IMG/VR virus record: IMGVR_UViG_3300021168_000011 | Location: 1-39,914 of that record | Length of the DNA stretch: 39,914 nt | Origin: a virus | Direction: 5' to 3' (one strand) | Shown here: one piece after another, positions 1 to 39,914 of the stretch | Position numbering within the stretch: position 1 is the stretch's first letter | Layout of the letters: each line of letters opens with the position of its first letter | The notes under the pieces: generated by a model | What the model saw: the letters and a program-made list of their open reading frames with translations, nothing else | What the model was told of the DNA's origin: nothing | Databases searched by the model: none | Made by a program: the position numbers and the translations under genes

Positions 1-127
1 CGGCCAATTCCTGCCCTACCCGACCGACAACGACACGTCGAACACGGGCGAGATCGTGGGCGAAGGTCAGCAGGTATCAGAGAAAGACGTCACCATCGGC
101 CGCGTCACTTTTGGCGCGTTCAAGTTC
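1..127. repeat. Terminal direct repeat (circular assembly overlap)
   Basis: Bases 1-127 are identical to bases 39788-39914. The capsid reading frame continues exactly across the overlap, so the two copies are one locus seen twice and the molecule is circular, or circularly permuted, at about 39,787 bp. A 127-base overlap equals a common assembler k-mer length, so I read it as an assembly signature rather than a physical terminal repeat of the virion DNA. Confidence 0.93.
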
Positions 128-823
128 TCCACCAAGATGGTGAAGGTCTCACTCGAGTTGCTGCAGGATTCCGCCTTCGACATCGAGCCCTATCTGATGA
201 AGAAGTTCGCCATCCGTCTGGGCCGCATTCTCAACACGAAGTTCACGCTGGGCGCCGGCACCACTGAGCCCACCGGAATTGTGACGGCCGTCGTGGCCAA
301 CCAGCCCGGCGCTCCGAATCTCTGGACGGCTGCGCAGACCTACGGCACGCCGGTGCTGGCGTCGGGATCGAGCGGCAACACCGGAGGCACTGAAACCGGA
401 GGCACCACCTTCGGCACCAGCGATCTCACCAACCTCGAGCACTCGATCGATCCGCTCTACCGTCGCGGCGCGCGCTACTCCATGCACGATCAGAGCCTGC
501 GCTTCGCCAAGAATCTGCTCGACAAGTACGGCCGTCCGCTGTGGAAGTCGGGCGTGGCGGTGGGCGAGCCGGATACGATCAACGGCTACCCCTACTCCAT
601 CAACAATGATGTGGCCACCATCGCGGTGAACGCGAAGACGGTGCTCTTCGGCGACTTCAAGAAGTATCTGATTCGCCGGGTGAAAGAGCTGGGCGTGATG
701 ACGTTGCGCGAGCGTTTTGCCGATTACGGCCAGCTGGCCTACATCGGTTTTGCCCGCTATGACGGCAACTTGCTCGACGCCGGTACGCATCCGGTCAGCT
801 ACCTGCAGCAGGCCGCGATCTAA
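2..823 (+). CDS. Major capsid protein, C-terminal part (HK97 fold)
   Basis: This is the 3' part of the major capsid gene, open from base 2 and ending at TAA 821-823. Joined to 39084-39914 through the 127-base overlap it gives a 508-aa protein. The family is HK97-type major capsid protein, which forms the icosahedral shell. This part holds the shell domain, with typical stretches such as VKVSLELLQDS, PYLMKKFAIRLGR and the C-terminal VKELGVMTLRERFADYGQ followed by a FARYDG segment. A GTG at 56 is an internal codon, not a start. Portal and protease lie just upstream on the circle, as usual for this module. A strong hairpin follows the stop codon. Confidence 0.95.
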   Translation, partial: GQFLPYPTDNDTSNTGEIVGEGQQVSEKDVTIGRVTFGAFKFSTKMVKVSLELLQDSAFDIEPYLMKKFAIRLGRILNTKFTLGAGTTEPTGIVTAVVANQPGAPNLWTAAQTYGTPVLASGSSGNTGGTETGGTTFGTSDLTNLEHSIDPLYRRGARYSMHDQSLRFAKNLLDKYGRPLWKSGVAVGEPDTINGYPYSINNDVATIAVNAKTVLFGDFKKYLIRRVKELGVMTLRERFADYGQLAYIGFARYDGNLLDAGTHPVSYLQQAAI

Positions 824-828
824 CCACA

Positions 829-866
829 AGCCCATCCAACGGTGATTTTTTGCCGTTGGATGGGCT
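829..866 (+). terminator. Hairpin after the capsid gene
   Basis: A perfect 14-bp stem (829-842 pairs with 853-866) has a 10-nt loop that contains the T-run. It starts 6 nt after the capsid stop codon. No T-tract follows the stem, so it is not a classical intrinsic terminator. It may attenuate transcription or protect the 3' end of the abundant capsid mRNA. Confidence 0.6.
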
Positions 867-918
867 GTTGTCTCACTTCGACGATTCCCGATTTCCGATC
901 TCACTAGGAGAAACTTTC

Positions 919-1461
919 ATGATTCCCGCAACTCTCGCATTCGCATTGCTGCACGGTCACGGCGTTATCGCCGTGCTCGTAGCGTTGGGCGCGCTGGCCT
1001 TTGGAACGCTAGTCACCGCTCCGCATCCGCAGCCGATGATTCCAGCTTCCTCACCTGACCAGGACACGATCACTGCGCAGGCCGAAAATCTTCGGTCGCA
1101 GTTCGAAGTGCTCACCGGTACCACCGACGCGATCGTAGGCGGAGGCGGTTCGCTCTCGGCATTGCCAGGGGCAGGTACCGCGGTCCCCATCTGCGGAAAG
1201 AGCTTCATCAATACCGCCGGTGTGGACGCCACCACGCTCGCCACTCCAGTGGCCGGCGATCCGGCTGCTGGTGGCAACGATGGTCTCTCGATCGAGATCA
1301 TCAGCATGACCGCCAACGCTCACACGGTGACCACTGCTGCCAATAAGATCAACGGCAACAAGCACATTGCCACCTTCCCAGCTACCGTGGGCACAAGGAT
1401 CGTTCTCACTGCCCTCAACGGCGTCTGGTACTCGGACGGCGGCGGTACCACGCTCAGCTAG
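919..1461 (+). CDS. Putative virion-region protein with hydrophobic N-terminus
   Basis: This 180-aa protein is encoded directly after the capsid gene, where decoration or head-stabilising proteins are often found. The start at 919 is chosen because AGGAG lies 8 nt upstream; an upstream TTG at 850 would fall inside the post-capsid hairpin. Residues 1-33 are strongly hydrophobic (a signal-like or membrane segment, ALAFGTLVTA). The rest is rich in Gly, Ala and Thr, and its end (residues ~145-180, with GTRIVLTALNGVWYSDGGG) looks like a compact beta domain of the kind seen in phage structural proteins. I do not recognise a named family. The hydrophobic start is odd for a capsid component. Confidence 0.8.
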   Translation: MIPATLAFALLHGHGVIAVLVALGALAFGTLVTAPHPQPMIPASSPDQDTITAQAENLRSQFEVLTGTTDAIVGGGGSLSALPGAGTAVPICGKSFINTAGVDATTLATPVAGDPAAGGNDGLSIEIISMTANAHTVTTAANKINGNKHIATFPATVGTRIVLTALNGVWYSDGGGTTLS

Positions 1462-1564
1462 AGAAGCGCATTTTTCCTGCACTTCTCGCTCCGGGGGGCC
1501 GCGCCCGGCCCTCTGCCTGGTCCCCTGGAGTTCTCCCTTGCGTTTTTGAAAAGGACCGAAACTG

Positions 1565-1777
1565 ATGAGGAAGAATCCCAACGGGACGGTGACGGTGCGC
1601 GTTCGTGCAACCGGGCAGGTGATTGACATGGTTCCTGAATCCGCGGCCGCAATGCTGTACGGCGGCACGATCGAAGAAGTGAATCCGGAATCGACTGCAC
1701 TCGATTCCCGTTCCGCCGAGCGTGCTGTGACCGGCGCGCAAGAGCCGCGGCGCAGACCTCTCAAGAAACGGAGCTGA
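1565..1777 (+). CDS. Small conserved phage protein (70 aa)
   Basis: This 70-aa protein has AAGGA 9 nt before its ATG. The middle, VRVRATGQVIDMVPESAAAM followed by LYGGTIEEV, resembles small proteins often found between capsid and connector genes in siphophages, where a short beta strand pair is followed by a helix and a GGT/AEEV ending. The C-terminus is basic (RRRPLKKRS). Its function is not known; its place in the gene order suggests a head-assembly accessory. The next gene follows after 2 nt. Confidence 0.7.
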   Translation: MRKNPNGTVTVRVRATGQVIDMVPESAAAMLYGGTIEEVNPESTALDSRSAERAVTGAQEPRRRPLKKRS

Positions 1778-1779
1778 TC

Positions 1780-2028
1780 ATGAAACCATCCGAGCACATC
1801 GTTGCTGCATTGCTCGCTGATCCCACCACTGCTGAGGTGATATCCGGACTCGCGCCGGAGGTGAAAGAGAGCCTGGTCGCGCGTTGGGAAGCGGTGATCG
1901 ACGCTGAACTCGCCGAGCTTTTCCCGGCGAATCCGCCGGTGCCAGCAGTTCTGCCCGCGTCTGCACAGGATGCGTCTGCGCCTGCGTCCGCGTCGGCGCC
2001 GGCAAGTTCGGAGCCTGCTGCAAGCTAG
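1780..2028 (+). CDS. Small protein with Ala/Ser/Pro tail, unknown function
   Basis: This 82-aa protein starts 2 nt after the previous stop, with GGAG 6 nt upstream of ATG. Residues 1-48 are predicted mostly helical and acidic; the C-terminal ~30 residues are low-complexity Ala, Ser and Pro. I do not recognise a family. The heptamer repeat R1 begins 3 nt after its stop codon. Confidence 0.65.
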   Translation: MKPSEHIVAALLADPTTAEVISGLAPEVKESLVARWEAVIDAELAELFPANPPVPAVLPASAQDASAPASASAPASSEPAAS

Positions 2029-2031
2029 CTA

Positions 2032-2063
2032 ACTGGCTACTGGTCACTGACCACTGGCCACTA
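2032..2063 (+). repeat. Heptamer repeat R1 (orientation A)
   Basis: Four tandem 7-mers (ACTGGCT, ACTGGTC, ACTGACC, ACTGGCC) plus ACTA fill the gap between two genes and end 8 nt before the ATG at 2072, which has no Shine-Dalgarno sequence. One of six related arrays in the window. Confidence 0.85.
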
Positions 2064-2071
2064 CTTTTTCC

Positions 2072-2965
2072 ATGGGCTACATTGTCGAAGAAGTCGCGCC
2101 CGTCGCTGAGCCGCTGCTGCTCAGCGATGTAAAGAACTTCCTGAAGGTGAGCGTCAACAATGACGACAGCTTCATTCTGGAGCTCATCCAGTCGGCGCGC
2201 GAGTACGTGGAGGGCTTCACCGGCCGGTCGCTGGTGAACAAAGGCTACCGGCAGTCGCTCGATTCGTTTCCCTACTTTGTCGACAGCGTCATGTCGCAGA
2301 TGGCGTACCCGCCCAGCTATTACTCGCTGCCGCGGTATTCCACTACGCTGTGGAACTATTCGCAGATGATCAAACTGCTGCGGGCGCCGCTGCAGTCGAT
2401 CACCAAGATCACGTATTCCGACAGCGTCACTGGGCAGATCAAGGCGCTCTATCCGGCGCTGTTCAGCTGGCAGCCTCTGCACGAGTACTCGCTCACCGAT
2501 CAGATCGAGGATCCGAACGGCAACTTGCAGGTGGTGACGGCCGTCGCCGAGGGTGATGAAGATTCGACCTCGATGTCGGGAGTAAACCAGCCCACCTGGC
2601 CAACTCTTACGGGCAACGCCGTGACGGATGGAGGCCTCACCTGGACCTGCATGGGGCCGGTGCCTGATGCCGGCGATTTTATCTATGACTACGATTCGGT
2701 ACCGCCGCGCATTTTCCCGCTGGCTGGCCAGACCTGGCTGCCGGTGCTCTATGTTCCGAACGCCGTGCAGATCCATTTTGTCGCCGGCTACGGAAACGAC
2801 GGCAAAGCGGTTCCAGCGTCGCTTCGACAAGCCATGCGGTTGTTGATCGCTGACGGCTATTACAACCGTGAGCCCGTCGTCTCCGGCACGTTCAAGGAAA
2901 CGCCGGCGCTGATGCGCCTGCTCTATCGCTGGAAAGTTCAGATCAAAGCCGGCACCCGCGGCTAA
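2072..2965 (+). CDS. Head-tail connector, gp6/phiE125 gp8-like, with inserted module
   Basis: This 297-aa protein matches the connector family that docks under the portal (HK97 gp6 / phiE125 gp8-like). The N-terminus has the typical PLLLSDVKNFLKV ... DDSFILELIQSAREYVEGFTGRSL, and the C-terminus the helical VPASLRQAMRLLIADGYYNRE segment. Between them, residues ~133-196 form an insertion with W-x4-Y, QPTWPT and DGGLTWTCMG motifs, also seen twice in the tail-tip protein at 16990. Usual connectors are about 200 aa, so the extra length is this insertion. No ribosome-binding site is visible; the heptamer array R1 sits just upstream. Confidence 0.88.
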   Translation: MGYIVEEVAPVAEPLLLSDVKNFLKVSVNNDDSFILELIQSAREYVEGFTGRSLVNKGYRQSLDSFPYFVDSVMSQMAYPPSYYSLPRYSTTLWNYSQMIKLLRAPLQSITKITYSDSVTGQIKALYPALFSWQPLHEYSLTDQIEDPNGNLQVVTAVAEGDEDSTSMSGVNQPTWPTLTGNAVTDGGLTWTCMGPVPDAGDFIYDYDSVPPRIFPLAGQTWLPVLYVPNAVQIHFVAGYGNDGKAVPASLRQAMRLLIADGYYNREPVVSGTFKETPALMRLLYRWKVQIKAGTRG

Positions 2966-2985
2966 TTTCACCAGGAGAACTCACC

Positions 2986-3447
2986 ATGTTTTCGATCGAC
3001 AAAAAGAAGCCCAGCTTTCTCAGGAAGGCCACTTGCCTGCTCGCCGCGGTGCTGATGTTCGCGACCAGCGCCTTTGCCACGCCCACGTTGCTCAGCACGC
3101 AGGTGCTGGTGATCAACAACACCAACCCGGCGGCAGGCGCTTTGGCCATCACCTTCGCGGCTTGCGATGCGGTCAACGGTAACACCTTCACGTTCACCGG
3201 CCGCGAGATCCTGATCGCGAACAACACGGATTCGAGCACCCACACTTTCACCATCACGCCGGTGGCAGACCAGTGGGGCGGGACGAACACTTCCTTCACC
3301 ACCTACTCGCTGGCGGTCAGCGGTTCCACGGGATCCTATTCCGCGGTGCAGATGAAGTACTCCTTCGGTTGGCTCGCTGCCGGCGGCGTCGTCAACCTCA
3401 CCTGTAGCTCGAACCTGATTAAGTTCGCAGTGCTGCAGACGAACTAG
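2986..3447 (+). CDS. Secreted-type protein with signal peptide, unknown function
   Basis: This 153-aa protein has AGGAG 8 nt before ATG. Residues 1-31 form a classic Sec signal peptide (FSIDKKKPSFLRK, hydrophobic core, cleavage after SAFA). The mature part is Thr/Ser/Asn-rich, likely all-beta, with single cysteines near C58 and C140. It sits between two genuine head-tail genes, so it is expressed with virion proteins yet carries an export signal. The function is unrecognised; the mature part resembles beta-sandwich phage structural or adhesin-like proteins. Confidence 0.8.
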   Translation: MFSIDKKKPSFLRKATCLLAAVLMFATSAFATPTLLSTQVLVINNTNPAAGALAITFAACDAVNGNTFTFTGREILIANNTDSSTHTFTITPVADQWGGTNTSFTTYSLAVSGSTGSYSAVQMKYSFGWLAAGGVVNLTCSSNLIKFAVLQTN

Positions 3448-3843
3448 ATGCCGCTGCGCCGCCTCAGTGCTGGATTGCCCCGCCCGGACCAGTACACGCC
3501 GATCGGGGCGATGAATCGTCAGGTCACGTTCTATTCGCCTGGAGTGCGCAGCGCGACCGACGGCACTACCGGGGCGCCACAGGCTGCATTCAGCACCTGG
3601 GCGGCACTCTACGCCATCGCCGGCGTCGAGATTGAAAAAGCTCAGCAGATTGCGCAGAAGGTCTCGCACCTGGTGGTGATCCCTTACCAGCTGGGCGTCG
3701 AAGAGAACATGACGATCCAGTACCTCGACAACGGCGCTACGCGGATATTCCAGATCGAGGCCGTCGACGATCCCGACGAGCTGCGCGTGCAGCTCAAGAT
3801 CTATTGCTTCGAAATCGGCCAGAACGCCGGCGCCGGAAGCTAG
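3448..3843 (+). CDS. Head-tail adaptor / head closure protein
   Basis: This 131-aa protein belongs to the head-tail joining family (PF05521, SPP1 gp16-like), which closes the portal channel and joins the tail. Typical features are NRQVTFYSPG near the start, FSTWAALYAIAGVEIEKAQQ in the middle, and an EAVDDPDELRVQLKIYCFEI ending. The ATG directly abuts the preceding TAG; an internal ATG at 3511 (residue 22) would place the family motif at the very N-terminus and could be the true start. Confidence 0.88.
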   Translation: MPLRRLSAGLPRPDQYTPIGAMNRQVTFYSPGVRSATDGTTGAPQAAFSTWAALYAIAGVEIEKAQQIAQKVSHLVVIPYQLGVEENMTIQYLDNGATRIFQIEAVDDPDELRVQLKIYCFEIGQNAGAGS

Positions 3844-3856
3844 GAGAGAGAATTCT

Positions 3857-4795
3857 ATGAAATCGAAATGGTTCACACCGATCGGGCTGCTGTTCTTCTT
3901 GCTGCTCTGTCTCGTTCCGAGCGGGCAGGCGCAACAGACGCCTGTATCGCAGGCCGCCGGGATGCCCTGGCAGATCGGCCAGGCCTTTGTATTCTCGTCG
4001 TCGTCGATTGCGAGCGGAGCCTTTAATGCGAAAGGCATTCTCTACTGGAAGCTGATCTTCGTGCCCGACGGCACGGTTTCCAGTTGTTCTGTGAGCTTGG
4101 ATTCCTCGGCGACTGGCAGCAGCTTTTCCATCGGTGGAATTGTCAGCTCGGCGACGATCGGATCCTGTGCCAGTGCTGGCAATTACGTCACCAGCACCGC
4201 CGTCACCCCGACTAATTTTGGGCAGCTCACGCCCACCATCACTGGCACCGGTCATGTGACGCTGGTTCTTTTCGGCTACACAGAGAATCCAGCTCTATCG
4301 AGCGGCGCCGCGTCGAATGTGAACATCACGAACTCTTCTTTGCCGCTTCCCACTGGCGCCGCGACGGCTGCGAACCAGGCCGCACCTGGAACGGCAGGGA
4401 CTCCTGGCTCTCAGGTCTCCAGCATTCAAGGCATCACCGGGATGACGCCGGTCAAGACGGACGGATCCGGAGTGACGCAGCCCGTGAGCCTCGCAACGGC
4501 GCCCACTACGCCTACGCAGCCAGCGGGCTTTTCCGCGGGCATCGACTTCAACCAGACGGTCACCACCTCGGCTGTAGCCCTGGCCTCCAACGCTTCGCAC
4601 AGCTTCAGCGTGTGCGCGTACTGGGAGAACACCACCTCGATTTTCGTTGGACCCTCGGGAGTGACCACCTCGGGAAGCACAAAGGGCACTGAACTTCAGC
4701 CCGGCCAATGTGCCGGCTGGCTTCTGAACAACACCAATCTTCGCTACGTGATTGCCACCGGGTCCGGACAATCTGTGAATGTCACGGGGAGCTAG
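3857..4795 (+). CDS. Signal-peptide protein with phage structural motifs
   Basis: This 312-aa protein is preceded by GGAGAG. Residues 1-25 form a signal peptide with predicted cleavage after SGQA, before QQTPVS. Residues ~155-200 contain LPTGAATAANQ and VSSIQGITGMTPVKTDGSG, a linker type common in phage structural and fibre proteins. The C-terminus (FVGPSGVTTS ... NLRYVIATGSGQSVNV) resembles small beta domains in virion proteins. I infer an exported or virion-attached surface protein; the exact role is unknown. Confidence 0.82.
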   Translation: MKSKWFTPIGLLFFLLLCLVPSGQAQQTPVSQAAGMPWQIGQAFVFSSSSIASGAFNAKGILYWKLIFVPDGTVSSCSVSLDSSATGSSFSIGGIVSSATIGSCASAGNYVTSTAVTPTNFGQLTPTITGTGHVTLVLFGYTENPALSSGAASNVNITNSSLPLPTGAATAANQAAPGTAGTPGSQVSSIQGITGMTPVKTDGSGVTQPVSLATAPTTPTQPAGFSAGIDFNQTVTTSAVALASNASHSFSVCAYWENTTSIFVGPSGVTTSGSTKGTELQPGQCAGWLLNNTNLRYVIATGSGQSVNVTGS

Positions 4796-4803
4796 GAGCT
4801 AAG

Positions 4804-6888
4804 ATGCGACTCAGCGAACTCAAATCTCTCTTGCTCACCGCCGCAATGCTGTTCAGCTTTGTGTTGCAGGCTAGTGCGCAACAACTGCCCGGCGGGAATT
4901 ATGTCGGACCGGCTCCCACGATCGTGAACAAGGGCAATCCCTGCGTTGGCAACGCGACGGGCAGCGGCTGCGCCACCAGCGGAGCCTACATTGACGTCAC
5001 GGTTTTCATTCCAACTAGCTATACCCCTGGTGGGACCAGCGACTACTGCAATCCCGTGGGAGCAATGACCGCGGCTGGTACTGCCGGCAACATGTATCAC
5101 TTCGAAAACCTTCCTCCCACGGTCGCCTGCAACTCGCTGTGGATCGCTGCCGGCGGAAGCTTTTCTGGCGTGCTCTACCCTGGTACCACGACCTTCATGG
5201 TCAACAGCAATTCAGGCGCGCAGGCGATTCCTGGCACCACGCACGTGTACGGTGCGGGAAAAAGCAGCGGGGCAGCTCTCTTCACCGCGAGCTCCGGCAC
5301 TGTGATTGCGGCTTGCCAGTCCGGCGTGACCTCAGCAACGATTCTCGCGAACATCTGCGGCGGCACTTCTTTCGTTCCATCGAAAACGACTGACGGCAAC
5401 AACTATGGCGCGCTGATGTGTCTTTCAAACCTGGTCTGCAGCGCCGGCACCTCGGGAGGATCGAACGGGTTCGACGCGCAGGTTTGGGGCATGACCCTGA
5501 GCTGCTCTTATATTCCGAATTGTGTTGACTTCGCCAACTACTGGATGCAGAACCTAAGTGGTCTTTTCCGGTCGGCGGTTAACGGCTGTTCGTACACGAA
5601 CAACATCTGTGTGGACCTGGGCGGCGGCATTGGGCAGGCGCAGGAGTCAACCGTCTCCGATCTCTTCATCTACAACCCTGGCATCACGGGATGCAATCGC
5701 TCTCCTACGGCCGTGGGAGTGCGGGTCTGGACTACGGGCGGGAGTAACGGGGCGCCTTTCTCCATTCAGGACGTGACTGTCGTTGACAACTGCAGCAACG
5801 GCACGAACATGAATGACCTGATCGAGATCGCCAACAACACCGGCGGGATCCGGATCTCCGATATCCATGGCGAGAGTGGCGCGCGCTGCATGATCTGCAT
5901 CGGACTTTATAGCAACATGTCCACTGGTACGGAGGTGGATACGGGGGCTGTTGCTGGGCAGATCCTGATCGAGAACGTCGACGCGGGGCCGGGCTTCGGG
6001 ACCACGGGAGTGGGCACGATTCTCATCGCCTCAACCGCGAATTATTCCGGCGCATCGGTCGGCAATGTGACGATCATGAACACGCGGCAGAGTTCGTCGA
6101 CGGCGCCTCAGTATCTCGTTTACGATCAAACCAGCGGCAACACCCCGATCTTAGCGTCGAGCAACAAATTTGTTGGGCTCTACGGGATCAGGGCCAACGG
6201 CACCGTCTGGTTCGACAGTACTCAGACCAACACCAGCAATCTGGGTCCGATCGCCGCTCTGCTCAACGGCAACACCTATCCAGCTTCGGGGGGATTCACC
6301 TCGGGTGGCATTCCCTGTTTCACCAGCACCAGCGTGGAGGGTTCATCGACGCTGCTGGCCACAGGGCAGCTACTTCTGGGCGGAGGCTCCGGAGCCTGTC
6401 CGACGTCGGCGTCCGGCACCAGCGTCTCTAACACGGCGATCCACGCTGGTAACACCTTCCAGCTCACCAGCGGGTACACCAACGCCACCACCGGCTTGAC
6501 CACCGTCATCACCTCGCCGACGATTGCGGCCGGCGCGGTCGTTTCGTTTGAGTGCTTTGGGCTCTACGGCGTCACTGGGACGGCCGAGCAGGGCGAGTGG
6601 GGCATCACCGCATCGCAGACGCCGCAGGCTATTTCTTACGGAGTGATGGCCACCTACACGGCAGCGGGAGCTTCGAACCAGCCCGCCGGCACGGTGATCA
6701 ACGGCCACATCATTCCAGCTGGCGGCGTGGTTGCCAGCACAGCCGCGGTTTATCCCTTCGATCTGAAAGGCACGATCCAGTGGAATGCCTCCACGCCTGG
6801 CACGTTTGCTTTCGGAGCGGCCACCAGCAACGTTGCAGGGACGATGAGCATTGCAGCCTATAGCGCCGCATGCACGATTCTTCCATGA
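4804..6888 (+). CDS. Signal-peptide beta-helix protein, tailspike-like
   Basis: This 694-aa protein starts at 4804, 5 nt after AGGAG and 8 nt after the previous stop; a longer in-frame opening to 4708 overlaps the upstream gene and is rejected. Residues 1-25 are a signal peptide ending ASA, before QQLPGG. Residues ~100-450 are rich in Asn/Gly with turns and short strands (ISDIHGESGARCMIC, GQILIENVDAG, GNVTIMNTRQ), as in right-handed parallel beta-helices such as pectate lyase-like and tailspike proteins. The last ~150 residues look like a jelly-roll domain. I infer a receptor- or polysaccharide-binding spike; catalytic residues cannot be assigned. The export signal is unexpected. Confidence 0.82.
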   Translation: MRLSELKSLLLTAAMLFSFVLQASAQQLPGGNYVGPAPTIVNKGNPCVGNATGSGCATSGAYIDVTVFIPTSYTPGGTSDYCNPVGAMTAAGTAGNMYHFENLPPTVACNSLWIAAGGSFSGVLYPGTTTFMVNSNSGAQAIPGTTHVYGAGKSSGAALFTASSGTVIAACQSGVTSATILANICGGTSFVPSKTTDGNNYGALMCLSNLVCSAGTSGGSNGFDAQVWGMTLSCSYIPNCVDFANYWMQNLSGLFRSAVNGCSYTNNICVDLGGGIGQAQESTVSDLFIYNPGITGCNRSPTAVGVRVWTTGGSNGAPFSIQDVTVVDNCSNGTNMNDLIEIANNTGGIRISDIHGESGARCMICIGLYSNMSTGTEVDTGAVAGQILIENVDAGPGFGTTGVGTILIASTANYSGASVGNVTIMNTRQSSSTAPQYLVYDQTSGNTPILASSNKFVGLYGIRANGTVWFDSTQTNTSNLGPIAALLNGNTYPASGGFTSGGIPCFTSTSVEGSSTLLATGQLLLGGGSGACPTSASGTSVSNTAIHAGNTFQLTSGYTNATTGLTTVITSPTIAAGAVVSFECFGLYGVTGTAEQGEWGITASQTPQAISYGVMATYTAAGASNQPAGTVINGHIIPAGGVVASTAAVYPFDLKGTIQWNASTPGTFAFGAATSNVAGTMSIAAYSAACTILP

Positions 6889-7316
6889 AAAACAAATCTG
6901 CCAACAAGTCGCAGTCGTCGATTTCACTGGCTTCGCGGGCGGCCGTTCTTGTTCTCGGGCTCGTCCTCGTGATCGTCTGCTTATTCCAGGCGCGCCGGCA
7001 TCATCAGAAAGTGGTGCGGGTAAGCCGGCATTCCACTCACTTCGTCACCGGCATTCCCGATCGCGGTCCTGAACTTGTTTTCGGCCAGGATCCGGACGAG
7101 CCCATCCAAACGGTTTATGACGCAATGGCATGGGTCCACGGCCAGGGCGGCGGCCGGGTGCAGGTTGAGCCGCATACGCTGGGCAAGGGCAAGCACCGCG
7201 ACTATTTGGGTTGTGATCCTGGCCGCGCGCACGCATCCTGGTGGGCTCGATTTTGGGATGGCGAGAGCGACGGCCGCTGTTATTCCGACGTCTACGTGAC
7301 AGTGAAAAACCCGTGA
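6885..7316 (+). CDS. Small single-pass membrane protein
   Basis: This 143-aa protein starts at 6885, where ATGA overlaps the TGA of the preceding gene; an ATG at 6870 is possible. Residues ~14-33 (RAAVLVLGLVLVIVCLF) form one transmembrane helix after a basic N-terminus. The soluble part is His- and Gly-rich, with RDYLGCDPGRAHASWWARFW. No family recognised. Coupling to the spike-like gene suggests a related role. Confidence 0.72.
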   Translation: MKNKSANKSQSSISLASRAAVLVLGLVLVIVCLFQARRHHQKVVRVSRHSTHFVTGIPDRGPELVFGQDPDEPIQTVYDAMAWVHGQGGGRVQVEPHTLGKGKHRDYLGCDPGRAHASWWARFWDGESDGRCYSDVYVTVKNP

Positions 7317-7331
7317 TGTCTGATGCTGCCC

Positions 7332-7544
7332 ATGACCAAGCGGCAATTCGATCGTGAGAGATTGCGCCAGGTGCGCGAGCGCGAGCTGCGACTTCTCGAG
7401 CAGAGCCGCGCGGCCGCGGATCCGACCTATGTGATCGGAGGCGCTGGCTTCTGGCTGCGTAAGTCACCCGGCTCGCCGGATCCAGTGCGGAACTGGCGAC
7501 TGCGCGCGGATCTGATCTCAGTCCCGCAGTACTTCGGAGCCTGA
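7332..7544 (+). CDS. Small basic protein, unknown
   Basis: This ~70-aa protein starts at ATG 7332, with an alternative ATG at 7323. It has an N-terminal charged helix (RQFDRERLRQVRERELRLLEQ) and a C-terminal WRLRADLISVPQYF. It lies between the membrane protein and the tail terminator. The function is not recognised. Confidence 0.6.
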   Translation: MTKRQFDRERLRQVRERELRLLEQSRAAADPTYVIGGAGFWLRKSPGSPDPVRNWRLRADLISVPQYFGA

Positions 7545-7549
7545 AAGCC

Positions 7550-7978
7550 ATGTTGCTCCAAGGCCTCTACGGGCTGCTGGCAAAAACGGTCGCGGTGACT
7601 TCCCTGTTGGGCAAGCCAACCGGGCAGGATGGACCGCCGATTTATTTCGGTGAAGCTCCGAAGCAGCCGGTTGTGCCCTTTCTCGTGATCCACAGAATCA
7701 CCACGCTGCCGGCGGGAGAGACTCTCGACGGCGTAAGCGATCTGATCGACGGCGAAATCCAGTTCGACAGCCGCGCGGCCGATCAACCGGCGGCCCAGAA
7801 GCTTTCGCGCGCAGTGCGCGACACGCTCAAGAACTATGGCGGCGCGCTGCCTGACAACACGACGATCCAGTTCACCGAAGTGGCAGCGGATTTCGATGAC
7901 GGTTTCGAGCTCGGTGGCCAGGGCTATCTCTTCCGCTGCATCCTGCGTCTGAAAGCCTTCTACACCGAGGGCGCCTGA
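7550..7978 (+). CDS. Tail terminator / completion protein (DUF3168-like)
   Basis: This 142-aa protein has the features of the DUF3168 family, which caps the head-proximal end of the tail tube. An N-terminal helix (LLQGLYGLLAKT) is followed by PPIYFGEAPKQPVVPFLVIHR, IDGEIQFDSRA and a C-terminal YLFRCILRLKAFY strand. Size and position just before the tube protein fit. Confidence 0.85.
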   Translation: MLLQGLYGLLAKTVAVTSLLGKPTGQDGPPIYFGEAPKQPVVPFLVIHRITTLPAGETLDGVSDLIDGEIQFDSRAADQPAAQKLSRAVRDTLKNYGGALPDNTTIQFTEVAADFDDGFELGGQGYLFRCILRLKAFYTEGA

Positions 7979-8042
7979 TCAGCTTCGAGTTCTCTCTCAA
8001 AAAACAACGACTTCCTGCAACTTTCACCAAGGAGACAATCCA

Positions 8043-8645
8043 ATGTTCCTCGCCGCGCTCATCTTCGCAGTGCACCCCATCGGCGCGCTGCTTCTCACTC
8101 TGTTCGTCATCGTCGGGCTGAAGCTGGCGAAATTCGCCGGCGGCCTGTTTGTCGGCGGAATGACGCTGGCAAAATGGCTGCTCGCGATTATCACTTCGCT
8201 GGCGCCGCTGTTCGGCACCACCGTCGCTTTTCCCGGTTATGGTGGACACCTGGCCAACGGAGGTGTCGCCGGCAGCTCCTACACTAACCTGCTGCAGCTG
8301 AAGAAATTCGGTTTCGGTGGCCTCAAGGCCGACTTCGACGACATCACCAACCTCGATTCGCCTACCATTTTTAAGGAGTGGATGAAGACCGTGGTCGACG
8401 GTTCCGATGTCACCTTCCAGGGCGTGATGAATCCTGCCGATCCCACGCTCGAAGGCCTGCTCTCGAACCTGGCCACCGCAGGATCCGCCGCGCTGAACTA
8501 TTGGAAGATCACCACCACGGATGGATCCGTGCTCATTTTCCAGGCTTATGTCGCCGACTTCAAGTTCGACGTGGAATACAACAAAGCCATGGTGTTCTCC
8601 GGCTCGCTGAAGATCGTCGGCAATGTTGCCGCCACCTGGTCGTAA
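8043..8645 (+). CDS. Major tail tube protein with N-terminal membrane-like extension
   Basis: This 200-aa protein forms the tail tube. Residues ~63-200 match the tube fold, with NLLQLKKFGFGGLKADFDDI, EWMKTVVDGSDVTFQGVMNP and a final MVFSGSLKIVGN strand. Residues 1-62 are instead almost entirely hydrophobic, with two or three membrane-length segments (ALIFAVHPIGALLLTLFVIV; LAKWLLAIITSL). The start at 8043 is secure: AAGGAG stands 8 nt upstream, and the only internal ATG (8160) still keeps a hydrophobic segment and has no good Shine-Dalgarno. Tube proteins normally lack such a region, so it may be cleaved or used for membrane-linked assembly. Confidence 0.85.
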   Translation: MFLAALIFAVHPIGALLLTLFVIVGLKLAKFAGGLFVGGMTLAKWLLAIITSLAPLFGTTVAFPGYGGHLANGGVAGSSYTNLLQLKKFGFGGLKADFDDITNLDSPTIFKEWMKTVVDGSDVTFQGVMNPADPTLEGLLSNLATAGSAALNYWKITTTDGSVLIFQAYVADFKFDVEYNKAMVFSGSLKIVGNVAATWS

Positions 8646-8654
8646 AGGAGCTTC

Positions 8655-9335
8655 ATGAACCGCGGTTCACAGAACGAAGTCTTGCAGCAGGAACTCATCG
8701 GGCGGCCGCCCGTGCTCGTCTCCCTGGGCGGCGAGGACTATCCGCTCGCCTTCCCCATCTACGCCGTCATCCTCTACAAGCAGGAGACCGCGAAGCTTAA
8801 TCGATCCCGCGGATCCGGCCGGCCGAAGCCTACTCCTTCTGAGGTGCGTGAATCGACGCAGCGCTTTTCGGATCTGCTCAAGGAAGCGGCCGCGCTCGAT
8901 GGCAACTCGGTCGACGGCGTCGGGAAATTTCGTCAAGTGATGGAAGAGGCCACGCTCGTGAAGCTGCCGATCGACGAGGCGACGGGAAATGGTGACAGTC
9001 TTTGCCTGATGCACAACTGGTACCGGATCACACTCGACGACCCGGAGCGCATTGTGTTGGCGCTCTGGGCCGGTCTGCACACGCGGCAGCCGGATAAGAG
9101 TTGGAAGCCACGGTTCGAATTGTCGGAACTGCAGGATGAGAAGCTCTTCAACATGAGCAACGCCGGCTCTTTTATTGAGCCGATTTCGCAGGCTCTGATC
9201 GCCCACATTAAGCGAGACGAGGAGTCGGACCCAAGCCCAAACGTCCCGGCGCCGGCGGCGCAGACGCCCCCGGCGAACTCCGAGAACCTTCCTTCCGAGA
9301 TCTCTGGGCCATTGCCCGTTTTGACCTCGGTCTAA
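8655..9335 (+). CDS. Tail assembly chaperone (gpG-like)
   Basis: This 226-aa protein occupies the lambda gpG position between tube and tape measure and is followed by an overlapping -1 frame. It has a globular part up to about residue 190 (LALWAGLHTRQPDKSW, FELSELQDEKLFNM) and a disordered Pro/Ala tail that would be replaced in the frameshift product. Chaperones of this kind coat the tape measure during tail assembly and are absent from the mature virion. Confidence 0.85.
   Translation: MNRGSQNEVLQQELIGRPPVLVSLGGEDYPLAFPIYAVILYKQETAKLNRSRGSGRPKPTPSEVRESTQRFSDLLKEAAALDGNSVDGVGKFRQVMEEATLVKLPIDEATGNGDSLCLMHNWYRITLDDPERIVLALWAGLHTRQPDKSWKPRFELSELQDEKLFNMSNAGSFIEPISQALIAHIKRDEESDPSPNVPAPAAQTPPANSENLPSEISGPLPVLTSV
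9236..9242 (+). promoter_or_regulatory. -1 programmed frameshift slippery site CCCAAAC
   Basis: The heptamer C CCA AAC fits X XXY YYZ in the correct register: the zero-frame codons are CCA (9237-9239) and AAC (9240-9242). The -1 frame is open from 9212 to 9673, so the shift window is 9212-9335 and this site lies in it. Slippage continues the protein at 9242 into the gpT-like frame. Confidence 0.85.
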
Positions 9336-9673
9336 GCGACGGGGAGTTCCTGGCGATGGCGCCGGTTGCGCTCGATGCGCTGATCGATCGCGCTCGGGTG
9401 GCGCGGGATGAAGTTCGTTGGCTCGCCGCCGCGCAGCGCGCCGACTTCTGGAACGCTCACCGGGGCGAAAATGACGAGCCGGTCACTCCGGCATACTTCA
9501 TGCCCGGAGCCGCCGGCGTGAAGAGCGAGCAGGACGAACTGAGGGAGTTCATCGATAAGATCCAGCGCGGCGAAAAGATCGATCCGCCACCGCCCGCTCA
9601 GGTCGCGGCTTTCCGTGCCGCCATGCAAAATAACTTCCGCAACGTGAAGCCGCTGGAATCATGCTCGACGTAA
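9242..9673 (+). CDS. gpT-like extension, made as gpGT by -1 frameshift
   Basis: This is the second frame of the tail chaperone pair. After the slip at 9242 it adds 143 residues to the first 196 of the gpG-like protein, giving a ~339-aa fusion. Before the first in-frame ATG (9356) the frame already reads as protein, FRDLWAIARFDLGLSDGEFL, the typical opening of gpT-like parts, so independent initiation at 9356 would remove conserved sequence. The C-terminus contains a helical RWLAAAQRADFWNAHRG and FRAAMQNNF. The end overlaps the next gene by 13 nt. Confidence 0.85.
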   Translation, partial: RPGAGGADAPGELREPSFRDLWAIARFDLGLSDGEFLAMAPVALDALIDRARVARDEVRWLAAAQRADFWNAHRGENDEPVTPAYFMPGAAGVKSEQDELREFIDKIQRGEKIDPPPPAQVAAFRAAMQNNFRNVKPLESCST

Positions 9674-9918
9674 ACGGCCGCGAATTGGAGAAGGGTGACT
9701 TGGCTCAACTGCTCTGCGAGATCCTCGATGTCGACGAGCATCAAGGTGTGCGCGCGCGCATCCTGAATTCCGAGACGGAGTTGTTGATCGGCTGCAAGCG
9801 CGACGAAGTTCTCGGCCTGGTCGCTGATTCTGAGCTGGTGAAGTTCGACGGCCCGGCGCCGGCTGTTCTATCGGCAGACGACCAGGCGGACGGGGTGAAA
9901 CTGTGCCCGATGGAATGA
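9661..9918 (+). CDS. Small acidic protein, unknown
   Basis: This 85-aa protein overlaps the end of the gpT frame. It reads as a short beta-rich domain (KGDLAQLLCEILDVDEHQGV, LIGCKRDEVLGLV). No family recognised. Its stop TGA overlaps the ATG at 9915 of the next gene, implying translational coupling. Confidence 0.65.
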   Translation: MLDVNGRELEKGDLAQLLCEILDVDEHQGVRARILNSETELLIGCKRDEVLGLVADSELVKFDGPAPAVLSADDQADGVKLCPME

Positions 9919-10448
9919 CGCTCACGATCAGCTCCGCACAGCTCGAGCGCAACATGCAGCAGATTCCCGCGCAGCTGGAAGCGAAGATCGCGCGCCAGGC
10001 GCTGCAGGCGGGTGGTGAAATCATTCAGGTGGCCGCGGAGGCCTCGGCGCCGCGGCGGTCCGGCGAGCTCGCCGACGACATCGTCATCAAGGTGCACGTG
10101 AACACTGCCGGCAACTTTCACGACAATTATGTCCTGGTGGGGCCGGGCTACGATCGTGCGCGAGTCAGGATCCGCAAGCGCGGCAAATACGCAGGCCGTG
10201 CGGACTCCTCTACCTCGCCCGGAGTCTACGGCAAATTTGTGGAAGTAGGGCACGCCCCGCCTGGCCTTGCCGGCGAGAAGCGCAAAGCCCGCAGAAGTGG
10301 TTTCGAGATCGAGTTCGGCGGCCGCGACACGCCCCCACATCCTTGGCTCGGACCGGCGTTCAAGGCCTCGAAAGAAGCGGCCGTCGAAGCCATGGGTGAA
10401 GTGATGCGCACCGGACTGGTGAGCGTCGCCGCAGAGTTACAGAAATGA
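9915..10448 (+). CDS. HK97 gp10-like tail/neck protein
   Basis: This 177-aa protein starts at ATG 9915 (ATGA overlap); a GTG at 9903 would add four residues. The pattern fits the HK97 gp10-like family (PF04883): an N-terminal helix with LEAKIARQALQAGGEIIQ, then SAPRRSGELADDIVIKV, the GKFVEVGHAP segment and a C-terminal PHPWLGPAFKASKEAAVEA. Proteins of this family act in neck or tail completion. Finding it after the chaperones rather than before the terminator is a small change in the usual order. Confidence 0.82.
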   Translation: MTLTISSAQLERNMQQIPAQLEAKIARQALQAGGEIIQVAAEASAPRRSGELADDIVIKVHVNTAGNFHDNYVLVGPGYDRARVRIRKRGKYAGRADSSTSPGVYGKFVEVGHAPPGLAGEKRKARRSGFEIEFGGRDTPPHPWLGPAFKASKEAAVEAMGEVMRTGLVSVAAELQK

Positions 10449-10456
10449 AACTAGCA

Positions 10457-10480
10457 ACTGATCGCTGGCCACTGGCCACT
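10457..10480 (+). repeat. Heptamer repeat R2 (orientation A)
   Basis: ACTGATC, GCTGGCC, ACTGGCC and a partial unit stand between the gp10-like gene and the tape measure gene. The array ends about 5 nt before ATG 10486, which has no Shine-Dalgarno. Confidence 0.85.
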
Positions 10481-10485
10481 GCTTT

Positions 10486-12483
10486 ATGAGCGTTTCCGTA
10501 GGATCGATGTCGGCCGGTCTCGGTCTGGATCTCACCGAGTTCCAGACCGGGATGCAGAAGGCGACTGAGCTTGCGCGTACCAACAGCACGCTCATGTCGG
10601 CCGAGATGAAGCGGCAGAGCCGCGAAGGCGCGGAGTCTCTGCGCCTGATTGACGAAGCGATCGGTGTGCACATTTCCCGTCCGCTCACTCGCATCATCGG
10701 CCAAAGCCAGCTGGTGGGGGGAGCCCTGGCCGGCATCTTCGCTTTTTCCGCCGGCGCCGCGATCGCGACGGTCTTTGTCGAGCAGGGCAAGCGCCTGCTC
10801 GAGATGACAGGCGCCCTCGAGGGCTGGAAGGCTATGCTCGGCCTCGCTGGCGAGACGGCGGAAGAGACGGCCAAACTCATGGGCACGGCCGATCAGGAAC
10901 TCATCACCAACCTGCACCGGAAGATCGAGCTGCAGGATGAATACAATCGGCTGATTTTGGGCATGAAGGGCGGAGACTTCGAACGTGCTCACCTCGAACT
11001 GCTGAAACAGGAGACTGCCGAGCTGCAGAAACAGTGGCAGGCGCAGATCGCGCTCACCGGGGCGCGTGCCAATGAGACGGGCTGGCGCGGCACGGCCGTC
11101 AATCTTGCCCAGGTTGCCGGCGGACCGGGGGCTGTGGGCGCATTGGGCCTGATCGGTATCACCGCGGCGAAAGATCAGCAAGAGCAGGTCGTCGCAGCCA
11201 ACAAAATGGCCGAGGCGATGAAGCCGCTCTACGACGCGATCAAACGCATTGGTGACGAGATCCAGAAAAGCGGTTGGAAGATATTCCGTGACGATGCTGA
11301 TGCCGCCGCCGCGGCCGCGAAGGCCGACATTCAGGATCTGCAGGGCGATCTCAAGCGATGGAATGAAACCGCTGACGGCTCCTGGAAGTCGTGGATGAAG
11401 ACCAACGACGAACTCGAAAAAGCGATGGCGAAGATGCGCGAGGTGGGCACTCTGGCCGAGAGCGCGCAACGCGAGCAACGCGCAAAAGCGTTGAACTTTC
11501 CGGCGATCGACACCGTTGGGCCGCCTCCCGGTGCCCCACGGCTCAGCGACCAGGAAGAGCTTGAGAAAGTCACCAACGATCAAAACGAGTCGTGGAAGAA
11601 GGCGGGCGAGATCCTGCAGCAGATCGAGACCCCGGCGCAGAAGTATGCCGCGCAGCTCGCCATTCTCAAGGAACTCGAGAGCCAGGGCAGAATTACCACG
11701 GCTCAATTCGCGCAAGCGCACCAGTTGCTGAACGAGCAACTCGCACAGGGCGAAGACAAGCTCGAGAAGCTGCTCAAGAAGACCGGGGACGCCTCCGCCG
11801 GCATGCAGGCATTCTTTTTGCAGATGCAGAAGACCGCCGGCCGCGACGGCGCCTTCACCTTTGACATTCTCAACAAGGGCCTCGACGGTTTCGAGAACAA
11901 CACGGTGACGGCGCTGACCGGTGGCAAAGCGCAGTGGCAAAGCTATTTTGACGAGCTCGCCAAGATGGCGCTGAAGTTCGAACTCAACAAGCTGCTCACT
12001 AGCGGCCTGACCGGGCTGAAGGGTATCTTCGGCGGCGGCGGCCAGCAAGCTACTGCTGCCACGCAGGCCACGGCCGCGACGATCATGCAGTCTGCGGCCG
12101 CAACTCAGCTTGCGGCTGCGAACATCATGGCTGCTGGTGGCACGGCCGGGGGAGCTGGTGGTGGATTCAATCCCTTCAGCTTAACGGCCTTCAGCGGCGG
12201 ACTGGCCGGCGGTGGCGATCTCACGCCTGGCGCTTCCTACATCGTGGGCGAGCAAGGTCCGGAGCCTTTAACAGTGGATCAGTCCGGGCAGGCATTCATC
12301 TCGCCGCACTCTTCATCGACTCGTACTGGTGGTGGAGACATGTACTTCCACATCGATGCCAAGGGGGCGGAGCTGGGTGTGGAGGAAAAGATCGTGCGAG
12401 CGCTGCAAGCGGCGCGCCCGCGGTTTATCGGAGAAGCCGTTGCCAACTTCAACGAGATCCAGCGCCGGACGGTGCAGCGCTAG
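10486..12483 (+). CDS. Tail tape measure protein
   Basis: This 665-aa protein sets tail length. It is largely alpha-helical with coiled-coil stretches (residues ~130-190 and ~265-450), a hydrophobic segment at ~76-97 (GGALAGIFAFSAGAAIATVF), a Gly/Ala-rich stretch near 520-570, and the characteristic tape-measure C-terminus with GGDLTPGASYIVGEQGPEPL. By the usual ~1.5 Angstrom per residue this predicts a tail near 100 nm. The start lacks a Shine-Dalgarno and follows repeat R2. Its stop codon overlaps by two bases the stop codon of the reverse-strand gene 12480-12701. Confidence 0.92.
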   Translation: MSVSVGSMSAGLGLDLTEFQTGMQKATELARTNSTLMSAEMKRQSREGAESLRLIDEAIGVHISRPLTRIIGQSQLVGGALAGIFAFSAGAAIATVFVEQGKRLLEMTGALEGWKAMLGLAGETAEETAKLMGTADQELITNLHRKIELQDEYNRLILGMKGGDFERAHLELLKQETAELQKQWQAQIALTGARANETGWRGTAVNLAQVAGGPGAVGALGLIGITAAKDQQEQVVAANKMAEAMKPLYDAIKRIGDEIQKSGWKIFRDDADAAAAAAKADIQDLQGDLKRWNETADGSWKSWMKTNDELEKAMAKMREVGTLAESAQREQRAKALNFPAIDTVGPPPGAPRLSDQEELEKVTNDQNESWKKAGEILQQIETPAQKYAAQLAILKELESQGRITTAQFAQAHQLLNEQLAQGEDKLEKLLKKTGDASAGMQAFFLQMQKTAGRDGAFTFDILNKGLDGFENNTVTALTGGKAQWQSYFDELAKMALKFELNKLLTSGLTGLKGIFGGGGQQATAATQATAATIMQSAAATQLAAANIMAAGGTAGGAGGGFNPFSLTAFSGGLAGGGDLTPGASYIVGEQGPEPLTVDQSGQAFISPHSSSTRTGGGDMYFHIDAKGAELGVEEKIVRALQAARPRFIGEAVANFNEIQRRTVQR

Positions 12484-12701
12484 CGCGTGATGGCCCACCA
12501 CAAACCACCGAGTACGGCGGGCAAGACGAGAAACCAGAGGACAAGGTTGCGCACGATGTATTTCGCATCGGCTGAGACTTGTGTGCGCGGATCGAACAGA
12601 TGCGCTTCCATGGCCGTGGGCGCCGGCGGCGCAGCCGCTTCGCGTGCGGCATCATCGAGCGCCGCGCCGGGTCTTTCGTTGAGCCAAGCTTTGACGCTCA
12701 T
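12480..12701 (-). CDS. Small membrane protein of reverse-strand moron
   Basis: This 73-aa reverse-strand protein has a soluble, Ala/Pro-rich N-terminus and a C-terminal transmembrane helix (residues ~50-70, NLVLWFLVLPAVLGGLWW). Its ATG overlaps the TGA of the upstream gene (ATGA at 12698-12701 in reverse), so the two form an operon. It ends exactly against the tape measure stop codon. No family recognised. Confidence 0.75.
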   Translation of the reverse strand: MSVKAWLNERPGAALDDAAREAAAPPAPTAMEAHLFDPRTQVSADAKYIVRNLVLWFLVLPAVLGGLWWAITR

Positions 12702-13165
12702 TGCTTCACCTCGGAGGAGTCCTGTTTGTTCCAGAGCGGAGCGTTCGCGGTCGATCGTGCGGCGGGCCGGCGCTTCTTCCAGTCGGCGAGAATTGCCTTG
12801 CAGCCATCCTTCGCCGCCCGCGCCACGGTTCCCTGTTTGCTCGAATAGAGCACGTTCTTCTCGTGATCGAGGAGCATAAACTGGCTGACGGCATTGCGGA
12901 ACAGCCCGTATTCGTCGCCACGATTGAACAGCAGAGAGTAATCGATCTGCGCGTTATCGTCTCGCGTGATCGAGATCTCCGGGCAGGACTTCAGCAAGTT
13001 CCGCGCCAGCTCCATGGTCTGATCGTCACGGCGGACGTGTTTGGTCTCGCGTGCGGCCTCTGGTTCGCTTCCGTTGCCGTCGATAAAGACCAACGGCCGC
13101 GCCGGCTGCTGTTGAGCCTGAAGCAGCGTGCCAAAGAAGATCGCAGTGGTAAGGGCGAGTTTCAT
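12698..13165 (-). CDS. Secreted moron protein, Acidobacteriota-like family
   Basis: This 155-aa reverse-strand protein starts at 13165 (a longer opening to 13186 is less likely). Residues 1-17 are a signal peptide (KLALTTAIFFGTLLQAQ). The mature part has ETKHVRRDDQTMELARNLLKSC followed by PEISITRDDNAQIDYSLLF and NAVSQFMLLDHEKNVLYSS. This resembles a family of small secreted proteins with a DxADYxxxL core that I associate with Acidobacteriota genomes, from memory and unchecked. Opposite strand and own promoter mark it as a moron, probably expressed from the resident phage. Confidence 0.8.
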   Translation of the reverse strand: MKLALTTAIFFGTLLQAQQQPARPLVFIDGNGSEPEAARETKHVRRDDQTMELARNLLKSCPEISITRDDNAQIDYSLLFNRGDEYGLFRNAVSQFMLLDHEKNVLYSSKQGTVARAAKDGCKAILADWKKRRPAARSTANAPLWNKQDSSEVKQ

Positions 13166-13176
13166 GAATCCGCAGC

Positions 13177-13205
13177 ATGATTCCACGGCTCCGCGGCCTC
13201 GTCAA
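13177..13205 (-). promoter_or_regulatory. Promoter of the reverse-strand moron operon
   Basis: Read on the - strand: -35 TTGACG (13205-13200), 17-nt spacer, -10 AATCAT (13182-13177), then 11 nt to the ATG at 13165. The predicted leader is only about 4 nt, so translation would be nearly leaderless; no Shine-Dalgarno is present. Confidence 0.55.
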
Positions 13206-13255
13206 GCACACGAACGAGCCAGAGACCTAAGACTCCAACTTCCCCTTTAACCTCA

Positions 13256-14344
13256 ATGAGAAACCCTGCCTGGGATGCCGCCGTACTCGACGCGAAGCGC
13301 CTGGTCGCGCGCGCGCAGAAATGCCAGCTCTATCAGTTCTGCGACAGCTTCGCAAACGATCAGGGCATCTGGGATTCCGGTTTTGGGAATGCGATGATCT
13401 GGTCTGCCAGCTATTACCGCTTCCCTCCGCCGGCAGGTTTCCCTGCAGGCGGTGTCAAGTTTGGCCTGGGGCACGTGACCAAGAACATGTTGTCGAACCA
13501 GGCGACGTTCATCCCAAAGTTCGGCATTAAGTTCATCAGTCTGCCGGGCAGCGGCGCAGCCGCATTCTTCGCGGTGCTCGACACCGGGACGGCCCAATGG
13601 ACCTTGCAGGTTACGGCGGCCGGCGCGCTCGCGATCTATTCCGGCGCCACGATCGAGGCCTCAACCGGTGTTGGCCTGATCACGACGAACACGTGGTACG
13701 GAATCGAATTGTCGGTGACGGTTTCGACTGCTGGCGGCACGGCAACCGTTTGGGTGAATGGCACTCAAGTGATCAACGTCACGGGGATCCGCACGCAGCA
13801 GTCGGCGAACGCCTACGGCAATCAGATTGGATGGGGTGACATCGGCGTCACCGGACTCTCCGGCTACATCACCGATCTGCGCGTTTGGGATAACACTGGC
13901 GCGACGCAGAATGCCCCGCTAGGCACCGACAGCCGCATGATCACCAAGATGGCCAGTGGCGCTGGCGCGGTGACTCAGTTCACGCCGAATGGAGCGGCCG
14001 CAAACTGGCAGTGCACGGATGAAGTTCCACCTGACGACGATACCACCTACGTTTCCAATTCCACGGCCGGCAATGCAGACGCTTACGCCATGCCCATCGC
14101 GGGTTTTACAGTGGCCCCGGCGATGGTGGTGGCACGCTCGCGCGCGCGCAAAGACGACGGCGCCACGCGCGCGCTTGAAATCGGAGTCGATTCTTCGGGC
14201 TCGATCGCCGTGGGGTCTCCGGTGACCATGGGCTCGAGCTATGCCTGGCTCGATACTTGCATCGCCCTGGATCCGCACACCAGCGCAGCCTGGACGGCCG
14301 CGGGCGCCGATGCGGCGCAGCACTACAAAGTCGAGAGCACCTAA
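13256..14344 (+). CDS. LamG/concanavalin-like tail protein
   Basis: This 362-aa protein contains a predicted jelly-roll lectin domain (residues ~25-220), with YQFCDSFANDQ, KFGIKFISLPGSGAAAFFAV, NTWYGIELSVTVSTAGGTATVWVNG split by a turn, and YITDLRVWDNTG. Such phage proteins bind surface glycans or decorate the tail tip. The last ~140 residues (residues ~225-362) form a second beta domain. The ATG at 13256 has no clear Shine-Dalgarno; the first ~24 residues may be an over-extension, but no in-frame alternative start is seen. Confidence 0.78.
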   Translation: MRNPAWDAAVLDAKRLVARAQKCQLYQFCDSFANDQGIWDSGFGNAMIWSASYYRFPPPAGFPAGGVKFGLGHVTKNMLSNQATFIPKFGIKFISLPGSGAAAFFAVLDTGTAQWTLQVTAAGALAIYSGATIEASTGVGLITTNTWYGIELSVTVSTAGGTATVWVNGTQVINVTGIRTQQSANAYGNQIGWGDIGVTGLSGYITDLRVWDNTGATQNAPLGTDSRMITKMASGAGAVTQFTPNGAAANWQCTDEVPPDDDTTYVSNSTAGNADAYAMPIAGFTVAPAMVVARSRARKDDGATRALEIGVDSSGSIAVGSPVTMGSSYAWLDTCIALDPHTSAAWTAAGADAAQHYKVEST

Positions 14345-14347
14345 CTT

Positions 14348-15085
14348 GTGGCCATCCGCGACACCCAGGACTGCCTCATCTTCGAGGTTGCAACGCTGGG
14401 CACCAGCCTGCTGCGCGACACGCAGGACTGCCTCATCTTCGAAGTTCCCTATACGCCCGTGTCCATCGTTTATCCCTTAACGCCGCCGGCGGCGCTCAAG
14501 CCGCAGGACGTCACCATGCACATGATGAATGTGGTGGGTGAGAACATTTCTCCGTTCGTCGCGAGCCAGCAGGAGCAACAGTGGCCCGGCCAGTGGTTCG
14601 AGCTCGAGGTGGCGCTGCGTCCGATGCTGCGTGCCGATTACGAAGCTGTCGTGGGATTCCTGGGCGCGCTGAACGGCAAATTTGGAACGTTTCTCTTCGG
14701 CGATCACAACGCCAAGACGCCGCAGGGCGTGGCCACCGGCACTCCGCTGGTGAACGGTGCGAACGCTTCCGGCAGCAATGCGATCAACCTGAAGGGTTTC
14801 ACTCCGGGTGTCACGGGAATTCTCAAAGCCGGCGACTATATGCAGATCGCGACGTCTGGAGGTCTGCAACGGCTTTATAAGAATCTCTTCGACATCAACT
14901 CCGATGGCAGCGGCAACGCCACCGCGACGGTGTTTCCTACGATCCGCGAGGCGCTGGTGGACGGCCTGTCGGTGGTGCTGAACAACACCGCGGGCACGTT
15001 CCGCCTGATGGAGAACGATATCGTCTGGAAAATTGCGCGGAGCCGATCGACCTCGATCAGCTTCAAGGCCATGGAGGCTTTCTAG
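14348..15085 (+). CDS. Minor / distal tail protein
   Basis: This 245-aa protein starts at GTG 14348, 3 nt after the previous stop. Residues ~70-245 match a widespread siphophage minor tail family, recognised by LRADYEAVVGFLGALNGKFG, TFLFGDHNAKTPQGVATGTP, the segment VTGILKAGDYMQIATSGG and a RLMENDIVWKIARSR ending. The N-terminus carries a near-perfect duplication of RDTQDCLIFEV, 19 codons apart. It precedes the hub protein, consistent with a baseplate role. Confidence 0.75.
   Translation: MAIRDTQDCLIFEVATLGTSLLRDTQDCLIFEVPYTPVSIVYPLTPPAALKPQDVTMHMMNVVGENISPFVASQQEQQWPGQWFELEVALRPMLRADYEAVVGFLGALNGKFGTFLFGDHNAKTPQGVATGTPLVNGANASGSNAINLKGFTPGVTGILKAGDYMQIATSGGLQRLYKNLFDINSDGSGNATATVFPTIREALVDGLSVVLNNTAGTFRLMENDIVWKIARSRSTSISFKAMEAF
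14357..14446 (+). repeat. In-frame 33-bp direct repeat with 57-bp period
   Basis: Bases 14357-14389 recur at 14414-14446 with two synonymous differences. Each copy encodes RDTQDCLIFEV; the period is 19 codons, so it is a frame-preserving partial tandem duplication in the minor tail gene. Confidence 0.85.
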
Positions 15086-15271
15086 GTGGCAGTTGCTAGT
15101 GGTCCGTTGCCAGTTGCCAGCTTCGACGAAACTGCCGGCCGTGCCGCCTACGAAGCTTTCACCGAGGCGGTGAAGGCCTGGAATCCCTATCCGCCAGACT
15201 GGCGCGGGCAGGCGGAGGCGGTGAAGCAAGGTTGGATCGCCGCGGCCAAGGCCGTTCGCGCGTTGTTGTAA
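15086..15271 (+). CDS. Small tail-region protein with repeat-encoded N-terminus
   Basis: This 61-aa protein starts at GTG 15086, directly after the previous stop. Residues ~16-61 (AGRAAYEAFTEAVKAWNPYP ... WIAAAKAVRALL) match a small phage protein type with a GRAAYEAY ... W ... AWxxAAxAV pattern seen in many tail operons. The first residues, AVASGPLPVAS, are encoded by heptamer repeat R3, so either the array is translated or the true start is downstream. Confidence 0.65.
   Translation: MAVASGPLPVASFDETAGRAAYEAFTEAVKAWNPYPPDWRGQAEAVKQGWIAAAKAVRALL
15091..15120 (+). repeat. Heptamer repeat R3 (orientation B)
   Basis: AGTTGCT, AGTGGTC, CGTTGCC, AGTTGCC plus AG: four 7-mers in reverse-complement orientation to R1, R2 and R5. 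They lie inside the first codons of the 61-aa gene. Confidence 0.85.
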
Positions 15272-15287
15272 GAATCCGGAATTACTT

Positions 15288-16214
15288 TTGCCTCGCTCTC
15301 TCTCACCCACATTCCTGGCGCAGCTCGGCAGCTCGGGATCTTCTTCGCCGGCGCTGTTCGTGGTGCTGGCCTTCGCCAACGAAACGCTTTACCTGTGGAG
15401 TGGTCTCGGGCCTCTGACGCCCGCGGGGCCGGCATTCAATCCGCTTTCGGCATTTCCCTATGGGCAGACCTGGACCGGGCTGGGATGGTTGGGGAAGATC
15501 TCAGCGATCCCGCAGACCACGAAGATCCAGGCGCAGAGTGTCACGCTCTCGCTCTCGGGCATTCCGAGCCAACTGCTGACCGACACGATCGGTCAGGTGC
15601 GTATCACCGGCACCGCAACCGTCTTCCTGGGATTCTTCGATTCCACGGGTGCGCTGATTCTGGATCCGATTCAGCTTTTCTATGGCGCACTCGACGTGCC
15701 CACACTCGATGATTCAGGTCAGACGTCGACGATCAGCATCACCGCTGAGAATCCGCTGCTCTCGCTAAACGAAGCGCCCGATCGCCGCTTCGATGATCTC
15801 GATCAGCAAATTTACGTGCCCGGAGATCTAGGCTTCAGCTTTGTCGACGCGCTTCCGAATCTGGCGCTCTTCTGGCCGGCGCCGACGAGCTGGGGCACAC
15901 CGTACCCGACCTCGATCACGATGTCGCCTACTTCTGTCGATATCGCCGTCGGTGGCACTGCCACAATCGAGGTTACCGTTCACTACAACGATGGCAGTTC
16001 CTACACCAGACCGGCCGGCACGGGCAGCGGTCCGCACTGGATCGGAAGCGTTGCCTCAACCAATCCTAGAGTGGCAGTCGTGGACGCCGCCGGCGTGGTG
16101 ACCGGAATCGCGCCAGGTACCTGCAGCCTGATGGCGCGCACACCAACGTTCTCCGGCGGGGGTGGTCCCATGGCTGAGAACCGCGCGGCCTGCAGCATTA
16201 TCGTCCACTCCTGA
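15288..16214 (+). CDS. Tail hub-like protein with C-terminal BIG2 Ig-like domain
   Basis: This 308-aa protein begins at TTG 15288. Residues ~1-200 match a siphophage hub/minor tail family, with LFVVLAFANETLYLWSGLG, TKIQAQSVTLSLSGIPSQLL, and ITAENPLLSLNEAPDRRFDD followed by DQQIYVPGDLGF. Residues ~215-305 form a bacterial Ig-like group 2 domain: ITMSPTSVDIAVGGTATIEV, then a NPRVAVVDAAGVVTGIAPGT signature. BIG2 domains on virions usually give weak contacts with cell-surface carbohydrate. The hub family often ends where the BIG2 part begins, so this looks like a domain fusion. Confidence 0.8.
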   Translation: MPRSLSPTFLAQLGSSGSSSPALFVVLAFANETLYLWSGLGPLTPAGPAFNPLSAFPYGQTWTGLGWLGKISAIPQTTKIQAQSVTLSLSGIPSQLLTDTIGQVRITGTATVFLGFFDSTGALILDPIQLFYGALDVPTLDDSGQTSTISITAENPLLSLNEAPDRRFDDLDQQIYVPGDLGFSFVDALPNLALFWPAPTSWGTPYPTSITMSPTSVDIAVGGTATIEVTVHYNDGSSYTRPAGTGSGPHWIGSVASTNPRVAVVDAAGVVTGIAPGTCSLMARTPTFSGGGGPMAENRAACSIIVHS

Positions 16215-16220
16215 AGAGCC

Positions 16221-16670
16221 ATGCCCCTGCAACGCTTCCAAAACTGGCCGCGGCGGCTGCACATCCTGATTCAAAGCTCGCAGGCGATCACTTTCCAGTG
16301 GGGGCTGCACGATTGCGGATTGTTCGCGGCGCGCTGGATCCGCGAGGCCACAGGGCTCGACCTAGGGGCGCCCTATCGTGGCACGTATTCGACTGAGGCG
16401 GGCGCTGACGCTGTTTTTCTCGCCGGCTATTCCGACCTGGGCAGCTTTGCCGCGGCGATCGCGGCCGCCAACTCCATGCCGGAAGTGCCGCCAACATTTG
16501 CTCGTCGCGGAGATGTCGTGTGGGTTGACAACAGCACGCCACTGAATCCCAGTCCATACGGAGCGCTGGGGGTGGTGGGCCTCGACCCTCGCTTCGCGCA
16601 CTGCATGGGCGCCCAGGGCACGGTGCGCGTGCACATGAGCCGCTGGAAACGTGCCTGGCAGGTGGGATGA
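16221..16670 (+). CDS. DUF6950-like NlpC/P60-type tail protein
   Basis: This 149-aa protein starts 6 nt after the hub gene. It has a Cys-peptidase-like pattern: WGLHDCGLFAARWIREATGL, where C32 would be the nucleophile, followed by RRGDVVWVDN and GALGVVGLDPRFAHCMG. DUF6950-type proteins lie in the lambda gpK position and may cut peptidoglycan peptides during DNA entry. Position between hub and tip protein supports this. I judge activity plausible but unproven. Confidence 0.78.
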   Translation: MPLQRFQNWPRRLHILIQSSQAITFQWGLHDCGLFAARWIREATGLDLGAPYRGTYSTEAGADAVFLAGYSDLGSFAAAIAAANSMPEVPPTFARRGDVVWVDNSTPLNPSPYGALGVVGLDPRFAHCMGAQGTVRVHMSRWKRAWQVG

Positions 16671-16673
16671 AGC

Positions 16674-16703
16674 AGTGGTCAGTGGCCAGTTGTCAGTTGC
16701 CAG
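16674..16703 (+). repeat. Heptamer repeat R4 (orientation B), left side of reverse cassette
   Basis: AGTGGTC, AGTGGCC, AGTTGTC, AGTTGCC plus AG. The array begins 4 nt after the DUF6950-like gene, and the stop codon of the reverse-strand gene (16693-16695) lies within it. It is inverted relative to R5 on the other side of that gene. Confidence 0.85.
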
Positions 16704-16938
16704 TTTTTTGCGGAAAGAGCCTGGCAAACAGTTCGCGGATCCGGCAACGGCGCCAGCGCTTGCCTGTGGAACGGAAGATCCGAAGCTGGCCAGGTTTCAA
16801 CGCTTCGCCTTCGACATAGTGCAGCAGATCGGCAGAGGTGTTTTCTACACGCATCAATTCGCCACGGTGGTTCTCAGGTAAAGCGAACGTGACCGTGATG
16901 GGCTTATCGAATTTGATCACCATTTCGCTGCTATCCAT
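16693..16938 (-). CDS. Small reverse-strand protein in a repeat-flanked cassette
   Basis: This 81-aa reverse-strand ORF starts at ATG 16938, with an alternative at 16923. It reads as a folded domain: KFDKPITVTFALPENHRGEL, RVENTSADLLHYVEG, then a basic end (RSTGKRWRRCRIRELFARLF). No family recognised. It is the only gene between R4 and R5, on the opposite strand to the tail operon, with its own -10-like element; this is moron-like. The opposite-strand ORF 16651-16881 is considered a shadow because it begins inside the DUF6950-like gene and R4. Confidence 0.65.
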   Translation of the reverse strand: MDSSEMVIKFDKPITVTFALPENHRGELMRVENTSADLLHYVEGEALKPGQLRIFRSTGKRWRRCRIRELFARLFPQKTGN

Positions 16939-16946
16939 GACTCGTG

Positions 16947-16952
16947 ATTCTA
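16947..16952 (-). promoter_or_regulatory. TAGAAT -10 element, short-leader promoter
   Basis: On the - strand TAGAAT (five of six matches to TATAAT) lies 8 nt before the ATG at 16938. A transcript starting ~7 nt after it would have almost no leader. No convincing -35 is seen at 17 nt. Confidence 0.4.
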
Positions 16953-16954
16953 CA

Positions 16955-16987
16955 ACTGGCCGCTGGCCACTGGCCACTGGCAACTGC
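16955..16987 (+). repeat. Heptamer repeat R5 (orientation A), right side of reverse cassette
   Basis: ACTGGCC, GCTGGCC, ACTGGCC, ACTGGCA and a partial unit fill the space up to 2 nt before the ATG at 16990. Inverted relative to R4. The downstream gene has no Shine-Dalgarno. Confidence 0.87.
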
Positions 16988-16989
16988 TC

Positions 16990-19110
16990 ATGAGCAAAAC
17001 CGTTCTCGAAGTCGGACTGATTCTCGGCGGCCTGGCGGTTGCCCTGGCTGCGGGGCCCGTCGGGCTCATCGCCCTGCAGGGCAACCTGGCGATGATGAAT
17101 GCGATGATCGGCATCGGTCTCACCACCACGCTCAGCGGTGTGGGCCTCGCTCTGCGGCCGAACACGCGCACCGTGGGCGCCGCGAACACGCTCAGCTTCA
17201 GCCAGGGTCCGACGCCGCGACGCGTCATCTATGGACAATTTCAGACTGCCGGTGTGCTGACTTACGCGAGTTTCCCTCCGGCGTCGAATCTGCAGCAGAC
17301 GAACCAGTACCTGCACTTGATCTACACGCTGACCGGTCACGAGATCTCGAGCTTCGATGGTGTCTCGATCAATGGGACGGTGCGTAATTTCGGTGTTGAC
17401 CTGGTCTACCAGCCGGGCGGAGTCACAGACCTCCTCTGGCATGTGGATCCCAGCAGCAGCGGATCGGCCAACGATCTCTACTGGCAGCACATGTTCTTCG
17501 AGTTCGATTTCGGGCGCGCTGTCGGCGGAGGATCCTTCCCGAATCTCGCCGGCGGAGATCCCGCCTGGACCGCGGCCTGCAACCAGCAGGGTTGTGCCAA
17601 GGTGCACGTGATTCTCCGCTATGACTCAACGTGGAACGGAATCTTCCCCGGCGGCCAGATCCCGAACATCCAGTTCCTGGTCACCGGGAAAAATCTGATC
17701 GACACCCGCGTCCTCAGCGCATGGCTGCCTTCCACGTCGTACTTGAAGTACAACTGGCTTCTCGACAACCACGGCATTCTCTGGTACCAGACCAACACCT
17801 CCGGCACTTCGGGCGCCGCCGGCAGCCGGCCGAATTTTGAAGGTGCATCGAGCTTTCCGGCCACACTTTCTGACAACACTCTGAGCTGGACGTCCTACGG
17901 TCAGGGTCAAGGCTCGATCTCGGCTGGCGCCGACGGCAATCCGCAGGGTCACATCGTACAAGGGCGGTTGGTGAACGACGCCTGGGTGCCCGGCGCCGGT
18001 TACAGTCCTAACCTGGTGATTGAAGCGCCACTCGGCTATCTGCAGCAGGCAACGAACTCGGGAACCACGGGAGCGACGGAACCAGCCTTCAGCCTGACGC
18101 TGGGCGGCACTACCACCGACAACTCGCAGAACTGGGTGTGCCTGGGGCGGTCGTGGCACGCGATCAATCCCTCGAACCCGGCGCTCGTGGTCAACGATTA
18201 TCTGCAGGACACAGACTACGGAATGAAGGCGCAGGCGGCGACCATCGACACCAGTTCGGTGAGCGCCGCGGCCAACGTGTGCGAAGAGCAGGCGCTGATC
18301 ATCTGGAACGCCGACAACACCGTGGTCTATGAAAATCTCTACTCGTGCAACGGGATGTTCGATCACTCCTCGGTGCGTGGCAACGTGCTCACGTCGCTCT
18401 GTGGATCGATGGCCGGCTGGGTGATTCCTCCGGGAGATATGTGGCATGTGTTCGCCGGCGCCTTCCAGACGCCGACGGTGGCGCTGGGCGATACCGATAT
18501 GCGCGGTTCCATCAAGGGGGACTTCCGGCTCTCGAAGCGCGATCTGCTCAACACGGTGGGAGCGGACTTCGTGCCGGCATTCTTGCCGAGCAATCCTGCG
18601 GGATCGCTTTCACTGACGCAGGTGCCTGCGACATGGCAAAAGATGAGCGCTCCGGAGTACCAGGCCAATGGTCTCGCCGGAAAGCCCAACTACCTGAACA
18701 GCGAAGATGGCGGCCAGATCCTGCGCATCAAGCTGCAGCTCGACTTCACCACTTCCCTTTGGACGGCCCAGCGCCTGGAAAAGATCGCCATGATGCGATC
18801 GCGCTTTCCGCAGACGCTGACTCTGCCGGCGAAGCTCACAGCCCTGCAGCTTGAGGCCGGCGACACGTTCAGCTTTACGCACACTCGTTGGGGAATCCTG
18901 GCGCAGGTGTTTGAAGCGACGCAGGCCACGGTGACGCTCGACGGCTCGCACGGTGGTGGCGGGAAGGATCAGTCACCGGTGGTGGGCGTCGACATCATCG
19001 CGCGCCAGGTGGATCCGTCGATCTATGAATTCCAGGGGCCGACGTCGGCGTCGAACTATGGCGAGTACTCCCCTTACGGAATCACAGGTGTGATGACGGG
19101 GGTGGAGTGA
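16990..19110 (+). CDS. Tail tip / host-specificity protein (gpJ-like)
   Basis: This 706-aa protein is the last large tail gene. Residues 1-55 hold two hydrophobic segments (LILGGLAVALAAGPVGLIAL and a second one near 35-55). Residues ~70-240 have the tip-protein pattern PTPRRVIYGQFQTAGVLTY, HLIYTLTGHEISSFDGVSING split over a turn, and VHVILRYDS. Residues ~244-303 and ~331-386 are two related W-x4-Y ... P-x-F ... D-x4-W-x2-G modules, probably surface-binding. The C-terminal part (from ~390) is the phage tail domain with DYLQDTDYGMKA and GDTFSFTHTRWGI. It probably contacts the receptor. Confidence 0.85.
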   Translation: MSKTVLEVGLILGGLAVALAAGPVGLIALQGNLAMMNAMIGIGLTTTLSGVGLALRPNTRTVGAANTLSFSQGPTPRRVIYGQFQTAGVLTYASFPPASNLQQTNQYLHLIYTLTGHEISSFDGVSINGTVRNFGVDLVYQPGGVTDLLWHVDPSSSGSANDLYWQHMFFEFDFGRAVGGGSFPNLAGGDPAWTAACNQQGCAKVHVILRYDSTWNGIFPGGQIPNIQFLVTGKNLIDTRVLSAWLPSTSYLKYNWLLDNHGILWYQTNTSGTSGAAGSRPNFEGASSFPATLSDNTLSWTSYGQGQGSISAGADGNPQGHIVQGRLVNDAWVPGAGYSPNLVIEAPLGYLQQATNSGTTGATEPAFSLTLGGTTTDNSQNWVCLGRSWHAINPSNPALVVNDYLQDTDYGMKAQAATIDTSSVSAAANVCEEQALIIWNADNTVVYENLYSCNGMFDHSSVRGNVLTSLCGSMAGWVIPPGDMWHVFAGAFQTPTVALGDTDMRGSIKGDFRLSKRDLLNTVGADFVPAFLPSNPAGSLSLTQVPATWQKMSAPEYQANGLAGKPNYLNSEDGGQILRIKLQLDFTTSLWTAQRLEKIAMMRSRFPQTLTLPAKLTALQLEAGDTFSFTHTRWGILAQVFEATQATVTLDGSHGGGGKDQSPVVGVDIIARQVDPSIYEFQGPTSASNYGEYSPYGITGVMTGVE

Positions 19111-19117
19111 GGAAAGC

Positions 19118-19148
19118 GGTGGCCAGTGGTCAGTTGCCAGTTGCCAGT
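19118..19148 (+). repeat. Heptamer repeat R6 (orientation B)
   Basis: GGTGGCC, AGTGGTC, AGTTGCC, AGTTGCC and a partial unit, just after the tip gene. If GTG 19107 were the start, the array would encode VASGQLPVAS, almost the same peptide as at R3. Confidence 0.85.
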
Positions 19149-19160
19149 AAGGACAGGCTG

Positions 19161-19433
19161 TTGATCGTGGCGCGCGGATTCGCTGTCGTCGTATGCGTTC
19201 TTGCGATCTCGCTCGACTGGCCGTGGTGGGTTATGACGATTGCCGGGGGCCTGACTCTTGGGCTGTTCTGCGTCACGCCATTGTCGCGACGTGCCTATGT
19301 TTGTGGGCGCGATGATTCTCGTGCGACTGACATTCCACATGGTGGCCAGAAGGTGCTGGTCATGACCGAGCGCGAAGCGAACCAGCGCAATGCCGCGCTC
19401 GTCGCCAACGGCCGCGAGGAGTATCTGGAGTGA
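19161..19433 (+). CDS. Small membrane protein after tail tip
   Basis: The frame opens at GTG 19107 (overlapping the tip stop), but I prefer TTG 19161 because AAGGA lies 7 nt upstream and the bases between are repeat R6. The ~90-aa product has one or two transmembrane helices (residues ~5-20 and ~24-40, WWVMTIAGGLTLGLFCV) and a polar C-terminus with MTEREANQRNAALVANGREE. No family recognised. Confidence 0.65.
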   Translation: MIVARGFAVVVCVLAISLDWPWWVMTIAGGLTLGLFCVTPLSRRAYVCGRDDSRATDIPHGGQKVLVMTEREANQRNAALVANGREEYLE

Positions 19434-19436
19434 GTT

Positions 19437-19447
19437 TTTTGCCCTAC
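19437..19447. repeat. Left arm of 11-bp inverted repeat around reverse gene
   Basis: TTTTGCCCTAC here is the exact reverse complement of 19743-19753 (GTAGGGCAAAA). The two arms bracket the reverse-strand gene 19515-19718. A further direct copy of TTGCCCTACGC occurs at 19676-19686, inside that gene. Confidence 0.6.
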
Positions 19448-19514
19448 GCTCGAAGGACCAGGTCCAGCTCGTCGACGACGTCGGCCGCGGAGCTGCCGGC
19501 GGGATCCGCGTAGG

Positions 19515-19718
19515 CTAAGATTTCCGCCTTTTGCCGAGGTAGAAGTTGCGAATGCGGTCGCCATCGCGCCAGACCAGATAGTTATATTGACCAGCTTTTA
19601 CGCGGATGCTGGCGCGAGCGTAGCCGCGCCACCGCGAACCGGCGATGCGGACGAAAATCTCTGGTTTTGGCGGCGTTGCCCTACGCGGCGTCACAATCGT
19701 GCGTTTTCGAGTTTTCAT
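19515..19718 (-). CDS. Small basic reverse-strand protein
   Basis: This 67-aa reverse-strand protein starts at ATG 19718 (a longer opening to 19751 is possible). It is very basic and has RRATPPKPEIFVRIAG, then YNYLVWRDGDRIRNFYLGKR, which resembles the Y-x-L-V-x-R-x-G-x-K/R ... YLGK core of small DUF6788-like proteins found widely in bacteria; that match is from memory. It interrupts the late operon between tail and lysis genes. Possibly nucleic-acid binding from its charge. Confidence 0.68.
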   Translation of the reverse strand: MKTRKRTIVTPRRATPPKPEIFVRIAGSRWRGYARASIRVKAGQYNYLVWRDGDRIRNFYLGKRRKS

Positions 19719-19742
19719 AAGTTTTCCGGCCGATCGGAGAAT

Positions 19743-19753
19743 GTAGGGCAAAA
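19743..19753. repeat. Right arm of 11-bp inverted repeat
   Basis: GTAGGGCAAAA, reverse complement of 19437-19447, located between the reverse-strand gene and the lysozyme start at 19766. The AAAAGG end may also serve as the lysozyme ribosome-binding site. Confidence 0.6.
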
Positions 19754-19765
19754 GGATAGCACGCG

Positions 19766-20176
19766 ATGAACCTAATCGAGCAACTCGTTCGCGACGAAGG
19801 CATCGAGCTCAGGCCTTACAAGGATTCGGTCGGCAAGCTCACGATCGGAGTGGGACGCAATCTGGACGACGTCGGGATCTCGCGCGCTGAAGCGATGGCG
19901 CTCCTTGCCAACGACGTACAAAATGCGCGTGCCCAGCTCGAAGAGCATTTGCCCTGGGCCGGAGGTCTCGATGAGATCCGCGAAGCGGCGCTGGTCAACA
20001 TGGCGTTCAATCTCGGGATCGGCCGGCTGTTGAACTTTCGCAACTTCCTCGCAGCGCTGCAGGCCGGCGATTACAAAACCGCCTCGGCCGAGATGATGAA
20101 CTCTCTCTGGGCAAAGCAGGTGGGGCCGCGTGCGCAAAGGCTCGCACTGCAGATCGAAACCGGATTTTGGCAGTAA
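19766..20176 (+). CDS. Endolysin, T4-type lysozyme (GH24)
   Basis: This 136-aa muramidase cuts the peptidoglycan glycan strand at the end of infection. E11, D20 and T26 fall at exactly the positions of the T4 lysozyme catalytic triad, in RDEGIELRPYKDSVGKLTIG. The C-terminal lobe has EIREAALVNMAFNLGIGRL and a GPRAQRLALQIETGFW ending. No signal peptide or anchor is visible, so it needs the neighbouring holin for release. Confidence 0.95.
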   Translation: MNLIEQLVRDEGIELRPYKDSVGKLTIGVGRNLDDVGISRAEAMALLANDVQNARAQLEEHLPWAGGLDEIREAALVNMAFNLGIGRLLNFRNFLAALQAGDYKTASAEMMNSLWAKQVGPRAQRLALQIETGFWQ

Positions 20177-20192
20177 CCACAGGAGAACATTT

Positions 20193-20669
20193 ATGCCTCT
20201 TCTTCCAATAATTCAGGATGTGCTGGGCAGTTCCCTGCTCGACAGCATCAAGGGCCTCGTCTCGCAGTTCCACATGTCTCCCCAGGAAAAGGCGGACCTG
20301 TCGGCCAAGCTCGACGCCGAAAAAGATCAGTTCACGGCCGCGGAGAACAACTACAACGCGAAGCTCAACGACATCGCCGGCCAGAACATTCGCGCTGAAG
20401 AGCAGAGTGGCGACAAATTCACCGAGCGCGCCAGGCCCGCGGTGATCTGGGTGGGGCTGCTGATGTTCTTCTGGAATTACTGCGTTGTGCCGACGGCCGG
20501 CGTTCACTGGCACGTCCCTGCTCTGCCAATCCCCGATACGTTCTCGGAAATTTGGGGCATCGTGGTCACCGGCTACGTTTTCAGTCGCACGGCCGATAAG
20601 GTCATGGCCTTGCCCGGAGATAGTCAGATCAAACTCCCATTTGGGATCCAGATCGGCAACAAGAGCTAG
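20193..20669 (+). CDS. Holin (3-TM, gene-transfer-agent type)
   Basis: This 158-aa protein starts at 20193, 7 nt after AGGAG. The N-terminal half is amphipathic/charged (SPQEKADLSAKLDAEKDQF); NIRAEEQSGDKFTERARPAV followed by a membrane helix (~82-100) is the hallmark of the 3-TM holin family (PF11351). A second helix lies at ~117-133. It would form the lysis pore for the adjacent lysozyme. Confidence 0.87.
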   Translation: MPLLPIIQDVLGSSLLDSIKGLVSQFHMSPQEKADLSAKLDAEKDQFTAAENNYNAKLNDIAGQNIRAEEQSGDKFTERARPAVIWVGLLMFFWNYCVVPTAGVHWHVPALPIPDTFSEIWGIVVTGYVFSRTADKVMALPGDSQIKLPFGIQIGNKS

Positions 20670-20733
20670 GCGCGGCCGAGCTCGCCGCCCGCTCCGAAAT
20701 AGATTTTCATTCTGAGAGGAAGAGGAGAATTCC

Positions 20734-20934
20734 ATGGATTCAGTAGCGGTTGCATTCGTCGTCGCAGTCCCGGCCGCGTTCGCCGCCGGCGTCATCTTTC
20801 ACAAGTACGTCATCAGCGAAGCCGCGGCCATCAAGCAGCACGTCACCGATGCCGAGACGCGGATCCGCGGCGATTTCAGTTCCCTGCTGAAAAAGGCCGG
20901 GGCCGAAGTTGCCCAGGTCGCGTCGAAGGTCTAG
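20734..20934 (+). CDS. Small membrane protein in lysis cassette
   Basis: This 66-aa protein has GAGGAAGAGGAG upstream. An N-terminal transmembrane helix (residues ~4-22, VAFVVAVPAAFAAGVIF) is followed by a charged helical domain. Topology and place right after lysozyme and holin fit an inner-membrane spanin-like protein or holin partner, but no outer-membrane lipoprotein partner is visible, so the role is inferred. Confidence 0.7.
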   Translation: MDSVAVAFVVAVPAAFAAGVIFHKYVISEAAAIKQHVTDAETRIRGDFSSLLKKAGAEVAQVASKV

Positions 20935-20948
20935 CCCCAACGTCCCGC

Positions 20949-20962
20949 AGCCTGTACAGGCT
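20949..20962. repeat. Palindrome AGCCTGTACAGGCT, copy 1
   Basis: A perfect 14-bp palindrome identical to 21371-21384. It lies at the 3' end of the reverse-strand gene, touching its stop codon (20961-20963). The pair brackets exactly one gene. Confidence 0.85.
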
Positions 20963-21359
20963 AACTCGCCAGCTTGGTGTCCTCGGTGAAGGGCGCGCGC
21001 AAAGTCTTCGTGGTGAGCGTCTCGTCCTGCTTCGAGCCGGGCATCAGGCGCGGACGCGTCGGCGGATTGTGCTTCTGCTCGTGCGCGATCGCAGCGAGCT
21101 GCGGACATTTTTCTGACAGCTCGACACAGCCCTCGTAGACATCTTCGTTGAAGGCGCCGCTCTGAGGAGCTGGGCCAAAGCCGATGGAGATACTACAGGG
21201 CATGCAGAGCACACGGCGGCGCGCGGTCGCGCGGACCATCGGACGCACCCCGGTAGTTCGGAGGACCGTGTAGGCGATGACCGCGGGTTGGCCGCTCTCA
21301 TTGATAGTCTCGGCGGTCTTGAGGGTGCTGCCGCAACGAACGCAGGGTTCGATCTTCAT
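20961..21359 (-). CDS. Zinc-ribbon protein flanked by palindromes
   Basis: This 132-aa reverse-strand protein has C6-x2-C9 and C52-x2-C55, a zinc-ribbon arrangement, then a polar helical C-terminus (CVELSEKCPQLAAIAHEQKH). The middle is basic (RPMVRATARRR). I infer a DNA- or RNA-binding regulator; no family recognised. It sits between lysis and early genes. The palindrome upstream of its start directly abuts its -10 element, so autorepression is a reasonable hypothesis. Confidence 0.75.
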   Translation of the reverse strand: MKIEPCVRCGSTLKTAETINESGQPAVIAYTVLRTTGVRPMVRATARRRVLCMPCSISIGFGPAPQSGAFNEDVYEGCVELSEKCPQLAAIAHEQKHNPPTRPRLMPGSKQDETLTTKTLRAPFTEDTKLAS

Positions 21360-21365
21360 GGCTGC

Positions 21366-21371
21366 ATTCTA
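21366..21371 (-). promoter_or_regulatory. TAGAAT -10 element next to palindrome
   Basis: On the - strand TAGAAT ends 6 nt before the ATG at 21359, implying a leaderless transcript. Its first base is the last base of the palindrome 21371-21384, so a protein bound there would cover the promoter spacer. Confidence 0.5.
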
Positions 21372-21384
21372 GCCTGTACAGGCT
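21371..21384. promoter_or_regulatory. Palindrome AGCCTGTACAGGCT, copy 2 (operator candidate)
   Basis: Identical to 20949-20962. It lies in the divergent region between the zinc-ribbon gene (start 21359) and the + strand gene starting at 21411, where an operator could control both. Confidence 0.7.
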
Positions 21385-21410
21385 GAGGCGGGAATCGAAG
21401 GAGTAAACAG

Positions 21411-21920
21411 ATGGCCACCAACGCAGCTCAGGTTCTAGTCTCCGAGTCACCGAACGCGGAGCAGGTCGACGCGCACGCGCAGGAATACAAACGGCTCGAG
21501 GAGATCCTCGACGAAGCCAAGACCGCCTACGCTGCGGTCAAAAAGGCAGAGGGCGCGCAACTCGATGAGCTCCACGCCGCGCTGATCGATCTGGTGCGCG
21601 CCCACGGGGGAAAGCACGCCGAGAAGTCGAAGATCCTGCACGGCATCGAGTGGGAGCTGATGGCCACGTTTGGCGAGTCCCACGGCATCGACGCAGCCGC
21701 CGTCGAGCGGCTGCGCCTGGCGCTGAAGGATGCGAAACAAACCCGTCTGCTGAAGAAGCTTTTCACCGAGGAAAAGTCCTGGCGCCTGGCGCCGAACGCG
21801 GCTGAGGTGCTGAGGGCGGAAGGGAAGCTGCCGGACGAGATCGCGGGCCTCGCGCTGGCGTGCTTCACATTTGCGCCCAGGACGCCCCAGCTCGACGTTC
21901 GTCCCCGGAAGAAGGGTTAA
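21411..21920 (+). CDS. Helical protein of unknown function
   Basis: This 169-aa protein has a strong GAAGGAG upstream. Residues ~20-60 are a coiled coil (RLEEILDEAKTAYAAVKKAE), then KILHGIEWELMATFGESHGI and a C-terminal basic end. The coiled-coil plus small beta core is faintly like Gam-type nuclease inhibitors, but I cannot support that assignment. Confidence 0.7.
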   Translation: MATNAAQVLVSESPNAEQVDAHAQEYKRLEEILDEAKTAYAAVKKAEGAQLDELHAALIDLVRAHGGKHAEKSKILHGIEWELMATFGESHGIDAAAVERLRLALKDAKQTRLLKKLFTEEKSWRLAPNAAEVLRAEGKLPDEIAGLALACFTFAPRTPQLDVRPRKKG

Positions 21921-21973
21921 CCCCCACACAATTCAGGCCTCGCAGAACGGCCGTTTTTGGGGCGCCCCGTCTG

Positions 21974-21995
21974 TTTCAATTCACCTGAATTGAAA
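21974..21995. promoter_or_regulatory. AT-rich 10-bp inverted repeat, operator-like
   Basis: TTTCAATTCA is followed by CC and then its perfect complement TGAATTGAAA. It lies in the 141-bp gap between convergent genes 21411-21920 and 22062-22316, in otherwise GC-rich DNA. A weak GGCC/GGCC stem and T5 just upstream may terminate the 21411 transcript. Confidence 0.55.
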
Positions 21996-22061
21996 AACTG
22001 CTTTTTGAAGCTGAGATTTTACTAGTCAGTCAACAGGGATCTGGAGTTGGTTAGGAATGGC

Positions 22062-22316
22062 CTAGCGAACAGTCGGCCTATACGCGATCGGGTCGGTCAG
22101 TTTGATTTCGGTCGGCCGCAGAGAGCCGTCTTCGAGGAGTGGAAAGCCTATGCATTCCCAAGTACCATCGGTCGCCAGATCGACATGCGGAGGGCCGGCC
22201 TGTAGGAGATCCTTCCAGAGTTGGCGACCGACGCGGATACGTGAAGGCTTTTTCCCGCTTCGCCGCAGCTCCTCTACTGCCATCGCGACTACCAATACCT
22301 GAGCCGGGATTCCCAT
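22062..22316 (-). CDS. Small reverse-strand protein divergent from recombinase
   Basis: This 84-aa reverse-strand ORF starts at ATG 22316. It reads as a domain: VLVVAMAVEELRRSGKKPSR, VGRQLWKDLLQAGPP, DGTWECIGFPLLED. No family recognised. On the - strand TAAAAT (22332-22327) lies 10 nt before the ATG, a short-leader promoter candidate. Being divergent from the recombinase gene, it could regulate or assist it. Some chance remains that this frame is not coding. Confidence 0.55.
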   Translation of the reverse strand: MGIPAQVLVVAMAVEELRRSGKKPSRIRVGRQLWKDLLQAGPPHVDLATDGTWECIGFPLLEDGSLRPTEIKLTDPIAYRPTVR

Positions 22317-22334
22317 GGCATCGGCGATTTTAGC

Positions 22335-22949
22335 ATGATGAACCTGGTTGCACTCTATGCGCGCGTCTCGAAGGACATCTGCCGAACCTGCGGCAAGGCA
22401 GAGGCGCGTCACAACGCCACGATCGATCACGAGTTCAAGGGCCAGGATCCCGAGGCCCAGCTGCAGCCGTTGCGTGAGATGTGCCGCATGAAGGGCTGGA
22501 CGATCGTGAAGGAATACATCGACGAGGGATGGAGCGGGGCCTCGGAGTCGCGGCCGGCGTTCGATGAGTTGATGGCCGTGATCGCCGCGACGGATCCGAA
22601 AAAGCCAGAGACCAGAAAGTTTGACGGCGTGGTCGTGTGGAAGTTCGATCGATTCTTTCGCTCGACGCCGCACATGCTCCAAGTCCTGGACACGCTCAAC
22701 GCGAAGCGCCTCGAGTTTCTCTCGCTCACGGAAGCGATCGACACGTCGACGCCGATGGGTCGCTTGGTTTTCACCATCCTGGCCGCGATCGCGGAATTTG
22801 AGCGCAACCTGATCGCCGAGCGGATCCGCAACGGCATGAAGAAAGCCGGCGCGAAAAGACCAGGCCCGAAGATCAGCGAGCGAGGGCCGTCCCCTTCAAC
22901 TTTGTGGCGCCGGTCTAAGCACGCCGCGAGCCCGCACCAAGACCGTTAA
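22335..22949 (+). CDS. Serine recombinase, catalytic domain, with CxxC-H-H insertion
   Basis: This 204-aa protein has the serine resolvase/invertase fold: LYARVSKD with nucleophile S12, PEAQLQPLREMCRMKGWTIV, VVWKFDRFFRS, and TSTPMGRLVFTILAAIAEFE followed by RNLIAERIRNGMKKA. Between S12 and PEAQ an extra ~20 residues hold C16, C19, H26 and H32, a possible zinc knuckle not found in ordinary resolvases. After residue ~175 the expected DNA-binding helix-turn-helix is missing or too short (SERGPSPSTLWRRS). Likely roles are dimer resolution or inversion. With no integrase present it could be the integration enzyme, but the truncation argues against it. Confidence 0.85.
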   Translation: MMNLVALYARVSKDICRTCGKAEARHNATIDHEFKGQDPEAQLQPLREMCRMKGWTIVKEYIDEGWSGASESRPAFDELMAVIAATDPKKPETRKFDGVVVWKFDRFFRSTPHMLQVLDTLNAKRLEFLSLTEAIDTSTPMGRLVFTILAAIAEFERNLIAERIRNGMKKAGAKRPGPKISERGPSPSTLWRRSKHAASPHQDR

Positions 22950-23065
22950 CCCAGGTCGCTTCCCGCGTCCCGCCCAGCCCGAATCGGGCATTCCCTCCTA
23001 GCTTTTCCACAGCCCCCTAATTTTCCTATTGCGCTGCGCTCCGCATCGTGCTACAAGTGTTGCGC

Positions 23066-23293
23066 ATGGCGAAGGATCCAGCAGCGGTGGCGCTCGGCAG
23101 GCGAGGCGGAAAAGCCTACGCCAAAAACACCACTCCCGAAGAGCGACGCAAGAGCGCTCGTCGCGCGGCCCTGGCGCGATGGGCTAAGACGCCGAGTTCA
23201 GTCCGCACCCGCGGCCAGTCTCCGGATCAATCGCCGCTCTTCCCACCACCGGTAACTGAAGCGAACGGGCGCCGGAAGCGAGGCGCCGCGTGA
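23066..23293 (+). CDS. Small basic GRRGG protein
   Basis: This 75-aa protein starts at ATG 23066. It belongs to a widespread small-protein type: VALGRRGGKAYAKNTTPEER followed by a RRAALARW core, of unknown function and likely nucleic-acid binding. It opens the early gene cluster. A weak promoter (TTGCGC, 17 nt, TACAAG at 23052-23057) would place the RNA start almost at the ATG. The last codon overlaps another frame (23290-23778) that I regard as a shadow. Confidence 0.68.
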   Translation: MAKDPAAVALGRRGGKAYAKNTTPEERRKSARRAALARWAKTPSSVRTRGQSPDQSPLFPPPVTEANGRRKRGAA

Positions 23294-23437
23294 GCTTCAC
23301 ACGTTACCTGTTATCGGACGTAGTGGCCCTCTGCGGCCCGCTGGGTGCAACGCTCAGCGTTTCTAGTTCTGTTCGGCAATCTGGTCGAGCTTACAATCCC
23401 CCGTCCGTCAAGGCCCTCCTCCCCACAGGAGGCGCTG

Positions 23438-23761
23438 ATGGGAAACTCCCTTCTTCGCCGAATTCTCAACTACCTCGAACGCGCCGAAGAGCGCGAACTC
23501 AATCCACATTTTCAGGACGACTACCGGATCGCATGGATCACGGTGCTGACTGCCGCGAGCGGAGATGCGCAGCCGCACGTGCGCGCGACCTACGCCGTCC
23601 TGGGACTTCACCCCGACAAAGTTTGGCCCTCGATCGTCGAGCGCAGGAAGGCGTATCTCGGGACGGAATACGAAAAGTTTTTCGGCGGGAGTTCATCGCC
23701 GAGGAAGCCGGCGCAGTCAGAACGTCGTCTGCGGCGGAAAGGCGGCGATCGCGCCGCGTGA
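23438..23761 (+). CDS. Unknown early protein (107 aa)
   Basis: This 107-aa protein starts at 23438 with AGGAGG 5 nt upstream. It is charged and helical: LLRRILNYLERAEERELNPH, YRIAWITVLTAASGD, then YAVLGLHPDKVWPSIVERRK and a basic tail. No family recognised. A competing frame (23290-23778) lacks a ribosome-binding site and has low-complexity sequence. Confidence 0.68.
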   Translation: MGNSLLRRILNYLERAEERELNPHFQDDYRIAWITVLTAASGDAQPHVRATYAVLGLHPDKVWPSIVERRKAYLGTEYEKFFGGSSSPRKPAQSERRLRRKGGDRAA

Positions 23762-23784
23762 AGGAGTTTGTGAGCTAAAAGCGA

Positions 23785-23810
23785 ACGGCGCGGGGATGAG
23801 GCCGCGCCGT
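23785..23810 (+). terminator. GC-rich hairpin between early genes
   Basis: A 9-bp perfect stem ACGGCGCGG / CCGCGCCGT with an 8-nt loop, 24 nt after the stop at 23761. No T-tract follows on the + strand, so it may pause or process RNA rather than terminate. Confidence 0.45.
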
Positions 23811-23839
23811 AGAAAGTTCACCTGGTCAAAGGAGAACCG

Positions 23840-23995
23840 ATGGTCCGAACAAAAAGAGCATACAACAACTCGCGAGCTGGGAATAGAAAAAAAATCTTCC
23901 CGGCTCTCCGTTCCCCAAAAAGCGCGATCTCTGAGCTGCTCGATCTCGCTTCCCTGGTCGCCTTTCTGGCCGCGATCTGCATGGTGCGGGCATGA
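23840..23995 (+). CDS. Small protein with C-terminal membrane helix (51 aa)
   Basis: This 51-aa ORF has AAAGGAG 5 nt before ATG 23840. The N-terminal half is very basic (TKRAYNNSRAGNRKK); residues ~34-50 (LLDLASLVAFLAAICMV) form a likely transmembrane helix. Its TGA overlaps the ATG of the next gene (ATGA at 23992), which supports translation. No family recognised. Confidence 0.65.
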   Translation: MVRTKRAYNNSRAGNRKKIFPALRSPKSAISELLDLASLVAFLAAICMVRA

Positions 23996-24225
23996 GCGCG
24001 GCGCAGACAGCACTCCAATTCCCGATTGCTCGAAAAGACGAGGCGCCGCAGTCTCACGGCGTGCGCTCGCATTGCACCTGGTGCGACGGCAGCGGCTGGC
24101 GACCGGTTGCAACGACCGATGGCAGTCGCCGCGTCACGCGCTGTGAATGCATTACGCGGCGCCGAGACGCGGCAGCATTGCCATCGGCCGACTACAAGGC
24201 CGCGGCCGCGGGGGAACGCTCATGA
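23992..24225 (+). CDS. Small DnaJ-type zinc-finger protein
   Basis: This 77-aa protein has CTWCDGSGW, a CxxCxGxG knuckle as in DnaJ cysteine-rich domains, plus RCEC about 20 residues later, giving one four-cysteine site. Start and stop are both ATGA overlaps with neighbours. The function is unknown; such mini-proteins are common in phage early operons. Confidence 0.72.
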   Translation: MSAAQTALQFPIARKDEAPQSHGVRSHCTWCDGSGWRPVATTDGSRRVTRCECITRRRDAAALPSADYKAAAAGERS

Positions 24226-24494
24226 AAAGAATGGAAATCGGCCTTCTCTATCGCGTGGGGGCGGAGTACCCGGAGGAAGTGCTGCCGTCAGACGGCAAGA
24301 AGTTCTCGCTTCGAGAGCTTCAAAAATTCGTCGGCGGCTATATCGAGGCGGTGCCTCACGCGCAGCCGATCGCTTATTGCAACGAGGAAGGGCGACTTAA
24401 CCACCTTTCTCTAAATGAGGCTGCTTCGCTCGCTTTCAATCAGGCGCTAGTTGGGGACGTGATTCAGGTCTCGACGGGGCCGAGGGAACGATGA
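24222..24494 (+). CDS. DUF3846-like protein
   Basis: This 90-aa protein starts at 24222 (ATGA overlap). SLRELQKFVGGYIEAVPHAQ, the CNEEGRLNHLSLNEAASLAF segment and VGDVIQVS match the DUF3846 pattern, a small phage/plasmid family of unknown function. Confidence 0.78.
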   Translation: MKRMEIGLLYRVGAEYPEEVLPSDGKKFSLRELQKFVGGYIEAVPHAQPIAYCNEEGRLNHLSLNEAASLAFNQALVGDVIQVSTGPRER

Positions 24495-24748
24495 TGAGCC
24501 GTGCCAGCCATGCTGCTGATTTCGAGTGGACGTTCTCGACTCGAGTGCGCGAGCGCAGATGCCACGCGTGCCGCTCGATGACTAGCGGATTTCTCACCAA
24601 CCTACGCACTGGCGTGCGCAAGCCTTTTTGTTCCACCTGTTTTTTTTATGCGGTGAAGGAAGCCAGTCCATCTTCCGCGCCGCGCAAACAACCCGAGCCT
24701 GTGCCGCTGGCGCCGGTTCGAGAAGCGGAGCAGCTTCGCCTATGTTGA
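24491..24748 (+). CDS. Small zinc-ribbon protein
   Basis: This 85-aa protein has RRCHACRS and PFCSTCFFY, two CxxC pairs about 20 residues apart, typical of a zinc ribbon. The C-terminus is Pro/Glu-rich. Coupled by overlapping stop and start codons at both ends. Confidence 0.72.
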   Translation: MMSRASHAADFEWTFSTRVRERRCHACRSMTSGFLTNLRTGVRKPFCSTCFFYAVKEASPSSAPRKQPEPVPLAPVREAEQLRLC

Positions 24749-25443
24749 CCTTCCACGGAAGTCAGGAACTGAAAGACCAACGCATCGCGCAGGTGCGAGC
24801 CCATCGCCTGGCCGACCAGCTCATTCACGGCCAGTACTGGCAGGATGGCAAGGGCTGCGCTGTTGGCTGCACCGTCCACAGCGGAGATCACATGGCTTAC
24901 GAGAGCGAACTCGGAATTCCTGTCGAGCTCGCGTATGCCGAGGATCACATCTTCGAGTCACTGCCCAACGGCAAAGCGCTGATGTGGCCAGAGCGATTTC
25001 TCCAGGCAATTCCTGTCGGCGTGGATCTGCGCGCGACTCACGTGAACAAACGCTACGTCCTGGCGCTGCTCACCGATGAGAAGCGCGGGCTGATGCGGCT
25101 CATCCGCAACGACGAGACGAGGAAGCTTGCGACCGAGCTCGTCGAATTCTTAAAGCAGGGCATCTCAGAGCCGGCGCCCACGGCGGCTCCTGATGCCCTG
25201 CGGAGACTGTCCTATCGCGCCGATCTCGCCTATCTCGCCGATCTCGCCGATCTCGCCTATCGCGCCTATCTCGCCGATCGCGCCTATCTCGCCTATCTCG
25301 CCGATCGCGCCTATCTCGCCTATCTCGCCGATCTCGCCGATCTCGCCGAAATTCTGCTCGAAGTGCTCGCCGCTAGCGCGTCGACCACTTCTCTCAAGGC
25401 GCGTGCGCTGCCCGCGCACGCATCAACGGAGCAAACTCGATGA
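24742..25443 (+). CDS. Phage protein with (Y/D)(L/R)A tripeptide repeat tail
   Basis: This 233-aa protein starts at 24742, overlapping the previous stop. The N-terminal ~140 residues match a common phage/bacterial hypothetical family: YWQDGKGCAVGCTVHSGDH, YESELGIPVELAYAEDHIFE, WPERFLQAIPVGVDL. Residues ~158-202 are 15 tripeptide repeats (Y or D)(L or R)A, an alternating amphipathic helix. Related phage proteins often end in Ala-rich repeats of variable length. The function is unknown. Confidence 0.8.
   Translation: MLTFHGSQELKDQRIAQVRAHRLADQLIHGQYWQDGKGCAVGCTVHSGDHMAYESELGIPVELAYAEDHIFESLPNGKALMWPERFLQAIPVGVDLRATHVNKRYVLALLTDEKRGLMRLIRNDETRKLATELVEFLKQGISEPAPTAAPDALRRLSYRADLAYLADLADLAYRAYLADRAYLAYLADRAYLAYLADLADLAEILLEVLAASASTTSLKARALPAHASTEQTR
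25213..25347 (+). repeat. 15 tandem 9-bp repeats KATCKCGCC, in frame
   Basis: Fifteen consecutive 9-mers differ only at base 1 (T/G, giving Tyr or Asp) and base 5 (T/G, giving Leu or Arg). No other substitution occurs. All six frames are open through it, which produces the apparent PIS/PIA and EIG/AIG repeat ORFs in other frames. Confidence 0.95.
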
Positions 25444-26303
25444 GCACAGGGACCGAAGAGCGCAATCAGCAGATCATTGCAGCGCGCGAGTCTGGCGCCA
25501 GCACCGCCGCAATCGCGAAACGGTTCTCCCTCACGCCAACGAGGATCTTCCAGATCGCTCCGGTACGACGAAGCCAGCGTCAGACGCCGACGCACCTGGT
25601 CGCCGCGGATCCGCAGGAGATGGCTGCGGCGCGCGGTCATCTCGCCGAATTCTTGCAGCGAAAGATCGTCGAGGCGCGGACCGAGGCCAGCGACGTGAGC
25701 GAGGCGATCGCCGCGGCGCTGCAGAACAACTGGAACTGTTCTGCACTCGATCGACAGGATCAGCGCCTCAAGAGCCGCGTGATGTTCTATGAGAAGGCCC
25801 TTGCCGTCGTTGAAGCCGGCTACACACTAATTCCAAACTTCCCGCTCTCGATCTTCGCGGTGCGGGTGAACCGCAAAACCCCACTGAAACGGACCGCATT
25901 CGCTGAGAGCTCCTACAGGGAGACAGACGCCTCCATCCCGGACGAGAAAGCGAAGGCGCTCGCTGCCGGCGAAGGGCGATACGTCTCGCCGTCGCAACTG
26001 GTGCATCGCGAGAACTTCACCGAACAGAAAGAAGGCAAAACGGTGAAATGGACGCAAGCGGCGTGGCCAGTGGAATTCGACAGCGTCGACTTCCCTCTCG
26101 TGGCGGCTCGTCCCGTGGTCATGGAAGCGGCCGCGCGCGCCATGGCGCTGAAGCTCTTCGACGAAATCGGGATCTCCCCGCCTCAGTCGCAGCCTGATCC
26201 ACTGATCATCGGGCGCATCGTCATGAAGCGCCAGGCGGGATGGCGTGAGCCGAAATCTCTCAGCTTCCTGATCGCGTGGCATCTCGATTTGAGGACGCTA
26301 TGA
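25440..26303 (+). CDS. HTH-containing protein of unknown function
   Basis: This 287-aa protein starts by ATGA overlap. Residues ~10-40 form a resolvase- or sigma-like helix-turn-helix (IIAARESGASTAAIAKRFSL, then TPTRIFQI). The remaining ~240 residues have EMAAARGHLAEFLQRKIVEA, a CSALDRQDQRLKSRV segment, and WREPKSLSFLIAWHLDL at the end. No catalytic motif is clear. It may be a regulator or replication accessory. Confidence 0.72.
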   Translation: MSTGTEERNQQIIAARESGASTAAIAKRFSLTPTRIFQIAPVRRSQRQTPTHLVAADPQEMAAARGHLAEFLQRKIVEARTEASDVSEAIAAALQNNWNCSALDRQDQRLKSRVMFYEKALAVVEAGYTLIPNFPLSIFAVRVNRKTPLKRTAFAESSYRETDASIPDEKAKALAAGEGRYVSPSQLVHRENFTEQKEGKTVKWTQAAWPVEFDSVDFPLVAARPVVMEAAARAMALKLFDEIGISPPQSQPDPLIIGRIVMKRQAGWREPKSLSFLIAWHLDLRTL

Positions 26304-26542
26304 CCAGCCCGGCGTTCAGTTCGTTTCTTCCAGAGCGTGTGGTTCACCTAGCGGCCATGTACTGCAAGGAGCACCGCACGGGCTATATACGGCCGCTGGA
26401 TCTCTGCAAAACATTTGGGATGACTCGCCATGAGGCTTACCTCGCATTGTGGGTGGCTTCGCTGATCGGATATCCGGTGAAGCGTCGCCGCGGTGGCTGG
26501 TGGTTTTGGGATAACAAGCACGCAAACGCGGAGGCCTTGTGA
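26300..26542 (+). CDS. Small winged-helix-like protein
   Basis: This 80-aa protein starts by ATGA overlap at 26300. It reads as helix-helix-wing: AAMYCKEHRTGYIRPLDLCK, TFGMTRHEAYLALWVASLIG, then YPVKRRRGGWWFWD. A DNA-binding role is inferred from shape and charge. Confidence 0.65.
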   Translation: MTSPAFSSFLPERVVHLAAMYCKEHRTGYIRPLDLCKTFGMTRHEAYLALWVASLIGYPVKRRRGGWWFWDNKHANAEAL

Positions 26543-26871
26543 GAGAGCTTCGCCAGGAAGTCAGCGAGCTGATGGCGCTGGTGCACCTGATCCCGCCTGA
26601 GCTCGCGGAGGGGCACGTGGCGCAGATGGATGACGTGGAAGTGTGGGATCGATTTCAGCGGTACACGGGAATGGAGTTGAGTGCAGCGGGTCCAAAACCA
26701 GAGCGGAACAACGTGTCTTCTACCCAGTTCTCACGTCCCGCGACGATGACGGCAGGCCTGCCGCACTCAACTCTGTTCCCGGAGCTCCCGACCGAGCAAA
26801 ACGAAAACGGGCACAGTCATGCCAGATTCGGAGGTAAAGCAACTGGGTCCGAAGTCGGCGTTGGGCGTTAG
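26539..26871 (+). CDS. Small protein upstream of rep, unknown
   Basis: This 110-aa protein starts at GTG 26539 (GTGA overlap). The N-terminal ~50 residues are helical and acidic (ELRQEVSELMALVHLIPPEL); the rest is polar and probably disordered. It ends 135 bp before rep. No family recognised. Confidence 0.6.
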   Translation: MRELRQEVSELMALVHLIPPELAEGHVAQMDDVEVWDRFQRYTGMELSAAGPKPERNNVSSTQFSRPATMTAGLPHSTLFPELPTEQNENGHSHARFGGKATGSEVGVGR

Positions 26872-26951
26872 CCCGGCGCCGATGTAAGCAGGAACATCGC
26901 ACGGCGAACGTTGTGTGTCTGACGAACGCCGCGCTTTAAGTGTGTCCGGGC

Positions 26952-26979
26952 GCGTCGGGCGAAGCCCGACGCTGGTTTT
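26952..26979 (+). terminator. GC hairpin with T-run upstream of rep
   Basis: A perfect 9-bp stem GCGTCGGGC / GCCCGACGC with a GAA triloop (26952-26972) is followed by TGGTTTT. It fits an intrinsic terminator for the upstream operon, but its place 33 nt before rep also fits the structured part of a rolling-circle origin. Confidence 0.65.
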
Positions 26980-26987
26980 GCGGTTGG

Positions 26988-27002
26988 TTTCTTTACTAGA
27001 TA
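26988..27002 (+). other. Candidate Rep nick-site-like sequence
   Basis: TTTCTTTACTAGATA matches 12 of 15 bases of the pC194/pUB110-type nick region as I remember it (TTTCTTATCTTGATA). It is AT-rich in GC-rich DNA, lies 16 nt after the hairpin and just before the rep start. Tentative. Confidence 0.3.
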
Positions 27003-27005
27003 CCA

Positions 27006-28127
27006 GTGAATAAGTCGACAGATCGGAGCGAAGTGATTCCAGCGGAAGAAGTTCGCGGTTTTGTGCGCGGAGCTGAGTCAACGCCCGAGTTCCTGGGCGA
27101 AGAATTTCGGCTGCTGGATCGCTATGAACTGCAGGCGGATCTAGTGGAGACGCTGAGACAGACCGAGCATCACTCCCATCTCGCGCCGAAAGTTGCGGCG
27201 TGCCATCACACCTTCCGGGGTTGGCATCGCGAGCGCTGTGGTCACAACTGGGCGGAGGCAGAGAACTCCTGCTCGGTACGGGTGTGCCCTCACGATTCGC
27301 GCCGGCGTTCGCTGGTGCTGGCTGCGCGTCTGGAAAAGTTTCTGGTCGCGAAGATCGGGCTGCGCTACGCCGTGCTGGCTGAGCGGAACTCGGAGAACCT
27401 GGCTGACGGCCTGGTCTCGCTGTGGGAAGCCTGGACCAGGCTACGCCGATCGGTGCGGTGGAAGCACAAAGTTCGCGGCTGCATCGTTGCGCTCGAGGTG
27501 ACCTACAACCGCGAAGAGCGCACATGGCACCCGCACCTCAACGTGCTGATGGAGGGCGAGTACTTCCCTTTCGAGGAGCTGAACCAGGCCTGGATCGAGG
27601 CGACAGATGGCCGAGGCCACACGTCGTTCATTCGCGCGGCCGACGCCGGCACGGTGCGCGAGCTGATCAAGTACGTGACGAAGATTGCGGATCTGGTGGG
27701 TGAGGCGCCGGCGCTCGATGAATTCCTTACCGCGGTCGCGCGCAAGCGCCTGGTGCGCACGTATGGCACGTTCTACGGCATGCCGGTCGATGATGAAGAG
27801 AATCCAGGCCGCGAGTGTCCGGACTGTCACGAGCAGGATGGGATTGTGCGCCTGGGAGTGGTGCCGTCGTACCAGATCAGTCTCGATCTGAATGGCGTCT
27901 TCCGCTTCAAGCGATCGCAGCGCGACGTGGATCGCGATGAGCGGGCGTCGACGGAGTTCTATCCCGCTTTCTTCCAGGATGGTCGCGCGGTGTCGCGCAA
28001 GGCGCATCCGCGCGCGCATGACAACGACTTTCGCGAGTTCAAAGAACTCGTGAGAAAACACGCGGCTACCAGCCGCTCAAGGAGCAATACCGATGGGAAC
28101 AGCAGCAGCAACCCCGATCAGCAATAG
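27006..28127 (+). CDS. Rolling-circle replication initiator, Rep_1 HUH type
   Basis: This 373-aa protein starts at GTG 27006 (an in-frame GTG at 27033 is also possible). It would nick one strand at the origin and stay joined to the 5' end. Evidence: a Cys/His-rich N-terminal region (C66 to C94); the segment GCIVALEVTYNREERTWHPH with HPHLN at 175-179 as the HUH motif; and ELIKYVTKIADL, where Y223 would be the catalytic tyrosine in the Rep_1-type KY motif. A zinc-ribbon-like C271-x2-C274 follows. Rep_1 proteins normally serve small plasmids. It ends inside the next gene by a 35-nt overlap. Confidence 0.85.
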   Translation: MNKSTDRSEVIPAEEVRGFVRGAESTPEFLGEEFRLLDRYELQADLVETLRQTEHHSHLAPKVAACHHTFRGWHRERCGHNWAEAENSCSVRVCPHDSRRRSLVLAARLEKFLVAKIGLRYAVLAERNSENLADGLVSLWEAWTRLRRSVRWKHKVRGCIVALEVTYNREERTWHPHLNVLMEGEYFPFEELNQAWIEATDGRGHTSFIRAADAGTVRELIKYVTKIADLVGEAPALDEFLTAVARKRLVRTYGTFYGMPVDDEENPGRECPDCHEQDGIVRLGVVPSYQISLDLNGVFRFKRSQRDVDRDERASTEFYPAFFQDGRAVSRKAHPRAHDNDFREFKELVRKHAATSRSRSNTDGNSSSNPDQQ

Positions 28128-28455
28128 GCCCCGGCGCGAGATGGTTGAGAGCAAGGCGCCGGAACAATTTCAATTCTCCAAACTCGGCCAGAAGGCGGAA
28201 GGAATTCTGCTTTCGATTGAACCTGCCTTGGTCAAGGGCAAAGAGGCGCTCGAATATCTGTTTCAGGCCGAAGGTGGTGGACGATTCACCTGTCTCGGGA
28301 CGAACGATCTCAACAAAAAACTGCACCCCGGCATGATTGGCCACATGGTGGAGATCCGGTACGAGAACGACGATGCCTCGTTCCAGAAACCGGGACAGAG
28401 CCCGATGAAAGTGTTCAAAGTCCTGGTGAGCAAGGAGAAAGAACCGGGGTTCTGA
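28093..28455 (+). CDS. Possible ssDNA-binding partner of Rep
   Basis: This 120-aa protein overlaps the end of rep. FQFSKLGQKAEGILLSIEPA, a YLFQAEGGGRFTCLGTNDL segment and HMVEIRYENDD with a final MKVFKVLVS strand suggest a small OB-like beta barrel. This pattern is frequent in phage early regions. A role in coating the single strand displaced by Rep is inferred from position and predicted fold only. Confidence 0.7.
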   Translation: MGTAAATPISNRPRREMVESKAPEQFQFSKLGQKAEGILLSIEPALVKGKEALEYLFQAEGGGRFTCLGTNDLNKKLHPGMIGHMVEIRYENDDASFQKPGQSPMKVFKVLVSKEKEPGF

Positions 28456-28464
28456 TGCGTGAGT

Positions 28465-28544
28465 TTCCGGGGTGGGCAGTTAGCCCAGGTACTCGAATTT
28501 GATTCCAGCAAAATCAGTTCGAGGGCAACAAGCCCGCCCCGGAA
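28465..28544 (+). promoter_or_regulatory. Structured 80-nt inverted repeat before small early operon
   Basis: An outer 13-bp stem (28465-28477 with 28532-28544, one G-U pair) encloses an inner CTCGAA/TTCGAG stem (28492-28497 with 28518-28523). GGGC-N5-GCCC mini-hairpins (28474-28486 and 28524-28535) compete with the outer stem. It fills the 103-bp gap after the Rep and OB-like genes, and ends 4 nt before the GGAGGAA of the next gene. It could be an RNA switch or a single-strand origin. Confidence 0.6.
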
Positions 28545-28558
28545 TTACGGAGGAAGAG

Positions 28559-28732
28559 ATGAGTTTCAGCACTGCTGCGGAGGAAGCGTTCTATCGCCAC
28601 ATCGATCACTGCGAGAAGTGTGTCAGATGCAAGACCGCCGATAGGTGGTTTGGCAGCGACTATTGCGACCTTGGGCGCGCGCTGTTGGAAGAGATGGTGC
28701 GTGCGAAAGACCGAACGGCGGCGGTGAACTGA
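28559..28732 (+). CDS. Small Cys-rich protein
   Basis: This 57-aa protein has a strong GGAGGAA just upstream of ATG 28559. HCEKCVRCKTADRWFGSDYC holds four cysteines and a histidine, a likely zinc site typical of phage mini-proteins with a CxxC ... C ... GxxL ending. The next ATG overlaps its TGA. Confidence 0.72.
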   Translation: MSFSTAAEEAFYRHIDHCEKCVRCKTADRWFGSDYCDLGRALLEEMVRAKDRTAAVN

Positions 28733-29034
28733 TGAGCTGCGAGTCCATCGATGTGAACGGACATAAGTTTCTGATCTGCGGGGTGCGCGACGGTGTGCGG
28801 TATTGCCAATGTGGCCGCGCCGGAAAGTTTATCTGTGACTGGAAAGTTGCGGACCGGTCCTCGGGAACTTGCGATCGCGTGATCTGCGAACGCTGTTCGC
28901 TCGAAGTGGCGCCGCTGAAGCATTTGTGTTCGGAGCATCAAGCTGCATGGCATTCGTGGCAGCGCCGGCATCCGGGCATTTTGGGACCGGCACCGCCGGT
29001 GCAGCAGTTGGGACTATTCACGGAGGCCACATGA
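28732..29034 (+). CDS. Cys-rich zinc-binding protein
   Basis: This 100-aa protein contains RYCQCGRAGKFICDWKV, then TCDRVICERCSLEVAPLKHL with a following CSEH, giving about eight Cys/His ligands in two sites (treble-clef or ring-like). The C-terminus has WHSWQRRHPG. It is a common phage family type without a known function. Confidence 0.75.
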   Translation: MSCESIDVNGHKFLICGVRDGVRYCQCGRAGKFICDWKVADRSSGTCDRVICERCSLEVAPLKHLCSEHQAAWHSWQRRHPGILGPAPPVQQLGLFTEAT

Positions 29035-29429
29035 GGGCTCGCGAGCTTCTCTCCGATTTTGAACTGGGTCCAGGTGATCGCCGGGCCACGTTGCTGCAGC
29101 TGAAAATCTTCGTGCGCTATCTGGCCGACAACCTTTACGAAGCTACTTTGAACAGCGGTGAGCGAGTCTCTGACGCCACCGCTTTCAAGTTGCTGCTGCA
29201 CGAATTGGCGGAAGAAGCGCGGATGTTGGCCAGTTCTACGCACAGCACGGAAGTGTCGTTGACGCTGGAATGTGGGACACGTCCCAAAGTAACTCCGCCT
29301 TTGCCTCAGCGGCGATGGGATTCGCGGATCTGTCCTGACTGCGATCACGAACACGAAGGGCGCGAAGAGTGCGGGAAATATCTGGGCGAAGGAAAGTTCT
29401 GTCACTGCCCGTCGAAGGTGGCGGCATGA
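29031..29429 (+). CDS. Early protein with C-terminal Cys motif
   Basis: This 132-aa protein starts by ATGA overlap. The N-terminal ~70 residues are helical (LLQLKIFVRYLADNLYEATL); the C-terminus has ICPDCDHEHEGREECGKYLG followed by EGKFCHC, a five-cysteine zinc-binding motif seen in other phage mini-proteins. Confidence 0.72.
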   Translation: MRARELLSDFELGPGDRRATLLQLKIFVRYLADNLYEATLNSGERVSDATAFKLLLHELAEEARMLASSTHSTEVSLTLECGTRPKVTPPLPQRRWDSRICPDCDHEHEGREECGKYLGEGKFCHCPSKVAA

Positions 29430-29626
29430 ACGCGAACACCATCGGCGGCATTGGCGCGGTGCTGGCCGCGGTTGTTTTGCTAGTCGCCTATTTCCGTGAG
29501 TGGGGCTACCGGCGCGGTTTCAAGGATGGCCACACTGCGGGTGAGAACGACGCCTGGATGAGTTTTGTTGTGATGGAGCGCCAGGTCGATGAAGAACGCC
29601 AAAAAATTTGGAGGACGGAAGAGTGA
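29426..29626 (+). CDS. Small membrane protein
   Basis: This 66-aa protein has an N-terminal transmembrane helix (residues ~5-22, TIGGIGAVLAAVVLLVAYF) and a charged cytoplasmic tail with RRGFKDGHTAGENDAWMSF. The RGxxDGxxAG pattern resembles small phage membrane proteins. Coupled by ATGA and GTGA overlaps to its neighbours. Confidence 0.72.
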   Translation: MNANTIGGIGAVLAAVVLLVAYFREWGYRRGFKDGHTAGENDAWMSFVVMERQVDEERQKIWRTEE

Positions 29627-30138
29627 AAGCGCTGACTCTTTGGCAACCGTGGGCAACGCTGATCGCGATGGGAGAAAAGCGTATTGAAACGCGCTGCTGG
29701 AGCACGAAGTATCGAGGCGAATTGGCAATTCATGCGGCGGCGAAGTTGCCAGCGAAGTACCTTGGCGCTTCATCCCGCGAAGATGCGTTCCGTGATCAGT
29801 TGGCAGATATCTTCTGCGTGCGTCGAGATCGCGACGACCGCGGCGGAAAGCATGTCGATGATATTTTGCGCCGCCTTCCTTTTGGAAAGGTGGTCTGCAT
29901 CGTTCGTCTCAGTGAAGTCACAGAGATCGACGAGATGTTGCGCGACACAATCACGTACCGTGAACGACTTTTCGGCAACTACGAAAACGGGCGCTACGCG
30001 TGGCACCTCGAAATGATGGAAGTGTTTGAGCCGCCAATCCCCGCCAAGGGAAGCCGAATGCTGTGGCACTGGAATTCCTCTCTCAGCCCCTCCCCCGACT
30101 GCGCTGACTCTACCCAACGCGAAAGGACCACCACATGA
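29623..30138 (+). CDS. ASCH-domain protein
   Basis: This 171-aa protein starts at GTG 29623. KALTLWQPWATLIAMGEKRI followed by ETRCWSTKYRGELAIHAA is the signature of the ASCH (PUA-like) domain. The middle has FGKVVCIVRLSEV and the end YAWHLEMMEVFEPPIP. ASCH proteins bind RNA or modified nucleotides; in phages the target is generally unknown. Confidence 0.87.
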   Translation: MKALTLWQPWATLIAMGEKRIETRCWSTKYRGELAIHAAAKLPAKYLGASSREDAFRDQLADIFCVRRDRDDRGGKHVDDILRRLPFGKVVCIVRLSEVTEIDEMLRDTITYRERLFGNYENGRYAWHLEMMEVFEPPIPAKGSRMLWHWNSSLSPSPDCADSTQRERTTT

Positions 30139-31151
30139 CGAACACCAGCAAATCGGGATTCAGTTGGATTCTTCTTGTCGTTGTAGCTGTTTTGGGACTC
30201 CTGTTTTTGACTGCCGTAGAGGGCCACTGCCAGACCAATCCTCTCCCGCTCGGGACGGTGTCGAACGTTCAGAGCGTGAGCAGTTGTCTCACCGGTTTCG
30301 CCTCTGGCGCGAGTTGCTGGACCGCCACCGTCTCCTGCCCGCCGTTGCCGGACATCGTTGTCACGTTTGGTATCAAGGGGACCGCTACGAAGGGCACGGT
30401 GATTTTCGTCAATGGCGACGGTGGCACGTTGCCTTACGGTCAGCCCTATGTTGCTCCTTACGGCAACGCTGGACTTTCTTCGGTGCAGTTGGCCTTCGCC
30501 ACATCCTGGGAGCTCGGTGGCGCCAGCAATCTGATGCAAGCCGCGTGCCGGCCAGCGACGATGATGAATTATTTTTACCAGCCTGGTGTTCCTTACGCAG
30601 TGCAGTCGACCTCTGCCGGCTCCGGAGCCGTGGGCTACGCATTTGCCTGGTACGGACTCGCCTTTGAGTTCAAGAACTGGGAAGCGGTGGTTGGCCCGGT
30701 GTTCTCTGACATCGTGCAGGGCTGCGAGGAGCCCGCGGCTGGCGTGATCACCGTCATCCCGACCAATGGGCTACTCTTTGATGACACTCCGCAGTACGTG
30801 AAGGAATCTGGATTCATGACGCAGACTACCGGTTACAAGTGTCTGCAAAAAAGCGGATTCAGCTCGCAGGCAGCTCTGGCGTCATGGGCGGCGCAGGAGA
30901 TTCTCGCACCTGGAGCGACTCTCAGCTTCCCTGGGACGGCGATCTCTTCCTGGGTCTGTAACAACGGCCTGAATCCATCGGCCGCGCAAGCATATTTGTT
31001 CTTTTCGCAGGTGGCCACGCCGTGGAGCATGACGGCGATTTCGAATTGTGTGGGCGCTGAGGGAGTTGGACCGGGTTTCACTCCGCAGGGAGTGACGGGG
31101 ACGGCGGCGATCACGGCGGATATGGTGTTGGTGATGACGGGGGTGAAGTGA
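30135..31151 (+). CDS. Secreted alpha/beta-hydrolase-like protein (moron)
   Basis: This 338-aa protein starts by ATGA overlap. Residues ~11-33 are a signal peptide or anchor (FSWILLVVVAVLGLLFLTAV). KGTVIFVNGDGGTLPYG (oxyanion-hole loop), ACRPATMMNYFY, and VQSTSAGSGAVGYAFAWYG, whose S160 lies at the nucleophile elbow, follow a family of secreted alpha/beta-hydrolase-like proteins. VGPVFSDIVQGCEE fits the segment after the elbow in that family. The elbow reads S-x-S-x-G instead of G-x-S-x-G, so activity is uncertain. It probably acts at the host envelope. Confidence 0.65.
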   Translation: MTNTSKSGFSWILLVVVAVLGLLFLTAVEGHCQTNPLPLGTVSNVQSVSSCLTGFASGASCWTATVSCPPLPDIVVTFGIKGTATKGTVIFVNGDGGTLPYGQPYVAPYGNAGLSSVQLAFATSWELGGASNLMQAACRPATMMNYFYQPGVPYAVQSTSAGSGAVGYAFAWYGLAFEFKNWEAVVGPVFSDIVQGCEEPAAGVITVIPTNGLLFDDTPQYVKESGFMTQTTGYKCLQKSGFSSQAALASWAAQEILAPGATLSFPGTAISSWVCNNGLNPSAAQAYLFFSQVATPWSMTAISNCVGAEGVGPGFTPQGVTGTAAITADMVLVMTGVK

Positions 31152-31357
31152 TGGGGACCGATTTACAGTCGCTCCTGGATCGGGCAAAGGAGGGCGGAGA
31201 ATTCACCCTCAATCAACTCCGCGACCATTTCGGGCCGCAGGTATCGCAGCCCCGAGCGCTGGAACTAACGATTCGCGTTCACCAGTCGATTCAGGACTTG
31301 AGCGAAGCGGAACGTATTTGTGCTCTGGTTTGTGCCCTGATGATGGAGTTGATCTGA
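31151..31357 (+). CDS. Small helical protein, unknown
   Basis: This 68-aa protein begins at ATG 31151, overlapping the previous TGA; GTG 31148 is an alternative. It is helical and acidic (LQSLLDRAKEGGEFTLNQLR, LSEAERICALVCALMMEL). No family recognised. Confidence 0.62.
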   Translation: MGTDLQSLLDRAKEGGEFTLNQLRDHFGPQVSQPRALELTIRVHQSIQDLSEAERICALVCALMMELI

Positions 31358-31554
31358 TGAGCTACAGCGAAGAGAACGGGCAGGTTATCTTGACCATGAC
31401 GGGGGATGATTTCGATTTTCTGATGCTGGCGCTTGCCGGCGCGATCGATACTTTCGGCGTCGAGCGGATGGTTCTCTTTGCCAACCGTCTTAACGAGGGC
31501 AATCCGCGCTACACGCCATACGATCTGACGTCTCCTCCCGCCACAAAATCTTGA
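31357..31554 (+). CDS. Small protein, unknown (65 aa)
   Basis: This 65-aa protein starts with a one-base TGATG overlap. It contains VILTMTGDDFDFLMLALAGA and ERMVLFANRLNEGNP, resembling the small D-x-L-L-x-L-G-x-A-x-G patterns of phage early proteins. It is the last gene of the tightly overlapped early run. Confidence 0.62.
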   Translation: MSYSEENGQVILTMTGDDFDFLMLALAGAIDTFGVERMVLFANRLNEGNPRYTPYDLTSPPATKS

Positions 31555-31746
31555 CGACATAGCACCGACGTAACTTGCTTCCGCATTTTCTTTCACCCAC
31601 ACTCGGCTCTGACATGGGCGGCGGACCAGTGACCCTAAGCGCCGCGTCTCTGACGCCCACCGTCTTCTCGCTACGTCCCGCCGCCCGCCTCTATAGGTAT
31701 CCCGGCACCATGTTCCGGTGAACCCCGTTACCCCTGCCAGACGTGT
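31555..31746. other. 192-bp gap without a supported gene
   Basis: No convincing ORF, tRNA or terminator is seen on either strand. A short CACC-N7-GGTG stem lies near 31706-31720. The gap separates the overlapped early run from the less orderly genes before the terminase. Confidence 0.5.
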
Positions 31747-32088
31747 ATGCGCTCCATCGGTTTCCTCGCTCACAATCAGCCCTTGGGTTCTAAGGCCAAG
31801 ACCTTCGTCGACAAAGACGATGCGGACCTACTGGTCCGGGAAATGTTCGCCGAGCGCCTGTCCGCGAAATTGATTCGTGCCTTCCCGCCGGATTCTCTGT
31901 TTCGACGCCTGCCGGCGACGAACCTATCCCGCTTCACAAAACTCCCGCCGCGCGAAATCGAGAATTGTTTCTTCGTCCCGCCTACAACGGACCAGCGTCC
32001 ACGGATTGCCACGCTGAGAGCGGGTTGGGACTGGTCGCAGGAACCGATCCCGCAGGATCTACATGGCGACGCCAGAGCAGCGCTATAA
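31747..32088 (+). CDS. Hypothetical protein (113 aa)
   Basis: This 113-aa protein begins at ATG 31747 without a clear ribosome-binding site. It has KTFVDKDDADLLVREMFAER and PREIENCFFVPP. Composition is protein-like, but no family is recognised. Its end overlaps the next small ORF. Confidence 0.55.
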   Translation: MRSIGFLAHNQPLGSKAKTFVDKDDADLLVREMFAERLSAKLIRAFPPDSLFRRLPATNLSRFTKLPPREIENCFFVPPTTDQRPRIATLRAGWDWSQEPIPQDLHGDARAAL

Positions 32089-32227
32089 GGCTTATGTGAG
32101 TTGGTGCGGACGTTGCGGGATCGTGCCGGCGTTTTTCAGTGTGTGGTGGCGCACGGTTTCGCAGCTTCCCGAAAAGCTGCCGATCTCATGGCGCGGAACC
32201 GGCAGTGAGTGCTATCCGAGACCATGA
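32063..32227 (+). CDS. Small CxxC protein (54 aa)
   Basis: This 54-aa ORF has AGGA 6 nt before ATG 32063. YVSWCGRCGIVPAFFSVWWR carries one CxxC pair, with a further Cys near the end. Its TGA overlaps an ATG at 32224. Short, so moderate support. Confidence 0.5.
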   Translation: MATPEQRYKAYVSWCGRCGIVPAFFSVWWRTVSQLPEKLPISWRGTGSECYPRP

Positions 32228-32430
32228 AAGAGAGAGAGAACAATGTTTCCCGTGGAGCTGGAGAATCCTCGAGTCATCGACGCGGCCGGCTTTTGGCTGG
32301 AACGCTCGAAGCCTGTTTCAGTCGAGCCTGCGGGCACTCGTCCGTCGAGATCGACTTCAAATGGCTCGAAGACTACCTCACGGAGCGGCGGCGCGCGGTC
32401 GCGCTCGCGGACTTCCTGCTTTCGACCTGA
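32224..32430 (+). CDS. Uncertain small ORF in a three-frame region
   Basis: This 68-aa frame starts by ATGA overlap and ends with a good helical stretch, VEIDFKWLEDYLTERRRAVA. A competing frame from ATG 32243 opens better (FPVELENPRVIDAAGFWLER, with a GAGAGAGA upstream). Together they suggest that a frame change occurs near 32330, either a decayed gene or a sequence error. Confidence 0.35.
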   Translation: MKERENNVSRGAGESSSHRRGRLLAGTLEACFSRACGHSSVEIDFKWLEDYLTERRRAVALADFLLST

Positions 32431-32858
32431 GTGATGACGAGCTGCCGGTGGACAGTGGTGAGATTGTCAGTTACGTCAGCGCTCTCACCGACATTCGCTT
32501 GTCGCCTGGTGGTGGCGAACTTTCGCCCGCGGCCGCACGTCTTCTTGCACTTCTGATTGCCATGCCGGATCCCGACGTCCAGACACCTTCGGAGTTTCAG
32601 TTCTACGTGCAGCAGCACGGTGTGCGCATGCCGCGTGAGTTTGAGCGTGGTTCCCTGCCCGGATTGCAGAAGTCGCTCACCAAAGCTCACGACAATCTTG
32701 CCAAACAGGTCGGCATCAACACGCGGCTGTACGTTCTGCTGACCGCAACGCAGCAGTCGGCGCTTCTGTGGCGGCGCATACTAGGTGCCGCTATCGTGGT
32801 GCAGTTCGCCATTATTGGCTGGCTGATCCAGGAATTCCTACACCGGTTCCACCGATGA
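32361..32858 (+). CDS. Protein with C-terminal membrane anchor
   Basis: This frame is clearly coding from about residue 20 (LPAFDLSDDELPVDSGEIVS). The ATG at 32361 is the nearest start and gives 165 aa; the true start is uncertain because frames overlap here. The middle is helical (GLQKSLTKAHDNLAKQVGIN) and residues ~140-160 form a transmembrane helix (RILGAAIVVQFAIIGWLI). No family recognised. Confidence 0.58.
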   Translation: MARRLPHGAAARGRARGLPAFDLSDDELPVDSGEIVSYVSALTDIRLSPGGGELSPAAARLLALLIAMPDPDVQTPSEFQFYVQQHGVRMPREFERGSLPGLQKSLTKAHDNLAKQVGINTRLYVLLTATQQSALLWRRILGAAIVVQFAIIGWLIQEFLHRFHR

Positions 32859-32859
32859 C

Positions 32860-33192
32860 ATGCCATTCCGCGCCCCGGTTGCCAGACCCGCGCACGCTGC
32901 TACTGCTGCTCGCGATCGCGAGCGTGTTCGTCGCGCGGGCGGCCTCCGCAGACTCTACGATTCAGCACAGTGGCGCCGGCGAACTCAGCCGGCCGTGCTG
33001 GCGCGGGATCCGATGTGCAAGATCGCGAAGCTCTGCGGTGGGAACGCGCCCAGCACCGATGCAGACCACGTCATTCCCGCGGCGCAGTATGTGGCGCAGC
33101 ACGGCGGTGACGAGCGGTTTTTCTTCGACCTCAACAACTTACAGGGAGCCTGCCATGCCGATCACACCTGGAAGACAGCGCACGGGGGGTAG
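32860..33192 (+). CDS. HNH endonuclease
   Basis: This 110-aa protein lies directly upstream of the small terminase, as in many HK97-like cos phages where it assists packaging cleavage. YDSAQWRRRTQPAVLARDPM with C53, DADHVIPAAQY (H70), and FFDLNNLQGACHADHTWKT (N93, C98, H99, H102) form the betabeta-alpha metal motif. The basic N-terminus may be over-extended. Confidence 0.87.
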   Translation: MPFRAPVARPAHAATAARDRERVRRAGGLRRLYDSAQWRRRTQPAVLARDPMCKIAKLCGGNAPSTDADHVIPAAQYVAQHGGDERFFFDLNNLQGACHADHTWKTAHGG

Positions 33193-33197
33193 GGGGG
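33184..33197 (+). other. G-tract between HNH and terminase, possible cos region
   Basis: GGGGGG-TA-GGGGGG spans the end of the HNH gene and is followed by TCGTTTTT. G-rich tracts here are familiar from 3'-cos siphophages with an HNH-TerS arrangement. The exact cut site cannot be read from sequence alone. Confidence 0.35.
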
Positions 33198-33272
33198 TCG
33201 TTTTTCGCCGGGCCTCGGCGCCAGCGACCGGTGTGCAGGCGTACGTGCGCGGCCGCAGCAAAAACATTTTTT

Positions 33273-33719
33273 ATGGGTGGTAGAGGATCCGGCGGCCACA
33301 ATCGCAAATCTGCTGCTAGGAAAAGGCTGGAAGGCAATGCCGGCAAGCGAAAGCCGAAGTCGAAGTCGCGATCGCGTAGCCATCGCAGCAGCCATGTACC
33401 ATCCGGTCCGCTTGGTCCCGCGCCAGCGCACCTGAAGGCGTCGCAGAAAAACGTTTGGGATGAACTCTCTTCCATTGTTCCTGTTGGTGCCGTCGAAGCC
33501 AGTGACCGCTGGGCTTTCGAACTCCTGGTATGCCTGATGTCAAAGTTCCGCCGCGGCGAGGCAAAGGCCGGAGAGGTAAGTCAGATCTCAAGCCAGCTCG
33601 CGCGCTTTGGAATGACGCCAGCCGATCGCGGTCGCGTAAATGCAAGTCTGCCGCCGTCGACGAAGGACGATCCGTTCGCGAAGTTCAACCTGCCGGCTCA
33701 GCCGCGCCCGACTCAATAG
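33273..33719 (+). CDS. Small terminase subunit (P27-like)
   Basis: This 148-aa protein starts at ATG 33273. The GGRGSGGHNRKSAARKRLEG opening and basic linker, then APAHLKASQKNVWDELSSIV and ASDRWAFELLVCLMSKFRRG, fit the P27/TerS family that recognises the packaging site. The C-terminus (DPFAKFNLPAQ) is typical. It overlaps the large terminase frame by 190 nt. Confidence 0.88.
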   Translation: MGGRGSGGHNRKSAARKRLEGNAGKRKPKSKSRSRSHRSSHVPSGPLGPAPAHLKASQKNVWDELSSIVPVGAVEASDRWAFELLVCLMSKFRRGEAKAGEVSQISSQLARFGMTPADRGRVNASLPPSTKDDPFAKFNLPAQPRPTQ

Positions 33720-35419
33720 ATGCGCACCCGCATGTCACTATCGCTCGCGCTTATTGTGATGATGTTCTCTCTGGCCGCATTCCCGCTGGCAAGTGGACTC
33801 GTCTCGCCTGCCAGCGTCAGTTCGATGATCTTGCGCGCGCCGATCGCAACGATTCCGACTTCCCTTTCATCTTCGATCCCGAACCCGCGGAGCGAGTTTG
33901 TGAATTCGTTGAGCTTAGTCCGCACGTTAAGGGCAAGCGATTCGTCGGCCACAACATTCACCTCGAGCCCTGGCAGTGTTTCATTCTCACCACCGTTTTT
34001 GGATGGATCCATCGCTTTACCCGGTTGCGGCGCTTCCGTCGCGCCTATACCGAGGTGGCCAAGGGAAACGGCAAGTCCGCTCTCACCTCGGCTGTGGCGA
34101 ACTTCTGTGCATTCGCCGAGGGCGAGCCAGGTGCGGAAGTTTTTTCGGCCGCCATCAATCGTGATCAGGCGAGGGTTGTCTGGAACGTCTCCAAGGCGAT
34201 GCTGCGCGCCATGCCTGAATTCTGCGAACGCGCCGGCGTCGAACTTGCCGCTCATTCCATCAACCAGTCCTGCACCAATTCTTTTTTCCGCACTCACAGC
34301 TCCGAGGCCAACAGCGCTGAAGGGAGTCTGCCCTATTTCACCTGCGTCGACGAACTGCACGCTCATCCGAGTCGTGATCTCTACGACAACCTCGATACTG
34401 CCAACGGTAAGCGTGATGGCAGTCTTCTCTGGTCGATCACCACGGCCGGCAGCGACCAGGCCGGCATTTGCTACGAGGTTCACCAGTACGTCGCGCGGAT
34501 CCTCGACGGCACGAATCACGACGAGTCCTTCTTCGGGATCATTTACGCGATCGACGATGACGACGACTGGGCTAAGATCGATAATCTTCCCAAAGCAAAT
34601 CCAAATTGGGGAGTCTCCGTGGATCCCGCGGAGATCGCGCAGAAGCTGCAGAAAGCCCTTCAGATCGCTAGTGCTCAGCCAACATTCCAAATCAAGCACG
34701 CTTGTCGATGGGTCAACGCCGATCACGCCTGGATGGACATGGTCCGCTTCCGCGCCTGCGCGGATCCAAAGCTCTCCGATGAACAGTTTGTTGGAAAGTC
34801 CTGCGTCATTGGTCTGGATCTGGCCAGCAAGATCGACATCCTTGCTGCGCTCAAGGTGTTTTGGAGAGATGAGCCTGGCGTCGGCTCGAAGCCGAAGCGA
34901 CATTACTACGCTTTCGGAAAGTACTGGCTGCCGGAGGCGCGCGTGCAGCAGGCACAGAATTCTCAGTACCAGGGTTGGGCAATCGAGAAGCGCATCGAAA
35001 CCTCGCCGGGAGACGTTAACGACTTTGACCTGGTCGAAGTCTGGATCCGCGATCAGGCCAAGCGTTTCAGCGTCCGCGACGTCGGCCACGATCCTTGGAA
35101 TGCAGTGGAGATAGTGAATCACTTGCAGAAGGAACGCCTAGTCTGTACCGAGGTTCCACAGACGGTGCAGCAACTGAACGAACCGATGAATGAACTGGAA
35201 GCTGCGGTCTATGACGGCCGTTTCCACTACAACGGCGATCCGGTCCTCGAGTGGGGCATAAGCAACGTCGTCGCGCATCGCGATCGCAACGACAATATTT
35301 TCCCGACGAAGGAAAAGGCCGAGAAGAAGATCGATCCCGTCACTGCCTTGCTGAATGCAATCAATCGCATCATCGCCCAGCCGATGGCGCCGTCTCGGCC
35401 GCGGGTGTTCTGCCTATGA
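33530..35419 (+). CDS. Large terminase subunit
   Basis: This 629-aa ATPase-nuclease pumps and cuts DNA. AKGNGKS (177-183) is the Walker A, YFTCVDELHAH the Walker B with D274/E275, VIGLDLASKIDI (D430) begins the nuclease, and VRDVGHDPWNA is the next nuclease-domain motif (Terminase_1 type). Conserved sequence begins near residue 61 (IARAYCDDVLSGRIPAGKWT). The first 60 residues overlap the small terminase gene and look like its frame-shifted shadow, but no ATG, GTG or TTG exists nearer, so the true start is unclear. Confidence 0.93.
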   Translation: MPDVKVPPRRGKGRRGKSDLKPARALWNDASRSRSRKCKSAAVDEGRSVREVQPAGSAAPDSIDAHPHVTIARAYCDDVLSGRIPAGKWTRLACQRQFDDLARADRNDSDFPFIFDPEPAERVCEFVELSPHVKGKRFVGHNIHLEPWQCFILTTVFGWIHRFTRLRRFRRAYTEVAKGNGKSALTSAVANFCAFAEGEPGAEVFSAAINRDQARVVWNVSKAMLRAMPEFCERAGVELAAHSINQSCTNSFFRTHSSEANSAEGSLPYFTCVDELHAHPSRDLYDNLDTANGKRDGSLLWSITTAGSDQAGICYEVHQYVARILDGTNHDESFFGIIYAIDDDDDWAKIDNLPKANPNWGVSVDPAEIAQKLQKALQIASAQPTFQIKHACRWVNADHAWMDMVRFRACADPKLSDEQFVGKSCVIGLDLASKIDILAALKVFWRDEPGVGSKPKRHYYAFGKYWLPEARVQQAQNSQYQGWAIEKRIETSPGDVNDFDLVEVWIRDQAKRFSVRDVGHDPWNAVEIVNHLQKERLVCTEVPQTVQQLNEPMNELEAAVYDGRFHYNGDPVLEWGISNVVAHRDRNDNIFPTKEKAEKKIDPVTALLNAINRIIAQPMAPSRPRVFCL

Positions 35420-35667
35420 GTTCTCAGCCAGTTCCAGTTTCTCGGCCGCAGGTCGAGGAGGAGCTGAAGGTGCAACAGAGGCGCGCGGCCCGGCGTTCGG
35501 ATGCGCTGTACTGGGCCGGCGTCGTGCTCGTCGCCTGTGGCCTGGGCGAGATCCGTTTCTACCTGGCGCCGATCGCGATCGGATTTTTCTGCCTCGTTAT
35601 TCCATCGCTTGAGCTGGCTGCTGGTTTTATCCGTGGGTTGCGTGCGGCACCTGGTCAACGTCGCTAA
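35416..35667 (+). CDS. Small two-helix membrane protein
   Basis: This 83-aa protein starts by ATGA overlap. A charged helix (residues 12-28) is followed by transmembrane segments at ~31-45 (ALYWAGVVLVACGLG) and ~49-70 (YLAPIAIGFFCLVIPSLELA). Its place between terminase and portal is uncommon. No family recognised. Confidence 0.68.
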   Translation: MSSQPVPVSRPQVEEELKVQQRRAARRSDALYWAGVVLVACGLGEIRFYLAPIAIGFFCLVIPSLELAAGFIRGLRAAPGQRR

Positions 35668-35669
35668 CA

Positions 35670-35888
35670 ATGGGCCATCTAAAGAGAGTTTCTCTACCGC
35701 TGCGATTCCTGGTGCTGTGTGACAAGTGCAAGATGAGTCTGGATTACGTGAGTCTCGGAGCGCACGTGCTTGCCACAACTCGACCGAACGACGAGATCCT
35801 TCTTCACCGAAAGTTTGGCCTTGGTTGCGAGCGTGATGGCCAGATGTTCGAAGCTCCAAAGATCGAACTGGAACAGCTCTTTTCCTGA
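35670..35888 (+). CDS. Small CxxC protein
   Basis: This 72-aa protein starts 2 nt after the previous stop. LVLCDKCKMSLDYVSLGAHV carries a CxxC pair, and a third Cys follows at FGLGCERDGQMF. Possibly a small zinc domain. Unknown function. Confidence 0.62.
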   Translation: MGHLKRVSLPLRFLVLCDKCKMSLDYVSLGAHVLATTRPNDEILLHRKFGLGCERDGQMFEAPKIELEQLFS

Positions 35889-35890
35889 TC

Positions 35891-37717
35891 ATGGGCCTGA
35901 TCTCCGAAACTCGCACGTCGTTGGAAAATCCGCAGACGCCGCTCTCGTTCCCTTCTGAGTGGCTGCTGGATATCTTCAACGGCGGCCGTACCGACTCCGG
36001 GATCCGCGTCTCAGAGATGGTCGCGCTCCAGGTCACCACGATCTGGGCCTGTTGCGAGATTAAGGGTGGCGCGATCGGCGCGCTCGATCGCAAGGTCTAC
36101 GAAAAGATTGTTGGCGACGGCAATCGCATGACGCGCCGCATCGCGCACGAGCATGACTACTGGGATCTGCTGGAGAATCAGCCCAACCCGGAGATGAGCG
36201 CCTTCACGCTCTTCAAAACGCTGCAGGTGCACCGCATGCTCTGGGGCAACGGCTACGCCGAGATCCAGCGCGATTCCAGCGGCCGCATGATTGCGCTCTG
36301 GCCGCGTAACCCGGCGCGCATTCGTCCGAAGCGCGTAGTTGGGCAGATGAAGATCACCACCTCCGATGGCATTCCCGTCACCGTGAAGCCTGGGCAGATG
36401 GTTTACCTCACCACCGAGGGCATGGAGACAGAAAGCCTGGATCCGGAGAGTCCCACGCCTGAGCCCTACAGCGCCCGCGGCGAGCGCGCCATTCTCCCGG
36501 AAGACATGTTGCACATGCCGGGATTGGCGCTCGACGGCCGCGTCGGCCAAAGCACCATTCAGCTCGCGCGTAATGCGGTGGGCCTGGCGTTGGCCACGGA
36601 AAAGTTCGGCGGCAAGTTCTTCGGCAATGGCGCCAAAGGCTATGGCATTTTCAAGATCCCTGGCATGATCTCGGTTGAAGATTTCGAGATGTTCAAGCGC
36701 GAAGTGCAGGAAGCCTGGGGCGGCGAGAACGCGAACCGTCCAATGGTACTGCAGGCTGGCGAGGACTATGTCGCGACGTCGACGAAGCCGAATGAAGGCC
36801 AGTTTATTGAAACCAGAGAGCATCAGGTCATCGAACTCGCGCGCATCTTCACCACGCCGCCACACATGCTGGGAGTGGTTGAAAAGACTAGCCGGGCCAA
36901 CACCGAGCAGATCGGCCAGGAGTTCCTGACGTTTTCGCTGGGGCCGGATCTGAAGTGCTTCGAGCACGAGTTCAAGCGAAAGCTCTTCCCGCGGCCGTCT
37001 GTTGGGCGCAACGCTGGCAAGGTCTTCGGCATGTTTTTCGACACGCGGGTGCTAACCATGCCGTCGGCCAACGATCTGCGGTCTTTCGCGCAGGCCATGA
37101 TCCAGTGGGGCGTGATGGAACCGAACGACGTGCGCGAGTGGATGGGCATGAATCCGCTCAACTGTGCCGGCGCCAATGCTACCTGGATGCAGATCAACAT
37201 GGCGCCCGTCGACCAACTCTTCGAAACGCCAGCACTGCCCGGCGCCGCGGCTGATTCCGAGGAAGACGATAGCGAAGGCGATGCTGGTGGTGGTAAACCT
37301 GCGAAGGTGAAGGCCAGTCGGAAGCGCCTGCTCGCCGCGCGACTTTGCCGCGCCTATTCTCGCCTCTTCCGTGATGCTTTCGGGCGCGTTGCCGCCCGTT
37401 CCAATCTTGATCTCGCGGCCTTCCGGCTGATTTTTCAGCCGGTCCTGGCCTCGATCGGCGAGGAGCTCGAGCGCCATGCGGCCCAGATGTTCTCGGCCGA
37501 CCTGAGCCCTGACGCGCTCTCCAGCTCGAGCTTCCTCGCCGGATATACCGAAACCATGCTTCATCGCGCTCGCAACGAGAAATGGGTCAATGCCAACGGC
37601 AATGCCGATGCGATCTCGCAGCGCGAGCTGGTGCGCGCGGTTCGCGCTCTGGCCGTCGAAGCGTATCGCAACGTGGCCACGGCCGCGGCAAAAGAAGAAA
37701 CCGAGGTGGAATCATGA
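35891..37717 (+). CDS. Portal protein (HK97 family) with long C-terminus
   Basis: This 608-aa protein forms the dodecameric DNA gate. Typical segments are VSEMVALQVTTIWACCEIKG, LFKTLQVHRMLWGNGYAEIQ, LWPRNPARIRP, MLHMPGLALDGRVGQSTIQL and the IFTTPPHMLGVVEKTSRANT region. HK97-type portals are usually ~400-450 aa; residues after ~450 (acidic linker, then a helical RLLAARLCRAYSRLFRDAF domain) are an extension seen in some soil phages. It couples to the protease gene by an ATGA overlap. Confidence 0.93.
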   Translation: MGLISETRTSLENPQTPLSFPSEWLLDIFNGGRTDSGIRVSEMVALQVTTIWACCEIKGGAIGALDRKVYEKIVGDGNRMTRRIAHEHDYWDLLENQPNPEMSAFTLFKTLQVHRMLWGNGYAEIQRDSSGRMIALWPRNPARIRPKRVVGQMKITTSDGIPVTVKPGQMVYLTTEGMETESLDPESPTPEPYSARGERAILPEDMLHMPGLALDGRVGQSTIQLARNAVGLALATEKFGGKFFGNGAKGYGIFKIPGMISVEDFEMFKREVQEAWGGENANRPMVLQAGEDYVATSTKPNEGQFIETREHQVIELARIFTTPPHMLGVVEKTSRANTEQIGQEFLTFSLGPDLKCFEHEFKRKLFPRPSVGRNAGKVFGMFFDTRVLTMPSANDLRSFAQAMIQWGVMEPNDVREWMGMNPLNCAGANATWMQINMAPVDQLFETPALPGAAADSEEDDSEGDAGGGKPAKVKASRKRLLAARLCRAYSRLFRDAFGRVAARSNLDLAAFRLIFQPVLASIGEELERHAAQMFSADLSPDALSSSSFLAGYTETMLHRARNEKWVNANGNADAISQRELVRAVRALAVEAYRNVATAAAKEETEVES

Positions 37718-38934
37718 TCGAACGCCGGTTTTTGAAGTCCGCGCAGATCCGCGCCGACGGCGATGGCCACATCACTGGTCACGCGGCCGTGTTCAACGAA
37801 GAATACGTGTTGTGGGATGGCGACAACTATCGCGTCGTTGAAAAAATTAAGCCCGGAGCCTTTACACGTGCGCTCAAGGACAAAGACGACGTGCGCTGCC
37901 TCTTCAATCACGATCCGAACCAGGTGCTCGGCCGCAGCACCTCTGGAACGATGAAGCTGAAGCAGGACGACGTCGGACTCTATTTCGATTGCACTCCGCC
38001 TGACACTCAACTCGGCCGCGACGTCGTGGCGCTCATCAAGCGCGGTGATATTTCCGGCTGCAGCTTCGCCTTCATGGTGAGCAAGGAAACCATCACCGAA
38101 GAGGAGGTGAATGGGAAAACGGTCCGGACGCGCGAGATCGAGGAAGTGGATCCACTGCTGGATGCCAGCCCGGTCACCTATCCCGCCTACACGGGTACTG
38201 ACGTGAATGCTCGTGCCATCGAGATGCGCGCTCAGATGTTTCCCCAGGGTGTGCCGGCGAAAGTGCTCGAGCTGGTGCCTCAGCTGAGGGCGGACTCCGA
38301 AGCTCCGGAAAAAGATTGTCGATGTGGATGCCGAGCTTGTTTCTCCGGCGATCACGACGAATGCGAGATGTACATGCAGAGCTGTGGCGATGAGAGCTAC
38401 TGTGATCACTCGATGGCGCGCTCCGCTCGTTCACAGCGTGACGGAAAACCCACCAAGCGCGTCGACGGCGAAGATCTCACAGCCGGTTGCTTTATCTACG
38501 TGGGCGATGCTGAGAAACCGGAAACCTGGGCTCTGCCATGGAAGTTCAAGAGCGAGGCGAAGATCAAGTCGCACCTGCGCAACGCGCTCGCTCGCTTCAA
38601 TCAGACGGCGAAGGTCCCGGCTGACAGCAAGGCCGCAGCTTGGAAGAAGCTGGTGCGCCTCTGCAAAAAATACAGCATCACCGTCTCTGATCAGGAAGCG
38701 AAGAGCTGGGGCTTAACACCCGAGCAGCGCGTCAACGTCGGATCCACGAGTGACTGCCAGTGCGACTGTGCCGAGTGTCAGGTCGGCGACTGCGAGAACT
38801 GCAGCGAGCCTGACTGCCAGGGCAAGGATGACGGCTGCGATCACACCGGAGCTGAGGACGATGACGCCGATCGCTCCGCGGCGATCTCTGAGATCAACGC
38901 ACGCCTGCGGCGTGCCGGCATGACGGCCGTCTAG
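37714..38934 (+). CDS. Prohead protease with Cys-rich C-terminal extension
   Basis: This 406-aa protein starts at 37714. Residues 1-175 are an HK97 prohead protease (U35): GHAAVFNEEYVLWDGD, IKPGAFTRALK, LFNHDPNQVLGR (H66 catalytic) and GDISGCSFAFMVS (S117 probable nucleophile). Beyond the usual ~200 aa there is C-cluster 1 (C202, 204, 206, 209, 217, 224, 230), a DUF6582-like part (~247-320, LRNALARFNQ ... KKLVRLCKKY), and C-cluster 2 (C348 to C375, eight Cys). The clusters are probably metal-binding. Confidence 0.88.
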   Translation: MIERRFLKSAQIRADGDGHITGHAAVFNEEYVLWDGDNYRVVEKIKPGAFTRALKDKDDVRCLFNHDPNQVLGRSTSGTMKLKQDDVGLYFDCTPPDTQLGRDVVALIKRGDISGCSFAFMVSKETITEEEVNGKTVRTREIEEVDPLLDASPVTYPAYTGTDVNARAIEMRAQMFPQGVPAKVLELVPQLRADSEAPEKDCRCGCRACFSGDHDECEMYMQSCGDESYCDHSMARSARSQRDGKPTKRVDGEDLTAGCFIYVGDAEKPETWALPWKFKSEAKIKSHLRNALARFNQTAKVPADSKAAAWKKLVRLCKKYSITVSDQEAKSWGLTPEQRVNVGSTSDCQCDCAECQVGDCENCSEPDCQGKDDGCDHTGAEDDDADRSAAISEINARLRRAGMTAV

Positions 38935-39028
38935 TCAACAATTTCCCAAAAAACAGTATCGACCGCGACTTGCGCGCCGGATGCGGCTCGGCGTGAAAGC
39001 CGAAGCGTGAGCGTCGCGGAACGGGCAA

Positions 39029-39049
39029 CCCGGCTTTTGCTGAGCCGGG
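39029..39049 (+). promoter_or_regulatory. Hairpin in capsid gene leader
   Basis: CCCGGCT pairs with AGCCGGG around a 7-nt loop, 34 nt before the capsid ATG, in a 149-nt leader. A weaker TCGGC/GCCGA stem lies near 38992-39007. Likely an mRNA-stability or attenuation element between protease and capsid. Confidence 0.5.
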
Positions 39050-39083
39050 CGGGCCTGAATCCACAAATCGAAGGACAATTCCA

Positions 39084-39914
39084 ATGAGCGTTACCCGCAT
39101 TCGTGAACTGAACCAGCAGATCACTGCGATCAACGAAGGGACTGAGCTTAAAGGTCTCCGCGTGATCCTGCGCGACACCAAAGACAAAACCAAACGGGCA
39201 GAAGCAACAGCGAAGGTCGACAGGATTCTCGACGATATCGATGTGCTCCTCGCTGAGCGCGACCAGTTGCAGGCGGAAGTAAACCGCGAAGCGCGCCTGG
39301 CTAAGCTCGATCCCAGCGGCCGTCGCGAAGATCCCATCAACGCCCCGGCTGGCGACAAGAAAGCTGCAGTTCAGGTCTACACCAGGGCTCTGCAGCGCCA
39401 CGGCATCATGGTGGTGCGCGACAAGAACGGGGACTTCCGCAAGAAGGATCTTGCCCTCGAAGTGGTGCACAGCGATGTGCGGATGGTCGTGGAAGAGCTG
39501 AACTACCGGTACTGGCAGGCGTTCAAGCGCTACTCGTTTTTCCTTGCCCAGGGCGATCCCAGCGCGGCCAGTGTCGAAGACCGCAACATCGTCTTCGGTC
39601 GCGATGAGGAAATGCGCGATTTCTGCCGTCCCTTCACCATGACCGAGAAAGAGCAGCGTGACATGGGGATCGGAACCAACACGCTGGGCGGGTATTTTGT
39701 GCCGCAGGGCTTCGTGTACGAGATCGAAGAAGCCCTGAAGTACTACGGTGACATGCTCAATGTGTGCGAGATCCTTGACACCGCCACCGGCCAATTCCTG
39801 CCCTACCCGACCGACAACGACACGTCGAACACGGGCGAGATCGTGGGCGAAGGTCAGCAGGTATCAGAGAAAGACGTCACCATCGGCCGCGTCACTTTTG
39901 GCGCGTTCAAGTTC
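39084..39914 (+). CDS. Major capsid protein, N-terminal part
   Basis: This is the first 277 codons of the capsid gene; it continues at base 128 of the window. AAGGA lies 8 nt before ATG 39084. Residues ~1-75 are a charged coiled coil (RIRELNQQITAINEG, RILDDIDVLLAERDQLQAEV), the HK97-type delta/scaffolding domain normally removed by the prohead protease. The shell domain starts near residue ~190 (TLGGYFVPQGFVYEIEEALK). See also 2-823. Confidence 0.95.
   Translation, partial: MSVTRIRELNQQITAINEGTELKGLRVILRDTKDKTKRAEATAKVDRILDDIDVLLAERDQLQAEVNREARLAKLDPSGRREDPINAPAGDKKAAVQVYTRALQRHGIMVVRDKNGDFRKKDLALEVVHSDVRMVVEELNYRYWQAFKRYSFFLAQGDPSAASVEDRNIVFGRDEEMRDFCRPFTMTEKEQRDMGIGTNTLGGYFVPQGFVYEIEEALKYYGDMLNVCEILDTATGQFLPYPTDNDTSNTGEIVGEGQQVSEKDVTIGRVTFGAFKF

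Follow-up and report, generated by a model that had tools for sequence, protein, structure and literature searches.

Tandem heptamer arrays at phage gene junctions resemble extragenic repeats dispersed through bacterial genomes

The stretch of DNA from a soil phage analysed here (IMG/VR record IMGVR_UViG_3300021168_000011; 39,914 nt, referred to as the window) carries short arrays of ACTG-type heptamers at six gene boundaries. The original prediction of a heptamer family at these boundaries proved real: TRF found period-7 arrays at all six places, an in-register scan of the window recovered five of them, and the same scan returned none in 50 first-order Markov shuffles. Those five arrays are exactly 32 bp long, each consisting of four heptamers followed by ACTG. 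The sixth, at 15090-15121 on the minus strand, was missed by the in-register scan and was read by eye as a degenerate 32-bp copy; the six arrays are one 32-bp unit, degenerate in the sixth. The window units are ACTGGCC, ACTGGCA, ACTGACC and similar heptamers, with no ACTGATA. Three arrays lie on the plus strand (starting at 2032, 10450 and 16955) and three on the minus strand (15090, 16673 and 19117). The latter had been described as an inverted form, AGTKGYC; this is present, though it is simply the A type read on the opposite strand and not a separate repeat. The array earlier placed at 10457 begins at 10450.

Four of the arrays are solo arms. The first (2032-2063, plus strand; ACTGGCT ACTGGTC ACTGACC ACTGGCC ACTA), detected by both TRF and the scan, lies 3 nt past the stop codon of ORF 1780-2028 and 8 nt ahead of ATG 2072, which opens the gene for a head-tail connector (PHROG/Pfam match). 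The second (10450-10481, plus strand; TRF and scan) fills the junction between the neck and tape measure genes, with a stop codon 1 nt upstream and ATG 10486 4 nt downstream. The degenerate arm at 15090-15121, detected by TRF, follows the distal tail protein stop (15085) by 4 nt, and the last solo arm (19117-19148, minus strand; TRF and scan) follows the stop codon of the J-like tail protein gene by 6 nt. Two of these arrays can also be read as N-terminal codons, that at 15090 in ORF 15086-15271 and that at 19117, as VASGQLPVAS, in ORF 19107-19433.

The remaining two arrays, both found by TRF and by the scan, form the one inverted pair of the window. Its left arm (16673-16704, minus strand) begins 2 nt past the DUF6950 stop, and its right arm (16955-16986, plus strand) ends 3 nt ahead of ATG 16990, the start of the J-like gene. 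Bounded by these two inverted arrays, the entire insert between DUF6950 and J spans 319 nt (16671-16989). Between the arms lies an 81-aa ORF of uncertain coding status (16693-16938, minus strand), whose stop codon falls inside the left array. It has no Pfam or PHROG match, no viral relative of it was found, and weak matches of 35-36% occur in 2 of 247 Acidobacteria genomes. In all six arrays the outer end, defined as the 3' end of the ACTG strand, has a stop or start codon at a distance of 2-8 nt. The arrays themselves are restricted to gene junctions, as had been claimed, but single heptamers are not: 12 of the 18 exact ACTGGCC copies in the window lie away from the arrays (5.2 copies expected for the whole window).

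No ACTG array was found in the 11 loci searched among phage relatives. There, the matching junctions are mostly tight. The DUF6950-J gap measures 0-9 nt in seven of eight relatives and about 105 nt in the eighth (L180), compared with the 319-nt insert in the window, and the neck-tape measure junction of relative L181 measures 4 nt. These tight sites support the view that the window arrays mark insertions at gene junctions. Other repeats occur at junctions in relatives: heptamer arrays of other letters are found at the distal tail protein junction of L184 and L189, and octamer inverted pairs at junctions of L182 and L189. No close cultured phage emerged for the window, the best J matches among those listed being 26-30% identical, and a search for a prophage host among 396 Acidobacteria genomes gave J matches in 5, all distant (27-38%).

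Of the proposed 'recombination seams', insertion at gene junctions is the supported part; recombination there would be a further step. As linkers, the arrays would supply homology at gene edges for phage gene swaps, and the 16673-16986 cassette would have arrived by that route. The J gene is indeed bracketed by the arrays at 16955 and 19117, the 81-aa ORF cassette is bracketed likewise, and arrays flank most tail genes of the phage locus L056. No relative with genes swapped at these arrays was found, however, and neither the lack of ACTG arrays in relatives nor the lack of a viral relative for the 81-aa ORF fits this explanation, which is improbable.

Outside phages, ACTG-type arrays were found in at least 119 stretches of bacterial genomes from many phyla, and the repeat was present in all 15 bacterial genomes that were re-searched. 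In one acidobacterial family it occurs in 14 of 60 genomes (reversed-pattern control, 0). Its taxonomic range is wider than the acidobacteria, for which similar repeats had been suggested. Because the repeat is common in bacterial genomes, a host-type origin is supported, and the phage arms presumably came from a host, probably an acidobacterium. The arrays had been expected to recur in relatives or hosts and to avoid gene interiors; relatives lack them, bacteria have them, and 58 of 195 arrays were called inside genes.

The arrays are oriented with respect to gene edges. Among 124 intergenic arrays at the 119 loci listed, the 3' end of the ACTG strand lies within 15 nt of a gene edge in 71, and the 5' end in 7. 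The same holds for genome G001 (30 of 40 against 1 of 40) and for 12 viral loci (55 of 94 against 3 of 94). An unpicked tile of genome G006 offered only five usable arrays, with a weak asymmetry of 3 against 2. Neighbouring arrays less than 400 bp apart are mostly head-to-head: this arrangement is seen in 43 of 54 such pairs from genomes and in 198 of 336 from viral loci, two sets that overlap in part. Gene direction around the arrays looks ordinary, with divergent and convergent gene pairs among the contexts. No known RNA family was found at the arrays in six sources.

This polarity bears on a possible role in translation. Direct repeats of the heptamer TAACTGA are found in marine Beggiatoaceae, Cyanobacteria and Bacteroidetes, and a role in translation initiation was proposed for those of Beggiatoaceae (MacGregor 2015, PMC4679880). 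As far as the available text of that study describes them, they share with the present arrays a tandem 7-bp unit in at least two copies, an intergenic position a few nucleotides from starts and a common ACTG core; their unit is fixed and they face starts, with one inverted case. By analogy, sense arrays ahead of starts could be initiation sites that bind S1, a cold-shock protein or a Csr protein. The plus-strand window arrays stop 8, 4 and 3 nt short of an ATG (2-8 nt had been stated), and a Shine-Dalgarno 4-mer is absent from all three intervals, as originally noted, with 29 of the 54 called plus-strand genes of the window having one. TAACTGA, which equals ACTGATA in another register, mostly faces starts in the accessible part of the same source (147 sets against 12 toward stops, PMC4679880). 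The arrays described here differ in comprising ACTGRYM and other flavours, in forming head-to-head pairs, in occurring in phages too and in facing stops as often as starts: three of the six window arrays come after stops, and at the 119 loci listed 62 arrays face starts and 62 face stops, with median distances of 19 and 5 nt, respectively. Since arrays lie no farther from stops than from starts, the genes around them show an ordinary-looking direction and J lacks a Shine-Dalgarno sequence in array-free relatives as well, the suggested translation enhancer is unsupported as a general role, and initiation sites are an unlikely explanation.

The junction between rpsM and rpsK provides a bacterial series of comparable sites. 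Among 29 genomes of one acidobacterial family, 15 carry an inverted period-7/8 element of 59-119 bp in this gap, and in 6 the gap is 2-3 nt. Presence of the element tracks the tree while the letters of the repeat do not; at this site letters have been replaced and the layout kept. Own arms pair at -26.6 kcal/mol, against -15.3 kcal/mol across genomes. Such elements could be intercistronic hairpins of the RNase III or mRNA-end kind, in which selection would maintain a stem of 28-32 bp that abuts both stop and start, the tandem structure of its arms being a product of slippage. That 15 of 29 rpsM-rpsK gaps fold at z ≤ -3, with presence following the tree, agrees with this, as do the L056-type phages, which retain pairs at common tail junctions with proteins diverged to 41-79% identity, and the window pair, which forms the base stem in the fold of 16656-17004 (z -2.5). 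Solo arms are common, however, arrays also lie between divergent and convergent genes, and a gap of 2-3 nt serves instead in the six genomes mentioned. Pairing between own arms shows no advantage over re-paired arms in G001 (P 0.77) and is worse in L056 (P 0.99), where arms are less complementary than shuffled ones, so element-specific hairpins are not kept there; perfect hairpins maintained by covariation, a candidate considered separately, are unsupported within one genome or in L056. Selected hairpins are a rather doubtful account, if a somewhat better one than linkers or initiation sites.

Slippage of simple sequence in place, with junctions as the only tolerated spots, is very improbable. 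In most genomes, heptamers rank first in abundance among long simple repeats (Mrazek 2007, according to the available text of PMC4679880), and period 7 dominates in G001 regions (46 of 58). Slippage leaves unexplained the outward polarity, the inverted pairing, the occurrence of one repeat type at scattered places and the common four-unit size (32 of 45 arrays in G001).

The explanation favoured here, with some confidence, is that the arrays are arms of a REP/BIME-like class of dispersed extragenic repeats inserted into phage gene junctions. An arm would comprise about four tandem heptamers (28-32 bp) with its outer end flush with the neighbouring coding sequence, and it would often face a second arm, head-to-head, across a short spacer of unique sequence. 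The junctions of this phage would have received four solo arms and one pair whose spacer is 250 bp long, leaving flanking genes intact. We speculate that the repeat is copied into junctions in the manner of REP/BIME and that insertion may be tolerated because stop and start codons are both spared. Paired arms probably form hairpins in RNA or in DNA that is single-stranded, and might have acquired a secondary use as intercistronic hairpins. Several observations count against this reading: spacers are unique, so that no single master gave rise to the whole elements; solo arms outnumber pairs in the window; and own arms show no preferential pairing in G001 or L056.

BIMEs and REPINs are inverted pairs with a spacer. 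In the accessible portions of the reports on REP, BIME and REPIN, these elements are extragenic, present in many copies and capable of forming hairpins (PMC3116915, PMC3733652). Arrays in host-type genomes are likewise extragenic and numerous, allowing for the 58 of 195 called inside genes. Each REP arm is one palindrome, tagged with GTAG or CGTC according to the available text of PMC3733652, and the arms described here are tandem heptamers. A further difference concerns Y1 transposase genes, to which no linkage emerged: in element-bearing acidobacteria, an array lies within 60 nt of 1 of 18 Y1 genes and of 8 of 112 other genes, so a Y1/REP-type transposase acting in cis was rejected. Y1 gene counts are somewhat higher in element-bearing genomes (P 0.028, uncorrected for kinship). 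Reverse transcriptase (PF00078) was also rejected as the maker: 8 of 15 genomes with the element have one, as do 6 of the 14 without it (P 0.72). Target-site duplications of at least 5 nt were shared by 5 of 41 genome pairs (3.1 on re-pairing) and by 14 of 67 viral pairs (9.1 on re-pairing); neither count falls outside the range given by shuffles. By eye, two window arrays show an ATGA duplication, but this did not hold for arrays in general.

Dispersed repeats just upstream of starts, named SAS and ESAS, are known from Cluster K mycobacteriophages (Pope 2011, PMC3203893). They resemble the present arrays as phage repeats near starts, a part of them having inverted repeats whose spacer varies, but SAS, according to the available text, hardly occurs in the host and is not built of tandem heptamers (PMC3203893). 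The 13-bp SAS, GGGATAGGAGCCC, has two matches in the window at two mismatches (0.76 expected), neither at an array. The short tandem heptamers dispersed between genes of heterocystous cyanobacteria (STRR) are also intergenic; their units differ. A literature search on the heptamer strings returned nothing relevant, and no report of inverted heptamer-arm elements was recognised in the literature searched.

Extragenic heptamer repeats have so far been noted singly, in cyanobacteria and Beggiatoaceae, with no uniting rule. The polarity rule, the tight phage sites and the rpsM-rpsK series suggest a common one, with arms flush with gene edges, block insertion and replaceable letters. More tentatively, the arrays may represent an unrecognised class of junction element common to bacteria and phages, whose two outward-facing arms of about four heptamers would arise at gene edges through copying or tailing, with period and polarity fixed by the process and the letters left free. 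The letters at the ribosomal junction would then have been replaced wholesale between sister species, the element staying, and the 81-aa ORF cassette would be an example of bracketed genes acquired by phages that adopt it. The common rule makes the spread of such repeats testable, both at a junction that is universal and easy to sequence and in phages, which offer the states before and after side by side. A CT at the outer end, which counts towards the favoured explanation, was present in all 3 window arrays counted, in 17 of 49 acidobacterial arrays and in 8 of 95 others.

The reading that we would defend is that the arrays in the window belong, as arms, to a class of extragenic repeats found in bacteria and were inserted at phage gene junctions. 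Five of them (2032-2063 and 16955-16986, plus strand; 10450-10481, plus strand; 16673-16704 and 19117-19148, minus strand) are exactly 32 bp long in an in-register scan requiring ACTG every 7 bases, a scan that returned no array from 50 first-order Markov shuffles of the window. The sixth (15090-15121, minus strand), detected by TRF and missed by the in-register scan, is a degenerate 32-bp copy. The "inverted form" described in the original prediction is the same repeat read from the opposite strand. By sequence, the outer ends of all six arrays, defined as the 3' end of the ACTG-reading strand, lie 2-8 nt from a codon, a start in three cases and a stop in three. CT directly follows the last ACTG in all three arrays that end in an exact ACTG and could be counted. 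No Rfam family matched the arrays, which also do not fit the Cluster K SAS site (PMC3203893) and differ from the TAACTGA heptamer (PMC4679880); PMC3174227 and PMC12306157 were further sources.

The window, a 39,914-base IMG/VR virus record, encodes in its first 20 kb connector, neck, tape measure, distal tail, DUF6950, and J-like tail proteins. Among the matches listed, J shares at most about 30% identity with phage records; against viral contigs, it shares 60-74% identity with eight and 28% with one further contig. ACTG arrays of at least three copies are absent from all 11 related loci (L179-L189, of which L188 and L189 were added by a second query). The gap between DUF6950 and J is 8 nt in L179, 6 in L181, 0 in L182, 4 in L183, 3 in L184, 1 in L186, and 9 in L188, about 105 nt in L180, and 319 nt in the window, a comparison covering the relatives other than L185 (junction missing), L187 (distant), and L189 (ends before the junction). 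The window insert is bounded by two inverted 32-bp arrays, one 2 nt past the stop and the other 3 nt ahead of the ATG. An 81-aa minus-strand ORF between them is not claimed as a gene because the gene caller favored a plus-strand frame in the region. The missing Shine-Dalgarno before J is no sign of an enhancer, since relatives without an array there equally lack one. At the neck-tape measure junction, the gap is 4 nt in L181 and longer in the other relatives; in the window a solo array sits there, 1 nt past the stop and 4 nt ahead of the next ATG. Comparison shows the insertions, as it does the polarity described below.

A motif-free scan for tandem units of 4-12 bases over the 11 relatives (142 kb) placed two heptamer and two octamer arrays, each at a gene junction, with arrays of other periods left unplaced. 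The heptamers, CAGCCGT in L184 and GAGTACC in L189, occupy the distal tail junction, the site of the window's 15090 array. The octamer CACAGAGR forms inverted pairs with a spacer past the end of J in L182 (2990-3110) and between neck and tape measure in L189 (5460-5600), a layout identical to that of the heptamer pairs but with period 8. In L056, part of a 31-kb contig from another phage, pairs occupy most tail junctions, 1-8 nt from many stops and starts, and its relatives retain pairs at several shared junctions at per-gene protein identities of mostly 31-79%. Paired arms in L056 differ in their variable letters and pair more weakly than shuffled arms, which disfavors a conserved perfect hairpin in this group. 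Nine-base arrays also occur: L181 contains a long one (CGCGGGMTG, 17646-18104), and the window has about 15 copies of a CCTATCTCG-like unit at 25211-25347, overlapping ORFs 25193-25792 and 24628-25443 and perhaps representing a repetitive protein segment.

A 25-base pattern of the repeat matches 51 viral stretches and at least 119 genome stretches, the latter from Acidobacteria, Planctomycetes, Verrucomicrobia and Puniceicoccales, Deltaproteobacteria, Chloroflexi, Poribacteria, Clostridia, and others. A looser pattern matched in 15/15 genomes drawn from those loci (reversed-pattern control: 0 in 11, 2-7 in four) and in 14 of 60 genomes drawn evenly from one acidobacterial family, where the control gave 0 throughout. 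The CT end is found in 17/49 acidobacterial versus 8/95 other arrays (P 0.00015). This bacterial occurrence and the CT end point to a host as the probable donor of the phage arms.

To score polarity, genes were called by a home-made program based on codon usage, with no ribosome-site model and with approximate starts. In the 119 genome loci there are 195 arrays of at least four units: 124 between two called genes, 13 without a neighbor, and 58 inside called genes (coding fraction 0.84). Among the 124, a gene edge lies within 15 nt of the 3' end in 71 and of the 5' end in 7; half of them (62) point toward a start, at a median of 19 nt, and the other 62 toward a stop, at a median of 5 nt. The corresponding counts are 30/40 versus 1/40 in 20 regions of the array-bearing acidobacterium G001 chosen for holding the repeat, 55/94 versus 3/94 in 12 viral loci selected from the 51 stretches, and 3 versus 2 in an unpicked tile of another genome with only 5 usable arrays. 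The 40 G001 arrays lie between codirectional (28), divergent (6), and convergent (6) genes, and therefore transcription direction does not set the polarity rule. Where neighboring arrays lie within less than 400 bp of each other, 43/54 pairs in genome loci and 198/336 in viral loci are head-to-head, many of the viral loci being overlapping or near copies.

The rpsM-rpsK (S13-S11) junction was followed in the G001 family, where S11 was matched in 57/60 genomes and 29 of the best 30 loci contained both genes. The gap is 2-3 nt in six, 17 nt in one, and at least 30 nt in 22. A best period of 7 (13 gaps) or 8 (two) at z of at least 3 marks 15/29 gaps, and the same 15 genomes have a fold z of -3 or lower. 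In the 19 gaps of at least 60 nt, arms pair at -26.6 kcal/mol with their own partners versus -15.3 across genomes. Element presence clusters on the S13+S11+S4 tree (6 changes versus a shuffled mean of 10.0, P 0.009), with 13/17 in one half and 2/12 in the other. Repeat flavor, labeled by eye, does not cluster on this tree (11 changes, mean 10.8, P 0.81), and 6-mer similarity among the 15 elements is not related to distance on the tree (Mantel P 0.19). L238 and L239, which form the closest pair, are 97% identical in S11 and have 1.6% of junction 6-mers in common. Element presence is not tracked by reverse transcriptases (P 0.72). Flanking arrays are not a feature of the Y1 transposase genes, though these are more numerous in element-bearing genomes (P 0.028, uncorrected for kinship).

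In several acidobacterial genomes (L238, L239, L240, and others), the S11-S4 gap has a second array element, which lies past the rpsK stop and ahead of a conserved stretch upstream of rpsD; this stretch is spared and may be an rpsD leader. In one genome, an Acido-Lenti-1 RNA (RF01687) lies near ribosomal genes (L253, 1969-2014).

Follow-up and report, generated by a model that had tools for sequence, protein, structure and literature searches.

A plasmid-type Rep_1 initiator and a candidate rolling-circle origin in a tailed-phage genome, carried as a cassette that appears to have spread among phage backbones

How does a tailed phage that carries a plasmid-type replication initiator copy its genome, and does it persist in its host as a plasmid? 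The question is raised by a stretch of viral DNA of 39,914 nucleotides, IMG/VR record IMGVR_UViG_3300021168_000011, which was analysed over its whole length and is referred to here as the window. A reading made from the sequence alone had pointed to a 373-aa protein with the HPHLN and KYVTK motifs of the Rep_1 HUH family, encoded just before an OB-like protein, and had concluded that the set fits a phage that replicates by rolling circle and may persist as a plasmid. We examine the initiator and its neighbour, the relatives that share them, the lifestyle of the phage and the DNA around the start of rep.

The window is an HK97-type tailed phage (Caudoviricetes), since it encodes the large terminase subunit, portal protein, prohead protease, major capsid protein and tape-measure protein (Table 1) together with a tail-fibre-like protein, an endolysin and a holin-like protein. 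Its ends are an exact 127-bp direct repeat (1..127 identical to 39788-39914), probably an assembler overlap that closes a circle of 39,787 bp, and the capsid ORF is continuous across the junction and, once joined, encodes 508 aa that match PF05065 at 3.6e-51. The repeat and the capsid ORF support the circular contig of the sequence-only reading, and the other features that it listed were recovered as well: a serine recombinase of resolvase type is present, the ORFs scanned gave no recognisable polymerase, helicase or primase, no CI-like repressor was recognised in the window, and no tyrosine recombinase or relic of one was found anywhere in it. Many ORFs of the window have no recognised function, and another replication protein could hide there.

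Table 1. Features of the window; roles given as candidate or probable are predictions.
Feature	Position	Strand	Description
Tail tape-measure protein	10486..12483	+	phrog_339 8e-11
Palindrome TTTCAATTCA-CC-TGAATTGAAA	21974..21995		22 bp, perfect; upstream of resolvase; candidate recombination site or operator
Resolvase-type serine recombinase	22335..22949	+	204 aa; PF00239 8e-37; candidate multimer resolvase
Small ORF	26539..26871	+	Upstream of rep; encloses inverted repeat; 42-50% identity in G001, G002, G004, G006
Conserved inverted repeat	26666..26781	+	Arms 26666-26687 and 26760-26781; candidate single-strand origin or rep leader structure
GC-rich hairpin GCGTCGGGC-GAA-GCCCGACGC	26952..26972	+	Just upstream of candidate nick; not in all loci
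Candidate double-strand origin TTTCTTTACTAGATACCA/GTGAATAAGTCGACAGAT	26988..27023	+	Overlaps rep start codon
rep	27006..28127	+	GTG start, 373 aa; Rep_1 (pC194/pUB110-type) HUH rolling-circle initiator
OB-fold protein	28093..28455	+	120 aa; overlaps rep end; probable ssDNA-binding partner of Rep (predicted)
Terminase large subunit	33530..35419	+	phrog_9 1.5e-154; PF20441, PF03354
Portal protein	35891..37717	+	PF04860 1.1e-76
Prohead protease	37582..38934	+	PF04586 1.3e-44
Major capsid protein	39084..39914	+	Continues through circle junction to ~position 823; PF05065

The Rep protein matches the Pfam family Rep_1 (PF01446) over residues 86-259 with E=4.7e-16 and 59.4 bits, above the curated cut-off of 33.2 bits, and the Pfam search gave no match to Phage_GPA (PF05840, P2/PhiX174 gpA) even at E<=1. 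The protein therefore differs in family from the P2-like initiators, as had been claimed. gpA belongs to a separate HUH family with two tyrosines; the conserved motif of the window Rep holds a single one. The two motifs are present as H175-P-H177 (HPHLN) and K222-Y223-x-x-K226 (KYVTK). The window Rep was aligned with Reps from viruses (two), chromosomes or MAGs (three) and plasmids (four); E164, H175, H177, E219, K222, Y223 and K226 are among the invariant residues, at only 21-26% identity between the window Rep and the aligned plasmid proteins. The essential residues of pC194 RepA are Tyr214, Glu210 and Glu142 (PMC5703833), and the Glu-x3-Tyr spacing is the same in the window Rep (E219/Y223). 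Judged from the alignment, Rep thus carries the HUH pair and counterparts of all three RepA catalytic residues (Y223, E219, E164). Its N-terminal part is cysteine/histidine-rich and has a weak match to the IS91-type zinc domain. With a mean pLDDT of 49 the structure model is too weak to establish the HUH fold, though strands and helices of the core come in the order expected; Foldseek and VIA returned generic ferredoxin-like folds, and the weak Foldseek matches include HUH domains of circovirus, AAV and parvovirus. Small plasmids of Bacillus, Staphylococcus, Streptococcus, Acinetobacter and others match Rep at ~21-31% identity among the matches listed. The window Rep has no match in the INPHARED phages by tblastn, in the PDB by sequence, or in PHROGs.

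The protein encoded after Rep is modelled by AF2 as a five-stranded OB barrel with a helix between strands 3 and 4. The Foldseek list is made up mostly of OB folds (uS12, RPA, Teb1, LEF-3, mtSSB), with no single match below E 0.001, and topology and list together support the OB-like assignment made earlier. From its fold the protein probably binds single-stranded DNA as a partner of Rep. The OB gene follows rep in every relative examined except G006, and a search with the OB protein only returned five further contigs, with Rep upstream in all three that have enough upstream sequence. G006 (L026, beside rep) is the sole near-full relative with no detectable OB gene.

Rep, usually accompanied by the OB gene, is common to four otherwise unrelated tailed-phage backbones. 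The lineages comprise the window and G004; G001, G002 and G006; G003 and G005; and G007. Of these, G001 (7 kb) and G004 (16 kb) are only fragments. Their terminases are phrog_9 in the window, phrog_15 in G006, phrog_2-like in G003 and G005, and phrog_979/2-like in G007. Across the structural lineages little is held in common besides Rep, usually with OB; the resolvase, a repeat protein and small ORFs next to rep are further links between the window and G002. A plasmid-type replication cassette, delimited by sequence comparison as rep with its overlapping candidate origin and usually the OB gene, appears to have spread among tailed phages. Related Rep/OB pairs also occur in Acidobacteriota chromosomes (L043, L044, L045). 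A scan of genome contigs with four Reps found nothing, and with eight Reps it found one Acidobacteriia contig. When 50,697 annotated phages were searched with six Reps, a query set that other Rep_1 branches in tailed phages could escape, no phage turned up with a comparable intact Rep as its sole initiator; the tailed-phage matches were only fragments and an accessory-looking copy in one large Listeria phage.

Tyrosine recombinases are found in five of the six near-full relatives (G002, G003, G005, G006 and G007), as full-length integrases in G002, G006 and G007 and as short tyrosine recombinases in G003 and G005, and the Rep cassette therefore occurs also in phages with integrases. A homologue of the window portal, 71-72% identical, lies on a 2-Mb contig from the Acidobacteriota genome G321, where a prophage of ~40 kb shows the same structural gene order and has a tyrosine recombinase. 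A Rep_1 relative was not found in this prophage, and the search for its att core gave only a 12-bp chance-level repeat. Because the nearest structural relative is a chromosomal prophage with a tyrosine recombinase, the window backbone belongs to integrating phages. The host is probably a member of the Acidobacteriota. If its integrase was lost, the phage might exist in a plasmid-like state, be a virulent derivative or rely on another recombinase.

In the plasmid-like state, Rep_1 would keep the prophage as an extrachromosomal circle, with the resolvase resolving multimers at the palindrome and the integrase lost as unneeded. The window has no tyrosine recombinase though its relatives do (in G002 and G006 beside the same resolvase), its resolvase is accompanied by a conserved palindrome of two 10-bp arms and a 2-bp centre, and the contig is circular; a circular contig alone does not distinguish a plasmid state from phage DNA that is being replicated or packaged. 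The resolvase is 81-84% identical in G002 and G006, and the palindrome is conserved in the three phages (L018 ~13447, L025 ~2684); in G002 and G006 it lies a short way upstream of the resolvase, in the window ~0.3 kb farther from it owing to an insertion. A role of this recombinase as a serine integrase was rejected, as its 204 aa comprise only the catalytic domain and a short tail. The same resolvase is paired with an integrase in G002 and G006, however, and for this reason it is no sign of plasmid life. A plasmid replication gene in a phage genome, one mark of phage-plasmids, is present, but the ParA partition gene that is common in them, if not universal, is not: ParA (PF13614) is absent from all eight records, window included, in a search confined to this partition type, and no immunity repressor and no known partition or addiction genes were recognised. 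The nearest backbone relative, moreover, is an integrated prophage. We consider this account of the prophage rather unlikely. The fuller version, a tailed phage-plasmid that no longer integrates and is inherited as a ~40 kb rolling-circle replicon, for which it would rely on an ssDNA-binding protein of its own, a second-strand origin upstream and a serine resolvase together with a site for it, seems a shade less likely again; if true, the replicon would be far above the usual size of rolling-circle plasmids. Of the earlier conclusion, then, the rolling-circle part stands, backed at the level of sequence by the Rep family, the catalytic residues, the origin-like block and the OB neighbour, while persistence as a plasmid is a possibility of low probability, given near-full relatives most of which have tyrosine recombinases and none of which has ParA. 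The window is most likely a phage of a temperate lineage that uses plasmid-type rolling-circle replication.

Such replication calls for an origin. A block of DNA over the rep start (TTTCTTTACTWGATACC) resembles the double-strand origin of pC194 and recurs in nine of ten viral contigs. The pattern CTTTACT[AT]GATACCAGTG.ATAA.TCGACAGAT spans the rep start in 8/8 loci, namely the window and the first seven viral relatives; L055 retains the block with small changes and L063 keeps the flanks with the core lost, and hence the core is counted in nine contigs. A related sequence, TTTACTTGATA (TTTACTTGATAACTGCGAATAAGTCC), occupies the same position in the Acidobacteriia contig L036, and the chromosomal elements L043-L045 have ACTTGATA near the 5' end of rep. 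Similar motifs are found in plasmids, as TTTCTTTTACTTGATAC (TTTCTTTTACTTGATACTATTCATTAACTCG) just before rep, around the circle, in an Acinetobacter plasmid and as TTTCTTCTTATCTTGATAC (TTTCTTCTTATCTTGATACTAG) upstream of rep in an S. thermophilus plasmid. Turned to the same strand, the pC194 origin reads TCTTTCTTATCTTG^ATAATA (PMC5037232). As in pC194, a nick-site-like sequence thus lies near rep, TTTCTTTACTTGATACC in the relatives and TTTCTTTACTAGATACC in the window, whose core CTAGATA is one base off the usual CTTGATA. By analogy with CTTG^ATA of pC194, the nick is predicted between 26999 and 27000 (CTAG^ATA). The window block matches the pC194 origin at 13/20 positions, which 5/500 shuffles equalled (~1 in 100); since this match is modest for the window alone, the case for an origin rests on conservation across loci. 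Among the invariant residues in the first rep codons, 4/4 are written with a single codon in all seven sequences, as opposed to 10/102 later in the gene (Fisher p=2e-4, relatedness ignored). Given its conservation across loci, its likeness to plasmid and pC194 motifs and the fixed synonymous codons, we read the block as a candidate double-strand origin. L002/L003 have a hairpin of different sequence from that of the window, with the same GAA loop in the same place.

The block could instead be a promoter or translation signal, such as a leaderless start, with the true nick site elsewhere. It does overlap the GTG start, and no Shine-Dalgarno sequence is seen directly upstream. In the Shewanella, Xanthomonas and S. 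thermophilus plasmids, however, the matching motif lies hundreds of bases from the rep start, and the motif matches the published pC194 nick site (PMC5037232). We regard a signal of this kind as distinctly improbable and retain the block as the candidate origin.

Farther upstream, the conserved inverted repeat folds more stably than shuffled sequences (z -4.1 as RNA, -2.8 as DNA). Paired cells amount to 94%, and 4 pairs are changed on both sides compared with 1.4 in shuffles, counted over six distinct sequences. It ends ~215 bp before the predicted nick. Single-strand origins, too, are usually found upstream of the nick (PMC5037232), and the repeat could be one. It is absent from L008 and sits inside a conserved small ORF, so that its conservation may be partly coding and its role is put forward here as a proposal. 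Rfam gave no match. A nearby hint of a 'DNA pol epsilon zinc finger' in 26276-26542 was rejected (E 0.14).

The Rep family, its catalytic residues, the conserved pC194-like block and the OB neighbour together support the rolling-circle reading well, and we think it probable that the phage replicates by plasmid-type rolling circle from Rep_1 and the conserved candidate origin, as a module moving between tailed-phage backbones. Rep would be made from the GTG at 27006 and bind near its own start, with His175, His177 and Glu164 holding the metal, and Tyr223 would nick the plus strand in the conserved block at ~26999/27000. The 3' end at the nick would prime the leading strand, extended by a host polymerase with a UvrD-like helicase of the host, and the displaced strand would be coated by the phage OB protein. 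The second strand would be begun by the host, possibly at the inverted repeat. As in pC194, hydrolysis through Glu219 would terminate the round, or else this step would be skipped and concatemers would form for packaging. The cassette would move between unrelated backbones, most of which have the tyrosine recombinase that the window lacks.

Rep might also be accessory or defective, left over from a captured plasmid as in certain Streptococcus phages, with a phage protein that escaped recognition replicating the genome. Annotated phages, both tailed ones and satellites, do contain rep fragments of plasmid origin, many ORFs of the window belong to no recognised family, and the record of the tailed Listeria phage LIS04 (OQ999172, 'protein Rep') includes a Rep_1-like gene that seems intact and lies in what looks like an accessory region. 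That gene lies in a 181-kb genome beside a NucA/NucB nuclease and a dCMP deaminase and shows no sign of a main-initiator role; its product is 27% identical to an S. thermophilus plasmid Rep and was not found by the search with the window Rep. The Rep described here, by contrast, is complete, and in eight phages (53-67% identity) none of its catalytic residues varies; it is linked to the OB gene and an origin-like block and is kept across four backbones. An accessory role is therefore very unlikely. That the contig is a chimera of a small plasmid and a phage joined by assembly is scarcely credible, as the same cassette recurs between differing flanks in phage contigs of several datasets (at least seven besides the window) and the capsid ORF is unbroken across the closure, even if the contig is metagenomic and its 127-bp repeat probably an assembler overlap.

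The system resembles the pC194/pUB110 plasmids in its Rep domain family, in the set of Tyr, Glu(-4), upstream Glu and HUH, in a nick-site-like sequence with the candidate origin close to rep, and in an upstream hairpin in the position of a single-strand origin. It differs from them in being a 39.8-kb tailed-phage genome with an OB partner gene, a candidate origin over the rep start codon and a cysteine-rich N-terminal part of Rep. Like P2-type phages (gpA, PF05840), it is tailed, has an HUH initiator and presumably uses rolling-circle replication in the lytic cycle; unlike them, it has no PF05840 match. Rep_1 initiators have been exchanged between otherwise similar genomes of PM2-like/Vinavirales proviruses (PMC9502842), which are untailed, whereas the carriers described here are tailed phages. 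Spread of HUH reps from plasmids to viruses is illustrated by the pUB110-like Rep of the inovirus Propionibacterium phage B5 and by pEC316_KPC-like Reps in myoviruses, corticoviruses and inoviruses (PMC6668415). In the part of that survey dealing with the pUB110-like cluster, B5 is the one inovirus named and no tailed phage is named (PMC6668415). Plasmid-to-virus spread of HUH reps in general and Rep_1 replacement in PM2-like proviruses are thus already known; the origin-like block over the rep start, the conserved inverted repeat and the sharing of the cassette across backbones are new here.

These results document a pC194-type initiator with its candidate origin, usually with an OB partner, as an exchangeable replication cassette of tailed dsDNA phages (four backbones), which Acidobacteriota also have in proviruses of untailed appearance and in an integrative element. 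They make it testable how a plasmid mechanism that ends with a single round and leaves long stretches of DNA single-stranded can copy 40 kb and feed packaging. The cassette is also a compact candidate replicon for Acidobacteriota vectors.

Several minor observations concern the surroundings of the cassette. An ASCH-domain protein (PF04266, phrog_3193) is encoded at 29608-30138, just downstream of the replication genes. On the other side, at 25211-25347, a 9-bp unit (CCTATCTCG type) repeated 15 times in tandem encodes a three-residue LAD/LAY repeat near the end of the ORF 24628-25443; gene and repeat are also present in G002 (L003 8940-9563). The array could be a set of binding sites near the origin, or only a repeat protein. 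A 'PSK_trans_fac' antitoxin hint in this ORF falls on the repeat stretch and was rejected as compositional. HerA/FtsK-like ATPases, absent from the window, are encoded near the Rep cassette in several relatives (L003 6863-8707, L029 37-1782, G006 36062-37624).

The chromosomal carriers differ in content. In L043 (8850-17653) and L044 (8792-17175), Rep_1 and OB genes are found with an AAA/Zot-like ATPase, a lysozyme and many small proteins; tailed-phage genes were not recognised in these two Acidobacteriota proviruses, which are possibly untailed (PM2- or FLiP-like) viruses. L045 (7756-18657) is an integrative element with a tyrosine integrase, OB protein, Rep_1 and restriction-modification-looking genes. 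A miaB-like gene and a small conserved gene lie just upstream of both the G111 provirus (L044 3845-5682) and the G321 prophage (L079 1447-3403), and this neighbourhood is perhaps a shared integration hot spot.
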